NCBI GenBank assembly: GCA_963575745.1
Contig: CAUYUJ010018494.1
Coordinates: 137,845 to 201,844 of the forward strand
Direction: 5' to 3'
Source: Prorocentrum cordatum
Lineage: Eukaryota; Sar; Dinophyceae; Prorocentrales; Prorocentraceae
Length of the DNA: 64,000 bases
In this document: piece by piece, positions 1 through 64,000 of the stretch
Numbering within the stretch: position 1 is the stretch's first letter
Layout of the letters: each line of letters opens with the position of its first letter
Translations under genes and position numbers: made by a program
The notes under the pieces: model-generated
What the model was told of the DNA's origin: nothing
What the model saw: the letters and a program-made list of their open reading frames with translations, nothing else
Database searches by the model: none

Positions 1-1030
1 TCTGGGGCTCGAGGGCCATCTTATGGGGAAGGTCTCCCCGTCGAGCTCCCCCTCTTGGGCTCTTTCCTTCTAGGCCTCTTGATGGGGTCCGAGCAGATGG
101 GGTCGGAGGATACGCCGCATCGCCGATGCATCGGCGATGCAGCTCGATGCGGAGCCCGATTTTCTCCACGCCGACGTCGCCGATGCACCGCCGACGTCGC
201 CGATGCATCGGCGATGCGGCGCGATCCTCCGACCCCATCTGCTCGGACCCCATCGGGGAGGCCTCTGGTCTCCCCGTCGAGCTCCCCCTCTCGGGCTCCT
301 TCCTGGGGCCCTCACGGTCTCTTGGGCAGTATTGCGGGCCTTTGGGGCTATCTTCGGGTCCTCTTGGGCAGTTTGGAGGTAAACGTGGGCCCTTTGGGGC
401 CGTCTTTGGGCGATCTTGGGGGCCTCGAGATCGCAAGACGAGCGCGTCAACCATGTAAAACAACTGAGAGGAAATCGACGATGTTTGCGCATTGACGTCC
501 TCTTGACGGTATTCCTGGGGCTCTCTTGAGCCGTCTGGGGATCCTCTCGGGCTGTGTTGAGGCCATGCGGGGCCATCTTTCGGGCGGGGCCAGGACGAGG
601 AACAATTCTTTCCAGAGCGTTCCAGAACGTTGTCCGAGCGTTCCGGAAAGCCCGAGAAGGCCGGCCCCCGATATATCCCCCAGACCCCCCGGCCCCAGAT
701 ATTTTCGATTTGTCCTCACCCGATGTTATCCTCGTGTTATCCTCGTCCTGGCTTGGTACCAGAGGCTCAGGCAAGGGAGAAAAAGCACACCGACCTCATA
801 ATGGAGTTTGCTCAACACAAGCCTTGGGGCTTTCCACGTAGCCCTGTCCAGTTCGGTCCTCGTTGATGTGTATTGCTAAGTTCTTCGCTTATCGGGGTGC
901 TTATTATGAGAGTGGATGATCAGGCCCTTTTTGGGGAGGGCAATCTCACACGCCGAGTGGACCTTAGGGGGCCAACATGTCCTTCATTACACGAAGAAAT
1001 CATCACAGCCAGGCTAGGTGAATCAGTCCT
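1..1030. other. intergenic sequence with GATGCATCGG palindrome cluster
   Basis: No convincing gene. About 112-235 holds several copies of the self-complementary word CGATGCATCG and close variants (GCCGATGCATCGGCGATGC). The rest is G/T-rich low-complexity sequence with recurring TCTTGGGCAGT-like words. Open frames here on both strands lack family resemblance and come from high GC. Confidence 0.6.
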
Positions 1031-1033
1031 CTG

Positions 1034-1073
1034 GTGTGTGTGTTTGTGTGTGTGTGTGTTTGTGTTGAGTGTT

Positions 1074-1167
<94 letters not shown>

Positions 1168-1169
1168 TG
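1034..1169. repeat. (GT)n / (GTGC)n microsatellite
   Basis: Pure GT dinucleotide turning into a GTGC tetranucleotide run. Reading frames through it give only Cys-Val or Thr-His repeats and are not genes. Confidence 0.97.
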
Positions 1170-1305
1170 GTCGTCAAATCGCATGCGAAAAGTGCCAAGC
1201 CGGGGTTGCGACAGAGATGCTGGACAGTCCACAAGCGCAGCCTGCAGGCCGATTTGCCTGCGGCGCTCCACTGGATACGAGCCGCTAGTCGTGAGGCGGC
1301 TCGGA

Positions 1306-1680
1306 AGAGGAGCAGGAGGAGGAGGAGGAGGAGGAGGAGGAGGAGGAGGAGGAGGAGGAGGAGGAGGAGGAGGAGGAGGAGGAGGGAGAGGACGGGGAAG
1401 TGGGGAGGGGGATGCGAAAGTGGATGGGGAGCAGGAGGAGGGGCGCGGAGGAGGTGTGGGGGACAGGAAGATGGGCGAGAGGAGGAGGAGGAGGAGGAGG
1501 AGGAGGAGGAGAGGAGGAGGAGGAGGAGGAGGAAGAGGAGGAGGAGGAGGAGGAGGAGGATTGACGAGGAGGACGGCGAGCACGAGGAGGAGGAGGAGGG
1601 GAGGAGAAGGAGGAGGAGGGGGAGGAGGAGGGGGAGGGGGAAGAGGGGGAGGGGGAGGGAAAGGGGGGACGGGGACAACG
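1306..1680. repeat. (AGG)n purine trinucleotide tract
   Basis: Two blocks of AGG/GAGG repeats (about 1306-1386 and 1480-1670) separated by a less regular purine-rich stretch. The strand asymmetry makes long Arg/Glu or Leu/Pro frames that are not coding. Confidence 0.95.
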
Positions 1681-1976
1681 GGCAGCGGCAGGAGGAGCAG
1701 GAGGGCGGAGAGGCAGGCAAAGGGGCACCTGTGGCAGGTCGGGGGCCCCGCCTCCCAAGAAAACACGTGTTCCCGCTTTTCCCCCGCACTCTCTGTACAC
1801 CTTGCGGCTCGACCAGAAACGTGTGATGAGCACATGCTTCGGAACTCTGGGCCGCTGGAAGCGGGCCTCTGGCCCCGGGATGAAGAGCCAGCCCCAGGGA
1901 GGGAGTCTAGCCGCCGGATGCATTGAGATCTTGCGCACGCCTCGCCTCGCCCGCCCCCCGCACAGCCCTCGTCGTC

Positions 1977-2064
1977 ATGTTCCTGCTGCTGGCGTGCGCC
2001 AGCGTGTGCGTGGCGGGCGCGTACGCCGGCGGTCACGTCGAGGCACTTTCAGCGAAGGGTGGGT
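1977..2064 (+). CDS. candidate first exon with signal-peptide-like start (weak)
   Basis: An ATG at 1977 follows a pyrimidine-rich stretch ending CCCGCACAG, which could be a trans-splice or cis-splice acceptor. The first residues, MFLLLACASVCVAGAYA, have the shape of a secretion signal: hydrophobic core, then small residues suitable for cleavage. The frame stays open to 2129, but coding character fades into a GA repeat after about 2064. No domain is recognisable. It may be exon 1 of a host gene whose other exons are the GC-rich islands further right. This is a guess from composition and splice-like borders only. Confidence 0.3.
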
Positions 2065-2125
2065 GGAGCATCTCACGATATGTGACGGGCTGGCGCAGTG
2101 GGGCAGTGTGGAGGGAAGGCGAGGG

Positions 2126-2345
2126 ATAGAGAGAGAGAGAGAGAGAAGAAGAGAAAGAGAGAACGAGAGAGAGAGAGAGAACACACAAGAGAGTCATAGT
2201 GAAAATGAGAGTGAGATTGAGAGAGAGAGAGAGAGAGAGAGAGATACAGCGAGAAAAAAAAGCGAGAAAGAGCGAGAAAGAGTGAACGAGTGAGAGTCAG
2301 AGTGAGAGTGGGAGGGATAGAGTGGGAGAGAGAGAGGGAGAAAGC
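2126..2345. repeat. (GA)n microsatellite
   Basis: GAGA-rich purine tract with scattered interruptions. It ends near a TATA dinucleotide run at about 2440-2492. Confidence 0.95.
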
Positions 2346-3130
2346 AAGGGGGGCAAGGAGGAGAAAGAGGAAGACGAGGATGAGGAGGTTGGTGCTGAAG
2401 ATGAGTAGGGCATACGCGTGGGAGAGAGGGATTTTCATGTACATATCTATCCGTATATATCTATATCTATATGTATATATATATATATATACATCGACAG
2501 AAATATAGTGTGAGGGCGCGCGAGAGAGGGAGAGAGGGAGGGCAAATAAAAAACGGTTATCGTTTTTATTCAGTGTTTTGTCGATGGCGCGGGCCCTCGC
2601 CACCCCCCATGGAGTAGATCTTGGCTGTTTTTTGGCGCCTGTTTCAGGCAGGTGGAGTCTCCCCCACAGGACGCACTGTTGCAAACAGTCGCGTTAAGCA
2701 GAGGTCCAGAGCCAGACCCCCCCCTCTCCCCCCCTCCCGCCTAATGTCGAAACGCCAGATAAGAAAACGCTCACAAGTAACAGGAAGAGGCAGAGCGTGA
2801 CGAATAGGAGAAGCAGTCCGAGGGATATGGGCAAGTGGAAAGAGAAGGAGGAGGGGGGGGAGGACCAAAACCGTAGTAACATCAATTATGTTGGCCTTCT
2901 CGCCGAGGTTGTTTTGGAAGCTCCAGCGACGCGCGGAACGCCCCGTCCAGGTCCAGGGGGAGGGGGTACTGGGAGGGGTCAAGAAACCCTCCCCGCCCGC
3001 AAGACGTCCCGCTCACTCCCACCCGCCGTCCCAACACATAAGTATCTCCCGAGCCGCAGCATGTTCAGCAGTTGTCTTGGGATGGGCAGTCAGTGAGCAT
3101 CAAAACAAACCCTATGTGCGCAACGCTGGG
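2346..3130. other. intergenic sequence, TATA run at 2440-2492
   Basis: Apart from the alternating TA/TATC run there is nothing I can assign. The ORFs on both strands are short and compositional. Confidence 0.5.
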
Positions 3131-3330
3131 GCGAGGTGCGCCACGCGTGCCAGGCGCGCCACGCGCGCCAGGTGCGCCAGGCACCCCTTTGACCCAATCG
3201 TGCCAGGCACGCCCGGTGCGCCAGATGCGCCACGTGATCCACGTGCGCCATGTGTGCCGCATGCTCCAGCCGCGCCATGTGCGCCACGTTCGGGCACCCG
3301 CAGAGTGTGCCAGGTGCGCCTGCGCACGTG
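3131..3330. repeat. GTGCGCCAC/GTGCCAGGC minisatellite
   Basis: About 20 imperfect copies of a 9-nt unit (GTGCGCCAC, GTGCCAGGC, GCGCGCCAC). The 9-nt period keeps all frames open. Confidence 0.9.
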
Positions 3331-3794
3331 GCAGTACACATCGGGAAACGTGTCGACCCCCACCCTTGTCGAAAAACAGTGCGCAGTCGCGGCGGGATGG
3401 CCATCATAGTGCCTGGTGGGCCTGCATACAGCAGGCCATATGCCAGCACCCCGCCGTCCCAGTCAAAACCAATGCGCAGTGATCGCAGGGTGCCCGCGCA
3501 TGATCCAGATTTTGCCTCGCAGTGCACGTTGTATAGTTTGTTGATAAGGATGCTGGACCTGCGCGCAGCAGGCAATCTGCGGGCAACACCGCCGTCCCTT
3601 TCACAAGACAATACAAACTGCTCGCGACCCCCCCGATCGTGACCCAAGATTTTGCCCCAAAGTGGACTTCACATTGTTTTGAACAGGGATGAGGGGATCT
3701 GCCGGTCGCCTGGGGGAGGGTGTGTTTCCCCAATCAGTACTTGCACTGAAGGGGTCCTCGCGGATGTTGAAGGATTTGGCGAAAGTGTTCCGCC

Positions 3795-3910
3795 GATTTT
3801 GGTTACTGGCTGGGTTCCCGGGTTCCCGGTTCTGGGTTCCCGGGCTCCCGGTTCCGGGTTCCGGGCCGATTTCGGAGGGCGGCGAGGTTCCCGGGTTTCT
3901 GGGTTCCCGG
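3795..3910. repeat. GGTTCCCGGG minisatellite
   Basis: Tandem copies of GGTTCCCGG with variants. It directly follows a 90-bp segment (about 3735-3825) that recurs in diverged form at 12145-12230, where it also abuts a minisatellite. Confidence 0.85.
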
Positions 3911-4170
3911 TCGATCTTCTTATCGATCGGTCTCACCATCGATCTCATTACCCACTTCTCTATCGATCTCACCATCGATCTCACAATCGATCTCACCAGC
4001 GATCACACTAGAGATCGCATGAGCGATCTCGCGATCGATCTCGCTATCGATCTGATTGAATCGATGTCACTCTCGGTCTCACGATCGACCCTACAATCGT
4101 CCTCACTATCGATTACACTGTCGATCTCATTGTCGATCTCACAATCGATCTCAAGATCCATAGTAAACAT
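3908..4170. repeat. TCGATCTCACCA 12-mer tandem array
   Basis: About 20 degenerate copies of a 12-nt unit built around TCGATCTCA. Translations such as DLTIDLTI are by-products of the 12-nt period. Confidence 0.92.
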
Positions 4171-4540
4171 TTTCGAATCATCCACTGATAGGGCTTTCTC
4201 AAGTGTAATGTTCATTACTAAGGAACAGTGATCAAACCCTCCCCGAAGGGGACGAAGGGGGGTTGCAAGAAGAAGCTCCCTAAACCACTCACGCCCGAAA
4301 GGGCTGGTGGGACTCCCAAACATCAGACGAAAACGCCTGTCTGCGACCACGTGCGAACCCTACCCCCGCGGGTCCGATCGACGCTGGGATATCGGACACC
4401 TCGGCCGGGGTTCACCTGGCCACCTGGCTGCAGACATCCATTCTGAGCCCCAGCTGGCGTCTCAGAAAAACCTACCTCAGCGCCCACCGCCGCTCACCGC
4501 CGTCGGCGGCGCCGCCGCCGCTACCATCGGTTCCTGTCGC
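4171..4540. other. intergenic sequence with a CGAACCCTACCCC word
   Basis: No gene seen. The word GCGAACCCTACCCCC near 4350 also occurs at the ends of the foldback elements at 7112-7263 and 13833-13992, so this may be a solitary end of that family. Confidence 0.45.
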
Positions 4541-4541
4541 T

Positions 4542-4606
<65 letters not shown>

Positions 4607-4607
4607 C
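4541..4607. repeat. (CGT)n microsatellite
   Basis: CGT/CGC trinucleotide run. The minus-strand poly-Asp frame across it is compositional. Confidence 0.95.
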
Positions 4608-4681
4608 CTGCAGAGGCCTAGGCTGACCAGCCCCCAGCTCGCACACCGCGCAGCCCTCGCTCCCGAAGGCCTCCCCCCCAG

Positions 4682-5030
4682 ACATCGCCCCTGCCCTCGG
4701 CCCCCCGCGCCGCTCCTGGAGGCCCGGGAGGGGGCCGGCCTCGACGGCCCCCCCGGCTGGAGCGCCAGCCGCCTCGCGTCCGAGCGCCCCGTCGGCGCCG
4801 TCGGCGCGCCGCCGCTCCCCGCGGCCCAGGAGGCCGACGTCGAGAGCCCGCAGGGCGCGGCGCCGGGCCTCTGGAGGACCTGCGCCGCGGCAGCCCGCGC
4901 CGCTCCGCGGCAGCCCGCGCCCGCGCGCGCTCCCCCGGCCTGCCCGGGGAGCGGGTGCCGCTGCGCAGAGGTGCCCGACACCATCCGCGGGGAGGCCCCG
5001 CACCACCAGTGGGGCAGACCCGCGGCGGCT
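4682..5030 (+). CDS. candidate GC-rich exon, unknown protein (weak)
   Basis: Preceded by a C-run ending in CAG at 4679-4681, which looks like a 3' splice site. One plus frame reads an ordinary mixed-composition peptide (around PLLEAREGAGLDGPPGW, then GLWRTCAAA and CRCAEVPDTIRGEAPHHQWG) with strong G/C at third positions. No homology is recognised. The minus strand is also open for 200 codons but is more Gly/Ala/Arg biased. This may be an exon of a host gene, or just GC-rich sequence. Confidence 0.25.
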
Positions 5031-5084
5031 TCTCCCTCTCCCGTCCCTCCTCCTACTAATCTCCCCTCCCTCATCTCCTCATCT

Positions 5085-5890
5085 CCCTAGCCCCTCCTCC
5101 TCCTCCTCATCCTCCTCCTCCCCCCTCCCTCCTCCTCCCCCTCCTTCCTCTCTCCCCCTCTCTCCTCCCTCATCCTCCTCCCTCCTCCCCCTCCCTCCCA
5201 CCCTCCCTCACCCTCCCTCCCCCTCCCTCCTCCTCCCCCTCCAGCCCGTCCCTCCCCTCCACTCCCTCCCTCCCTCCCTCCCCCCCCTCCCCCCCCCCCC
5301 CACCCGCCTCCTCCTCCCTTTCCCACCTCCTCCCTCTCCTCCCCTCCCTTTCCCTACTCCCGCCTCCCTTCTCCTCTCTCCTCCCCTCCGCCTCCCTCCT
5401 CCGCTCCTCTTCTTCCTCCTCCTTCTGTCGTCCTCTCTCCTCCTCCTCTCTCCTCCTCCCCCCTCTCCCTCCTCCCTGCTCCCTCCTCCCTCCTCCCTCC
5501 TCCCTCCTCCTCCCTCCCTCCTCCCTCCCTCCCTCATCCCCTCCTCCCTCCCTCCTCCCTCCCTCCCTCCATCCTATCTCCTCCTCCTCCTCCTTCCTCT
5601 CCTCCCTCTCTCCTCCGCCCGCCTCCGCCTCCGCTCCGCCTCCCTCCCTCCCTCCCTCCCTCCCTCCCTCCCTTCCCTCCCTCCTCCTCTCTCCTTCTCC
5701 CTCCTCCTCCTCCTCCTCCTCCTCCTTCTTTATCATATCGTTTGACGCTAAACCAACCTTCGGATTTCCCTTGGCGTTCTTCTTCCTCTCCCTCTCCTCT
5801 CCTCCTCTCGCCTCCCTCCTCCTCCTCCTCATCATCATCATCCCCCTCCTCCTCCTCTTCCTCCTCCTCCTCCTCATCCTCTTCCTCCTT
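5085..5890. repeat. CTC/CTCC polypyrimidine tract
   Basis: About 800 bp of CTCCTC, CTCCCTC and TCATCATC on the plus strand, almost purine-free from 5085 to 5730 and again from 5780 to 5890. Open frames on both strands (Arg/Glu/Gly or Ser/Pro) are artefacts. It is a candidate triplex-forming block. Confidence 0.95.
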
Positions 5891-6061
5891 CTCGTCGGGT
5901 GCCCCCAGGATTTCCAGGGAGGCCCCCACGGCCTCCAGAAGCACTCCTCCTGGGCCCAGAGGGCCCCAGGGACGCTACGATGGAACGAGAAGCTGGGGGC
6001 CCTCTGGGCCAGGGGCACCTTTGGCACCCCCCAACGGGATCCTGGCGACGTGTTTTGTTAT

Positions 6062-6076
6062 ACATGGGTATGTCTA

Positions 6077-6119
<43 letters not shown>

Positions 6120-6256
6120 GTCTGTCTGTCTGTCTGTATGTATGTATGTATGTATGTATGTATGTATGTATGTGTGTGTGTGTATGTATGTATGCATGCA
6201 TGTATGTATGTATGTATGTATGTATGTATGTATGTATGTATATGTCTGTCTGTCTA

Positions 6257-6293
<37 letters not shown>

Positions 6294-6575
6294 ATGTATG
6301 CATGTATGTCTGTGTGTCTGTGTGTATGTATGTATGTATGTATGTATGTATGTATGTATGTATGTATGTATGTATGTATGTATGTATGTGTGTATGTGTG
6401 TATGTATGTGTGTATGTATGTATGTATGCATGCATGCATGCATGCATGCATGCATGCATGTATGCATGTATGCATGTATGCATGTATGCATGTATGCATG
6501 TATGCATGTATGCATGTATGCATGTATGTATGTATGTATGTATGTATGTATGTATGTGCATATATATATGCATAT
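6062..6575. repeat. (CTGT)n-(TATG)n-(TGCA)n compound microsatellite
   Basis: More than 500 bp of tetranucleotide repeats passing from CTGT to TATG to TGCA and back, ending in ATATAT. Frames encode CLSV, CMYV or HTYI repeats. Confidence 0.97.
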
Positions 6576-7111
6576 ATAACGATCGGCTTATGCTTAATGC
6601 ATATAAGTAGTTAACGAGCGTTTTTGTTCGTGCACGCGCAGAGGGAGGAAGGGGGAGAGGTTCTGAGAAGCACCCCTGCTTCTTAGCAGGCGCGGGCCTT
6701 ATCTGTGGTTGTAGGACGGGCGCCTTCTGAGAAGCAGAGCAGCCTCCTTCTAAGAAGCATTCGCCCCTTCCCGACCTCCTTGCGCGCGCCGCCAGCAACG
6801 GGCGTGTTCGCATGATTTCGGGCCCCGGGACCCTCACATATCGATCCGACTCGAACAGTGGCGCAAAAAGATGGGGCCCGGGGCTCCGGCTGTGAAATTT
6901 TGCGCTCGGGGGGCCTCGGGCCGTCCGAGAAGGTTTTTGAGCCTTCCCCGAAGACACGGAAAGATCCCCAGCAGGCCGGAGGGCTTCCGAGAAGCCCCGC
7001 CGCCTTCTGAGAAGGCGTCCTCCTCACTTCCCCCCCCCCCTCGCTCGCTGCCGAGGAGGCCAGCCAGCCCCTTCTGGCTGGCCCAGGTCTGGGAGCAACG
7101 TGGGGCCGATT
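6576..7111. other. intergenic, with four CTTCTNAGAAG palindromes
   Basis: Near-identical 11-12-nt palindromes (TTCTGAGAAG, CTTCTAAGAAG) occur near 6660, 6726, 6748 and 7003. No gene is supported. Confidence 0.55.
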
Positions 7112-7263
7112 AGGGGGCCAGATGCGAACCCTAGCCCTACCCCCCACGATTTCTAAGGGGGAGGGTGGGGTTCACTTCGTTCGGGAGCTCCCGAGCGAAG
7201 TGAACCCCACCGTCCCCTTCAGAAATCGTGGGGGGTAGGGGTAGGGTTCGCATCTGGCCCCCT
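7112..7263. repeat. 152-bp near-perfect foldback element
   Basis: The left arm starts AGGGGGCCAGATGCGAACCC and the right arm ends with its reverse complement. The centre is the palindrome TCGGGAGCTCCCGA. Apart from small bulges both arms match throughout, so either strand could fold into one long hairpin. It could be a MITE-like element, and its word CGAACCCTA recurs at 4350 and 13833-13992. Confidence 0.9.
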
Positions 7264-7621
7264 GCCGATGCGCCCTTTCCGTACTCCACTGACCCAGGGC
7301 TGGGATCCACGAGGCGGCCGATTGGGCTTCGCGACAGGGCACTGGCCGGCCCTGGTCTGTGCTGACCTGGGCAGTGCGTGGCCCCGAGATGGGCGGACGA
7401 AGGACGGTGCATCGGTCGACGAAGCAAACATGGACATGATTACAGTGGACACCCAGGCCAACAAGCACCCTCCCTGGGTCTCTTGGGTCTCGATGGTTCT
7501 GCTGTGGGAAGCGCGACGCGCCCACACCAAAAAGTCAGTGGACGCCTTGGGGTCTCAGGGTTGGGCTTCTTATTGAAAAGCTTCTTGTGGTCAAGCCCCC
7601 CTGCTGCACGCAGAACTTTCC

Positions 7622-7755
7622 GGAGGTCCGCGCGGACGTCTCGGATTGGCGCTGAGGAGCCCCTCGGCGGGGCGCCCCCGCCTCCGCCTCCCTGGCGCTC
7701 CACGCGCCAGGGAGGGAGGTCCGGCGCCGATCCGAGAAATATTGCGCGGACCTCG
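7622..7755. repeat. inverted repeat with inner hairpin
   Basis: Left arm 7622-7652 (starts GGAGGTCCGCGC) pairs with right arm 7724-7755 (ends GCGCGGACCTCG). An inner hairpin CCCTGGCGC / GCGCCAGGG sits between them. Confidence 0.8.
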
Positions 7756-7772
7756 AGAAGTTTATGCTATAG

Positions 7773-7930
7773 TTACCAGCCTGGAACATATCCCCATCCC
7801 TATGCTGGGCACCTCCTCATCACGATGCCAATCCTAGGGATTCCCCTATTTTTTGAGGTCGCATCCCTAAGATTGTCATCGCCTTTTGGCGTGTCAATCT
7901 TAGGGATAGGGATACGTTCGAGGCTGGTAA
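7773..7930. repeat. inverted repeat, nested hairpin
   Basis: TTACCAGCCTGGAAC at 7773 is the imperfect complement of GTTCGAGGCTGGTAA ending at 7930. Inside, CCCTAAGATTG pairs with CAATCTTAGGG. This is a MITE-like foldback. Confidence 0.8.
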
Positions 7931-8407
7931 GTTAGTGCCATCTCTTGTTTCACTAATCGGGGACGCCTGTCCCAGGGCGGCCGGCGGATGAACAAAGCCA
8001 TGACATGAGGTGGGGGCGTTCGAGAAGGAGTTGGCCCACGAGTTTTCAGACCCTGGAGGATTCTTCATTCGGGCCGGACGAAAGGGGAGGATTGGGAAAG
8101 GGGGGGTTACGAAATTTGCTGCATGCAGCTGGTTTCGACCTCACCGAGGGGCCCATTCCTCGATACATAGCCGTCTCTGGCGCTGGGAGGCGCTGGGAAA
8201 ATCAGCTACGTGAGCTGATTCTCACCCCCCCCCTTTGCTATCCCCCCCTTTCGCCCGACCCGATTCATCTGATGAAGGCGGCATTGATGTCCATGGTGAA
8301 GACTCAATACCTGTTCCATCGTCCTTATCCCTGGATTCCTTATCCAAGGGCTCCTTATGCAATACCCTCGCCGTTTTGCTGTTCAGTGCCGTCGGGGACG
8401 CCTGTCT

Positions 8408-8484
8408 CAGGGCGGCTGGAAAGTTTAGCACACCTGCGGTGATCGGTGGAAGTAAAACCAAGTAAAACCTTTCCAGCCGCCCTG
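8408..8484. repeat. inverted repeat CAGGGCGGCTGGAAAG
   Basis: A 16-nt arm at 8408-8423 and its exact complement at 8469-8484, separated by a 45-nt loop. The left-arm context (GGGGACGCCTGTCTCAGGGC) also occurs in variant form near 7960. Confidence 0.8.
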
Positions 8485-10500
8485 GAACACGCGGCCCGGA
8501 TCGCGGCGCGGATTATCGTAGACAGCTCTTCGCCCAGTTCAAGGAGGGAGGAGGATGTGGGATCGGGAAAACGCAGGACTCGAGTTTGCCAGAACTCGGG
8601 TTCGGCGCCGATGTTTGATGGTCCCAGCGTGAATTCTGAGGGCCCCAATCTTCGTGAGATGTCTTCATCAGGAGCTCGCGTCAAATCTCAGGCCAGGTCC
8701 TGCCATTTTTCTGAAGGCGCCGTCCGGAAAAATTGAGTCACCCAATTTCGAGTCTTACGTCTCTCCGAAATTAGGACCAGCGGAAACCCAGGATGCATTG
8801 ACGATGCTGCAGCAATTACGCTCAAGAACGTTTGCTTAGCGTGTGGCGCCGCTGGTTATGGCCTACCACGCTGCGGCGCGACGTGCTAACCACGTCCCAG
8901 TCCCCAGGCTTCAACATCCCGAGCTTTCCTGGCCTCCTCCGCACTTCCCCCTTTTGCCCTTTGTCGCAAAGCCCAAAGTCGCATGCCACGATCCTCATCT
9001 TCACCATCATTATCAACATCGATATCAAGATCGTATAATTCCTTGGGGGTATCCGTTACAGATGGAACGGCGCAGATCATTTTATCATGTGTCACCGCCA
9101 TCATCGTCGGCATCCTCTTCTGCATCATGGTTACCGCCACGGGCGATGATGGCGACTATGAGAGTGCTGCCCCTACGATCGACGCCGCGCTGCCATGGAG
9201 CTGCCCTGTGGTCCCATCCGCAGGCGCGACACCATCGTCCCTCCGCATCCTCCTCCCCATCCTTCCACCACCTCCCCGCCCCATCACACCATTTTGTGGG
9301 GGGAGAGGGGGGACGGGGGGAGAGGGGTAGGCGAGGCGGGCCTGAGCTGGCTCCGCGCAGTGGCTCCGTCAGCACGCGCAGCGCGGGCGGGAGACCAGCT
9401 GGTGTGCCGCCACGCCCTGCGCCCCCCGGGGGACTCTCCCTGCCCGTCCCGCGAGCGGCGGCTTCCTGTGGTGTGCGACGTGGGCTCGACGCGACTTCGG
9501 CGCGGAGCCGGCGTGGGCTCGGTGTGGGTTCGACGCGGGTCTGCCGCGTTCGACGCGGGCTCGACGCGGATTTCTTGGTGGCCTCCTGGTCCCTGGGAAG
9601 TCATGCGACGAGATGCGCCGGAGCCCCGGGGGCACGCGGCAAGTCCCGAGAGATCTGGCAATTCGGGGTCAGGGCCCCGCAAAGATCCTCAGGAGTGAGG
9701 TTTGAGGCTTCGAGGATTTGGCAAAGGACCTGGGGACACGCCCACTCCGTGCCCAGCGGCACGGTGGCGGATATGTGTGTATGCGGGAAAGACTAGATTC
9801 AAGGGTAGACTGTGGATGTTGTCCTGTATTTGTAGTGTCGTCTCCTCTGCCTTCCTTCCGTTTCTTCTTGTCAGCAGTCTGCTCTTGCCGAAACTGCTTT
9901 ACCGCAGGTTTTGTGGATCTTCCGGACCTAGGTTTGGATTGCTTGTTAAGAAAACAGTATTTGCAGATATTCTTTTGAGGCTGAAGTTTTCTTCATCGTA
10001 GTTCCCGGTGTAGATCGGCAATGGGAAAATCCTGGAGGCTTCGCGCGGCGCGAAATAGTTGAATCATCTAGTCACACGTCCGCTCCTTCTGATATGGGGC
10101 GACCTTCGCGCGGCGATTTTCTGACGCAAGTCCGACGTGAATCCGACGTGAATCTCACGTAAGCCCGAGGCAGCCCGACCTGAACCCGACATAAACTTGA
10201 TGTGGACCCGACGGTCATCGGGTCTCAAGCTGCCGCGCCCGCGCGAGGCCCCCAGGATCTTCATCATAAGATCGGCGTATCTGCAGTTCTGGGTGAACTG
10301 GCCTATCCTCGATGCGGGGCCCGTCCCCGGCGAGGCTTGTCCCTGCCTGTTCGGCCTGCCTGCTTCCGTTGCCAGGAATCGGCCACGTTCGCGGACCACC
10401 CTGCGGGGGGCGTGCCTCGCCGACGGCGCGTTGGGCGAGGCCAGGTGCGTCAACCTCTTCCTCCTCCTCCTCCTCCTCCTCCTCCTCCTCCTCCTCCTTG
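8485..10500. other. intergenic sequence with CGACGCGGGCTC and CCGACGTGAAT repeats
   Basis: No gene is supported. About 9478-9571 holds copies of a 12-nt CGACGCGGGCTC-like unit, about 10120-10205 a CCGACGTGAAT-like unit, and 10460-10500 a CTC run. An ORF around 9050-9150 has a hydrophobic stretch, but its borders and codon use do not convince. Confidence 0.45.
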
Positions 10501-10509
10501 CTGTCGCGG

Positions 10510-10690
10510 TGGCCTCCTCCCTCGGCCCGTGGCGAGGACGCTCGGCCCGACGTTCGCCCCCGCCGCCGCGTCGCTGGGGGAGGCCGGCGCGGCGCTGCTG
10601 TCGCGCCTGGCGGCCCTGGCTGCGCAGCTGCCCGGGCAGCTGCCCGTGTGGCTGGAGAGCGGGGCGGGCCAGACGGTGCGGCGGCCACGC
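10510..10690 (+). CDS. candidate GC-rich exon (weak)
   Basis: Right after a CTC tract one plus frame reads an amphipathic Ala/Leu-rich peptide (core LGEAGAALLSRLAALAAQ, then LPVWLESGAGQ). G/C dominates third positions. There is no domain match I know. It would fit as an exon of the same hypothetical host gene as the islands at 1977, 4682 and 13674, but nothing ties them together. Confidence 0.22.
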
Positions 10691-10699
10691 CGCGCAGCG

Positions 10700-12230
10700 A
10701 GTCCGGCCGGGCGTCGGGCGTTTTTTTTCGTCGGTGCCCGGAGGTTTTCCTGCCTCGGCAGGCGCTCCAGCAGCCGCGCCTCGCCGAGAGCGCTCCGGGG
10801 GCGCCCACATCGCCCCGATCCGCGGCCGGTGGCCCGATGCACGGCCCGGAAGCGAGACCTTGGGAGGAGTGCCCGTGTGGTGAGTCGGTGGGGATTATTC
10901 GGGGTCGCCGCACGGTCTTGGGACTCTGGTCGTTCTTCACCACCCACCAAACCACCTCAACCCAACCCGAAGGCTCAGATTTACCCTCGATTTCCAGTGG
11001 GGGGGGGTCGGGGATCGAAAAAACACATGTGGAACCCTTACCGCTCAACCCGAAATTCGGGTCTTCGGGTTGGGTTGGGGTGGCCTGGTAGGTAGTCAGT
11101 TCTCTCGGGGTGCGACTGGGGCCTCCAGGGTCCCAAAGCGGCGCGGTGACGGACCGCGCGGTGAGGCGTTGGGGATTTCGAGGTCGCCACGCGGCGGCCC
11201 GTCGCCGCACGGCTCTTGGGGCCCCGAGGGGGAGCGGGGGGCGCCAGTGGCGCACCCCGCGCGGGCCCTGGCCTGGCCCTGGTCTGGGCCCAGGGCTTCG
11301 GAGGAGGAGGAGATGCCGATGCCGTGGAGGCGCTTGTTTCGGAATAGTCCCAGGAGGCGCCAGACCCTGGAGGAGTCCTTCTGCAACGAGGGCGGCGGTG
11401 AGATCCATGGCCGATCCCCGGTTGGAGTTCCACTGGCTTCCAGACCCTGGATTCCTTGTCTAAGGCTTCCCTATCCAATGCCCACACCGTGCCGCTGCTC
11501 GTCCTGGAGAGCCCTCAACGCCACGGCTGGGCTCTCCTCGGAGTCCTGGTCAGCACGCGCCCAGGGAGAGGTCCGGAGAGTTGCGTGTCGGCGTGCTTTC
11601 CTCTCTCTTCTGGTCGCGGAGGAAGCACGAGGGCCATGACCAAGATTCCGCGTGATCTTGACGACGCTGGTCTTGGCCGGGGGGCAATGCCGGCCGCCGC
11701 CGATCCGCGAAGATGATTCACGAATTGAGGATGAAGATGGACGATGACCAATATCGGCACCGACGTTTCCGCGCGCAGTTTCTGTCGTGGTCGCCATTCT
11801 CTTTCCCTCCATTTGAGGCGTTCCAAAAAGGGCTTTGCCTTCGAGGATCGAAGGAGTCGCCATCTCTTCCTCGGCGGAAGGCAGCGGACGGGCGGCGGAA
11901 GGCGGCGGAGGTTGAAGATGCACCCCCGAGAGATGAAGACGTTTTTGGGTTAAGGGTTTCCGGAACCTGCCATTTGACGCCTGCATTGGTCCTGGCCGCC
12001 CATGCTGGGCCCAGGATCGATGCGGGCGTGCTTCCCCCCGCTGCCCCATGGCCTTCAAAGCCGGGCTTGTCCCTCTACAGGAGGAATCTTCAAAAACAGT
12101 CAAATAATTTGAATACTCTGGGGACGATTTTGGGATTGGTCTTTCCCGAATCAGAGCTTGCCTCTGTAGGGGTCCTAGCGGATTCATATGGTTAGGTGAG
12201 CTGTGCCGCCGATTTCGGTGGCCGGGCCAG
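10700..12230. other. intergenic GC-rich sequence, no supported gene
   Basis: Several overlapping ORFs on both strands, none with recognisable domains. A segment around 11420-11470 (CTGGATTCCTTGTCTAAGG) resembles one near 8335, so part of this is dispersed repeat. 12145-12230 is a diverged copy of 3735-3825. Confidence 0.45.
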
Positions 12231-12234
12231 GTGC

Positions 12235-12408
12235 CCCATAGCCCTATAGGCCCTATAGCTCTATAACCCTATAGCCCTATAGCCCTCTATTCTATAGCCC
12301 TATAGGACTATAACCCTATAGCCCTACAGCTCTATAGCCCTATAGCCCTATATCCTCATAGGCCTATAGCCCTATAGCCCTATAGCCCCATAGCCCTATA
12401 GCCCTAAT
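12235..12408. repeat. (CCCTATAG)n minisatellite
   Basis: About 20 copies of an 8-nt CCCTATAG unit with small variants (CTCTATAG, CCCATAG), followed by a short TATA run. The unit differs from the TTTAGGG telomere type. Confidence 0.95.
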
Positions 12409-12439
12409 ATGTATATATATATATATGTATGTATATACA

Positions 12440-13670
12440 TGATTGGGTTTTTCTCTGGTATCATGCGCATTCTTGGATTTTGTTTATCTTTCGTCAAAAA
12501 TCCGCCTGTAGGGGGACATGCCCGACCTGACCCTGGCCGTGAACAGAACTCACGGCGGGGGGGCTCTCGGCCGCTCATCCGGCCAGGGCCCCCCCCACCG
12601 GGCTGCCCAGGCCGGCCTGCCGAGAGCGGCCCCGGATGGGCATCGCCCGGGCACCGCCGAGACTCTTCGGCGCGCGCGTCGGCCACGCAGGGGCGGCGCG
12701 CGGGCTCGAAGGCCTTCCAGCAGGGGCGCCGTGGCGGGCGCTTTCTGGCCGTGCGGCTGAGGAAACGGTGTGCTGCAATCGCATGTTTTCTATGAAGGAA
12801 ACATGAAAGCACTAAAAACTACGTGTGCGGGTAGGGCGCGCGCCTGCGAGGAGGACGCGTAGCAATGCAGGCTGGGAAAGGTCTTCTCCGAGCGCCGCCA
12901 CATGGTCCAATGCCGCATAACAGGGTGATTTGTGTGAGCGATGGTTGCACGATGCGATGTGTTGGTCGAACACACTGCGCTTCGGATGTCCACGCCCATG
13001 CTTCGGCGTAAAGAGACATGTTTCCGAGTCTGTAGTATGTCCTTTGCGTCCCACATGGCAAAGACCCAGTGCTGGGGAAGGGGTCCAGGCCCGCGGGCGT
13101 CGGCGTCGGAGTTCTGGGCCCTTGGCCAACCAAGGGGGGCGCGGGGGGCCCGCCCTGGGCCCGGGGCGTGTGCCTGGCCAGGATCGGTGCAGGCGTGCAG
13201 CGACCACGCGGCGCCCCTTCGTGCCCAATTTGCAATTTGCTCGCTGCGACTCCCGCTCGTTGCCCGACCGGCGCCCGCACCTGCTCCGGCCCGCTGGCGC
13301 CCGGTGATCTTGAAAGGGAGCGGCCACGCGCCAGGGTGACCCTTCGCCAGGGTTGCCCCTGGGGGGGGCACGCCTGGCTCCCCCGATCTCGCCGAGCGAG
13401 GTGCGACAGACAGCGGCGGCAGCGGCCTGCGCGCCTGGGTCTGGCCCCCGGCGCGCCACGCTCCAGCCGTGCACCATTAGAAGGTCGCGCTTGGCTCCAC
13501 TGCGCCGACGTTGGCGCGCACGCGCCCCGCGTAAGCTCGCGCGTGAGCGCCCTTCGTCTCCAACTCGGCCTTGCTGCGCTGGCGCGCCCCCCCGCGGCAG
13601 CCGCGGCGCAGGGTCGCTGCGCCATCTCTCGTGAGGCCCGTTTCTTGTCGTCGCCCCCGTGGGCGCTCCC
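12440..13670. other. intergenic GC-rich sequence, no supported gene
   Basis: GC-rich, with long overlapping ORFs on both strands but no domain, consistent codon bias or splice pattern I can defend. Confidence 0.4.
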
Positions 13671-13673
13671 CCA

Positions 13674-13808
13674 GGAGAGCCTGACCGCCAACTGGCACAT
13701 CGAGGGCGCGCCGGCAGTGGCGTTCCGCACGCGCCGCGGCAGCGCCGAGGACCCGGCGCACGCGGCGTCCCTCTCGGAGCAGGCGGCCGCGGCGCTGGCC
13801 AGCGTGTC
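13674..13808 (+). CDS. candidate exon (weak)
   Basis: Bounded on the left by a pyrimidine stretch ending CCCCCAG and on the right by GTGTCAG. The frame between reads a mixed, soluble-looking peptide (ESLTANWHIEGAPAVAF, then SLSEQAAAALASVSE) unlike the repeat-derived frames around it. No family is recognised. It runs directly into the foldback element that starts at 13833. Confidence 0.3.
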
Positions 13809-13832
13809 AGAGGCCACCAGCGGCGATGAAAG

Positions 13833-13992
13833 CCGAACCCTGCCCTCGCCGGCCAACGGTTCAGGCAATTCGGTGGGCGGCGGGGGTAGGGTTCGGAATT
13901 CGTCGAACACGCGGCGACATCCGAACCCTACCCCTGCCTCCCATCGATGCAGAAGAGTCGATGCTTGGTGGGCGCAGGGTTCGGATGTCGCC
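13833..13992. repeat. pair of foldback hairpins with CGAACCCT ends
   Basis: Hairpin 1: CCGAACCCTGCCCTCGCC at 13833 against GGGGGTAGGGTTCGG ending near 13897. Hairpin 2: GGCGACATCCGAACCCT (13913-13929) against its exact complement (13976-13992). The shared CGAACCCTACCCC word links them to 7112-7263. Confidence 0.8.
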
Positions 13993-13999
13993 ACCCACA

Positions 14000-15260
14000 C
14001 CTGCAAGGAAGTCTTGGGCGAAACCTAGATCTGTATCCGCGGCCTCGCGGGCGGGGCCCCTGGTCCGTTATTCGGGGGAGGACAGAACCCCCCACAGTGA
14101 CACGTCGATTAGTGAATTGTCCGTTTTCGGTTCTCGAGAGGGCGCCGCGGCCGCTATTTTCCAGGCTTGCGCCCGCCAGGTTTGGGCCTCAGGTCGTTTT
14201 CACTAAACCACGTTTTACTAAAGGGAGGTCTTTCAATCCTCGAACGGGGCGTTTTTATTTCGCGGATGCCCGCGCGGAACGTGTCCGTACGACCGTGTCT
14301 CCGCGGGATCGCGCCCGGGAACCCAGACCGCGAGGGCGCCGAGATGGGTAGGTTCGCCGCTTGCGAGTGAGCACCAGACAATCCACTGCCGTGCCTGGCC
14401 AGGGCCATCCTGGCATGGCCCCCAGACTCAGAGGAGGGCGAGCCCGAGACAGCGGCAGCTGGCCTTCGGGGGCCCCCCTCGTCGCCACGGCCGGACTCAG
14501 CTCAGGAAACTGGCGCGTGTGGCCCCCCCGGACGGGTCCGGGGACCGACTTTGAGCCGGCGTTTTCTCAACTGGCCCTGCTCCGACAGACCCCCCCTGGC
14601 CTCGGCCCGAGGGGCGGCAGAGGCCGCGCCGGGGCGGCCCCGGTAAGGGGCACGTCGGGGGCATCGATAGGGGGGGCTGGGCATAGGGGGGATGCAGCGG
14701 CCTCGAGTGGTTGATACATCGACGATGCATCTACGATGCATCGTCGATCTCAGGGCGAATCGACAATGTACAGACGGTACATGTGGCGGTCTGCATCGAC
14801 GACGCATCGACGATACGTGGGCGACGTGTCGGCCATTCGAGGTCGATGCATCCCTCCTATGGTAGGTTCAGGCGGCGCTGGCACGCCGGCGACGCCAGCG
14901 AAGGCGATCAAGGTTGAATTTTGCGAGGTGGAATTACCGAGAGACACGGTAACGCCATTGGACCCGACGGAGTTCAGCCTTGCACGATCGGGGCCGCCAT
15001 CGGTGCGAGGTCGAACGATCGACGCGGTGTCAAAGAAAGTTGTGCGCGCCGACGCCGTGCGAACTTACAGTCAACCCGCATAGCAAGGATGGGCGACTTT
15101 CCAATGCTACCCTTGCATCCTTCCCCTTCGGCCCATCCTTGGCCGCTCTCGCTGGCCGCGCCCCGCTCGCAGCGTGTCGACATGGCGTTCCAAGGCCCTC
15201 GCACCCTTGTCGTGCGTCCTTATCATACGGGATTGACTGTACCCTCTGTGTTGCCCCTCG
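14000..15260. other. intergenic; GATGCATCG-type palindromes at 14712-14850
   Basis: The stretch 14712-14850 repeats words such as CATCGACGATGCATC and CGACGCATCGACG, recalling the cluster at 112-235. No gene is supported. Confidence 0.45.
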
Positions 15261-15261
15261 G

Positions 15262-15430
15262 CATGGCGGTGGCTTTCTGGGCGCCCTCCGCGCGCGAGGC
15301 CCTCGAGGGCGCCTGGGACGGCCTCTGGGGCCACCTCGGCAGTGGCGCCGCGCCCGTCGCGCCCTGGGACAGCGCCCCGACCTCCCCGAGCGCGGTGAAG
15401 GCGTTCGGCAGCCCCCATCTGCGGGCCCCT
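15262..15430 (+). CDS. candidate exon (weak)
   Basis: A plus frame reads a Trp-containing peptide of normal composition (FWAPSAREALEGAWDGLWG, then PWDSAPTSPSAVKAFG) before it runs into a proline-rich, C-rich stretch. No clear splice sites and no recognised family. Confidence 0.22.
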
Positions 15431-16084
15431 AATTATGCGCCACCGCCACCTCCCTCACCCCCGGTCCCTCTCCCAGGAAAGGCGGCGAGGGAGGGAAGGG
15501 CAGAGGAGGGGATGGGGAGTGGAGGTGGTGGTGGTGCACATTCTTGGGGCCCGCACCCATCGCCGCCCGCACTCGCCCGGCATCAGCCCGCAGGTGGTCG
15601 GCTCCGCGCATAAGTCGGCCACGCGTGCAGGAAGTGAGACCTTTCGCGGGAGCGGCCTTTGGTGCGTGCCCACCAGGGCCCCCCCTTCCCCCTCCCCACC
15701 ACCATTCACCCCTCTCCGCTCCTCTCCCCCCTCCCCCCGCACCCCCCTCACGCGGCACACCCAAAGGTCACTCCTGCCAAGGGTCCCTTTCGCGCAGTCG
15801 ATGAAGGGGTGGGGCCAGTGAGGTCTCGGCCTCCAGGAGGTCCAGCCTTCAAGCTGTGTTTTGGCGCTTTTCGTCGTCTTGGCGCGTCCTACAACAAAAC
15901 CTTCGTTCCCGTCCTGCAGCAGGGGGCGAGGCTCGTCGCCATTTGCTGGACGCATCTCGAGCAAGCGGCACAGGACGGACCCCTGAAGGGGCCTGGCAGA
16001 CGTGCATCTGCATTTCGAACCGCACCGATTTTGACGTCTTAGACGGAGGGAGCAAAGGCGAAATTCTGACTTATTGAATTCAAG
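15431..16084. other. intergenic, no supported gene
   Basis: C/T-rich on the left (15690-15760), otherwise unique-looking sequence without a defensible ORF. Confidence 0.4.
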
Positions 16085-17190
16085 AAGCTGGAAAGTAAAA
16101 CCGCAACCTGACATTTCCATTGCACATTTCTGATTCGAACTGTGCCAGCACCAAGAGTACCACACGGAGGAAGGAAAGGTGCAAGCGGGGGAGATTTCAT
16201 GAACAAGTCTGCTTTGAACCGTGCTGGCTCGAAGCAGCTCATACAGAGGGAGCAAAGACGCAGACGGGATAATGTGAATAAAATGCTGCTTTCGAGCCAT
16301 GCCGTCCCTTTACGTTCTACGCAGAACAGCAAAAACGCAAACGGAACTAATTGAATTCTAAATTCTGACGGAGAGGAAGCATGCAGACAGGACATATTTG
16401 ATTACACATTCTGCCTAGAATCGTGCCGGCTCCAGAACGCCCCACAAGGAGGGAGCAAAGGCGCAAACGGGATACAATTAATTCAACATTCTACACCGAG
16501 TTGTTTCGGCCCTGAATGCCAAACGCGGAGGAAGGACAGGGGCAAGAGGGACACACTTCATGAGCAATTCTGCTTCGAACCGTGCCGGCCCCGAGCGCCG
16601 CACACGGAGGGCGCAGAGGCGCGAACGGGACAAATGTGATACATGACTCTGCTCCGCACCGTGCCGGCCCTGAGTGAGCCACGCGGAGGGGAGGAGAGGT
16701 GCAAGCGGGAGAGATCGGATGAACACTTCTGCTCCGGACCGTGCCGGCCCCGAGCGCTCCACGCGGAGGGAGCAGAGGGGCAGAGGGGCGAAGTTGAATT
16801 GCGATTCTGCTCCGGGCCGTGGCCGCCCGGAATGCCCAACATGGAGGAGGGAAAGGTGCAAGCGGGACAGATTCAATGAACAGTTATGCTTCGAACTGTG
16901 CCGGCCACGAGCGCCCCACACGGAGGGGGCCAAAGCGCAAACGTGGCACAGCTAGTCAAAGGTTCTGCCCCGAAGCGTGCCGCGGCCCTGGATGCCCACG
17001 TGGAGGGAGGAAAGGTGCAAGCGGCACAGAGTTCATGAATTTCTGCGGCCCTGGGCGGCCCGCAGAGCAAAGACGCAAGTGGGAAACAGGTGATTAAAAA
17101 CATGCTGGAACCTGTGCTGGCCCCGAGGGCCCGACACGGGGGGAGCAAATGCGCAAGCAGGATAAGTTCGATTAACAATGAGTCAAAGCG
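16085..17190. repeat. ~80-bp tandem satellite
   Basis: About thirteen diverged copies of a unit containing CGAACCGTGCCGGCCCCGAG, then CACACGGAGGGAGCAAAGG and CGCAAACGGGAC, spaced about 80 bp apart. Best preserved at 16560-16960. Confidence 0.88.
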
Positions 17191-17450
17191 TCTGGACCTC
17201 GACCGTCCTCGCGGAGCGAGTAGAACGTGTAATGTGTTCCTGCCGTTTGTTTTTATTTGAAATAAACGGTGTATTGTATGAAGCTCGGATTTCGGATAAC
17301 CTGTTGTGAAGATTGTGGCTTCGGATGGATCAGTGTGTGACGTGTTTGGGTGTGTTGATCGCATATAGGTGTCCGCATCACGCCGTGAGCATTCGTGTGA
17401 AGTCATGATTCGCGCAGTTAATTACGGGCTGGCGGAAGTTTGGCGGAAGG
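17191..17450. other. intergenic spacer
   Basis: Lower-GC sequence between two repeat arrays. Nothing recognised. Confidence 0.4.
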
Positions 17451-17452
17451 TG

Positions 17453-17610
17453 GCTGGGGGTGTCCCGCGGTGGTGTCCCGCGGTGGCCGCGGGTGTCCCG
17501 TCCGTGCTCCGTCGGTGTCCCGTCGGTGTACCGTCAAAGAGGTCAGTGGTGAGACCAAGATGTGCTGTCGGTGTCCCGCCGGTGTCCCGTCGATGAACCC
17601 TCAGGGAGAT
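17453..17610. repeat. GGTGTCCCGTC minisatellite
   Basis: About ten copies of an 11-12-nt GGTGTCCCG(T/C)CG unit, degenerate toward the right. Confidence 0.85.
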
Positions 17611-17884
17611 CGATAGTGAGATCGGTGGTGAGACCATCTGTGTGAGACGTTGCTTCGGGCCCCCCCCTCCAACAACCTCCTTATCACCCGGAGGGCGGTC
17701 GTGTAGGTGTGTGCAGGCGCTCTGTCTGGTCAGGGGCAAGCACCGCAGGCTCGTCAAAGACAAGGTCGCATCATCGCCTCGTCATGGCGGTGTTGGTGCA
17801 GGCGCCGCAGGCGCTGTCGCTTGATCGGTTCAGGCGCTGCGCCTGGCCAGGCGCAAGAGCCGCAGGCACGCCTAATCCTATGGT

Positions 17885-20155
17885 GCAGGCATCGCTTCGC
17901 TGCCGCGTTGACCGTGGGCGGAGTCCTGTCGGCCTGGACGAGGTTATCGACGAGGTCAGGCGGACGCTGGAGCCTGCCCAGACGGGCGCCGGCACCCCCG
18001 ATGGCAACATCATCCTTCGGAGGGCGCTGCAGGCGTGGGCGGAGGACATCGAGGAGGCGAACGCCGAGAGCATCTTCGAGGAAGCTTTTGGGGACCCTGA
18101 GGCGATCATGGCGCTGGACCTCACGAGCGCCTACGGATTGTTCCACCGCTCGGACGCCATTGCGGAGGTCTTCGAACACTTCCCATGTGTCGCGGGCATG
18201 GTAAAATTGCAGTGGCAAGCAGACGGCAACACTGTGTTTTGGCAGAAAGTGAGCGGCTCATGGGGGCGCGGGACGACGACGCGCGGAGGTTTCCAAGGAC
18301 TGCGCCTTACCATTGTCCCGTTCTGCTGCTCACCGCGCCGGTCGCTGCGGACAGCGGCCGAGAGAGCCGCCAGCGCCCCGCGGCCTCCCAACGCCAGCAT
18401 ACCAAGACGACACACAAGTGATCGGCAAGCTGTCTCAATTCGCTGAGGTCTGGCTGTTCCTGTCCGAGGCGCTGAGCCAGAGCAGAGCGGCCACGAAATC
18501 AACCTCACTAAGTCTGAGATCTGGCTCCCAGCAGTCCCAGCATGCGATCACATACGCACTGAGGGCACCCCAGCAGAACATCGGCGAGTCTTTGAAGATC
18601 TACCTAGGGCGTCTGGCGGCTTAAAGGTCATGGGGGATGCTGCGAAGGAATCCTACGGGACATTCTTGGGCCCTGTCCAGCTGGTGCACCAACCAGCATC
18701 TGAGCGATTGTGGAAGGCCGAACGTCTGGGCCAGCGCCTGCTGCAGTTCCTCGTGGGGTCGGCGGACCCGCGCCGCGTCGGCGTCACCTGGTGGTCGCTG
18801 AGCAAGGGCGTGAAGGAGGCTTTATCCTACGACATCCGCATCATCCCAGCAGTCACGCTGGACCCGCTGATGGCACGCCTTGAGACGTGCACGCGCACGG
18901 TTGCAACGGCCATCGCGGGCAAAGACATTGATGATGAAGCCTGGGCGCGTCTGCAGCTGCCGGGGCCACTGGGCGGGATGTCGTTGAGACTCCCTTCTTT
19001 GAGCGCGGACGCAGCCATCTTGGTCACGCGGGTGAGCACGCGGGCCAAGGTCCACGCCGTCTGCGCGGAGCTCGGGCGCCCCACCCGCGGCGATGCGGCC
19101 CAGGCCCACGCGGTCGCGGCCGCAGCCAGCCTTCCAGCGGCAGGCGCGGAGGTCGACATAGCGAGTGGTACGGTCGATTTCACAGCGGCTGCCCGGGACG
19201 AGTACGACTCCGGCCTCTGGTGCGAAGACATGCCAGCTGGCTCGCTTACATCCTCCCGACCGTCTGCAGTCGGCGAAGAGCGCGGCTCAGGCGCGCGGAT
19301 GCACAGCCGCATTTTCCGCGCGATCGAGGCCCTTCAGGCGTCGAGGGCTTGCGGGGCAACTGAGTTTGAGATCGTGCGCGAGGTGGTCGCAGCCGCCGCG
19401 GCAAGCAGCAGAGTGCATGGACGACGACCACTTCCGCATGGCGCTTCGACTTCGATTCGGCATCGTCGAAGCCCCGCCGGTGGCAGTATGCCGAATACCC
19501 TGGGCAGGTAAAGGAACGCTCAGCTGTCGGCCCCGTTGGTCCACCCGCGCGAGTGCAAATGTGACCTGCCCGCCTGCGACTTCACCGCTCTTTGCTGGAG
19601 ACGCTGCTCCAGCTCTTCATCAAAAGCGGGTGCTTCGATGATGCAGAGCGTGCTGTGCCGAGCTTGTACCGAGTCAGCCAAAAGGGACAAGTAACTGAGG
19701 CGATCCTGTACGTTCTCATGTCTTTCCTGGGGGGCCTCGCGTCGTTCTTCTTCGACGTGACCGTGCGCTGCCAACGCCGGTTCGCAATGCGCAGGGAGGC
19801 CGGGCCGCGGCGAACTGGGCCGCCGTGGCAGCAGCGGACGGCGAGCTCGAGAAGCTTACGCGGTATGGCAGCCGGGTCTCCGCCGTCGGCTTCGACACCT
19901 ACGGCAGGCTTGGGGCCGACAGCCAGGCCAACCTCCGCCGTGCTGCTGACGTGGCCGAGTCGCGAGGTGGCGCCCGCGGCCGGAGCGGCGCAGAGTTCTA
20001 CGCAAAATGGCGGGTGGCTCTTGAACGGGCGTTGTTGGCAGCCGTCGCCGATTTCACGCTGTTGTCGCTGGGCCACTCTTCTAGCCCAATGGCGAGGCGA
20101 TCCCGCCGCTCACGGCATGACCCAAAAGCGCGGGCGGTGGTAGAACGCGGTTGAT
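17885..20155 (+). pseudogene. decayed LINE-type (non-LTR) reverse transcriptase ORF
   Basis: Fragments of one protein lie in successive plus frames. First comes an RT piece with LDLTSAYGLF (motif A, about 18115) and TTRGGFQG (motif B, about 18275). Then AYQDDTQVIG, the Y-x-D-D catalytic motif with Gln at x, at 18400-18411 in another frame. Next (18630-19500) is the thumb and post-RT region, with a LQLPGPLGGMSLRLPS block typical of LINE ORF2 proteins of this lineage. A C-terminal part (about 19740-20110) ends with FDTYGRLG and a helix-rich tail. At least four frame breaks and in-frame stops show it is dead. The order of motifs and the lack of RNase H or integrase fit a non-LTR element. No target duplication, poly-A tail or 5' ORF was found. 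Confidence 0.75.
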
Positions 20156-20215
20156 GTATCATGTGTTTTTCCTGTTATGAGCTGTTTGTCTAATTGTTGC
20201 TGATCGTGATCAGCA

Positions 20216-20240
20216 TCTTCATCCTCATCCCCAGTACCAT

Positions 20241-20275
<35 letters not shown>

Positions 20276-20312
20276 CCGTCACCGTCATCACTATCATTAT
20301 CACAATCGTCGT
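20216..20312. repeat. (CAT)n microsatellite
   Basis: CATCATCAT run with CAC/CAG interruptions. Confidence 0.95.
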
Positions 20313-20359
20313 TCATTACAGACCTCTCACACATTTCGTGGCTCCATAAGGAATTCCAC

Positions 20360-22955
20360 CGAAGGCCCCAGTAGCAGGGCTCGCGTGGCATTTCGGCGCA
20401 CCCCTCACACGCTACGTGGCACCAAAGGAAGCTCCACCGACGGCCCCGGCGGAAGTGCCCGCATGCGTCCCCGCCACCCATGTCGGCACATCACTCGCGC
20501 GCTTCGTGGACCCTTAGGGAACTCCACCGAAGGCCCCAATGGCAGTGCCCACATGCGTCCCTGCCGCCCACGTCGGCGCACTCATCACTCGCTTCGTGGC
20601 CCCATTGCGAGCCAGACCGGCGGCCCCAGTGGCGGTGCCCACATGCGTCCACGCCACCCATGCTGGCACACCCCTCACACGTTGCGTGGCCCCATAGCCA
20701 GTAGGAGCTTTATCCAAGGCCCCAGTGGCAGTGCTCACATGCGTTCCCGCCACCCATGTCGGCGCACCCCTCACACGTTTCGTGGCCCCATAGGGAGGTA
20801 GAGCGAAGGCCCCACTGGCGGTGCCCACATGCGTCCCCGCCACACATGCTGGCTAACCCTTCACACGCGTCGTGGTCACATACGGAGCTTTACCCAAGGC
20901 CCCACTGGCGGTGCCCACATGCGTCCCCGCCGCCAATGTCGGCACACCAGTCACACGCTTCGTGGCCCCATAGGAAATCCTTCCGAAAGCCCCGGTGGAG
21001 GTGCCCGCAAGCGTCCCCGCCACCCATGTCGGCACACCCATCATACGTTTCGTGGCCCCATCGGGAGCTCCACCGAAAGCCCCGGCGGCGTGCCCACATG
21101 CGTCCCCGCCACCCATGTGGGCACACCCCTCACACGATGCGTTGTCGCATAGACAGCTCAAGGGAAACGCTCGTGGCGGTGCCCACATGCGTCCCCGCCA
21201 CCCATTTCGGCACACCCATCACACGTTTCGTGGCCTCACGGGGAGCTCCACCGAAGGCTCCAGTGGGAATGCCCACACGCGCCCCTGCCATCCATGTCGG
21301 CGCACCCCTCACACGTTTCGTGGCCCCACTGGAAGCACTACCGTCGGCCCCAGCGGCGGTGCCTACATGCGTCCCCGCCATTCATGTCGGCACACCCCTC
21401 ACACGCTTCGTGGCTCTATAAAATGGGTGTTCCACCGAAGGCCACATTGCGGTGGTGCCCACACACGTTCGCGCAACATTTTTCGGCAGACCCCTCGCAC
21501 GTTTCGTGGTCCCACAGGGAGGTCCACTGAAGGCCCCAATGGCGGTGCCCACATGCGTCCCGCCACCCATTTCGGCACATCCATCACATGTTTCGTGGTC
21601 TTATAGGGAAATCCACCGACCGCCCCAGTGGCGGTGCCCACATGCGACCCCGCCGCCCATGTCGGCACACCCCTCACACGTTTCGTGGCCGCATACAGAG
21701 CTTAATTGAAGGTTTTAATCGCAGTGCCCACATGCGTCCCCGCCACCAATGTCGGCACACCCCGTCACCGCTTCGTGGCCCCATAGGGAACCCCATCGAC
21801 TGCCCCAGTGGCGGTGCCCAAATGTGTCCCCGTCACCCATTTCCGAACACCCCTCACACGTTTCGTTGCCCTATAGGGATCTCCACCGAAAACCACAATT
21901 GCGGAGCCCACATGCGTCCCAGCCACCCATGTCGGCACACCCATCACACGCTTCGAGGCCCCATAGGTAGGTCCATCGAAGGTTCCAGTGGCGGTGCCCG
22001 CATGCGTCTCCGCCACACATGTCAGCACACCCCTCACACGCTTCGTGGCCCTACAGGGAACCCCACCGACGGCCCCAGTGACGGTGCCCACATGCGACCC
22101 CGCCACTCATTTCGGCACAGCAATCACACGTTTCGTGGCTCCAGAGATGGGCTCCACCGAACCACCCATGTCGGTACATTCTTCACACGCTTCCTGGCCC
22201 CATAAGGAGCTCTACCGAGGGTTTCGGTTGCAGTGCCCACATGCACCCCCGCCACCCATGTCGGCGCACTCCTCAAACGTTTCGTTGCCCAATAGTGAAC
22301 TCCACCGAAAACCACAATGGCGGTGCCCACAAGCGCCCCTGCCACCCATGCCGGCACACCCATCATACGTTCGGTGGCCCATAGGGACCTCCACCGACGG
22401 CCCCAGTGGCGGTGCCCACATGCGTCCCCGTCACCCATGTCGGCACACCCCTCACACGCTTCGTGGCCCCATAGGAAACTCCACCGTAGGAGGCCCCGCT
22501 GGCGGTGCCCACATGCGTCCCCGCCATTCTTGTCGGCACACCCCTCACACGCTTCGTGGCCCCATAGGGAGCTCCGCCGAGGGCCTCAGTGGCAGTGCCA
22601 CATGCGCCCGCGCCACCCGTTGGCACACCTCACGCGCTTTGTGGCTCCATAGGGTGTTCCACCGAAAGCCACAATGGCGGTGCCCGCATGCGTCCCCGCC
22701 GCCCCATGTCGGCACACCCCTCACAAAATTAATGGCGTTAGAAGGAGCTTCACCTAAAATCCAGTGGCGCAGTTTGCCTGCGTCCCCGCAGATCATTTCG
22801 GCACACGTCTCAGGCGTTTCGCGACCCAGGCTCGCGGTCGCCACCGCCTCCGCCGCCCCCAGCCTAGTAATTCGGTGCCCCCATCACACGGTTCGTGGTC
22901 CCACAAGGAGCTACACCAATGTCGATATCCACATCTGCGGCACCCACAGTTGCAT
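20360..22955. repeat. 90-bp satellite array
   Basis: About 29 copies of a 90-nt unit with landmarks GTCGGCACACCCCTCACACG, TTCGTGGCCCCATAGGGAGC, CCACCGAAGGCCCCAGTGGC and GGTGCCCACATGCGTCCCCG. Landmarks recur at 20482, 20572, 20662, 20758, 20848, 20938 and 21028, so the spacing is 90 with an occasional 96. Because 90 is divisible by three, all six frames stay open across many units and give spurious 30-residue peptide repeats. Confidence 0.97.
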
Positions 22956-23150
22956 GTGGTTGGGTCCTTCGCCAGGCTAATTTGAGTCAGCAGCAGCGAC
23001 TGGCGTCCTCCTCCTCCTCCTCCTCCTTCCTATTCCCCCCCTCCTCCCATCCCTCCCTTTGCCCCCCACATATCTTCATCGCCATCATAATCAACATCGT
23101 TATCATCAACACCACCATCGTTCCCGTTTCATCGGCATCTTGTTCCTGCC
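22956..23150. other. spacer between satellite subfamilies
   Basis: CTC- and CAT-rich stretch separating the regular 90-bp array from a diverged array. Confidence 0.6.
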
Positions 23151-23154
23151 TCAG

Positions 23155-24180
23155 CCCTCCATGTCGGCACGCCTCTCACACGCTTCGTGGCTCCATAAGG
23201 ATCTCCACCGAAGGCCTCAGCAGCAGGGTCCGCATTGCGGCGGTGCCTCATTTCAGCGTACCTCTCACGCGGGTCTTGGCTCCTGAGGGAACTCCACCGG
23301 AGGCTCCAGTGGCAGGGTCCGCATGGCGGCGGCGTCTCATGTTGTCAAAACCCTCACGCGCGTCGTGGCCTCATATGGAACTCCAGCTAATATCCAGATG
23401 CCGGGGTCCGCATGGCGGCGGTGCCTCATCTGGGCATCCCCCCACGCGCGTCGTGGCCTCGTAGGGAGCTCCAGGGTCCGCATGGCGGCGGTGCTTCATT
23501 TCGGTACACCCCTCACGCGTGTCGTGGCCCCATAAGGAGCTCCAGCGAAGACCCAAATGTCAGGGTCCGCATAGCGGCGGTGCCTCATTTGGGCACACCT
23601 CTCACACGTCCCGTGGCTCCATACGGACCATGTGGAGCTCCAGCTGAGGCTCAAGCGCCAGGCTCCGCATGGCGGCGGTGTTTGATACCAGCACACCCAT
23701 GACACGTCTCGTGGCCCCATAAGGAGCCCCAGCTAAAGACCAAATGCCAGGGTCCGCATGGAGGCGGCGCTTCATTTCGGCACACACCCCTCACGCGTGT
23801 CCTGGCCCCATGGGGAATTCCAGCGAAGGCCCAACCGTCAGTGTCCGCATGGCGGCGGTGCTTCATTTGGGCACACCCCTCGCACGTCTCGCGGCTCCCT
23901 CTGGAGCGCCCGCTGCTCCAAATGCAAGGCGGCGGCGGTGTTTGGTTTCGGCACACCCCTCGCACGCCCCCGTGGCCCCACAGCGGGCTCCACCGAAGGC
24001 CCCAGGGGCGGCGTCCACATGCGGCCGCCCCACCCCTATTGGCAAACGCCCCTCATACGTGGCGCTGCCCCCGTCCCCCATGGCGGTGCCCACGGGCGGC
24101 CGCCCCACTCGTTTCGGCACACACCTCCCACGCGCCTCGTGGCTCCACATGGAGTTCCACCGGCTCACAACGATGGTATT
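23155..24180. repeat. diverged subfamily of the 90-bp satellite
   Basis: About eleven units retain the CTCACACG ... CGTGGCTCCATA ... GGAGCTCCA core of the neighbouring array, but the second half is replaced by CAGGGTCCGCATGGCGGCGG and GTGCCTCATTT. Same array type, distinct variant. Confidence 0.9.
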
Positions 24181-24455
24181 CGCAAGTGCATATGGTTGGG
24201 TTCTTCGCCGGGACATGTTTTGGCGCCGTGGGCCAACACAGTATTTTCCAAAAAGCAGAGCACACGCAAGTGCATTTTTTTCCCAGCCTTCTTGCGTTGG
24301 GTTCTCGTTTCGAATATAGCACTGCTCGCGCGTCTCCTTCCTTCCTGCCTTCCTTCCTTCCCGTCCCTCTTTTCCCCCCTGACTTTTACCTCGCTGGTCG
24401 CTGCATGTCAGCCTGCTTCCTACCTGGTTATCCCTGTGCCACTTGCGAGGGCTGC
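24181..24455. other. spacer
   Basis: Unique sequence with CTTCCTTC runs. No gene. Confidence 0.5.
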
Positions 24456-24460
24456 TAGGG

Positions 24461-25660
24461 GCTGCGATCTGTGAAACTGTCGCCACTTTCGAGGGATACT
24501 GAGGGGCACAACACAGTGGGTACTCACCGCAGATTCACATTAGACCTCGCCATCCCTGGGGGGCTGCGATCTGTGAAACTGTCGCCACTTTCGAGGCCTG
24601 CTGGGGGGGCCAGCACAGTGGGTATTCACCGCAGATTCAAATTAGACCTCGTCATCCCTGGGGGGCTGCGATCTGTGAAACTGTCGCCACTTTCAAACCT
24701 GCTGGGGGGCCCAGCACAGTGGGTACTCACCGCAGACTCAAATTAGACCTCGCCATCCCTGGGGGGCTGCGATCAGTGAAACTGTCGCCACTTTCGAGGC
24801 CTGCTGGGGGGCCCAGCACAGTGGGTACTCACTGCAGATTCAACTTCGACCTCGCCATCCCTGGGGGGCTGCGATCTGTGAATATGTCGCCACTTTCGAG
24901 GCCTGCTGGGGGGCCCAGCGGTACTCACCGCAGGCTCAGATTAGACCTCGCCATCCCTGGGGGCCTGCGATATGTGAAACTGTCGCCACTTTCGAGGCCT
25001 GCTGGGGGGCCCAGCACAGTGGGTACCCACCGCAGACTCAAATTAGACCTCGCCATCCCTGGGGGGCTGCGATCTGTGAAACTGTCGCCACTTTCAAACC
25101 TGCTGAGGGGCACAACACAGTGGGTACTCACCGCAGATCCACATTAGACCTCGCCATCCCTGGGGGGCTGCGATCCTGTCGGTTGCGGGTCGAAGCTGTC
25201 GCCACTTTCGAGGCCTGCTGGGGGGCCCAGCACAGTGGGTACTCACCGCAGATTCAACTTCGACCTCGCCATCCCTGGGGGGCTGCGATCTGTGAAACTG
25301 TCGCCACTTTCGAGGCCTGCTGGGGGGCCGAGCGGTACCCACCGCAGACTCAGATTATACCTCGCCATCCCTGGGGGGCTGCGATCTGTGAAACTGTCGC
25401 CACTTTCGAGGGCTGCTGAGGGGCACAGCACAATGGGTACCCACCGCAGACTCAAATTAGACCTCGCCATCCCTGGGGGGCTGCGATCTGTGAAACTGTC
25501 GCCACTTTCGAGGCCTGATGAGGGGCACAGCACAATGGGTACCCACCGCAGACTCAAATTAGACCTCACCATCCCTGGGGGGCTGCGATCTGTGAAACTG
25601 TCGCCACCTTCGAGGGCTGCTGAGGGGCACAGCACAGTGGGTACCCACCGCGTGTTGGCC
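24461..25660. repeat. 102-bp tandem repeat array
   Basis: About twelve copies of a 101-102-nt unit with landmarks GCTGCGATCTGTGAAACTGT, CGCCACTTTCGAGGCCTGCT, CACAGTGGGTACTCACCGCA and GACCTCGCCATCCCTGGGGG. Starts at 24461, 24563, 24665 and 24766 show the period. 102 is divisible by three, so long spurious frames run through it. Copies differ by a few bases, with one 25190-area unit carrying an insertion. Confidence 0.96.
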
Positions 25661-26340
25661 AGCTACTGTTGCCACTTCAACGGTCAACCGACAAAAACCT
25701 TCAACGGTCAACCGACAAAAAGAGTAACCTTTCTTTCTTCTCCCGCCGCTTTCGTCCTTGTTCTCCTCCTGCAGTCACCTTCCCTCTGCTGCTGCCGTGC
25801 TGATGGTTCGGCTTCCCGCACGTTTTTCTCCTGCTCTGCGTTCCCGACTCCCCATGTCCTCTTCGAGCCTGTAGCTGTCGCCCCTCGTTCTTGTATGGTT
25901 CTCCTGCGCATCATGCCATAGGCGCGTGTCCCAAGTAGCTTACACATCAAGTTGATTGTCCATGCAAGTTTCGGCCAACTCCTCGTTTCCATTGATACAA
26001 ATGGGTTGGGTACGTCACAGGGTAATTGGGAGCCCAAACCATACACAAGCAATTCTGATATTATCATACGTCGTGTCTCCACAACCCTGTGTGTTTATTT
26101 TAATCCGGCCTGTCGAAGCTCAAACCAGTTGTGTTGTCATGTGGCTCGGTATGCGCAGGATGCAAAACACTGCGTGTTTTATATGAATTCGTGGCTCAGC
26201 GGTTTCGACGTCTTGGGTTGTCATGTGGTGTGGGGTCCAATTGATTGTATTCTGTTGTGTTTTTAAGTGGACTTGGCTTCCAGGAGTTGGAGCATGCTGA
26301 TTGGGGGGGCCGGGTTACTACCAGGGAGGGCCACATAAGG
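25661..26340. other. intergenic, AT-richer
   Basis: No gene supported. Lower GC than the surroundings and without repeat structure I can see. Confidence 0.45.
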
Positions 26341-26900
26341 GAATCTTGTTGTGAGGCCACCACATGAATATTCCGGGTGTGTAAGGCCGCCACGCGAGGA
26401 ATTCTCTTGTAAGGCGGCCACAAACAATCTTTATTCAAGGCTGCCGCATGAGGAATTCTTTTTGCAAGGCCGCCACACAGGGCATCCGTTTACAAAACCA
26501 CCACGACAGGGCATGGTGTAGGGGCACAAAAAAACACAACTTTGCGACATCGCCACGAAGGAGTCTATTTTTCCAATTTCGCAACAACACGAATTCTATG
26601 TAAGGGCCGCAGACGGAATCACATTGCAACCCGCAGCAATAAGAACCGAATTGTACTTTGCAGGTAAAAAAGTATTATGCGGAATCCACTACACAGGAAA
26701 CAATTTGTGATCCGCTTCAAAGCGAATCAGTTTGTAACCTGCCACAGAAATGGACCAACATGCATCCACCACAAACGGATCAAATAGCTTTTCGCAGCAG
26801 AAAGACTAAGCTTCTTATCTGGCACAGGAGGAATGAATGCGAAATCCGCCACGATGGAATCAATGTGTCTTAACAGTAGGGATCAGTGTGTGATCCACGA
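26340..26900. repeat. degenerate ~35-bp tandem repeat (AAGGCCGCCACAC...)
   Basis: Words GGCCGCCACACGAGGAATTC recur every 30-40 nt and decay to the right (GTGATCCGC, CTGCCACAG). Confidence 0.7.
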
Positions 26901-27240
26901 GGAAGGTAACAAAAGCAAAACATGAAGAAGGGAGGAGGATATGGGAGACGTTGTGAGGGGCTCCAGGGCTCTGGAAAGCATAGTAAGATGGTCATGCGAG
27001 AGAAGGGGAGGATGGAAGTGGGAGAGAAGGAATCGGTAGAGGAGGAAGAGGGAAAAAATGATGAAGGGGCCGCAGCAAAACATCTGATTATGACGCCGCC
27101 AAGCGAGGAAATATATGGTCCAGGGCTTGGGCCCCCCCCCCAATGCTAATGCCATCGGCCCCCCCCCCCCCCGCGCGATGCCCCCCCCACCCCTCCTGTG
27201 GGCGTGGCGTGGTGGCCCTCCCCCTGTGGGGGTGGTGGCC
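26901..27240. other. purine-rich spacer and C-runs
   Basis: A/G-rich to 27070, then C homopolymers. No gene. Confidence 0.5.
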
Positions 27241-27245
27241 CCCCT

Positions 27246-27248
27246 GTG

Positions 27249-27290
<42 letters not shown>

Positions 27291-27300
27291 TTCGGCGGCG
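27246..27300. repeat. (GAC)n microsatellite
   Basis: ACGACGACG run extended by GGCGGC and CATCGG repeats to about 27350. Confidence 0.93.
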
Positions 27301-27359
27301 GCGGCGACGACGACAGCGTCAGCATCGGCATCGGCATCGGCATATGCAGCGCCGTCCCA

Positions 27360-27775
27360 GGCATGATGTAAAACTGCTACACTTGACGGAGGTGAGGCTC
27401 CAATCTGTAATTGTGCATAACAGCCGTAATCCGTTTGGGCTGGCCTTTTCCGATGAAGTCAAATGCGCGCTCAATCTGGCGTGCGCCCGCAGGTTAAACA
27501 CCGGGGCGGAACGATTGCGCCCTCGGCACGACGAAAATGGTCTTCTTTTCAGTGTGCCTAACTAGGGGAAACTAACGCATTTTTTTTGGGGGGGGGGGCT
27601 CTGTTTCGTCCTTGGACATTCGGCCCTCCGTTGTCACGTATCGTTCGTGGCGTGCCAGTGCGCGCAACAGTTGTAGTTTTTCTGTGCGTCCCTGGTTTGC
27701 CCTGCGTTCTTGGGCAACGCGCTGTGGTTGAGGCCGCTTGCACTGGGGACCGTCTAGATCAGAAGGCGGCAAGAG
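27360..27775. other. spacer, no supported gene
   Basis: Mixed sequence with a T8G11 homopolymer block at 27580. Nothing recognised. Confidence 0.4.
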
Positions 27776-27789
27776 GGCATGCGGAGAGG

Positions 27790-28745
27790 GGGGGATGATG
27801 TTGACGACGACGATGAAGATGATGATGCTGGTGATTTTGGTAATGACGATGATGACGATGATGATGGTGATGGTGATGTTGATGGTCACGATGATGATGA
27901 TGATGATGATGATGATGAGGAGGAGGAGGAGGAACTGCATCTGCTGCTACTTCTCCTCATCCCCATGCTGCTGCTCCTCATCTTCCTGCTCCTTTGCTGC
28001 TCCTCACATTCCTCCCCCTCCTCTCTCTGCTCTGGTGCAGCTCCTCGTGCTCCTCCTCTTCCTGCTCCTTCCTAGTGCCCGAGAAGGGTGCGCAGTTTCA
28101 GGCCACTCGGCGCAGAAGAGCCGAGACTGCGAATCCCTACGGGAGGAGGAGGAGGAGGAGGAGGAGGAGGAGGAGGAGGAGGAGGAGGAGGATGACGGGG
28201 AGGAGGGGGAGGAGGAGGAGGAGGAGGAGGAGGAGGAGGAGGAGGAGGAGGAGAGGAGGAGGAGGAGGAGGAGGATGAGGATCCATCTTATATCACCTCC
28301 CTGCTGCTGTTAGTCCTCCTTGCGGCTGTTGCTCCTCCTCCTCCTCCTCCTCCTCCTCACTGCTTTTGTTTCTCCTCCTCCTCCTCCTCCTCATACTCAT
28401 CCTCCCTTCTACCCCGCCATCCTGATGATGATACCGATGACGAGGACGACAATGATGATGATGATGATGATGACGATGCTGCTGCTGATGATGCTGCTAC
28501 GGAAGGCAGTGACGACGACGATGATGAAGACGACAACGAGGATGATACTGATGGTTATGATGATGTTTCTGTTGAGGATGATGACGATGATGCTGGTGAT
28601 GATGATGATGCTGGCGAAGGTGATGATGACGACGATGATGAAGATGGTGATGATGCTGATCATGAAAATGATGATGACGATGGTGATGAGTTTTACGACG
28701 ACGGCCACGCTGATGATGATGATGACCTCCCTGCTGCTGCTGCTT
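27790..28745. repeat. (GAT)n, (GAG)n and (CTC)n microsatellite complex
   Basis: Successive trinucleotide blocks: GAT 27790-27935, CTG/CTC 27940-28075, GAG 28140-28275, CTC 28330-28400, GAT 28425-28735. It may be intronic to the primase-like exon that follows. Confidence 0.93.
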
Positions 28746-28881
28746 CTCCTCATCTTCCTACTGCTGCCCCTCATCATCCTGCTGCTCTGCTGCAGCTCCT
28801 CATCTTCCTCCTTCTCCTCTTGCTGCCCTGCTGCTGCTCCTCGCCCTCCTCCTTGTCCTGCTCCTCGACCTGGTCGCACCA

Positions 28882-29376
28882 GTGCCGTTTACAGGCCCAA
28901 GTGTTGCACCGAGAGACCTTTCCAGGATGACGAACTTCGCAGCAGCATTGACATTCCTGGAGTGCTTCCCTGAAGCATGGCACTTCACAGTCCTGGACAA
29001 GCAGAAGCATTACATCACGAACGCCCCCGCAATGGCCACTGACAAGTTGCGCGCTGCGTTGAAGACCTTCCTGGGCACGCACAGTGTGCATGTGTTCGTG
29101 AGGCCGTTGCTGGGCAACCTCGTCTTTCTTGATTTGGACGACTTCACGACCCATAACAAGGACTTCGTGGAGGTGCTGAGTCTGAAGCCACGGGCCCTCG
29201 TTCGCACAAGCCCCAACAACTACCAAGCATGGTTGATCCTTCCAGAGTCGCTGGCATCCAGCCAAGCACTGTGGGCTGCTCGAGCCATGGCCGCCCACTT
29301 CAAGGGGGGCGACCGCTCGCTGAAGACAACCCAGCAGGGGCGTGTGCCAGGCTCCATGAATGCGAAGGCGGGCTAG
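28882..29376 (+). CDS. RepB-like primase domain (partial, 5' end uncertain)
   Basis: The frame is open from 28687. Believable protein starts after the acceptor-like TTTACAG near 28894, right behind a microsatellite that looks intronic. The conserved core is GNLVFLDLDDFT, where the acidic D-x-D pair fits the metal-binding site of archaeo-eukaryotic-type primases. It is followed by RTSPNNYQAWL and GRVPGSMNAKAG, the TSPxxxQAW and RxPGxxN signatures of RepB-type primase domains. The frame stops with TAG at 29374, 17 nt before the left end of YR element A, so the gene is probably cut by that insertion or by a one-base frame break. Function would be nucleotidyl transfer for DNA priming; the context (replicon, transposon or host gene) is unknown. 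Assignment rests on motifs only. Confidence 0.5.
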   Translation: MPFTGPSVAPRDLSRMTNFAAALTFLECFPEAWHFTVLDKQKHYITNAPAMATDKLRAALKTFLGTHSVHVFVRPLLGNLVFLDLDDFTTHNKDFVEVLSLKPRALVRTSPNNYQAWLILPESLASSQALWAARAMAAHFKGGDRSLKTTQQGRVPGSMNAKAG

Positions 29377-29396
29377 GGGACAGCGACAGGGCTGGG

Positions 29397-29605
29397 TGCA
29401 CTTTAGGCCCGGGCAGGCATGGGTGAGTGCTTCATAATGTACGCGCGCGGACACCTTGGAAACGTCGCCCGCGCATGCAGCTCGGGGCGCAGGGGCGAAG
29501 AGAGGGGGGGGGCGCCCCCCCCCTTCGCTGCCCGCGCCGAGGGGCTGCGAGGAAGGGGGGGCGACGGGCCGCGGTGGCCGCGCTCACCTTGCGATTTGAT
29601 TTTTC
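29397..29605 (+). repeat. A1 terminal direct repeat of element A
   Basis: 209 bp starting TGCACTTTAGGCCCGGGCAG. It matches A2 (37391-37509 continued at 47448-47538) with only a one-C length difference in a C-run. Confidence 0.93.
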
Positions 29606-29658
29606 TCGGGTTTCTCTGCTGTCTTTTGCGCTTCGCATCCATTTGCTTGGCGGTGGCG

Positions 29659-31974
29659 ATGGCAGGCGAATGTGGATTGGCCGCCATAGGGAGTACGTTG
29701 CCGGTCGACGCGCGCGCTCGCTTCTGGTGTCTCGTCAGGGAGGTAGGCATCGAGGACGTCGACGACCTGGCATTTTTCTTTACCACGGTGGAGGCAGCCG
29801 CGGCCTCGGGACAGGAGGGGGCGTGGCGGCGAGCTCGGCAGCTCGCGGGGCATCCGCGAGTGGCAGCGTGGCACAGGGTGGCCCGCGAGGCGCAGTCAGC
29901 GCCGCCCGCGCGCAAGGCGGACGCTCCGCCACGCGCGCTGGCGATGGCCCTCCCTGGCTTGCGCCCGCCAAGAGGGGGGCGCGGCGTGCAGCGCGCGGCG
30001 GCGAGCGCCTCCGGCACAGAGGAGGCGGACGCCGCGCAGCGCGCCAGCGCGGCCGGGGCAGCGGTGCAGCTGTCCGCGTCCTGGGGCCCAGCGCACGGCT
30101 TGGCGCGGGGGCTCCCCGAGGGCCAGGCGCAGCGCTTGTGCGGACCCGGGTCCGCGGCGGCGAAGAGGCTGGCGCGCTTCGCGAGCGCGGGGGTCCGGGA
30201 CGCGCTGCGCGTCTGGGCGAGATGGGAGGCGTGGGCCCGAGCACGGCAGCTCGAGCCCCTCTCCGCGGAGGCTGCTGGCAGCACACTGATGGTGGACGAG
30301 TTCATATGTCATATGTGCGGTGAACAAGCCTCCGGGGTGCGCGTGTGGAATCGGTTGAAGTGGCTGCAGAAGTATCTCGGTGCGCCGTTCGCGCTCGAAG
30401 ACGCGATGAAGCCAGACGCGCGGCCCGCGAGCAAAGCGGGGGGAGAGTTGCGGCAAGCGACCGTGCTCGAGCCGTGCATGGTATCGTTCCTGCATCAGAT
30501 ACTTGCCGCACAGGCAGCGCAGCGCGGTTGGCTCGAGGTTCCCGCCGCTGCAGCGATCGCGCTGTGCCACGGGTGGCTGAGATTCCAGCATTTGTCACGG
30601 TCGTACCCGATTGAAAGGACGAGAGCGCTGGCCTGGTTCAGATGTTACCGCGGAAAGCGCGGCGGATGTTTCGATTGGTGCCTGGTGCGGACCGCGGAGC
30701 CGCGTTGCGCAGCGGATGTGCTCTGGGACGCGTGGCATAAGCGCGCAGGGGCTGCCGGCGAAGGCGCCCCCCTGCCAAGGGGCCTCGCGGCGCACGAGGA
30801 TACGGGGCAGCTCTGGCGTCTCGCGCACTTCTCAAAGTTTCTGCAGTCTGAGATCGGCCTTTGTCTGAATTCACCGCTCGAGAGGAAACTGATCACGTCG
30901 TACAGCCTGAGGCGTTTCATGCCGACGTTGGCGGAAAGCGTGCAGCTTCCGTGGACAGAGCGCGTTGTTGGCGGGGGCTGGACGCCCCGCGATGGTGGCG
31001 GAAGCACCGGCGCCCCGAACATGATGCCGTTGCGATACGCTGGAACCAGACGTGAGCAGCAGGGTTTCGTCCGTCTGTACATGCACGAAGTGTTTCACGA
31101 GGCCGTGGCCAGCTTGCCAGCCCCCCTGCGATTCGAAGGGGTCAAAGCTTGGTGGGATACGCCAGCCGCGCAGGAGGTCGCAGCGGGCGCGCGGCGCCGC
31201 GCGATGCAGCTGCTGGCGGCGCAGGGCGCGCCCGAGCCCGCGAAGTTTCTGCCGCCGGCGGTAAAGAAAGAGCTGGCGCGCCGGCGGTTTGGCGCGTTCA
31301 CCGCGTCCAATTACGGGGAGCAGAGCGCAGCGCTGAGGCGACAGTTCCGCAGCCGGGGCCGCCGCGCTGCCCAGCCGCCGCAGCGGCCGCGGCGGGCGCA
31401 GCGCCTGCGCGGGATCGCTGGTAAACGCGCGCTAGAGGAAGGCGAGATCGGCAGCGATGAGGAAAGAGACAGCCAGTCATCCGCAGCGTTGCCCGTCGAG
31501 CGGGCAAAGCCGGCAGCACAGCCGAGTGCCGGGGAGCTTGCGGGAGCAGCGGCGCCAGCGGTTGGAGCTGCCCCTGCGGCAGCAGCAGCGCAGGCGCAGG
31601 CAGCGCCAACGTCACCCCTTGGGGGCGATGTTGTTGCAGCAGCAGCGCAGGCGGGCGCATGCGGCGCCAGGGGCTTTGTAATTCGCGCGGAGCGTTTCTT
31701 TGCCGCGCAGGCGCAGGCAGCGTCACCGTCGCGGGCGTATGTGCAGGCAGCTGCAGCAGCAGCGCGAGCGCATGCAGCGCCAACGTCAGCCCTTGGGGGC
31801 GACGTTGTTGCAGCAGCATCAGCGCAGGCGGGCGCACGCAGCGCCAGGGGTCGTCGTGCGCGGAGCGCTTCTTTACCGCGCAGGCGCAGGCAGCGTCACC
31901 GTCGCGGGCGTATGTGCAGCCCGCTGCAGCAACAACAGCGGTGCAGGCGCACGCAGCGCCGGGGGGGAGCGTAA
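29659..31974 (+). CDS. tyrosine recombinase ORF of element A
   Basis: The frame is open from 29419 inside repeat A1, but the ATG at 29659 is preferred because coding character starts there. An N-terminal helical domain (GIEDVDDLAFFFTT) resembles the start of the element's own gag (AGLESMADFTHFFTS). The recombinase core spans roughly residues 180-480 from this start. It has a first Arg in GWLRFQHLSR (30580), a YSLRR block at 30901 where the usual HxxR histidine is Tyr, GGW as the Trp box, and a likely nucleophile Tyr in PLRYAGTRR (31036). The role would be integrating the circular element DNA. After about 31440 the frame becomes acidic, then Ala/Gln-rich over a 175-bp tandem repeat, and ends at TAA 31972. 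Being first in the element is atypical. Function is inferred from motifs; the His-to-Tyr change leaves activity in doubt. Confidence 0.75.
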   Translation: MAGECGLAAIGSTLPVDARARFWCLVREVGIEDVDDLAFFFTTVEAAAASGQEGAWRRARQLAGHPRVAAWHRVAREAQSAPPARKADAPPRALAMALPGLRPPRGGRGVQRAAASASGTEEADAAQRASAAGAAVQLSASWGPAHGLARGLPEGQAQRLCGPGSAAAKRLARFASAGVRDALRVWARWEAWARARQLEPLSAEAAGSTLMVDEFICHMCGEQASGVRVWNRLKWLQKYLGAPFALEDAMKPDARPASKAGGELRQATVLEPCMVSFLHQILAAQAAQRGWLEVPAAAAIALCHGWLRFQHLSRSYPIERTRALAWFRCYRGKRGGCFDWCLVRTAEPRCAADVLWDAWHKRAGAAGEGAPLPRGLAAHEDTGQLWRLAHFSKFLQSEIGLCLNSPLERKLITSYSLRRFMPTLAESVQLPWTERVVGGGWTPRDGGGSTGAPNMMPLRYAGTRREQQGFVRLYMHEVFHEAVASLPAPLRFEGVKAWWDTPAAQEVAAGARRRAMQLLAAQGAPEPAKFLPPAVKKELARRRFGAFTASNYGEQSAALRRQFRSRGRRAAQPPQRPRRAQRLRGIAGKRALEEGEIGSDEERDSQSSAALPVERAKPAAQPSAGELAGAAAPAVGAAPAAAAAQAQAAPTSPLGGDVVAAAAQAGACGARGFVIRAERFFAAQAQAASPSRAYVQAAAAAARAHAAPTSALGGDVVAAASAQAGARSARGRRARSASLPRRRRQRHRRGRMCSPLQQQQRCRRTQRRGGA
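31600..31960 (+). repeat. ~175-bp tandem repeat at the end of the recombinase ORF
   Basis: Two full units plus part of a third. CCAACGTCA(C/G)CCCTTGGGGG occurs at 31606 and 31780, and GCAGCGTCACCGTCGCGGGC at about 31718 and 31891. Each unit is rich in GCGCAG|GCGGGCGCA and GTGCAG|GC words resembling the borders of the mini introns of this element, so it could be spliced or be an array of intron-derived units. Confidence 0.8.
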
Positions 31975-31983
31975 TGTGCGCAT

Positions 31984-32607
31984 GTGCAGCGCCGCCGTTT
32001 CGTTCAGGCGCACTCCGCGCCATCATCGGCCGTGGGAGACACGGTAGCGGGCGCCCCGCAGGCCGGCGCAAATAGCGCCCGAAGCCGCGTCATGCGAGCA
32101 AAGCGTTCGGTCGCTGTGCAGGCGCACCCAGCGCCACCGTCGCAGCCAGCCAGACTGAACCCCGCATCAGCAGCGGTCTTCTCGCCAGCGCCGTTGCATG
32201 GCGAGCGCGCGCGTCGCTTGTGCGCTTTGCCCAAGGTTTGCGACGGGGCAACGATCGGCATTCCCGCCGAGCTAGGCTGGATTGTCACGAATGAGCGTCA
32301 TCACGTCGCCATTGAAGTCAGCGGCTCTCCGCATATCAGATCACGCAAGCGACGAAAGGCGGAGAAGACTTCTGTCTTAGTCAACGGGAAGCAGCTGACG
32401 AACGCGTGCGACGTCACGTTGGCTTCCCCCACGTGGGTCGGAAGATTGACCGACGGTGATCTGGCATGCCGCAGGTGCCAGAATCGCGCGGCGTTCCTGG
32501 CCCGAGCAGCCCATGAGCTGGAACATGCGGCGTGCCAGCCGTCGGTACTGGCGGCCCGGGATGCCGTGCTTGCGATAGCCGCGCGGGCGCAGGGCCGTAC
32601 GCACTAG
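31984..32607 (+). CDS. in-frame continuation after the recombinase stop (uncertain)
   Basis: Same frame as the recombinase, after TAA at 31972-31974. Residues from about 32150 on look like protein (LCALPKVCDGATIGIP, ELGWIVTNERHHVAIEVSG) and carry a CRRC pair at about 32470 that could bind zinc. If the preceding repeat is spliced out, this would be the C-terminus of the recombinase protein. Otherwise it is an orphan fragment. No family is recognised. Confidence 0.35.
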   Translation: MQRRRFVQAHSAPSSAVGDTVAGAPQAGANSARSRVMRAKRSVAVQAHPAPPSQPARLNPASAAVFSPAPLHGERARRLCALPKVCDGATIGIPAELGWIVTNERHHVAIEVSGSPHIRSRKRRKAEKTSVLVNGKQLTNACDVTLASPTWVGRLTDGDLACRRCQNRAAFLARAAHELEHAACQPSVLAARDAVLAIAARAQGRTH

Positions 32608-32936
32608 CATTGCAGCGCGGCCATGTCCGCGCGGTCGCTTTTCGCGCGTATATTGCACCAGCGCGACCCACGCGAGCGGAAATCGTAGAGTTGTCGTGCG
32701 TGCGCGGGTGCTGCATCAGCAGCCTGCGCTGGGGCCGCGCAAGCGCAGTATGAGCGCACAAGCGGTGCGGCGTGGCCATGTCCGCGCATTTTGCTGCATC
32801 AGCAGTTTGTGAGCGCATGTTGCAGCGCGCAATAACGCCAGCGCACGCCATGCGCAAGCCGTTGCTTTCAGCGCGCGAGCAGACGTGCCAGCGATCTTGA
32901 GGGCGCGAGGCGTTGCGACTTGTCCTCACGTGCGCG
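32608..32936. other. inter-ORF region of element A with dispersed short repeats
   Basis: Contains two copies of GGCCATGTCCGCGC (about 32618 and 32774) and TGCTGCATCAGCAG palindromes (about 32710 and 32792). It may hold further introns or regulatory sequence. No ORF is supported. Confidence 0.5.
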
Positions 32937-34487
32937 ATGGCGCTTTCGATCGGCGGGCAGGCGTTGCAGCTGCCGTCTGTGTCGGGAGGCCGCGAGGCCG
33001 CGGAACAGCTGTTTACGCTTTTGTGCAACGCGTTCCGGTTGGACCCCAAGGTGGCCACCCACTTGGTGTCAGTCGCGGGCCTCGAGAGCATGGCTGATTT
33101 CACACACTTCTTCACGTCGGAGCAGGAAGTCGAAACCAAGGTAATCGAAAAGATCGAGGGCCTTTCTTTCCCAGGGATTCAAGCGTCGCGGCTGCGCCAG
33201 GCCTGGACCGCGGCGAGGCAGGCCGAAACGATCTCCGACACGCGGAAGAAGCGTGGCGTCGAGGATGATGACCTCGATGCGCTCCTGCCCAACAGTGACT
33301 TGAAAGACATCCGCGCCAAGTTTTACGCGAGGTATCGCCTGGGGTTCGGGGTCAAGACTGAGCCGTGCGATCACTTGGTGAGCAGAATCTCAAAGGAGCT
33401 GTCGCGGCGTTTGCTGCAGGCACGCGTTGGCGTTGTGCGCGCTGCGCGCGTCTCCGCGCGGTCGTTCGCGCGCGCGTCCGCAGGTGCATTCGGTTTTCCG
33501 CGTGAAGACGTTGACGCATCAGCTGACCATGACGAGGAAGCGGCAGCGCATTGCGGAGGGGCTAGTCCTCGTCACAGGGGAGCAAGCGAACGAATTCGAC
33601 ACGGAACCGCGCAGAGACGTGGCAACGTATGTCAATTTGCATCACACACTGATGCTGGCGCACGCGCGTGCAGGCGCAACAGCGCGCTGTGCATCGCGAC
33701 GCTGGCGTTTCCAGCGCGCGCGGCGCGTGCAGGCGTCGTCCAGTTGGATCCGCAGCCAGCGGAACCAGAGGCAATGGATCGCGACAGCACGGATTACGTC
33801 GAGGCGCGAACGCGGTGCATCGCGCGCGGCAACCGGCGGTCCGTCGCGCGTCAGGTGCCGCTGGATGTCGTGCTCGCCTACCACAGGAGGCTCGCACAGT
33901 GTGCCACCATCCTTCCCCCGAGTCAGGCCCTCCAGTGGCTGCAACAGCGGGATGAGGAGGAGCGACAGCAGTGGGTTGACAGGCGCGCCGCGATCCGCGA
34001 GCTGCGAGGGGCTAGTGTCGCGAACGTTCCACCGGCGTGCAGGCATCGCCGCGCGTCCATGTCGCTGGGAAAGATCATCAAGGATGTCTTCGAAAGGAGG
34101 GAGCACATGTGGGAGATCCCCGCACGCGGCTTCGCACCAGCCCCCGACGCGCGGCCTGCCGCGGACTTCGCGCGCGGAGCCCCGCGGGGCGCCCCGCCGC
34201 CACCTGCGGCGCAGCAGGGAGGCGCGGGTGCAGGGCGCGGGCAGCGCAACCCCAAGGGCGCGCAGAAGGGATCGAGCACCGGTTTGGCGACCCACCTCAA
34301 GAACGGAAAGGAGCTGTGCAAGAATTTCAATCGGGGGTCGTGCCCGGAGCCCTGCCCGAAGAATCTGGAGCACGCATGCTCCATGATCGTGAGCAAGAGC
34401 GGCCGCGTCTGCGGCATGAGGAATCACTGCGCCGCCGTGTGCCGCAAGGCGCCGATCCCGGAGCAGGGCGCGTTGTCGCAGTATTGA
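32937..34487 (+). CDS. Gag-like protein of element A, interrupted by four mini introns
   Basis: ATG at 32937 (MALSIGGQALQL). N-terminal helical domain with AGLESMADFTHFFTS, then a typical gag body: FRVKTLTHQL and NLHHTLMLAHA, STDYVEVPLDVVLAYH after splicing, and SLGKIIKDVFERREHMWEIP. The C-terminus is a Pro/Gly linker and a Cys/His cluster (GKELCKNFNRGSCPEPCP ... CGMRNHCAAVC) that likely binds nucleic acid. The body changes frame at insertions, and removing 33420-33483, 33674-33732, 33804-33854 and 33983-34042 restores one reading frame with family-typical junctions. Expected role: packaging the element RNA. Read without splicing, the 524-codon frame contains long Arg/Ala nonsense stretches. 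Confidence 0.72.
   Translation: MALSIGGQALQLPSVSGGREAAEQLFTLLCNAFRLDPKVATHLVSVAGLESMADFTHFFTSEQEVETKVIEKIEGLSFPGIQASRLRQAWTAARQAETISDTRKKRGVEDDDLDALLPNSDLKDIRAKFYARYRLGFGVKTEPCDHLVSRISKELSRRLLQARVGVVRAARVSARSFARASAGAFGFPREDVDASADHDEEAAAHCGGASPRHRGASERIRHGTAQRRGNVCQFASHTDAGARACRRNSALCIATLAFPARAARAGVVQLDPQPAEPEAMDRDSTDYVEARTRCIARGNRRSVARQVPLDVVLAYHRRLAQCATILPPSQALQWLQQRDEEERQQWVDRRAAIRELRGASVANVPPACRHRRASMSLGKIIKDVFERREHMWEIPARGFAPAPDARPAADFARGAPRGAPPPPAAQQGGAGAGRGQRNPKGAQKGSSTGLATHLKNGKELCKNFNRGSCPEPCPKNLEHACSMIVSKSGRVCGMRNHCAAVCRKAPIPEQGALSQY
33420..33483 (+). other. putative GC-AG mini intron A-i1 (64 nt)
   Basis: CTGCAG|GCACGC ... TCCGCAG|GTGCAT. Moves reading from the LLQ frame into the VHSVFRVKTLTHQ frame in correct phase. 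Confidence 0.72.
33674..33732 (+). other. putative GC-AG mini intron A-i2 (59 nt)
   Basis: GTGCAG|GCGCAA ... GTGCAG|GCGTCG. Both borders carry the same GCGTGCAGGCG word. Splicing joins HARAG to VVQLDPQ in phase. Confidence 0.72.
33804..33854 (+). other. putative GC-AG mini intron A-i3 (51 nt)
   Basis: GTCGAG|GCGCGA ... GCGTCAG|GTGCCG. Length divisible by three, so the frame stays open unspliced. Splicing gives VEVPLDVVLAYH, which is the family-typical gag sequence. Confidence 0.75.
33983..34042 (+). other. putative GC-AG mini intron A-i4 (60 nt)
   Basis: GACAG|GCGCGC ... GCGTGCAG|GCATCG. Splicing joins QQWVDR to HRRASMSLGK, giving the usual W-x-R-h-R-x-S spacing before the LGxVI block. Confidence 0.72.
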
Positions 34488-34772
34488 AGGGGCCCCGCCA
34501 GGGCGGAGGACAGCGCCGAGGCAGGGGGGCACGTTGCCTGTCCAGCGGAGCACGGCTTCTTTGCGCCAGCGCAGGCGGGCGCACCCAGCGCCCAGCCAGG
34601 TTTCCGCGCGCAGCAAGCGCGCGTTCTCGGCCAGGCGCAATCAGCGCAGTCATCGGGCGAGCAGGAGTCCGATGTGTCGGCACCGCAGGCGCGAGCGCAT
34701 CAGCGCGGGGCGCCGAGCGACGGCGCGTCTTCGTTTGCGCAGGCGCCGCGGGTATCGAGGCACTTCCCCGTG
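34488..34772. other. gag-RT spacer of element A
   Basis: Rich in GCGCAG|GCGGGCGCAC and CAGCGC words like the 175-bp repeat and the intron borders. One or more spliced segments may lie here; no protein is supported. Confidence 0.5.
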
Positions 34773-37069
34773 ATGTGGTCGCAGCGCCAATTGCGGCAGT
34801 GCGTCGTCAGCATGTTCCCCAGGGAATGGCTGAGCAGTTTTGTTTTTCCGTCATTGGAAGATCTAGTCAATCAGTCGCCGTTCGTGGATTTCGCAAAGTG
34901 GCTAGACGAGCGCAGCATCGCTGGACCAGTTGGCAGCACGGCAGGCCAGGGCACGTCTGCCATGCTGGAAGCCGCGGCGGGGCGACAGGCCGGGGCGCTC
35001 TCGGCCAAGCACGCGTTGCCGCCTCTCCTGGGCCACAGCCGGGATGAGGAAGAGCATTTCCGCGCCGCGGTTGATTTCGCGAAGCGGGGGAAGTTACCGT
35101 TCGATGAGGACGTTGCTGCTCCGCATGACTTGAAATTTGCGGCGGAGTCCACCGCCGCAGAGCTGCGCGACTTGAGGGAGTTTCGGTTGCGCAGCATGCA
35201 CGCGCTGCAAGAGCTTAGTCGCCGGTGCAAGCCCCTCACGGCGGAGCTCTTGAAGTGGCAGAGTCCGACTGTGCGCGCCGTGGCGGGGCATATTCACGCC
35301 GGACTCATTGCCGTGCTGGTGGTGCTCGCGCGGTGGCCAGACAAAAGCTGGCGTTGCGCTTTGTCACCGGCTTTGGCATCACTGGCGTAATGGAGAATAC
35401 GGGTGCTTTTGAACCATCCGAGTATGAAGCTCCCATGCCCGTGCACTCGCTGCTTGGAGAGTCCAAAGTCTTGCTGGCGGAACTGGATCGCCAGCGCGCG
35501 AGTGAGGAGGGCCAATTTCTCTGGGATAGCTGCGAGGAAGAGTGCAAGAAAGGCTGGGCGGCACCGCTGCGAAGCAAGTCGGACATTGATGCGGAGTTCG
35601 GCGCGGGGCAGTGGGCGCCGATTCCTGCGTTTTGCCATATTCAGCCTTCTGGAAAAAGGAGGAGAATCGACGACGGGCGTCGGGGTAGGCAGAACGAAGC
35701 GACGGCATTTTGTGAGCGGCAAAGAATGTGTACGCCATTCCAGCCTGTCATCGATGCGAGGGTGGTCCGGCAAGCGTGTGCGGACGCTGGTGCCGACGTG
35801 GCCCGCGAGAGGCTCGTGTCGGGGGGCGAAGATTTGCCGTCGGCCTATCGCTCAGTCCCAGTGCACCCAGATCACTTGCGCTTGAACGTCGTGGCGGTCC
35901 GCGATCCTGTCACGGGAGAATGGAGGTTCCAGGTGGCGTGGGCGTTGCTTTTCGGTTTCTCCGCGTCAGTCATGCAGTTCGCGCGATGGGGAGGATTCCT
36001 GCAGGCAGTGCAGCGCCGCGTGTTGTCGCTTTTGCTTGCCATGTATGTGGACGACGCGAATATTACTGATTTTGAATCAGCTGGGGGCGCTGGTCAGGAG
36101 GCCGCACAGTGCCTTTGCGCGGAGTTGGGCACGCCTGTGGCTCCCTCGAAGACGAGGAGGATGAGCCCGTCCGGCGATTTTCTGGGCGTCGTGCACACCT
36201 TCGGCCCTTCGCTGGACTCGAATGTCATATCTTTCAGGGCGCGCGACACTCTCGTCGAAAAGGCGAAGACGTTCATTGCGGCGAGGCGCAGCGAGGGCAG
36301 GCTCACGCCCGGAGACGCCAGCAAGTTGAGAGGCCTCCTCAACTTCATCGCCAGAGCGGCGTGGCACGGCGGGGGCAAAGCAGGCATGGGGGCTCTGAGG
36401 CAACGGCAGTACACAGATCAGCCGCCTTGGACCCTGAGCAACTGCCTGGTGCGCGCCCTCGATTTCTTTTATATAATTCTGCAAGACATGCCGAGCCGCG
36501 TGGCCGAGATCGCGCCGAGAAGCGAGCCTTGGATTCTCATTGCTTCTGACGCGCGCGCTGACAATGACGCGTGGCCGACAGGGGGGTACGTGTTGTTAGA
36601 TTGCGCCGACGGCTATCGGCAAGCTGGCTTCTGCGTTTTTGACGGGGCTCTGCTGGGCATGTGGGGCTACTGTGAGGAGCGCTTGTGGCAGGGCGGCCAG
36701 CCCATCGCGCTGTGTGAGGGCGCGATGCCGCCCATCATCTACCAGCGCCACGCTAAGCGGCTGGCAAACCGCCGCGTGCTGTATTTCAAAGACAATACCA
36801 GCTCTCTGCATTCGTACGTCAAGGGCTGCGCGGTGCCGGCCGCGCTGGATCGGTCGATTGCTTTCACTAATTTCTTGGCGAGCCGCCGGTCGATCACCAC
36901 GTGGTGGGAATTCACGCCTTCGGGGACCAATTGGTCGGACGGGATTTCGAGGCAGCTAGGAAGTGACGCGTTTGTGAGGCGACATCGATTTCCAGCAAAG
37001 CGAATCGGCGTGGACAGTCGTATTTGGACGGGCAGCTTGGAGAGCGCTTGGCGCTTCGCCCGCGGGTAG
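34773..37069 (+). CDS. reverse transcriptase / RNase H of element A (one frame break)
   Basis: Begins MWSQRQLRQCVVSMFPREW. The first part runs in one frame to about 35340 and the rest in the -1 frame. The break lies in ACAAAAGC at about 35342, where one extra A would rejoin ARWPDK to KLALRFVTGFGITG. RT blocks: RRRIDDGRRGRQNEA (the R-I-D-D-G block of DIRS-type RTs), SGGEDLPSAYRSVPV (motif A), ALLFGFSASVMQFARW (motif B), MYVDD at 36044-36055 (motif C) and GDFLGV. RNase H follows, with SDAR (36547), CEGAMPP, KDNTSS and WSDGISR supplying the acidic residues. The product would copy element RNA into DNA and remove the template strand. The ORF ends about 100 nt before repeat B1. Confidence 0.88.
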
Positions 37070-37172
37070 CCCCCACGTGTGGCTGCGACGCGCCGTTATA
37101 CATTGTGTTGCTCGGTAAGTGAACAGCGTTGGGTGAGCGAGCGGGGCGTGGGGGTGAGCAGCGTTGGGGGGA

Positions 37173-37390
37173 TCGGCCAGAGGGATGCATCGCCCCTCGG
37201 TCGGTCGGCCTCCCGTCAAGGGGATGCATCCCTCCTTGGGGGGGAGCGGCTCCAGCCGCCCCAATGTTGTTCCCTATGGAAACCCGCTCTCTCTCACCTT
37301 AAACCTTACGTTCACTCCAACCAGCAAAAAACAATGCTTTTGGTCCCACGGACCCAGTCTAGTAGCTAAGGTGGGCGCGTAGATTATGGG
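37173..37390 (+). repeat. B1 internal repeat of element A
   Basis: About 218 bp, starting TCGGCCAGAGGGATGCATCG and ending GTAGATTATGGG. Repeated as B2 (47705-47924) with a handful of substitutions and a 2-nt A-run difference. Contains two GGGATGCATC palindromic words. Confidence 0.92.
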
Positions 37391-37509
37391 TGCACTTTAG
37401 GCCCGGGCAGGCATGGGTGAGTGCTTCATAATGTACGCGCGCGGACACCTTGGAAACGTCGCCCGCGCATGCAGCTCGGGGCGCAGGGGCGAAGAGAGGG
37501 GGGGGGCGC
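37391..37509 (+). repeat. A2 repeat, left part (before the copia insertion)
   Basis: Continues from B1 without a gap, as in split-direct-repeat elements. Identical to the first 119 bp of A1, and resumes after the copia element at 47448-47538. Confidence 0.93.
37505..37509 (+). repeat. copia target-site duplication, left copy (GGCGC)
   Basis: GGCGC here and at 47443-47447. The uninterrupted A1 copy has the sequence once, at about 29511-29515. Confidence 0.9.
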
Positions 37510-37731
37510 AGTTGAGATTATTATGTCTAGGACCTGTTAGGCATGTTGTCTCATACGCTAGAAGGACCTGTTAGGCATGTTGTCTCATACGCTAGAAGCA
37601 GTACCGTACTGTAACGTACTGGCTCAAGTCAAAGCAGTAAAAGATTATCATTTTTATTGCCATTAGTTCATATAGCTTTCGCTTAAAGAACTTAATATTT
37701 CCAGTTCAGGATTTTCATCAGAATCTGGAGT
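37510..37731 (+). repeat. copia 5' LTR with internal 34-bp duplication
   Basis: 222 bp, from AGTTGAGATT to AATCTGGAGT. The unit GACCTGTTAGGCATGTTGTC... occurs twice (37531-37564 and 37565-37598) but once in the 3' LTR. Ends are not the usual TG...CA. Confidence 0.94.
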
Positions 37732-37732
37732 T

Positions 37733-37747
37733 TGGTAGCGGAGCCAG
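37733..37747 (+). other. primer-binding site (initiator tRNA-Met type)
   Basis: TGGTAGCGGAGCCAG starts one base after the LTR. It resembles the TGGTATCAGAGC primer site of many copia elements, complementary to the 3' end of an initiator tRNA. Confidence 0.7.
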
Positions 37748-37934
37748 TCGGCTCCCTGCCTTCTGGCTCTCTCTCTGCCGCAGGACATACAGTCACGGCA
37801 CCGACGACACCTACGAGATTGTCATCCCTTGGTGTAGTCTGATATTTGGGTTGTTTCAGTATATCAAGATATACACTACCAGACACAGAGTTGGATCAGA
37901 TACAGTCTATTTTGCCTGAAGTTCGGTTGGAAAG

Positions 37935-40628
37935 ATGTTGGCCTCACCACAGACTACTCCTCTCTCTCTCAAGCAGTATTCTAAGGACATACCGCCAGGC
38001 TGGCGACCACGAGCGTATCCAATCCGTGAGTATCGTGAAGCATTGGAAATATGGAGTCGACTCACGCGTTTGGAGCAAGACCAGCTTGGCGCAGCGGTCA
38101 TGAGCAGACTAGAAGGCCCGGCACTGCGGGCAGCGCAAGATCTACGCGTGACACGACTTGATCAAGCAGGCAATGTTGTGAACTACCGTGGCATCGAGGC
38201 GGTCAGTTTACCAAGAGTTGCAGCAATATTGGACGGCCAAGGCAACGAACTCGCCCCACTGCAGCACAGTGGAATCAAGATTCTGAATGACAGATTGTTT
38301 GAGATGTATGGACTGGACGATCAAGATTTGGCCTGGACATCACTGGACAGATTCTTTACGTTACGTCAGGGATCCAGTCAGGACTTCATCTCATATCTCT
38401 TCGAGTGGGATCACTTGTACGAAGAAGCTGAACGATATGGAGGATTACAAATGGGCGAGTCAGCTAAGGCGTGGCTTTTCTGGTCACGGACGACATTCAC
38501 TGACAAGACTCTCGCGGATCTACGCTTAAAAGTCAATGGAGATCTCAACAGATGGCGCGAGATGGTTCAGTTGCAGCTAAAAGTGAGCAAGAACGAGATG
38601 GCGGCCAATGAGCAGCACGTCGGGTACAAGAACTACTGGGAAGATTCAGACTCCTGGACAAGAGAGTATGAATACGATTATGACAACTACTACGAGGATG
38701 ACGAGGAGTACTACGACGAGTGGTACGATGAGGAGTACGATGATGATGATGACTGGTATGACGACAACGGAGATCAAGATGGATACGGAGGCGCAGCAGC
38801 AGGTGGCACTTCATCATCTCTCCCAACCACATCGACACCGGACGAGGACTACTGGCAGAACGCACGCGGAAAAGGATCATACGGCAAAGGAAAGAGCAAG
38901 GACGACAAAACTGGCGGCGGCAAGAACGGCAAGAAAGGAGGAAAGAAACGACAAGGAGATCAGTGTACGCTATGTGGCTCGAGATGGCACAATTCTGACA
39001 CCTGCCCTCTCAAGGATGATCAGAAAGAGGACAACGCGTATCAGACTGACGAGCAGTATGATGAAGAATACTACGGACAAGGAAAAGGCTATCGCAAAGG
39101 AAATCGCAAAGGTAAAAGACGTGGCAATGGCAAAGGATACGATCGAGATCGGCACAGAGGCTATCAAGACAATCGAGGATCTCACGACCATCATCGACGC
39201 GATGTTCCACGCTTCGGCAGAAGCGACTTCCAGCAGCGACAGCAGAAAGGCAAAGGACGTGGCAAGAAAGGATATCGATCAAAAGGAAAAGGCTACGACC
39301 AACGACGACAGTTCTATCAAGACACTGATCGCGAAGACGACGCATATGGAAGCTACACGACCTTGCCGGCCATCGAAAAACTTGAGCTCGTCGCGCCAGT
39401 CGCCGTAGCTGCTGGGCCTAACCCAGGTGGATGCCGTGGTTGTCCCTGTCCAACTGTGGTTCTCTCTCCGGTGCCGAATATATCGTCGTATGCTGATCCT
39501 TTCCGTGTCGGTGTTCTCTCTGCCGTCGAGGTAGGTACGAACTGGCACGCTCCTGAAGATAAAGGGGTCCGTGTCATGATGTTCTTGTCGTACGTGGATG
39601 TCTCATTCGGTATTGCTGCCTGTTCGTCTGGTTCTTCTTGTTCATGGGCATCATCAAGCGCAGTTTCGGTTTCTGCGTCTACTCATACCTGTTACAGATG
39701 TTTCTCAGCGGCGATTGCGAAGTGCGGCACGTGTAACCGTTCGTTTTGTATATGTCACGGATTCAAAGGACACTTGATGGTGATGTGCTCCTCTTGTCTG
39801 GATATCTCAGCCGCCCGGCAGCAACAACAGCATCAATCACAACAAGACGCACAGTCACCAGGGACCACTTCTCAGCAGCAGACCACACCGAGCTCTGATG
39901 ACACGTCATCAAGTTGGATGTTGATACCTAGACCGGACGAATCGCAGATTCAGGACGAACCAGAGGAGTTTGCAGTGTTGCCAGCTTCTGGCAACCCGTT
40001 CAAGAACTTGGCGGTCATCAGCGGAGTCAACGTCATCGGCCTCATCGTAGACCCTGGAGCAGCTCGCGGTCTTATCGGAAGTGCTACTCTTCGAGAGATC
40101 TTCGACAAGCTACTACGACCTCGCGGCCTGATGAAACACGTGATGTGGTATCGTTCAAAGAACAAGTTCACGGGCATCTCATCTCAGCCCCAGCACAGCA
40201 TCGGCATATGTGTATTTCCTATTGGTCTGGTTGGAATGAAGCATGCTTACTTTTCTTGCGATGTCATCACAGGTCAGTCAGCGAACTGTCCTGGACTTAT
40301 TCCACTACAGACTCTGCTACGACTCGGCAGCATCATATCGTGCGGACACTTCCAGAATCAAGACGGACTTCTGGGACTGAGACTCGGCAATGGCGAGATG
40401 TGCTCACAGAGGATTCTCTTGACGGACTCATCGCACTACTTACTTCCGATCGACAACTTCGACAAAGAAAAGAACGACGTGTGGAACAAAACTGTACTTC
40501 AGCATCAGCAGGAAGTGGACGACGGAGCACATCAGCAAGGACAACATCATCACGGAGTCACTCTCATATCCATGATCGACGGCAACGACCGAGCACCACA
40601 TGAGGACCACGGGACTCATTTTCATTGA
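37935..40628 (+). CDS. copia Gag-protease polyprotein
   Basis: 897 residues from ATG 37935. Residues 1-215 form a helical capsid-like region (PPGWRPRAYPIREYREAL, WTSLDRFFTLRQGSSQDF). A Tyr/Asp-rich acidic stretch follows (about 225-265). Next is a zinc knuckle CTLCGSRWHNSDTC (C-x2-C-x4-H-x4-C, from about 344), then a basic Gly/Lys/Arg segment (about 395-460). A second cluster, CYRCF ... CGTC ... CICHG ... CSSC (about 586-625), is unlike a retroviral knuckle and recalls a B-box or RING-type zinc fold. The protease core is GLIVDPGAARGLIG (about 701-714), with DPG in place of the usual DSG/DTG. It ends in the overlap with the next ORF, which lies in the -1 frame. Role: particle formation, RNA binding and polyprotein processing. 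Confidence 0.9.
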   Translation: MLASPQTTPLSLKQYSKDIPPGWRPRAYPIREYREALEIWSRLTRLEQDQLGAAVMSRLEGPALRAAQDLRVTRLDQAGNVVNYRGIEAVSLPRVAAILDGQGNELAPLQHSGIKILNDRLFEMYGLDDQDLAWTSLDRFFTLRQGSSQDFISYLFEWDHLYEEAERYGGLQMGESAKAWLFWSRTTFTDKTLADLRLKVNGDLNRWREMVQLQLKVSKNEMAANEQHVGYKNYWEDSDSWTREYEYDYDNYYEDDEEYYDEWYDEEYDDDDDWYDDNGDQDGYGGAAAGGTSSSLPTTSTPDEDYWQNARGKGSYGKGKSKDDKTGGGKNGKKGGKKRQGDQCTLCGSRWHNSDTCPLKDDQKEDNAYQTDEQYDEEYYGQGKGYRKGNRKGKRRGNGKGYDRDRHRGYQDNRGSHDHHRRDVPRFGRSDFQQRQQKGKGRGKKGYRSKGKGYDQRRQFYQDTDREDDAYGSYTTLPAIEKLELVAPVAVAAGPNPGGCRGCPCPTVVLSPVPNISSYADPFRVGVLSAVEVGTNWHAPEDKGVRVMMFLSYVDVSFGIAACSSGSSCSWASSSAVSVSASTHTCYRCFSAAIAKCGTCNRSFCICHGFKGHLMVMCSSCLDISAARQQQQHQSQQDAQSPGTTSQQQTTPSSDDTSSSWMLIPRPDESQIQDEPEEFAVLPASGNPFKNLAVISGVNVIGLIVDPGAARGLIGSATLREIFDKLLRPRGLMKHVMWYRSKNKFTGISSQPQHSIGICVFPIGLVGMKHAYFSCDVITGQSANCPGLIPLQTLLRLGSIISCGHFQNQDGLLGLRLGNGEMCSQRILLTDSSHYLLPIDNFDKEKNDVWNKTVLQHQQEVDDGAHQQGQHHHGVTLISMIDGNDRAPHEDHGTHFH

Positions 40629-43600
40629 GTCCTGGGCACGACGCTAAACTGTTCACTCCAGATACTCTTACCTCATTCTCATCTACAACACGGAAATACT
40701 ATCGAGATTGGCAAGCTCTTTCTTCAAAGGAATCTTTCTCACTGTGGAACGGCGAACCACTCTTTCCTTCACACCTACTTCCAGAGGAGTTAGCAGCTGC
40801 AAGGACCGAATTCAATTCGATCCCAGAGATGTTCTACGCGACCTACACCTGGCTACCGGTCATCACGCCCGAGAACTACGACGCTTTCGAGGCAGCACTG
40901 GCCAAGGGACCTTATTGTGGATATCCGATTCTATGGAGTTGGTGTTCAGGTTCATCCCATCTATCTCTCTGTATGGCATCATTACCTTTCTTATGTGCAG
41001 TACTTTTCCCTGTTGACCTACGCTACGGATGGGACCTCAAACATCGACCTCATCAACTTAAGTTACAGAGAGCAGACAAGACATTCAAACCAAGAGTCAC
41101 AACGATGGAGCCAAGATGCAAGTATTGGAGTCACATGGGCACTGGACGCGACATCAAGGACACCATGGAGTTACGAGAATCAGAAATGCCCATGTTGAAG
41201 TTCATGACCTCACACGCTGTCAAGATCAAGCAGGACTTCAGAGACAATCTTGTGGAGAATCCAAGATCTTCTAGTATTTGGACGAAGTCTCCCTTGGCAG
41301 CCCTCCTTGATCATCCAGCTTATTCGAATCAACGTTACAATACTTGTATGTGTGCTTTCTCCAGTGAAAAGGACGGCCGAAGGAACAAGAAGGACACTAC
41401 GTTGATTTCGAACTTCTGTCTCAGTCATTCTGTGAAGCGCTGCAGCTGCAAGAAGGAGCACATACATCTTCAAGGTTATGATAAGGAGACGCATCGTAAG
41501 CGGACGGCAGCAGCAGCAATGTTTTCAAAGAAGTTCTGTACGGCACTTTGCAAGGACATGGCCCTGGAGTCCAAAGAACCAGGAATCTCTATCAACAAGT
41601 TCTCAAGAGCTTTCCCGGCAGCAGCAGATGACGAGGCAGAAGATGAAGCACCATTAGCTCAGTTACCAGCACCAGCAGGACCTAAGTCCTTGGACGACCT
41701 CATGGAAGAATTCAAGGACATCGACACCAAGAGCATCAAGATCACGCTCGACACCTTCACGCCCACGGAAGCACAATGGATCAAGGCAGCGGTTCTTTCC
41801 ATCATCGATTACACTATGAGTTTCGGCGTTCCTGGGGCACCTACCGGACGGATTTTGATGTTGCCTGGTACTGGTAGACCACAACAGGAAGGTGCACGAG
41901 TTCTATGTCATGCTCTCAGCCAAGTTTACACGACCAGGACTGTGACATCTCAATGCCATATGTCAGAAGCACACAAGTTTGACGAGACTGAGTTTAGCAA
42001 TCCTGATGACTACGAAGATCGCATCAGATTTCTTGGCAACAAGGACGGCCACTACCACATGAGCGTAGTCAAGGATTGGAGAAACGCACCTGAAGACGAC
42101 ATAGACACCACGACGACGATCTACATCATCACTCTCCTCGGCGTTCACCTTTCGGACATTATACTCGACGGTCCTCCCGGCCGACGAGATCAAGCTCGAC
42201 GACTCAGAGGAAAGCAACCACGACCTACACACGGACCATATGCTATTCCACCAGAGAGGCCTGGACCACTTGCGGCTTCTACTGACGACGCCATCGAGAA
42301 GATCGAGATCAACGGCCGTGTCTTGTCACGGACGAAGCCCAACATGGAACTTCGGGAGCTACCCAAGAAGTTGACTCATGCCAACGAGAAGGATCGTGCC
42401 GGACTACTGCGTCTACTTCATGAACGCTTCTGGCACAATTCTCCATTGGACATGATGAAGTTGCTGCAAGCCATGCCACTACCTCAGGCTATCGTTCTGC
42501 AGGGCATGGAGATTTGCAAGGCTTGTGAAGTTTGTCAGCAATGGGCTAAACGACACGTACGACCTCAGATCAAATCGTTTCTGGCTACAGTGTTCAACGA
42601 GATGGTACAGCACGATTTGTTCTTCCTCTGGGATGAAACGTTCATGATTCTCATTGATGAAGCTACTAAGTGGAAGACCGGAGACCATCTCATCAACAAG
42701 ACAGGTCCAGTATTGGTGAAGGCACTCAACTACCTTTGGATACGCATTTGGGGAGCGATGCAGAACCTTCTCACTGATCAAGAAGGAGGTCTCATGGGAC
42801 ACGAAGCCACCAAGCTATGTGATCGACTCGAGATCAACAGACTGGCTATCGGCAAAGGAGGCGCCACCACCAAAGGACTTGTCGAAAGGCATCTAGCCCT
42901 TCTCAAGCTTTCTATGCTCAAGCTCAAGCAGTCAAGTCAAGCAGAAGGATTGGATCTCAGTTACTCCGACATCTGCTACGAGTGTTGCGCCGGCCACAAT
43001 TGTACTCTCAACTATGGCGGCAGCACTCCACAGTTGGCCTTGACTGGACAATTACCGAGGATGATTGCGAGCGACAGCGAGACCATCACATCCATGACGG
43101 GCGCCCTTGAGAAGCGTCCTGACTACATGGAGTCTATGTCACGCGCACGACTACTGGCTCGACAGGCTATCGTACAGTCAGTTATTCAAGATCGATTAGC
43201 TCAGGCATCCAAGATAACTCAGCACCAGCACGAACCGGAGCTACTCGTTCCGGGAACGATATGTGATATCTGGCGAGAACCAGCACGGAAAGACGAATGC
43301 GGATGGCGAGGGCCAGCAGAAGTCATCAGCCTGGAGCGACGCGCAGGATCGGCAATAGTCAAGCACCAGGGCCAGCCGCTTATCATTCCTCTACGACATC
43401 TTCGGCGACATGTTCTTACTGAACACTACATCATGGAGCTCAACAAGAAAAATGACACGAGCAGCTTATACATACACTACGACCTGGTCAACCCTACGAT
43501 GGTCAAGGCAGCGGCTACCTTTCTGACACCATATCAGATATATGCCGATGGAGTTTTGGTTCCTTCGGAGACGCTGTACGACCTGATGGATTTAGTTGAC

Positions 43601-46600
43601 GGATCTACGCCCACTAAGATATATTGGTTTGGCTTGGTATGGCAGCAAGAGCAGTATCGATATGTTCCCAGTGAAGAAGCTTGCGATTCATGCAAGCCTT
43701 TGGCCCTGGGCATCAAGATATTCAGCGATACGTTCAAGCCTGTGCATGGTATCTTGTACGGCTCACAAGTACGTCGACTTCCTCAGATTGAATATGCACA
43801 GTGGGCTCTATTGCTACGCTGGCGACGAGAGGACCGAGCTGACTACAGTATTCGTGTACGACGCCCAGACATAGCTCTTCGCTATACAGCCGAGCAATCT
43901 ACCAACTACAGCACAATGATGCTCTACAGCTATGACCATTGCGAGGATCTGGACAAGCATTTCGATCCACCAGAGTTGGACTGGAGTGACATCAGCATGA
44001 TTGACTGGCCTGACGACCTCTCTGACATTGTTATTCCGGATCAGCAGCCACCGCGGGATCCACCAGCACCGCCAGCTCGGGCACCACCAGTTCCACCTTT
44101 TCGGTCAAATGCTATACCTCCACAAGAGCCTGGACGACCACCAGATCAGCCATCGCATGGTCAACCCTCGACGGCACCAGCTACGGCAGGCACACCGCAG
44201 CTCAACGTCCCAGGCGACCAGACTATCGACAGCGACGACGACATGGAAGAGATACCAGCTCATGGACATGATCACGACCTACCTCCAGCACCTGGACCAG
44301 CACCTCGACGTATCTCTCGAGAGGCACCTATGGGTCCACCTTCGTTGCAACCACAGCACCGAGACACACAAGGATCAGAGGATTCACTGCAGACTCCAGC
44401 TACTCCTGACAAGTTACCCTACATTCCTCTCGACTTGAACAAGTCCAAGACAAGCACAGCGGAGAAGCAGAAAGCAGTTGATCCTCCAGACGCGGCACAG
44501 TCACCACCTCAGAAGCGAGGGAGATCATCATCGCCATATCCATGGCCCTCTCCTTGGCAGCCTGAGTCACCACCACGACCACAGACGACGTCTACGGGGA
44601 GATATCAACCAGGAGCTTCTTCATCGTCAACGGACTTGCCAGCGGCTACGCCGGGTACGTCCTCGACACAGCCAGCTCCAGCGGATACAATAGAACCACC
44701 TGTACTTCCCATTCGTAAAGATGAAGTACCAGCAGGAGAGCAACCCTCGACTTCTACTGACAGAACTCTGGAATACAGCGACGACCCAGATGGAGATACC
44801 AGAGTCTTATACCAGGAGACGATTGACCACCTTGACATCCCCAAGATCGTCAATCTATGCGAACGACTACCCGACGGAACTTACAAGCAAAGTATGGAAG
44901 CAATTTATGACGAGATGATCAGCAACCTTTCAGATGATTTTGATTTTGTATCTCCGACACTTTACTCCGACTCGGACCGATATCTATACTACCATTACGA
45001 TTTATATGAATCAATGGTTTTTCGAGTTGATGATTCGACGGCGAACCTCACAGATGACGAGATGAGACGTTTTGCGAAGTTGGTTATTGCAGGAGATCAT
45101 AAGGAGTTGAAGGCTTTTGTTACTCATGATATTTTCGAACCTGTACTTCGAGACCACCTACCCGATAAGGCGAACATAGTTGATTGTACATGGGTAAGGA
45201 AATGGAAGGTCAAACACGTTGAAGTCAAATCACGACTATGCGCTCGAGGCTGTTTCGACCGACAGAAGAACTTTATTGAGAAGCACAGCTCGACAGCGAC
45301 AAGATTATCGCAGCGTTTGGTTTTGAGTTTAGGATGTTGTGAAGGTATTCTACATGTGAACGACGAGAATGACGGCGACGTCGACACCGAGAGCCTGGAT
45401 ATTTCAACGGCTTTTCTACAAGGACTCGGATACGACAACCTACGCGAGAAAGCAAGGAATCTCGGCTATGAGTATCGTGAAGACCGGACAGTCTACATCC
45501 TTCCTCCGGAGAATGTGTGGAGTCATTTTCGACGCATGCCGGAGGCATCTTCCAGTTGGAAAGTTGCAGATAAGGATCGACACAGATATGCCCTCAAATG
45601 CTTGAGAGCAATGTACGGTTTCACAGACGCACCATTGATGTTTCAGTTGGCCTTGTTGGAGTTTCTCAAAGATAAGACAGGAGCTAAATCATCGGTTTTC
45701 GACGACAACTATCTTTACTGGGGCATCGATTACAAGGGCAACAAGGTGATCGTTTTAGTCATGACTGTTCATGTGGACGACTTACAGATTACTGGCAGCA
45801 GATTCTATCGCGATTGGATACACAAAAAGTTGGAATCCAGATTCGGCAAGCTCAAGAGGCAGACGATGCCATATACACATGCTGGCCTACAGCTCGAACG
45901 AATTGTACCGACGTGTATACGCATTCATCAAGATCAGTTTACATCATGTCTTTCGCCATGTGTTATACCAAAAGAACGAGTTGATGTACCAGATGCACCC
46001 TGCACGGCAGCAGAACACAAGACGTTCAGATCTCTTACTTGTGGAGCACTCTGGGCATGCCAGACACGACTGGAGGAACTATTCAACGTTGTTTTTCTAC
46101 AGACCAAGCTACAGAGTCCGACCATCAAGGACCTCCTGGCGATCAACGCAGTGATCAAGAGACTCAAGAAAAATCCCGAGAAGTTTGGCATCTACTACAG
46201 GAAGCTCAAGGCACCACTACGGATCTCTTGTATTACGGACGCCTCTTCAGCCAACAAGAACAGCAATTTCGCCACAGAAGGAGTCACGATAGGTCTTCAA
46301 GAAGACCGACTACATTTTCCTCTATGTGATCGACAAGATTATCTGCAGGACAATCTGATCAATCGGCTCAGTGGCAAGTTACACGCACTAGTGGTCACTT
46401 CGACCAAGTCTAAGAGAGTTTCACACAGCACGTCCCACGCGGAGACGTTGGCAGCAGCACGAGGAGTTCCCATGGCACAGATTATCGGCATGAGGCTCAC
46501 AGAACCGGAGATCAACATTTTATGCGGACCTCAGAAGCCACTACAGCTTCAAGAACGACTCGACCGAGGGCAGTTGAGTTTACCAGTGGACGCTTTCATT

Positions 46601-46894
46601 GATTGTATGGACTTGTGGGAGTTATGTTGCGGACTTCGAGGAACACCACAGGACAAGTCACAGCGTTTGGGTATTCTGTCGCTTCGAGAAGAGCGACGAA
46701 CCCTGAGACTACGACGACTTTATCATGTACGTACCAAGTGGATGGTTTCAGATATGTTGACAAAGTTTGTGGGAGCAGACTCCAAGTCACTTCTGGAGCT
46801 GATCACCACCGGTTGTTGGACGATCGCAGGCACACTGCGAGTCAGGCAAGGATTTGGACTAGACAGTACCAAGTCCGACACGACAAGAACTTAA
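40604..46894 (+). CDS. copia Pol: integrase, reverse transcriptase, RNase H
   Basis: Open in the -1 frame relative to Gag from 40604, overlapping the Gag stop by 25 nt. The first in-frame start-like codon is TTG 40625, so -1 frameshifting or reinitiation is likely. Numbering from 40625: an N-terminal region of about 580 residues; integrase zinc finger HERFWH ... CKACEVC (about 594-640); integrase core with D in QHDLFF (about 661), D in LLTDQEGG (about 717) and E in GLVERH (about 753), about 35 residues apart as expected. A Pro-rich linker (about 1140-1400) precedes the copia RT with DISTAFLQG (about 1591) and VHVDDLQITG (about 1716). RNase H follows, with ITDASS, SHAETLAAARG and VRTKWMVSDMLTKF. 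About 2089 residues, longer than usual, with no internal stop, so possibly functional. Confidence 0.94.
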   Translation, partial: GPRDSFSLSPGHDAKLFTPDTLTSFSSTTRKYYRDWQALSSKESFSLWNGEPLFPSHLLPEELAAARTEFNSIPEMFYATYTWLPVITPENYDAFEAALAKGPYCGYPILWSWCSGSSHLSLCMASLPFLCAVLFPVDLRYGWDLKHRPHQLKLQRADKTFKPRVTTMEPRCKYWSHMGTGRDIKDTMELRESEMPMLKFMTSHAVKIKQDFRDNLVENPRSSSIWTKSPLAALLDHPAYSNQRYNTCMCAFSSEKDGRRNKKDTTLISNFCLSHSVKRCSCKKEHIHLQGYDKETHRKRTAAAAMFSKKFCTALCKDMALESKEPGISINKFSRAFPAAADDEAEDEAPLAQLPAPAGPKSLDDLMEEFKDIDTKSIKITLDTFTPTEAQWIKAAVLSIIDYTMSFGVPGAPTGRILMLPGTGRPQQEGARVLCHALSQVYTTRTVTSQCHMSEAHKFDETEFSNPDDYEDRIRFLGNKDGHYHMSVVKDWRNAPEDDIDTTTTIYIITLLGVHLSDIILDGPPGRRDQARRLRGKQPRPTHGPYAIPPERPGPLAASTDDAIEKIEINGRVLSRTKPNMELRELPKKLTHANEKDRAGLLRLLHERFWHNSPLDMMKLLQAMPLPQAIVLQGMEICKACEVCQQWAKRHVRPQIKSFLATVFNEMVQHDLFFLWDETFMILIDEATKWKTGDHLINKTGPVLVKALNYLWIRIWGAMQNLLTDQEGGLMGHEATKLCDRLEINRLAIGKGGATTKGLVERHLALLKLSMLKLKQSSQAEGLDLSYSDICYECCAGHNCTLNYGGSTPQLALTGQLPRMIASDSETITSMTGALEKRPDYMESMSRARLLARQAIVQSVIQDRLAQASKITQHQHEPELLVPGTICDIWREPARKDECGWRGPAEVISLERRAGSAIVKHQGQPLIIPLRHLRRHVLTEHYIMELNKKNDTSSLYIHYDLVNPTMVKAAATFLTPYQIYADGVLVPSETLYDLMDLVDGSTPTKIYWFGLVWQQEQYRYVPSEEACDSCKPLALGIKIFSDTFKPVHGILYGSQVRRLPQIEYAQWALLLRWRREDRADYSIRVRRPDIALRYTAEQSTNYSTMMLYSYDHCEDLDKHFDPPELDWSDISMIDWPDDLSDIVIPDQQPPRDPPAPPARAPPVPPFRSNAIPPQEPGRPPDQPSHGQPSTAPATAGTPQLNVPGDQTIDSDDDMEEIPAHGHDHDLPPAPGPAPRRISREAPMGPPSLQPQHRDTQGSEDSLQTPATPDKLPYIPLDLNKSKTSTAEKQKAVDPPDAAQSPPQKRGRSSSPYPWPSPWQPESPPRPQTTSTGRYQPGASSSSTDLPAATPGTSSTQPAPADTIEPPVLPIRKDEVPAGEQPSTSTDRTLEYSDDPDGDTRVLYQETIDHLDIPKIVNLCERLPDGTYKQSMEAIYDEMISNLSDDFDFVSPTLYSDSDRYLYYHYDLYESMVFRVDDSTANLTDDEMRRFAKLVIAGDHKELKAFVTHDIFEPVLRDHLPDKANIVDCTWVRKWKVKHVEVKSRLCARGCFDRQKNFIEKHSSTATRLSQRLVLSLGCCEGILHVNDENDGDVDTESLDISTAFLQGLGYDNLREKARNLGYEYREDRTVYILPPENVWSHFRRMPEASSSWKVADKDRHRYALKCLRAMYGFTDAPLMFQLALLEFLKDKTGAKSSVFDDNYLYWGIDYKGNKVIVLVMTVHVDDLQITGSRFYRDWIHKKLESRFGKLKRQTMPYTHAGLQLERIVPTCIRIHQDQFTSCLSPCVIPKERVDVPDAPCTAAEHKTFRSLTCGALWACQTRLEELFNVVFLQTKLQSPTIKDLLAINAVIKRLKKNPEKFGIYYRKLKAPLRISCITDASSANKNSNFATEGVTIGLQEDRLHFPLCDRQDYLQDNLINRLSGKLHALVVTSTKSKRVSHSTSHAETLAAARGVPMAQIIGMRLTEPEINILCGPQKPLQLQERLDRGQLSLPVDAFIDCMDLWELCCGLRGTPQDKSQRLGILSLREERRTLRLRRLYHVRTKWMVSDMLTKFVGADSKSLLELITTGCWTIAGTLRVRQGFGLDSTKSDTTRT

Positions 46895-46952
46895 TATTTC
46901 AGTTCAGGATTTTCATCAGAATCTGAAGTATGATCTGGAGTTTGGTTTATAT
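46886..46952 (+). repeat. partial LTR-end copy overlapping the Pol stop
   Basis: AAGAACTTAATATTT(C)CAGTTCAGG ... CAGAATCTG matches the last ~45 bp of the LTR. After a short insertion, TCTGGAGTTTGGT repeats the LTR / primer-site junction. This looks like a relic of an LTR plus leader inside the element. Confidence 0.8.
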
Positions 46953-47254
46953 GTGAAATGTTATATGAGCAGCTCCACATGTATAACATTGTTCGACTTC
47001 AATCGTGGAGCTAGTATTTTATGTTCACCTTTATCGGCTACCACTTCGAGATGGATTTATTTCAGTGATGTATTTCAATGGATTTATATTTGGTGGCCGT
47101 GGTGGATATGATAAGCCTGCTATGGCTTACTTAGGACTGCTGTCCTACTCTTTCCTCTCTCTCACTCCTTCCTAGGGCCGCTACCGAACTCCAGTAAAAT
47201 CGACTGGGTTTCATTTTTATAAGATCTAACATGTCCTAAAGAAAATAGGACCAG
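46953..47254 (+). other. copia 3' untranslated region with polypurine tract
   Basis: No ORF. A purine run AAAGAAAATAGGA at 47238-47250 sits 4 nt before the 3' LTR and is the likely plus-strand primer site. Confidence 0.75.
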
Positions 47255-47442
47255 AGTTGAGATTATTATGTCTAGGACCTGTTAGGCATGTTGTCTCATA
47301 CGCTAGAAGCAGTACCGTACTGTAACGTACTGGCTCAAGTCAAAGCAGTAAAAGATTATCATCTTTATTGCCATTAGTTCATATAGCTTTCGCTTAAAGA
47401 ACTTAATATTTCCAGTTCAGGATTTTCATCAGAATCTGGAGT
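47255..47442 (+). repeat. copia 3' LTR
   Basis: 188 bp. Identical to the 5' LTR except for one C/T difference (ATCTTTATT versus ATTTTTATT) and the absence of the second 34-bp copy. Confidence 0.95.
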
Positions 47443-47538
47443 GGCGCCCCCCCCCCTTCGCTGCCCGCGCCGAGGGGCTGCGAGGAAGGGGGGGCGACGG
47501 GCCGCGGTGGCCGCGCTCACCTTGCGATTTGATTTTTC
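47443..47538 (+). repeat. A2 repeat, right part, with TSD copy GGCGC at 47443-47447
   Basis: Continues the A1/A2 homology exactly where 37509 left off (C-run, then TTCGCTGCCCGCGCCGAGGG) to GATTTTTC. Confidence 0.92.
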
Positions 47539-47924
47539 CCACCCTCCCGCCCTGGGTTTGCATTCAGCAAGCTGGGGGGGGCCAAGAGGGTAAGCGAAGC
47601 GACGAAGCCTCGAGCGCGACACTTCGCGCATGAGGGATGCATCTCCCCTCCGTGGTTGGTCGCGCATGAGGGAGGCATTTCCCCTCTGTTACAAGGGGGG
47701 GGGGTCGGCCAGAGGGATGCATCGCCCCTCGGTCGGTCGGCCTCCCGTCAAGGGGATGCATCCCTCCTTGGGGGAGAGCGGCTCCAGCCGCCCCAATGTT
47801 GTTCCCTATGGAAACCCGCTCTCTCTCACCTTAAACCTTACGTTCACTCCAACCAGCAAAAAAAACAATGCTTTTGGTCCCTCGGACCTAGTCTAGTAGC
47901 TAAGGTGGGCGCGTAGATTATGGG
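47539..47924 (+). repeat. right end of element A: spacer and B2 repeat
   Basis: 47705-47924 is B2. The 47539-47704 spacer contains two GCATGAGGGATGCATCTCCC-like units related to the GGGATGCAT words in B1/B2, giving about four such sites at this end. Confidence 0.88.
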
Positions 47925-50551
47925 GCCAATCCGCTCCTCGACGGGGCCTCAGTCCTTGGCCACCTCACTGGCCAGACGCCCCACGGGGGCGGCCTGGGTG
48001 GGGAGCGAGCTGGGGGTCCAGACGACGCCGGGGCGGCGGGCGCCCTGGGCGGGCTTACAGCCGAGGCCGAAGCCCAGATCATCGAGCGCCTGGATCGTCA
48101 GAACCGCCTCACCGAACGCCACGTCCTCGCCGCCGAGCGGCAGGCGCGGGCCACCGAGGGCGACAAGAAGGCCCGGGGCACCAGGGCAGGGATCGGTCGG
48201 GACGAGGAACTTGATCGTTACATAGCCCGGGGATGCAACACCTTCGTGGTTGAGGCCTGCGAGGGGATCACGGGGAAGGACTTGTTCGACTCTCTCAAGC
48301 GCATGTGCGCGCACTCCAAGAGCACGCTCAAGACGATCGGGTTTCCCTGCCTGGTTACTAACCGTGTGGCACACGGCTACGCGGCGCTCGCCTTCGGGAC
48401 GGGCCCTCACGACCTGGCGGTGGACGACTGCGTCCCCGCGCGTGACGAGGACTTCGATGGCTATCGGCTCCCTGTGGACGACAAGCTGGAGCCCCGCCAA
48501 CGGCCCGCCACCCACATGGCGACTTGGTTCAAGAGGGCCCGGTGCGAGATCCAGATGTTCGAGTCCATCATAGGGGTCGCACACGGGGCGGAGCGTCGGC
48601 GATCGTTAGGGTTCTTGGAGGCGGCCTTCGAGAGGGACCCCTCGGAGTTCCCAGACCATTGGGTCAAGGATCTGTGGGAAGAGCTCCGAAGCACCTGGGT
48701 CGAGGAGTTGCGGGAGCTGAGGCGTCGGCTATGCCGAGAGCTCGACACCGAGAACCCGAGGAGGGAGGACATCAAGTACATCCTACTCATGCCGGAGAAC
48801 GGCTACGATTTGCCCCGAACGTTCGACCTCGGGGACCCGAACGCCTACTACCAGCAGGTGGTCGTGCCCCGGCGCAAGGCCGCACTCACGCGCCTCCTCA
48901 ATGGGCAGCTGAACGCCCACCTCACGAAGCGACCGCCCAAAGCGGGAGGGAGCGAGGAAATGGGCGATCCCCGGCCCACGGCGCAGGCGGATGACAGGCC
49001 CAAGGCGGGGGCTGGGCCCCAGCCGAAGGCGGGGCCCAAGGCGGGCACCGGGGCCCCAGCGGGGACAGCCCCCAAGAGGGCGTACCCAGCGGGCAAGGAA
49101 CTAACACGCCCGGAGCGTACGCGATCCGTGGCGCATGCGCCCCGCAATAAGGACAACGTCCCTATCTGCTGGGGGGCCACCACGCTCATGGGCTGCTCGC
49201 GGAAGGCTTGCGACTGCCCTAACTCCCATGACCCCATCAAGTCAACGCGCGGATTGGACTACACGGTAGTCATGCAGCTCACGAGGCGCGGGGGGCTCCT
49301 TGGGACGCCCCGGATCGATCCCAAGCAGGTGGATGGGATGATTGCGCAGCTGCGCTCGCAAGCCAAGGCAGCCGAGGCCGAGAAGGTTGGCGAGGACACT
49401 TCACCACCTGCTGCCCCTGACTCCCAGAAGGAAAAGGGCCGTGGCCGTGGCAGCGGCTCGCGAGCAGCGGGCGACCCAGGCCCGGGGCAGGCCCCGGACG
49501 ACTACACCGCGCTCCAGCTTACCGCGATGGAGTCTGACCTCCGGGAAGCGGTTAAGGGCCCCGACTTCGGATGGCTCGAAGACCACGACCGCCCGCGCGC
49601 GGCGGCCACTTGGGACGCCCAGCCCGCGGGTGACGGGCCGGAGCTTCGCCTCAAACTCATGCAGGAGCTCGAATCCGAGGGCATCTTCGCGCCCCTGAAG
49701 GGGGCCAGCGAGTACTTGCAGAGCCACGTGCGCGGGCGCGTCTTGGGGGCGCGCCTGCGCGGGGAGCGGCTCACCCTGGAGCGAGCCCTCGAGGAAGCCG
49801 TGGACCGAGGCCATCGGGGTCTCAGCAGCGAGGCAGCCGACCTGCATGAGGCGCTTAGCTGCGCCGCAGGATACGTCCCCGAGGGCGGGGCTGAGGTTGG
49901 CCCGGTTGCGTGGGACACCGACGGGCTGATAGGCCGCGGGTCCTATACCTTCTGGGACGGGGACACCCGCATCCAGTGGGACTTCATCGACTATCGGGAC
50001 CGCCTCGGCCCTACAGAGGAGATGGGCCAGGCGATGGGCCTGGAGGTGGGCGACCCCGAGGAGCGGCAGTGCCTGCTACTGCACGTAGCTGCGGGGGTGC
50101 TCCTGCTACGCGCGGGCGAGGGCACAGGTGAGCCCAGCCCGGACGCGGTGCAGCAGTTGGCCGCGACGTATCGCCATGCACTATGGGAGGAGGCCCATGA
50201 GGCCCTGCGTGCCCTGGCGACTCCCCGCCGTGGATCACGGCCCTGGAGGCCGATGTCCGCTCCTACGTCCACGATGCGGTGCACCCGCACCACGACAAGG
50301 ACTATCGCTGCCTGGCAGCATGCCCTGTCGCCGACCTCGACGCCGTCACGCTCCAGGTGCACCGTGTCAACGGCAGTGGGCGCCTATGCGTGGACCACCT
50401 CATGGGAACGGGCGTCGGCGCGGAGGATCACGTAATTCCGCTCCTGATCTGGCGTGGCCATATGCGCGCCTTGCGCCCACGCTCCCACGCGGAGGCGGCG
50501 GCCCTAGGCCAGCGCTGGGGCACGCAGGACGCCTGTCCCGCGAGATCGTAA
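47925..50551 (+). CDS. Gag-like protein of element B (5' end missing, frame break near 50218)
   Basis: Open from 47925 without a start codon at the border; the first GTG/ATG candidates are internal. Early part: coiled-coil-like LTAEAEAQIIERLDRQNR, then a helical body (ARGCNTFVVEACEGITG, DLFDSLKRMCAHSKSTLKTI, FPDHWVKDLWEELRSTW). A Pro/Lys/Gly linker follows. A Cys-rich motif CWGATTLMGC ... CDCPNSH fits a CCCH-type finger as in gag proteins of related elements. Near 50218 (GCGACTCCCCGCC) reading moves to the -1 frame, which continues with PWITALEADVRSYVHDAVHP and CVDHLMGTGVGAEDHVIPLL until a stop at 50549-50551. A missing C in the C-run would explain the shift. Confidence 0.68.
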
Positions 50552-51516
50552 GTGTCGGCTGGCGCGAGATGCTCGATGAAGGCCCGGACGTTGAACCCAC
50601 CGTCCCGGGCAAGAGCGCACCCTGCACCCACTGCAAGGCAGCGGAAGGTCGGGCGGGCCGCGCAGTGGGGCGCGCGCCAGCCTCGTTCGGGGAACATCCA
50701 GCCGACGTCCAGGCACGCCTCCTGGAGGCGAACGCGATGCCAATTCGACACGACCCCGCGTTCGCGTACGGTTTGATCGCCCAGGAGGTGCACGCCGGTT
50801 CGGGAAGTTGGTCGGCCGCGCTTCGCGCCGAGGGCATCCGGGTGCTGGAGCCGATCGAATATTACGACGACCCCCTCCGAGAATCCGGCCCACGGCCGGA
50901 TCAAGACACCCTCGACCCAGCGGTTCGCGCACGCCTACAGGAGGCCGCACGGACCCCCATGGGCCCCGACGTGGCCAACGTTTGGTGCTGGGGTACCCCG
51001 TGTGGCTCGTACACCGACCTCGGGCTCATGACCCAGCCGGGCGGGACCCCGCAGGGCACCCGCACGTGGGAGCACCCCGAGGGGGATGGCTCCAAAGAGT
51101 TCGAGCGCGTGGGTAACAGCCACACTCAGTTCACGTGCGACACCTGCCGCATCCTACACGACGCTGGCAAGGAGTTTCTCATCGAGTCCTCCTGCCCCTC
51201 GGGCCGCTACCCCAAGATCTGGGACCAGGCCCCCATGCACGAGCTGCGTCGAGCGACGGGGGCCATGTTCGTCCCGATCCACATGTGCGCCTGGGGTAAG
51301 GCCCCGTCCGACGCGCCAGAGAGCCGCTATCGCAAGGGCAGCTGGTGGCTCGTCAGCCCCCGGCTGTATCTGCACGCTCTGTTGTTGGCGCGACGTTGCC
51401 CCCGTGACCACCACCACGTCGAGCTGAAGGATCACGTGCCGGGCTCGGGCATTAAGCGCACCAAGGAGGCGCAGGTTTGGGCCCCCCGCTTTGCGCCGCG
51501 TGGGCAAAGGTGTTGA
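50534..51516 (+). CDS. methyltransferase-like domain 1 of element B
   Basis: Reading resumes in a further -1 frame at about 50534 (LSREIVSVGWREMLDE). EVHAGSGSWSAALRAEG (about 50783-50830) matches the glycine-rich SAM-binding motif I of C5-cytosine methyltransferases (normally FAGxG). CWGTPCGSYTDLG (about 50983-51020) has the catalytic Pro-Cys of motif IV. FLIESSCPSGRYPKIW (about 51175-51220) stands where motif VI (ENV/ENP) is expected. A CTHC pair lies upstream. Motifs VIII-X are not evident, so it may be partial, or a distinct family of retroelement methylase-like domains known between gag and RT. The frame ends at 51514-51516, and RT continues in the -1 frame. Enzymatic activity is inferred, not certain. 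Confidence 0.6.
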
Positions 51517-53000
51517 AAGGGGCCTATCACCGCTGGTCGGTGAGCCAACTGCGTCGGCAGTTGGCGCCTATATGGGAGGATGGCCCGGGGGCGTCCCCCA
51601 AAATCGCCCGGGCGGAGGCGCCCAGGCGCCTGCAGGGCGTCGACTTCACTGGAATCGAGCGCCTGCAGGCCTCAGGGGACGGCTCAAAATGCGGTAGGCT
51701 TAGCCCAGCCATGCACCGAGCATTGGCGGGGCTTCCTAAGCCCCCATTGGGCAAGGCACAGGGGGAGGTGAGTGCGGGCAAGACTCGACCCCCTTGCGAG
51801 GATCCGGCCAGATATATCGCGGAGGACCTCGACGGGTGCAGCCCGGCGGAGCTGGCCACGGTCTACCTGACCTTCTGCACGGAGCACCCTGAGTATGACC
51901 CCGAAGCCATGCGGACCCTGGTAGGGCTGGGGGATCAGCTCCTCCAGCGGACGGGGTCCCTGATGGAAGCGGCCGCGCTGCTTAGGCGCGCGCGCCACGA
52001 GCGCCTAGGCAACCCCCTTCGGGGCGTCCTGGGGGACAAGGTGCGACGGTGTTTAAGCCGAGAGCACTTCGAGTACGTCCGGGAGCTAGCGGAAGGGGGG
52101 GCCTCCGCGCGGCGGGGCGCGCCGCGGAGGCGCGAGCGAGCCCAGCCGTACCCCAGCGTGCGAGCCCACATCGACGAGGCCTACCAGAAGGTATGGGCGG
52201 ATGTGACCTGGGGGATCGTCCTGGTGGCGTCCCAGGCGGCAGAGGGTTTTCTGACGGAGCTGGTGGACGCCCCCTTGGGGAGGGCACCGAAGCAGCTACC
52301 GGACAGAACCTTATCGTCCGAAGGGCGTATGATCCACGCGATGCTCTCGGCCAACGCCGCCACACACAAGCGCGACCACCCGCCTGCCGTCCAGCCACGC
52401 CATCGGCAAGTGGCGAGGACGGCGGTATGGCATCGCGCGCGCCACCCCGGAGCGCGCCTCCTCTGCGCCAAGCGGGACGTCTCGCGGGCCTTCAAGTGGC
52501 TGGACATCGCCCCGGCGGACGTCGGGGACTTCGGCACCTCGCTACCGGGGGCCCACGCTGGCATCGAGGGGGACGTCAGAGTCGTTTACCTAGCCATGGT
52601 GTTCGGGTGGACGGGAGCCCCAGGCAATTACATGATGCTCGCCCTGGCGGCGAGGGAGCTCCACGAGAGCTATCGACCTGGGGGGCCGCACTGGCACGAC
52701 ACCACCCACTTCCACTCGGAGTGGCTCATGGATGACCCTGTGGTGGTGGAGCCCGACATTGGGGTCCGACCGTGGATGGCCTGCGACGCATTGGATGCCT
52801 CCATACGTGAGGTGTTTGGGTCCGAAGCAGTGAACGTCAGCAAGAGGGACGCCGAGGGGGAGCCTTCCACCACGCAGATTATCTGGGGGCTCAGTATGGA
52901 CTTCGAGCGCGAGCGAGTTGGACTCCCGGAGCCCAAGGCCTGCTGTCGGGTGACCCAGGTCAGGCCTACGTCCATCCGCCGGGCGACCCCGAGATGGTAG
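51477..53000 (+). CDS. reverse transcriptase of element B
   Basis: Long N-terminal region (WAKVLKGAYHRWSVSQLRRQ; EDLDGCSPAELATVYLTF), then RT. DVSRAFKWLDIAPADV is motif A (about 52471), VFGWTGAPGNYMMLALAA is motif B (about 52597), and EWLMDDPVVVEP is motif C (about 52717-52752), where LMDD replaces the common YVDD. Around 52940 (CCCAAGGCCTGC) the coding sense moves to the -1 frame, leading into the connection and RNase H region. Role: copying element RNA. The frame ends shortly after this shift with an unrelated tail. Confidence 0.82.
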   Translation: MGPPLCAAWAKVLKGAYHRWSVSQLRRQLAPIWEDGPGASPKIARAEAPRRLQGVDFTGIERLQASGDGSKCGRLSPAMHRALAGLPKPPLGKAQGEVSAGKTRPPCEDPARYIAEDLDGCSPAELATVYLTFCTEHPEYDPEAMRTLVGLGDQLLQRTGSLMEAAALLRRARHERLGNPLRGVLGDKVRRCLSREHFEYVRELAEGGASARRGAPRRRERAQPYPSVRAHIDEAYQKVWADVTWGIVLVASQAAEGFLTELVDAPLGRAPKQLPDRTLSSEGRMIHAMLSANAATHKRDHPPAVQPRHRQVARTAVWHRARHPGARLLCAKRDVSRAFKWLDIAPADVGDFGTSLPGAHAGIEGDVRVVYLAMVFGWTGAPGNYMMLALAARELHESYRPGGPHWHDTTHFHSEWLMDDPVVVEPDIGVRPWMACDALDASIREVFGSEAVNVSKRDAEGEPSTTQIIWGLSMDFERERVGLPEPKACCRVTQVRPTSIRRATPRW

Positions 53001-53830
53001 AGGCTGCGTGGGACGATTGGCACCAGACCCTGGATTGGCTGCGCGTCTGCTTTGAGATGCCGGTCGAGGGTAACTTCGAGACATCCTTCGAGGGCCTGCT
53101 AGGCCTTCGCGAGGCCCTCGCACTCCCGGGGGCGCTCGGCAAGCTGCGCTGGCTGGGAGGCGATGCCACCCTGGATCGGATCGGTGCGCTGGACTGGTCC
53201 ACGCGCGAGTACATCGTGGCGGAGGCGGCTCCCTACCTGGAGACGCTCCGCTCCGCCCCCGGGGTCACCTGGCAGGGGGAGGGGGAGATCATCGCGGTGG
53301 TCGAACTCCTCTGCCTGATAGCCTTGGCGGCCGAGAAGGGCCCGGACTGGTTCCAGCCTCCATTGCCGTACGTCACTGACAACAGTAATGTCAGCCGCTG
53401 GCTGCGACGCCGCCGGGCACGGAACGCGGTGGCGCGCCACCTGCTTCGAGTCCTGGCCATGCTGGAGCTACGGTACAAGTTCCGGGTCCTGGACGGGCTT
53501 TACTTACGGACTTACCACAACGAGCTGGCCGACTTCATTACTCGTGCCACGGTGGATGAGGTACGCCAACGGATGGCGGAGGCCGGATGGACCGAGCTGT
53601 CGCCGGCAGCACCGTGGGGCGAGCTGGTGGAGGAGGCCGCCCAGCGCGAGCTGCGGATGCCAGGAGACGACGGGCCCTGGCGCGCGGCTGCGCTCCAAGT
53701 CAAAGGAGCCCGGGAGGCCCTACCACGCTACGCCCCCTTCAGGTCGAGGGGGCGCGGCTGCTGGAGGTGGGAACCGCGTGGCCCCCCTTTGGGGAGGCAT
53801 GGGAGAGCCTCGGTGGGTCGGCGCTGCTAG
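52937..53830 (+). CDS. RT connection and RNase H of element B
   Basis: Continues RT in the -1 frame (GDPGQAYVHPPGDPEM, then the WDDWHQTLDWL ... EGLLGLREALALPGALGKLRW connection with a GK-L-RW block). RNase H: first acidic segment GALDWSTREYIVAEAAP, E in IIAVVELLCLIALAAEKG, D-N in VTDNSNVSRWLRRR, and LRTYHNELADFITR for the last Asp. Around 53735 (GCCCCCTTCAGG) coding sense moves to the -1 frame again, into the second methyltransferase-like domain; one added C would join YAP to LQVEGARLLEVG. The remaining tail to 53830 is noise. Confidence 0.75.
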   Translation, partial: GLLSGDPGQAYVHPPGDPEMVEAAWDDWHQTLDWLRVCFEMPVEGNFETSFEGLLGLREALALPGALGKLRWLGGDATLDRIGALDWSTREYIVAEAAPYLETLRSAPGVTWQGEGEIIAVVELLCLIALAAEKGPDWFQPPLPYVTDNSNVSRWLRRRRARNAVARHLLRVLAMLELRYKFRVLDGLYLRTYHNELADFITRATVDEVRQRMAEAGWTELSPAAPWGELVEEAAQRELRMPGDDGPWRAAALQVKGAREALPRYAPFRSRGRGCWRWEPRGPPLGRHGRASVGRRC

Positions 53831-54690
53831 CGCCGTGGGATGTCGGTGACCGATGGGACCCGGACGACGGGGACCTCCCCAAGGACCCCACTGGGGCCCC
53901 ACGGACCCGCTGGCTGTGCGTGTCACTATCGGAGGACCCCGGTGGACGCGAAGCGACGGGCCTGGAGCGGCTACTGATCACCACTCGGCCTCTGGCCGTG
54001 TTGCTCGACGCCCCCGTCAACTACGCTGCAGTGCGACTAGGGGCGCGCCTACGGCGCCTCGGCTATGTGGCACTCACTCCAGAGACGCGCCTACTGTGCA
54101 CACACTTCGGCGACGTCACGGCACGCGCGCGGGCGGTCCAGGTTTGGGGTTGCGGAGAACGGGTTCGGGCACCGAGCCCCATGCCCCCCCTGGGACAGCC
54201 CTGCGTGGAGCCACGCGGCCTCTGCCAGCTCTGGAAAGAGGCAGGGCGGCCACCGCTGGATGAGCTCCGCCTGGACCTCAACAACGGCACCTTGCTCGTG
54301 GACCCTCGGATCTCGACGACGGGGGATCGCATGATGCCCTGGCCGCGCGGCACATGGCAGCCCGCGGGAGGCGGGCGGGCCCAGCGCGTGGTGATTCATG
54401 ATCCGCGCGGCCCCTGCCATACGGCACGGGCGAAGCCCGACCCGTTGAAGGGCTATGCGAACACCCTGATCCTGGAAGGGTCCGAGGGCGGCTGGACCGT
54501 GCGAGCCCTGCACCCGAAAGAAATCTGGTGCGCCCAGGGGGGCACGGCGGAGCTGTGGGATGCATTGGGCCTTGGAGGTATGCCGATCGCCGAGCGCATG
54601 CGGCAGGCCGCTCGTGCACTCCCGCGTCGCACGGCCCGCTGGGTGCTCCAGTGGGCGGAGCGCCTGCTGAGGCAGGCCGTAGAGGCAGCA
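53735..54690 (+). CDS. C5-cytosine-methyltransferase-like domain 2 of element B
   Basis: Part of a single open frame 53587-57834. Matches to Dcm-type motifs in order: motif I as LLEVGTAWPPFGEAWESLGG (normally FxGxGG), motif IV as LCVSLSEDPGG (Cys kept, Pro replaced by Leu), motif VI as VLLDAPVNYAAV (normally ENV), the RRLGY segment, motif VIII as FGDVTARARAVQVWGCG, motif IX as LHPKEIWCAQGGTAELW, and a motif X-like MRQAARALPRRTARW tail. Several key residues are changed, so catalysis is doubtful, but the architecture is recognisable. It lies between RNase H and the recombinase. In retroelements such domains might methylate element DNA and so affect silencing; this is inference. Confidence 0.6.
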
Positions 54691-55099
54691 AGCGCAGGCG
54701 AGGCACCCGGGGCGCGCGCTGACGTCGGACCCGATCACGACCGACTCGCTAACGACGAGATGGTTAAGCTGTGGCTAAAGGCCTGGCTTCAGGCCCCCGA
54801 TCGCCCAAGCGGGCCATTCGAGGCTGCGCTGGAGGCGGGGAAGTCGACGGACGACGCCGCTCGGTTGGCGGACCAGCTCGACCCCCCTGCTACCGCGCGG
54901 TCCACCGCAGCAGGGGTGGACGGGGCAGGCGGGGAGCGGGTCGGGGCGGTGACCTTCGCTGTTCCGGAAGGCGCGGGCATGCCCAGGCCAAGCGCCATGG
55001 ACGGCGTGGGCGGCGAGGCTCGCCCCCCGCGCAAGGCCCGTCGGCGTGCCCGCAGCGCCCCTGCTCCCGCGCTGGCGAAGCCCGCCGCCTGGCGGTACG

Positions 55100-56240
55100 C
55101 CGGCGGGGGCGCCCCGAAAGGGATTCAAGGTGAACTCACCGACCCCCGCGAGCTGGATGCGACCGCCACCGAGGCGATGTTGGCCCAGCTTGCCGAAGGG
55201 ACGCGGGCCAATTACAGCGCCGGGTGGCGTAACTGGGTACTCTGGCGGAGGCTCCGAGGCCGGAGCCCATACCTGCAGGGGGAGACTCGGGACGCCCGCC
55301 TTACGGATGAGGATGACCTCATCCGGTATGTCGTGTACCTGTACAAGGTGATGAAGAGGCGGGCCACGACCATCCGCCAGCGCCTGTTCGCCATTCGATA
55401 CGCCCACACCCTGGCCGGGCTTGGGGATGTGACCTCCGATCGGCGCCGGCTCTGGACCACGATCGAGGGACTCCGCCGTTGGGACGGAAAGGCGAAACGG
55501 AAGCTGCCGGCCACGCCCCGGATGTTGCGCTGGCTCCGAGAGTACTTGTTCGCCCACGGGACGGCCACGCGCTGGGAGGCGACCATCCTATGGGCGGCGC
55601 TTATGACGGGGTACTTCTTCATGCTCCGCGCGTCGGAGTACTTGGTCCAAGAGGACCGCTCCTGGAGCATGGGACGGGTGGTGCGTGGGCAGGACGTACA
55701 GGGGATGCGCGGGGGTACACCCAGCGCAAGGCTCAGCGACTGCGACGAGGTAGTACTGACGATCACGTCGTCCAAGACGGACCAGTTTAACGCAGGTTGC
55801 GTACGCAACCATTACCGTTCGGGGGTGGAGTTGTGTGTCGTGGACGCACTCGCCGACCTCCAGAGGGAGCTGCCGGACCGGTTTGGACGAGGAACCGAGG
55901 CGGGGCTCCCCCTGTTCCGACGGCCCGATGGCCACCCAATTATGCGGGAGGAGGTGCAGGGGCTCCTCCAACTCGCGGCTGCCGCCTGCGGCGTGGACGC
56001 AGGCCAGATGGGATCCCACTCCCTGCGCATCGGGGGCGCGACGGCGTTGTACCACGCCTGTCGCGACCTGGAAGCGGTCCAGAGGTTCGGGAGGTGGTCC
56101 ACGGACGCCTTCCACGGATACCTCTGGGAGGACCATCGGCGTCAGGCTCCATTCGCCCGAGGCATGGCGGAGGGCCACGCCTTATTGGCCCCGGACGCCC
56201 GCGGTGACGACGGCGCCGCGGCCGGCGCCCGCCCCGACCA
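55100..56240 (+). CDS. tyrosine recombinase of element B
   Basis: In the same frame as domain 2. N-terminal core-binding region: LAEGTRANYSAGWRNWVLW, RLTDEDDLIRYVVYLYKV, RRATTIRQRLFAIRYAH. Catalytic domain: Arg in FMLRASEYL (55627), a Lys in TSSKTDQ, HSLR with His at 56017 and Arg at 56026, Trp in FGRWST (56095) and nucleophile Tyr in HGYLWED (56119). All five classical positions R-K-H-R-(W)-Y are present, so it may be active. It would integrate a circular cDNA by strand exchange, in place of the DDE integrase used by copia. The frame does not stop after the domain but continues into the next gene. Confidence 0.9.
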
Positions 56241-56673
56241 GTTGGCCGGGAGCGCCCCGCCCCAGTTTGGGAGCGATCTGAGGCCCTCGGAACGCCCGGC
56301 CTGGGCGCCCGGGCGCCCCCCCTGGGCGCGCCCTTCGGCGCGAGCAGGGTCAACTACGGAGGGGGAAGGAGAGGGGGAGCTGGTGAGATACGAGCCAGGG
56401 CGAGGAGTTAACGGGCGTGTGGGGAAGCAGCAGGCGGGTCCCACGGGTATTCAGGTCAGGGCGGGGGCTTCGCGTTGTGGGGGTATCCCGGTGGACCTCT
56501 CGCCCTCGACCCCCCTTTCGCTACCGCTCCCGCTCGCCCCAGGCACGCCCACCTCCTCTTGGTCCTCTCATCCGCAGCCATCTCCCACTCCAGAGCGAGG
56601 CACGCGAGCAGCGCGCGCACCCCAGCCTCGCGCGCCAGCCGCGCCTCCGCCCCGCGCTCCGGCAGCGTGCATC

Positions 56674-58875
56674 ATGGGATTCCTGGTGGGCCTGGTGGCC
56701 CCGGACCAGAGCAAGGCGCGTGGCCATGACTACAGCATCATGGCGGTGAACCCCCTCGGCGTCGTCGTCTCGGGAGCCGCGCTGTCGGACGAGCTCCGGA
56801 GTGCCGCCCACAACATCCTGTACACGGTGGTGAACGAGCTGGACAGCGAGGACCTCGTCGAGGTGGTCAACCACGACCACGAAGCAGCCCCGTGCATCGC
56901 GGCGGCTTGCTTGGCCGCGGGGGCGAGCGAGGACCACGGCCAGCTGGTGATCGTCGACGGCAATCGGGGCGCGTGGGGGGTGGGCGCGGGGCCGAATATC
57001 AAGGTCCAGCGCCAGGCGGCCAAGCTGGCGCTCGCCCTGGCCCAGTTCCAAGGGCAGCCCATGCCGGAGCTCCGCGAGCTCTGCAAGCACAACAGGGGGC
57101 TGCTCGACATGATGCGCACGGTGGACGCGGAGGCGGTCGTCGAGCTCACCGACGTGGACGACGCCTCGAGCAGGGGCGAGGGGAGGTCGACCCCAGCCCC
57201 GGTCCTCGAGCCGGGCGAGGACGCCGTGACCGCGGCGCTGGCGCGTGCGGCCATCCAGGCTGCAGCGCGGCGCCAGAGCAAAGGCGCTCCAGTGGAGCGC
57301 CCGCGGCCCCCGCGGTCCCCGGGGCAGGAGCGCCTCGCCGAGGAGGTCCGCAAGCGGGAGAGGCGCCCTGCGCCCTTGCGCTCGCCCTCGCGCGCGAGGC
57401 GCCGCGATCGCGAGCGCGATGAGCCTCGCGATCGCGGGCGCAGGGGACGGGAGGAGGAGGCCGTCTTGAAACCCAAGACGGGCGGCGCCCCCCCGAAGGC
57501 CGACATCGTGAAGCGTGAGGCCGTCCTGAAACCCAAGAGCGGGGGGGCGCCGCCGCGGTCCTTCGAGGTGAAGACCGAGGTGGAGGGGGCGGCGGCGCCA
57601 GGCGCGGGGGACGGTCCGCCCCAGCGCCAGCCGCGCTCGAGGAGCCGCCGTAGGCGCAAGGAGGAGCAGCGCCAGGGCGCCCAGCAGCAGCCCAGTGACC
57701 AGCACGACGAGGGCGAGTCCATCATCCGCATCGAGCGGGTGCCGCACCACGTCGATGCCGAGGTGGTCAGGCAGGTGGTCGTGCCCTTCGGGGTCGTCAA
57801 ACACATCGCCTTCCTGTACGACCACCGCCACTAGCGGGAGCCGTGCGTGCTGGTGGAGTTCCAGCGCCGCGCTGACGCAAAGCGCGCGCGGGAGTGCATG
57901 AGGTCGAACTATCGGTTCTACAAGACGGACCCGTGCACGGTGGTCACGGAGTGGGCGAGCCGACCTCGCGGCCCTGACCCAGGCAGCGACGGGGAGGATG
58001 GCCCGACCATCCAGCCGCCTGCCTGCCCGACGTGCGCTCTCAAGATGCGCTGGAGCTCCTTTGACCCGGGAGACGGTTGGGGTTGCGATATGTGCCCCGC
58101 GGGCGGAGCTAACAGCGGAGCCCTGCGGTGGCACTGTAAGGGGTGCGACGTGAGCTACTGCGAGGCTTGCCGCGTCGCCTTCGGCAAACCCAAGACGGCG
58201 GTGGAGAAGGCCCGGCGGAGCGGCCACACCGTGCGGGAGGCGCCGGGCCCCCGTGCCGGCCATGGAGAGCGCCCCAGCACGGGTGCCACGGGTGCGGGGG
58301 CTGAGGGGGACCGCCCGCCGGGCGACCTCAGCTGGCCCAAGCGTGAGAGGTCGCCCAGCCGCCACCGGCCCAAGCGCGAGAGGTCGCCCAGCCACAGTCT
58401 GGCGCGGGACCCAGCGTGGGCGCGGCGCGGCGACACCCCGCCCGGCCGCGCGCGGCGTAAGACCGGGAAGCACGCTGGGCAGCTTCGCGCTCCTCGCGGC
58501 GGCTGGTACGAGCAGGAGAAAAAGCGGCGGCGTGCTGCCGCCGCGGAGGCTGCCGCGGGCGGGTGTGGGATCCCAGCCTGGCGTGGCAAGGGCGCGGGCG
58601 ACAAGGGCGGCAAGGGCGGCAAGGTCAAGGGCAAGTACTCCGGCAAGGCCGCCAAGGGCTCCAAGGGCGGCGGCAAGGGCGATAAGAGCGGCAAGGGCGG
58701 CCACTCCAAGGGCGACCAGGGCAGCCGCGGCCGGAGTGAGCGTGACTGGCCCAGCGCGGACGGTCGCGCGTCGAGGGGCGGCGATGGCGGCAGCCCCCGG
58801 GACCCCAGTGAGCGCGGCGGAGACCGCAGCGGAGACGAGAGCCGCGACCGCCGGGGGAAAACGCCCTCCATCTAG
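56674..58875 (+). pseudogene. RRM and zinc-finger basic protein, interrupted by one in-frame TAG
   Basis: ATG 56674 (MGFLVGLVAPDQSK) lies in the same frame as the recombinase, but composition changes here and the upstream leader contains acceptor-like CCGCAG, so I treat it as a separate gene. Residues 1-150 form an unrecognised domain. Then comes an Arg/Asp/Ser-rich segment with two copies of EAVLKPKxGGAPP (57459-57555). An RRM-like fold (IIRIERVPHHVDAEVV, FGVVKHIAFLYDHRH, stop, CVLVEFQRRADAKRA) is broken by TAG at 57832-57834. After it, a cysteine cluster CPTC ... CDMC ... CKGC ... CEAC (58027-58175) resembles a ZZ-like zinc domain. Two PKRERSPS repeats and a Gly/Lys-rich tail end at 58875. 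Likely RNA-binding. The stop could be a mutation, a sequencing error or readthrough. Confidence 0.6.
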
Positions 58876-58965
58876 GCGTGGAGCTCCCCCCGTACCCCGA
58901 CGCCAGCGCCCGCGGCATCGCGGGCGCGGGCTGAAGGCGGCGGCCTGTGAGTGAGCCGGCCCTCC
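58876..58965. other. 3' flank of the RRM gene
   Basis: Short GC-rich stretch before the palindromic array. Nothing recognised. Confidence 0.4.
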
Positions 58966-58970
58966 TCTCA

Positions 58971-59120
58971 GCCTACCGTGCGCAGGTGGCGCCTGCGATC
59001 CTTGAGCCTACGGTACGCAGGTGGCGCCTGCGATCTTGTTTCTTGTAGCCTACGGTACGCAGGTGGCGCCTGCGATCTTCTTTCTTTTAGCCTTCGGTAC
59101 GCAGGTGGCGCCTGCGATCC
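58971..59120 (+). repeat. four copies of a ~42-bp unit with GCAGGTGGCGCCTGC hairpin
   Basis: Units begin GCCTACGGTACGCAGG at about 58971, 59006, 59048 and 59090. Each contains a GCAGG ... CCTGC inverted repeat around GGCGCC, followed by CGATC and a T-rich spacer. Confidence 0.9.
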
Positions 59121-59431
59121 TCTCTCTTTGGAGGAGTTTAACGTTGCGCGCACGTCGCGTGCTTCCTGGACCCGGCCGTGCCGCGCGTCTTGCGCGCCGT
59201 GCGGTCGGGGCCACACTTGCGCTCTGCGCCCGGCGCCTCGTGCGCCGCCCCCTTTCGGTTCTTTTGCGCGCATCGCGCACGCGCCGCGCCCGCGCTCGGG
59301 GTGCGCGGGCGCGGAAGGCCTCAAGGTTGCAGGCAAGTGGCCGCGCGCGCGAGGCTCTTGCAGCCTCTGGTTCCGCCCTCGCACTCGGGCGGGGCGTCCC
59401 CGCGCGCGCGGCTGCGTCTTTCTTTTCTCAT
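59121..59431. other. GC-rich spacer
   Basis: CG-rich sequence with overlapping ORFs on both strands, none convincing. Confidence 0.4.
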
Positions 59432-59642
59432 GGCCGAGCGGCCGCAGGCGTACCAGAGCGCGAGCGCGCGGGCCGTCAGGGCCCACGCGCTCGCGTTGAG
59501 CGTGGGGCCATCAGGGCCCACGCCCGGCGGAGATGCGCGTCGCCACGCTGCCATGAAAATACCATCGCCCTGTCCTGGTCCCTCTCTCGTCCCCTCCTCT
59601 CCTCCTCCTCCTCCGTTGAGTGCACGCGTATCTCACTTAACT
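59432..59642 (+). repeat. direct repeat copy 1 (211 bp)
   Basis: Runs from GGCCGAGCGGCCGCAGGCGT to TATCTCACTTAACT. Nearly identical to 59783-59994. Confidence 0.93.
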
Positions 59643-59698
59643 TGTGTAGTCTGATTGGTTGTAGACTGCAGGTTAAGTGGGAGGGGGTGTGGGCTCAG

Positions 59699-59711
59699 GT
59701 AGCCATTTTGG
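59699..59711 (+). other. spliced-leader relic (GTAGCCATTTTGG)
   Basis: Thirteen bases identical to the core of the dinoflagellate spliced leader (CCGTAGCCATTTTGGCTCAAG). They are preceded by GGCTCAG, close to its 3' end, and followed by GTCCGTAG, close to its 5' end, so remnants of two or three tandem leaders may be joined here. No splice donor (GT) and Sm site follow as in a true leader RNA gene, so I read it as a relic from a retroposed trans-spliced transcript. Confidence 0.65.
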
Positions 59712-59782
59712 GTCCGTAGCGTTCGGCTCTGGCCGACGCGCGGGTGCCCACCCACCCCGCTTTGCTCCCAGACGCCTGCGTC

Positions 59783-59994
59783 GGCCGAGCGGCCGCAGGC
59801 GTGCCAAAGCGCGAACGCGCGGGCCGTCAGGGCCCACGCGCTCGCGTTGAGCGTGGGGCCATCAGGGCCCACGCCCAGGCGGAGATGCGCGTCGCCACGC
59901 TGCCATGAAAATACCATCGCCCTGTCCTGGTCCCTCTCTCGTCCCCTCCTCTCCTCCTCCTCCTCCGTTGAGTGCGCGCGTATCTCACTTAACT
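59783..59994 (+). repeat. direct repeat copy 2 (212 bp)
   Basis: Second copy of 59432-59642, with about ten differences. It directly precedes the first gag-like exon of element C, so the pair could be end repeats of that element. Confidence 0.93.
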
Positions 59995-60020
59995 CTCTGT
60001 TCCCCGCGCGTTGCCGCGCA

Positions 60021-60533
60021 GGCGGCGGCCTCGAAGCGCCGCGTGCACCTCGGTATCGTGTACGACGAGGAGGCGCGGAAGGCGCGCCCCTGCGTTCGTG
60101 CTTGCGCGGCGCCCTGCGTCTGTGCCGGCGCGTGGCAGCTATGGGCCGAGCAGCTACGCTCGGGGGACCCAGATTTCAAGCTGGGGAAGACGATCCTGCG
60201 GGTCGACCCGCGCGCCCTACAGCTGGCGCGGGATGCTTGCGACAAAGAAGACGGCGCCACCCACGCGACGGCGAGCGCCGCGCCGCGCGGATTCGCTTCT
60301 GCCACCTTTCTCCGCCGTTTCCGCGCGCGCAGGCACCGGCGGCCCGCGCTCCCGAGAAGGCGCGCGGGGCGGGCGGCGCCAGCCAGCCGTGGCGCGCCGC
60401 GCAGAGCTGGAGCAGCGGCTCCTGGGGCAGCGATTGGCCGAAGGGCCAGAAGCGCGAGCGCTCGTGGGGCAGCGATTGGAAGAAAAAGGACACGAGGAAG
60501 GCACGGACGCCGCCGCGCCCGGCGCAGCGCTGA
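60021..60533 (+). CDS. Gag-like exons of element C
   Basis: After an acceptor-like CGCGCAG at about 60020, the sense frame reads KRRVHLGIVYDEEARK. Removal of 60082-60138 joins this to LWAEQLRSGDPDFKLGKTIL and RVDPRALQLARDACDKEDG. Removal of 60256-60332 then leads to a Trp/Ser/Lys-rich tail (SWSSGSWGSDWPKGQKRERS) and a stop at 60531-60533. The tail resembles basic gag C-termini. The N-terminal part of gag is not found. The assignment as gag is by position and composition. Confidence 0.45.
   Translation, partial: GGGLEAPRAPRYRVRRGGAEGAPLRSCLRGALRLCRRVAAMGRAATLGGPRFQAGEDDPAGRPARPTAGAGCLRQRRRRHPRDGERRAARIRFCHLSPPFPRAQAPAARAPEKARGAGGASQPWRAAQSWSSGSWGSDWPKGQKRERSWGSDWKKKDTRKARTPPRPAQR
60082..60138 (+). 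other. putative GC-AG mini intron C-i1 (57 nt)
   Basis: GGAAG|GCGCGC ... TGGCAG|CTATGG. Frame-neutral. Splicing gives EEARKLWAEQL. Confidence 0.62.
60256..60332 (+). other. putative GC-AG mini intron C-i2 (77 nt)
   Basis: GACGGC|GCCACC ... GCGCAG|GCACCG. Shifts from the KEDG frame to the frame of the Trp-rich tail in phase. Confidence 0.5.
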
Positions 60534-61060
60534 GCGCCGCCCTGGCAGGGCGCGCGCGAGCCCCCGTAGGGGTGGAGCCCCTTCAGCCGTCAGAACGGCT
60601 CGCGCGCAAAAGCCTGCCTCCGCCCGCGCCGGGTCGGGGCCGTGACCCGGGCGCGCCCGATAGTTCTACGCTTTGTCGCTAAAATGGCCCCGTGCGCCGT
60701 GCGCAGGACCCCCACTCGCGTGCTGGGACATGCCGCGTGCGCTGTTGCCGCGGAGGCCGCTTCGCTTTCCGCGCCGCGCTGCGAGTGCCCGGCTTGGCCG
60801 CGGCCAGCCTGGGCGGGGCGCGCGGGGGAGTTCCGCGGGGCAGCGTGCGTTCCGAGGGCGCTTTTCGCTGCGCTTTGGCGCCTTGTCCACGTCCGCGGTT
60901 TGCAATCTTGCGCAATGCCTGCCGTGCCGGTGTCGCCCCCGCCGCCCGCATCTGGCGCGCGAAAGCGGGCGGCGCCTGGGGCTGCATGCGTCGTCGCCAA
61001 ATCTCGCAAGGCGCGCTTTCCCGGCTCTCGGTCGCGCGCGAGCCAGCGGCGCGCGTCAGG
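60534..61060. other. spacer between gag-like and RT parts of element C
   Basis: CG-rich, with open frames in several phases (the RT frame is open from 60673), but residues look random until about 61060. Further introns are possible. Confidence 0.4.
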
Positions 61061-63432
61061 TGATGCCGGCGCCGCCAGCGCCGCCAGGGCCGCAATTCAG
61101 GAGCGATTGGTCTCGGCGTTGCAGCGACAGCGCGTGGCGCGACATCTGCGTCGCGGCCGGCGGCTGCAGCGGCGGCGACGCGGAGAAACTTACCTTTCTG
61201 GCAAGGGCGCTCGACGGCGACCCCGCGCTCCGGGGCAAGTGGCGGCCCGCCGCGGCCTCGGCTTTGCCGCCCACGGCCGCTGAGGCAGTGCGGTGGGCCG
61301 CGCAGACCGCCCCCGCCGACGCGGTGGCTTTCCGCGAGGGCGAACTCGCGGCGCTTCGCGAAAGGGATCGGGCTCTCCGGGCCAGTGGCGCCGTGGAAGA
61401 ATGGTTCCGGGGGGTGGACCCCGCCATGCGGCGCGTCGCACAGCACGTGAACGGGCTTCTCTGCGCAGAGATCGCGGAGCGCATTGCCTTCTGCGACCCA
61501 GGCTGCGTGGAATTCTTCAGGACGGGGGCGCCCCTCGTCGGCGAGCTCCCGCGGTCGGGCCACGGCAGCCCAGAGGTGTTCCCTCCCCGTCTGGGCATAG
61601 CGGAGCTGCTCGGCAACGCCGAGTCGACAAATCGCGACATTTCCTGTGGCCTCCGCGACGGCGCGCACGGCGACGCCATCCTCCGCAAGACACGGGACGA
61701 GGCCGAGCTGGGGCGCATCAGTTGCCCGGTGCCGCTCCGCGACGTGTGCCTGGACGGGGCCGTCATCGCTCCGAGGGTTGCGGTTGAGCAGCTCCGTGAA
61801 GACGGGTCCTCGAAACTCCGGTTGGTCGACGACATGACCAAGGCTAGGATTAACGAGGCGACGCGGCCTCAGGAGCGGCTCCACCACGATGCCGTGGACG
61901 CGCTTTTCGACGCAGCTCGCATCTTCCAGGAAGTTGCGGGGCGGGCACCCGCCCTCTGGAAGGCAGACATCGACGCTGCCTTTCGTCGCGTGCCCATTCG
62001 CGCTGAGCACCGCCGATTCGCTTGGATCGTGTTCAGCGCCGCCGGGCAGGTCTGGGCGGCGCAGCACGCGGCAGCGCCCTTCGGGGCCGCGTCGTCGGTG
62101 CGCAGCTGGGCGCGAGTGGGTGCCTTCATCGCGGAGGCGGCGCGCGTGCTCTTGCGGATCGCCGCGCTGCGATACGTGGATGATTATTTTGGGCCGGATC
62201 ACCCCGAAGTGGTGGAGCACGCAGCAGCGCAGCTGGCGGAGCTAATTCAGCTGATGCTCGGCCCGGGCGCGGTGGCGCCGGACAAGATCGCCTGGAGGTC
62301 CCCGCTGGTCATCCTCGGCCTCGAAATCAAGGCGGGGCGGCCTTGGCGCGACGCGCCAGCCGGCCGGCTGCGCGCATCGCCAGGTGCTGCCACGCGCGTT
62401 CTGCGCGCGTCCCGCACCCGCGAAGACCGCCAAATGGCAGCGTGTCATCGGCGAGGCGCTCGCGACGCGCGCCCTCGCGCCAGGCGGCTCGCGCGTCCCC
62501 CCTAATGTGTCGGGACCTTGCGTTCGCTGTGCAGGCGCATCGTCCAAGCTGGCCGGGGGCTTGGCCTGGGCAGCGTCGCATCTCTTCCGCCGCCTGGGGC
62601 GCGCCCTCCTCTGGCGCGGCGCTGCCCCCGCGCGCCCGGGGGGGCGGGGCGCCGCGCTTCGTGCTCGCAGGCCGTTGTACGCGCAATCGCATCGCGGGGC
62701 ATAGGCCCATGAGCCGTTGATGCTTGCCCTGCAGTGGTGGCGCGAGGTCTTGGCCATGGACTTGCGCCAAGCGCGGCCATGGGCCGACAAGGCGCGGCCT
62801 CGCGCAACTCTCTTCGCGGACGCGTCGGGCCAACCACCGTGCGTGGCCGCGGTGCTCGTCACCGCCACGGGCATCCGATTCACTTCCATGGTCGTCCCGG
62901 ATTCCTTGATGGCGTCGTTCCAGCGTCGCCGGGACAACCAGATTCAGGGGCTGGAGCTCCTGTCTATCGCGCTGGGCATGTGCACCTTTGCAGGCATTGC
63001 TTTCGCGTGCGACTGCCCGCGCCGGCGGGCAGGTCCGCCCCTCGTCTTCGCTGCGCTCAGGGGAAGTGCAAGGTTGCGACTTGCATATTTACAGCGACAA
63101 TACCGGCGCGGAGTCTTGCCTGCGGAAGGGCGCCGCGAAATCCTTCGACCACTCGTGCATCGTCCACTCCATGTGGAGGCGCGCGGTGGAGCTCGACGTT
63201 GACCTCGCGGTTTTCCGCGTGCCCACGGCTGAGAATCTGGCCGCTTTGCCTTCTCGGCGCGCCCGTGCGCGCCGCGCGGTGCTGCGGGCTGGCCGCGGGC
63301 GCAGCGTGTCGCAGGGGGGACGACGAACTCCTGCTACGCATCGGCGCGGTGCGCTCGCGCCCGTGGCTCGACGAAGAATTCTGGCACGCGGATGCCTGGG
63401 GCGCTCTCTCTGTGGCCCGCCTCTTCGGCTAA
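61060..63432 (+). CDS. reverse transcriptase / RNase H of element C, with four mini introns and one stop
   Basis: The RT frame (open 60673-62505) becomes protein-like from about PAPPAPPGPQFRSDWSRR (61061). Blocks: SSKLRLVDDMTKARINEAT, WKADIDAAFRRVPI (motif A, about 61960), AAPFGAASSVRSWARVGAF (motif B), LRYVDDYFGP (YVDD at 62173-62184) and ILGLEI. Near 62390 the sense frame changes, then AKWQRVIGEAL continues. Splicing 62484-62534 and 62614-62670 gives GASSKLAGGLAWAASHLFRR and ALLWPLYAQSHRGA. A TAG follows at 62702-62704. RNase H: LFADASG, QGLELLSIALGMCTF, then after removing 62994-63060 IYSDNTGAESCLRKG and KSFDH. Removing 63257-63314 joins LPSR to GDDELLLRIGAV and the typical WLDEEFWHADAWGALS end. 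Confidence 0.8.
62484..62534 (+). other. putative GC-AG mini intron C-i3 (51 nt)
   Basis: GCGCCAG|GCGGCT ... CTGTGCAG|GCGCAT, with an internal CTAAT that could be a branch point. Frame-neutral. Splicing gives APGASSKLAGGLAWAA. Confidence 0.72.
62614..62670 (+). other. putative GC-AG mini intron C-i4 (57 nt)
   Basis: CTCTG|GCGCGG ... GCTCGCAG|GCCGTT. Frame-neutral. Splicing gives RALLWPLYAQ. Confidence 0.7.
62994..63060 (+). other. putative GC-AG mini intron C-i5 (67 nt)
   Basis: TTTGCAG|GCATTG ... GCGCTCAG|GGGAAG. Moves the frame by one and joins MCTFAG to EVQGCDLHIYSDN. Confidence 0.74.
63257..63314 (+). other. putative GC-AG mini intron C-i6 (58 nt)
   Basis: CTTCTCG|GCGCGC ... GTGTCGCAG|GGGGGA. 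Moves the frame by one and joins ALPSR to GDDELLLRIG. Confidence 0.74.
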
Positions 63433-63625
63433 ACCGCTCGCCATGTCGCGCCCGTGTGCCATATTGTGCGTCGGGGCGTCGCGATACTTAAGTTTGGGCG
63501 CGGCAAAGCGTTCGGCGCGCCGCCGCGCTTGTCATCCTAGGGTCCCGCGTTTTGTCGCAAGCGGAGTGCACGCGGCCAGTGCCTCAGGCGCGTCGCTCGC
63601 ATTGTCAGGCGTGTCGCGCGGCATC
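63433..63625. other. inter-ORF spacer of element C
   Basis: No ORF. Comparable in length and CG-rich composition to the spacers in element A. Confidence 0.4.
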
Positions 63626-64000
63626 ATGTCGTTATTCCTTGAATTGTGTTCCTTGCGCCCGACAGCGCTCAGGACGGCCGTCGCCTGGGCTGCTGATTTC
63701 CTGGCTGAGAACGGCTTCGTACGAGCCTGCGAGCTCGCCAGTGCAGACGCCGCAGACCTGGAAGGTTGGCCGGTCACCGCGCAGGCACCAATGTCGAAGT
63801 CCTGCACGAATTATTCAGAGCCGCGAAGATTGCTGCGCGCCGAGGCTCGGCTGCGCGAGGGTTTTGGGCGCGCGCGGCCCCCCCCCCCCGCCGCGCGTGC
63901 GCCTCGCAGGCGCGCCCGTCGCCGTGGGCTCGGCAGTTGGAGGGCGCGCGCCCGCCCGCAGCCGGTCGCCGGCGAGACGCGCGGCGCCGAGCGCCCCGGG
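63626..64000 (+). CDS. start of a further ORF of element C (cut by window end, uncertain)
   Basis: ATG 63626 reads MSLFLELCSLRPTALRTAV, then FLAENGFVRACELASADAADLEGW. The pattern of a hydrophobic start, then GF, ELA and DLEGW recalls the small helical N-terminal domain of the YR and gag ORFs of element A. After about 63770 (CACCGCGCAG|GCACC) a one-base change of frame would continue as NVEVLHELFRAAK, so another short insertion or intron may lie there. Whether it is the recombinase ORF of C cannot be told. Confidence 0.4.
   Translation, partial: MSLFLELCSLRPTALRTAVAWAADFLAENGFVRACELASADAADLEGWPVTAQAPMSKSCTNYSEPRRLLRAEARLREGFGRARPPPPAARAPRRRARRRGLGSWRARARPQPVAGETRGAERPG

Follow-up and report, generated by a model that had tools for sequence, protein, structure and literature searches.

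Retroelements are expected to lose introns, since RNA is what they copy. The window analysed here, a stretch of 64,000 nucleotides from the dinoflagellate Prorocentrum cordatum, contains two retroelements (A and C) whose conserved protein blocks are separated by short segments that start with GC and end with AG. This raises the question of whether these segments are introns and, if so, how they could persist in elements of this kind.

Element A and the interruptions of its gag

Element A extends from 29393 to about 47925 and is interrupted by a copia element with long open frames (Table 1). These frames are in keeping with the earlier statement that copia lacks such insertions, a statement also made for a further element, B. 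A 123-nt repeat present at 29393 and again at 37387, together with six other copies of A, gives the order of its parts: A1, recombinase-like ORF, gag, RT/RNase H, B1, A2 and B2. The split direct repeats, arranged as A1-coding-B1-A2-B2, and the combination of reverse transcriptase with RNase H are those of a YR retroelement of the PAT/DIRS group; the repeat layout was read in A, while the window ends inside C and the third family, D, was read around its gag. The left flanks differ in all six copies checked.

The tyrosine-recombinase-like ORF was assigned from a predicted structure (pLDDT 69), for which the top Foldseek match was Cre (E 2e-3, TM 0.38/0.46) followed by Flp, none of them at E 0.001 or better. 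A Pfam scan returned no match for either this ORF or the RT of A, a PDB sequence search and a search of viral contigs yielded nothing useful, and exact DinoSL was not found within the window. The ORF shares 98% identity with the NCBI-sourced protein P0016, which carries no name and lies on a contig of 7,483 bases. The N-terminus of the A gag matches PF05295, the dinoflagellate Luciferase/LBP N-terminal domain, so the gag of a retroelement is among the proteins that contain it.

Table 1. Features of elements A and C, with window coordinates and the evidence for each
Feature	Position	Strand	Evidence
Left terminal repeat A1 of element A	29393..29591	+	copy at 37387-37509; six other copies start here, as does the left end of L081
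Tyrosine-recombinase-like ORF of A	30025..31500	+	predicted-structure fold matches Cre, Flp; no Pfam match
A gag exon 1, Luciferase/LBP N-terminal domain PF05295	32937..33419	+	Pfam E 1e-8; homologues P0002, P0003
A intron 1 (putative), 64 nt, CAG/GC...CAG/G	33420..33483	+	not in P0002/P0003; in 38/40 scored copies; exactly absent in L081, L082
A gag exon 2	33484..33673	+	P0003 alignment begins at 33484
A intron 2 (putative), 59 nt, 13-nt border repeat	33674..33732	+	homologues; kept in 40/40 scored copies
A gag exon 3	33733..33803	+	homologue alignment
A intron 3 (putative), 51 nt	33804..33854	+	homologues; kept in 40/40 scored copies, one with internal 38-nt duplication
A gag exon 4 (VPLDVVLAYH...)	33855..33982	+	homologue alignment
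A intron 4 (putative), 60 nt	33983..34042	+	homologues; kept in 40/40 scored copies
A gag exon 5	34043..34487	+	homologue alignment
A reverse transcriptase + RNase H ORF	35390..37069	+	BLASTP to P0011 over RT and RH, E 8e-13
Internal repeat B1 of A	37166..37386	+	in other copies the same sequence comes after A2
First part of repeat A2, cut by copia insertion	37387..37509	+	match to A1 repeat
Copia element nested in A2 (about)	37510..47442	+	5-nt duplication GGCGC; ends read by eye; A resumes after
Rest of repeat A2 + repeat B2, right end of A (approximate)	47443..47925	+	other copies
C intron 1 (putative, weak), 57 nt	60082..60138	+	P0013 alignment; kept in 38/38 scored copies having both flanks
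C segment 2 (candidate), 77 nt	60256..60332	+	kept in 40/40 scored copies
C reverse transcriptase exon	61063..62331	+	P0004, P0010-P0012; Pfam RVT_1 E 0.032, under the RVT_1 cut-off
Eleventh intron (putative), 52 nt, AAG/GC...CAG/G	62332..62383	+	joined reading as long as P0010
C intron 3 (putative), 51 nt	62484..62534	+	not in P0010/P0011; insert there in 40/40 scored, one 55 nt and diverged
C intron 4 (putative), 57 nt	62614..62670	+	not in P0010/P0011; kept in 39/40 scored
C intron 5 (putative), 67 nt in window	62994..63060	+	not in P0010/P0011; kept in 40/40 scored
C intron 6 (putative), 58 nt	63257..63314	+	not in P0010/P0011; kept in 40/40 scored

The preliminary description had placed four insertions in the gag of A, and all four coordinates proved right. 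The segments, each bordered as AG/GC...AG/G, are missing from the gag homologues P0002 and P0003, which are continuous proteins, and the matching pieces of P0003 begin at 33484 and 33852. Three proteins came out of the search with the unspliced A gag frame as query, in which 7,986 candidates were scored; P0002 and P0003 are protein records that may stem from genomic DNA or from cDNA. The relative P0001 (86% identical) keeps stretches of the first three insertions and ends before the fourth. Its in-frame exons share 188 of 207 residues with A, versus 40 of 57 in inserts 1-3 (Fisher p 2.7e-4), in a comparison that leaves out a wrong-frame block (53/62); exon 4 alone, at 15/23, is no better conserved than the inserts.

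Read without splicing, the gag of A is open for 528 aa, which speaks for the segments being translated additions or decay rather than introns. However, composition gives a probability of about 0.37 that 78 insert codons contain no stop, so the open frame is little evidence. Moreover, A introns 1 and 2 shift the conserved block that they enclose to a different frame, and 40 near-identical A copies argue against decay. We consider translation or decay very improbable.

Element C and the probable intron character of the segments

Homologues also delimit most of the segments in C. The continuous RT-RNase H proteins P0010 and P0011 lack C3-C6, as well as an additional segment at 62332-62383, whose removal gives LGLEIKVLPRAFCARPAPAKTAKW, equal in length to the P0010 stretch. 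Of the six coordinates proposed earlier for C, those of C3-C6 therefore stand. C1 is weakly supported by P0013, which aligns with a local score of 48 when the flanks are joined, whereas unjoined the best alignment lies elsewhere and scores 36; C2 lies in low-complexity gag where no homologue resolves it, and is kept as a candidate. To the earlier count of at least ten insertions, the segment at 62332-62383 adds an eleventh. Restoration of phase upon removal, described for every case, is borne out by homologues for 10 of the 11 segments in A and C (weakly for C1), with C2 as the exception.

The borders in C are less regular than those in A. The (A)G/GC...AG/G pattern ascribed to most of the insertions applies to all four in A and breaks down on the acceptor side of C1, which is followed by the base C, and on the donor side of C2, C4 and C6, which lack the preceding AG in the window. 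The TG/GC donor of C4 is private to the window, with CAG/GC in 6/6 other copies fetched; C intron 5 is 68 nt long in the six other copies fetched. The window's copy of C also carries a private 3-nt deletion (62690-62710), which creates a stop in RNase H and is absent from six other copies, and a two-copy direct repeat (59432-59642 and 59783-59994, 97-98%) precedes the element.

In two of the three comparisons made, the inserts have diverged more than the exons. Besides the comparison of A with P0001, this holds for C and the more distant locus L090, where 366 of 423 exon positions are identical versus 68 of 104 in C3 and C5 together (p 2e-6). When the C copy in the window is set beside six others that are nearly identical, insert and exon do not differ (10/235 vs 31/780 variable columns, p 0.85).

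The segments carry host splice signals, with a GC donor and an AG acceptor. In P. cordatum genes, the donors are GC (51.4%), GT (24.7%) and GA (23.8%), and 79.7% of acceptors are AGG (PMC10666404), in agreement with the earlier statement that dinoflagellate genes use GC donors, here the commonest class. Lengths of 51-77 nt are unusually short for a host with a mean intron of 4,709 bp (PMC10666404). Taken together, the sequence data support a reading of the segments as short introns of spliceosomal type, and the losses and polymorphism described below likewise suggest that they are true introns.

Retention and possible gain and loss among genomic copies

The genome searched comprises 4,128,499,153 bases in 21,875 contigs. 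For A, all 40 places scored out of 73 candidates match the full 1,561 bases, four insertions included, with 99-100% identity. Polymorphic positions number 0/234 in the inserts and 14/1,327 elsewhere, counted without gaps at 17 loci that include the window itself and leave aside 13 reverse-strand loci. For C, 40 of 146 candidates were scored; 30 of these match the full 3,481 bases with at least 97% identity, and the remaining ten match a shorter stretch. The retention counts in Table 1 were scored out of 71 candidates for A introns 2-4, 81 for C1 and C2, 125 for C3 and C4, and 101 for C5 and C6. The one copy lacking C4, L090, was rejected as a case of intron loss, as it has an imprecise deletion of ~62 nt that lies off the splice borders. 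Another copy, L089 (C14379), bears the 38-nt tandem duplication within A intron 3.

The preliminary description offered three routes by which the insertions could have come to lie in retroelements. Entry after integration is refuted by the dozens of near-identical A and C copies that carry them, and regain in each cycle is not credible given the same sequence at the same positions. Copying of unspliced RNA fits best of the three. Alignment of other A and C copies, the check proposed there, found the insertions in nearly all scored copies with few exceptions (L081, L082 and L090), which implies that the replicating template keeps them. As judged from these alignments, the insertions pre-date the amplification of the elements and survive it.

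A third family, D, is related to A through gag. It was found by a genome search with P0002, in which 98 of 9,838 candidates were scored and 205 matches obtained, and 30 loci were fetched; identity among the full-length D loci is about 99% or higher. Putative D intron 1 (71 nt, CAG/GC...CAG/GC) occupies a position where A, P0002 and P0003 have none, so intron positions differ between A and D. It is kept in 39/40 scored places (76 candidates), the fortieth, L051, being cut off 12 nt before the junction. In two D-gag loci, L051 and L079, an identical 139-nt upstream sequence is joined to gag, at a different point in each.

At a second site, D displays two coexisting states. A 63-nt insert is present in 17/30 loci fetched and missing from 13/30, a proportion biased by the higher rank of empty loci in that search. 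The insert is flanked by a 9-nt repeat, GGCAGGCGC, which is single in empty loci, and the two classes are distinguished by no further indel of 6 nt or more along about 3.7 kb. Since P0002, P0003 and A have no insert at that point, a gain is suggested, and from its sequence the insert looks like a fresh gain with target duplication.

The presence of this insert is scrambled with respect to the rest of the element. In a tree of 25 loci, from which five fused or truncated loci were dropped (L051, L060, L061, L077 and L079), the insert needs 8 changes versus a shuffled-label mean of 7.6, and a single clade of empty loci is rejected (p-AU 0.001). With L059, L068, L074 and L076 additionally dropped, the four-gamete test on 21 loci finds the insert incompatible with 12/21 SNPs; the SNPs themselves conflict with as many as 13 of the remaining 20, so recombination suffices to explain the pattern. 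For this reason the D pattern alone was rejected as evidence of recurrent loss, although recurrent exact loss in D is possible on these sequences. Of the 21 SNPs common to the 21 near-identical copies (within L052-L080), 20 are transitions, and at 12 the more frequent base is T and the less frequent one C, a bias which RNA editing or recombination could cause.

Exact absence was also found for A intron 1. A 99-nt probe joining its flanks, scored at the best 40 of 67 places, matched one place in full (L081), one from base 30 (L082) and 38 as two halves. L081 misses exactly the 64 nt of 33420-33483 and keeps introns 2-4. It is 99.6-99.7% identical to A over the 1.8 kb read, and has both terminal repeats, spaced as expected and bordered by sequence foreign to the element; the reading comprises these 1.8 kb and both ends, and an assembly error in the rest of the interior is possible. 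L082 (C5626) is a derivative of A with about 29573-33403 deleted and A1 kept, and it shares the same intron-1-minus junction.

These absences can be read in two ways, and the best rival to an RNA step is deletion between border repeats. Such repeats measure 5 nt at A intron 1, 13 nt at A intron 2 and 9 nt at the second D insert (2-6 nt elsewhere), and the 5-nt and 9-nt repeats could explain the exact losses. Alternatively, recombination may have shuffled ancestral empty sites, as the SNP incompatibility among D copies would allow; the empty state may be ancestral in D, given that P0002, P0003 and A share it. Imprecise deletions do occur, as in L090, and L082 has another, larger deletion. Against this, the loss in A coincides with the boundary set by the homologues, and A intron 2, with the longest border repeat, was lost in 0/40 scored copies, opposite to a repeat-driven prediction. 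That L081, L082 and the empty D loci are uninformative on splicing is thus a serious possibility, albeit one to which we give less than even weight.

The near-universal retention would also follow if the segments were true introns in elements that spread as DNA, through recombinase-made circles or segmental duplication, and were never exposed to loss. YR enzymes can act on DNA circles. However, the recognisable RT and RNase H regions common to A, P0010, P0011 and C suggest that these are in use, and a copy without intron 1 alone is best explained by an RNA step; spread as DNA accounts for retention, but less simply for L081. We regard it as unlikely.

From these comparisons, we think it probable that host-type GC-donor introns are heritable parts of at least three retroelement families (A, C and D), whose template is mostly RNA that keeps its introns. 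The host spliceosome would remove the segments to yield the messages for Gag and RT-RNase H, while reverse transcription would mostly use RNA with introns in place, either unspliced sense or antisense. Occasionally, a partly spliced RNA might be copied, giving a copy without one intron, such as A intron 1 in L081. If spliced template is used at all, this must happen seldom, as A introns 2-4 and C5/C6 were lost in 0/40 copies, C1/C2 were never seen lost and D intron 1 is nearly always kept. New introns may arise as short DNA inserts with a small target duplication, as in the 63-nt insert of D, and then spread with the element.

Relation to introners and other intron-keeping elements

Introners are reportedly the subject of a paper by Roy from 2023, which PMC11453091 cites. 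The preliminary description proposed that such mobile elements, which make introns in many host genes, had colonised the retroelements, and introner elements have indeed been reported in P. cordatum (PMC10666404). The 9-nt repeat at the second D insert falls within the reported range of 3-9 bp for introner target repeats (PMC9860276), and A intron 2 has its 13-nt repeat; the shorter repeats at the other borders speak against this origin. We compared 12 inserts (four from A, six from C and two from D, leaving out the eleventh segment). No clear shared family emerged in 132 comparisons, the highest z being 4.6 (60 shuffles) for C5 vs reversed D1, and terminal inverted repeats were found in 1/12 inserts at 0.01 (A2), with the other 11 at 0.13 or more. 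With neither a clear common sequence nor consistent inverted ends, the introner label is not earned, and we hold an introner origin to be improbable. A likeness may lie in recent intron gain with short target duplications, and dinoflagellate hosts are shared (PMC9860276); the second D insert looks like one such gain event. Introners differ in that they scatter independently, whereas here no insert family is recognisable and the retroelement carries and multiplies the inserts.

The closest known counterparts are YR retroelements of the PAT/DIRS group, including SymbioDIRS-Dnmt3 of Symbiodinium (PMC5890265), which are alike in the A-coding-B-A-B split repeats, RT-RNase H, a recombinase-like ORF and the dinoflagellate host. 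The Symbiodinium elements were annotated with intronless gene models (PMC5890265), while those described here have four or more putative introns in gag and RT-RNase H. In an overview of DIRS1 (PMC3266345), the word 'intron' is absent from the main text. Our literature search, in which subscription journals were thinly covered, found no report of introns in YR retroelements, and such a report may exist.

Penelope-like elements likewise keep introns through transposition, for which an antisense or unspliced template was proposed (PMC3846280, citing Arkhipova 2003), and the same source contrasts Penelope, as an element that disperses genes with introns, with every other type of retrotransposon. 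An antisense template would work here too. Penelope-like elements differ in their RT class and in their GIY-YIG endonuclease (PMC3846280); Pfam scans of A and C gave no telomerase-like RT with a GIY-YIG endonuclease domain.

Four to about seven putative introns thus appear to be kept by retroelements outside the Penelope group, one of which has YR A-B-A-B repeats, and gene models that allow no introns will give a wrong picture of elements like these. The elements are young, in that copies with an insert, copies without it and copies that seem to be partly spliced occur side by side, with an identity of about 99% or higher. A single culture could therefore serve to test two long-standing questions, namely by what route introns are gained and what RNA a YR retroelement uses as its template. 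More tentatively, and with some doubt on our part, the introns may be a working part of the element, with splicing separating message from genome and partly spliced genomes leaking through. If that is true, one genome would record intron gain (the second D insert) and exact intron loss (A intron 1) as they happen, outside Penelope.
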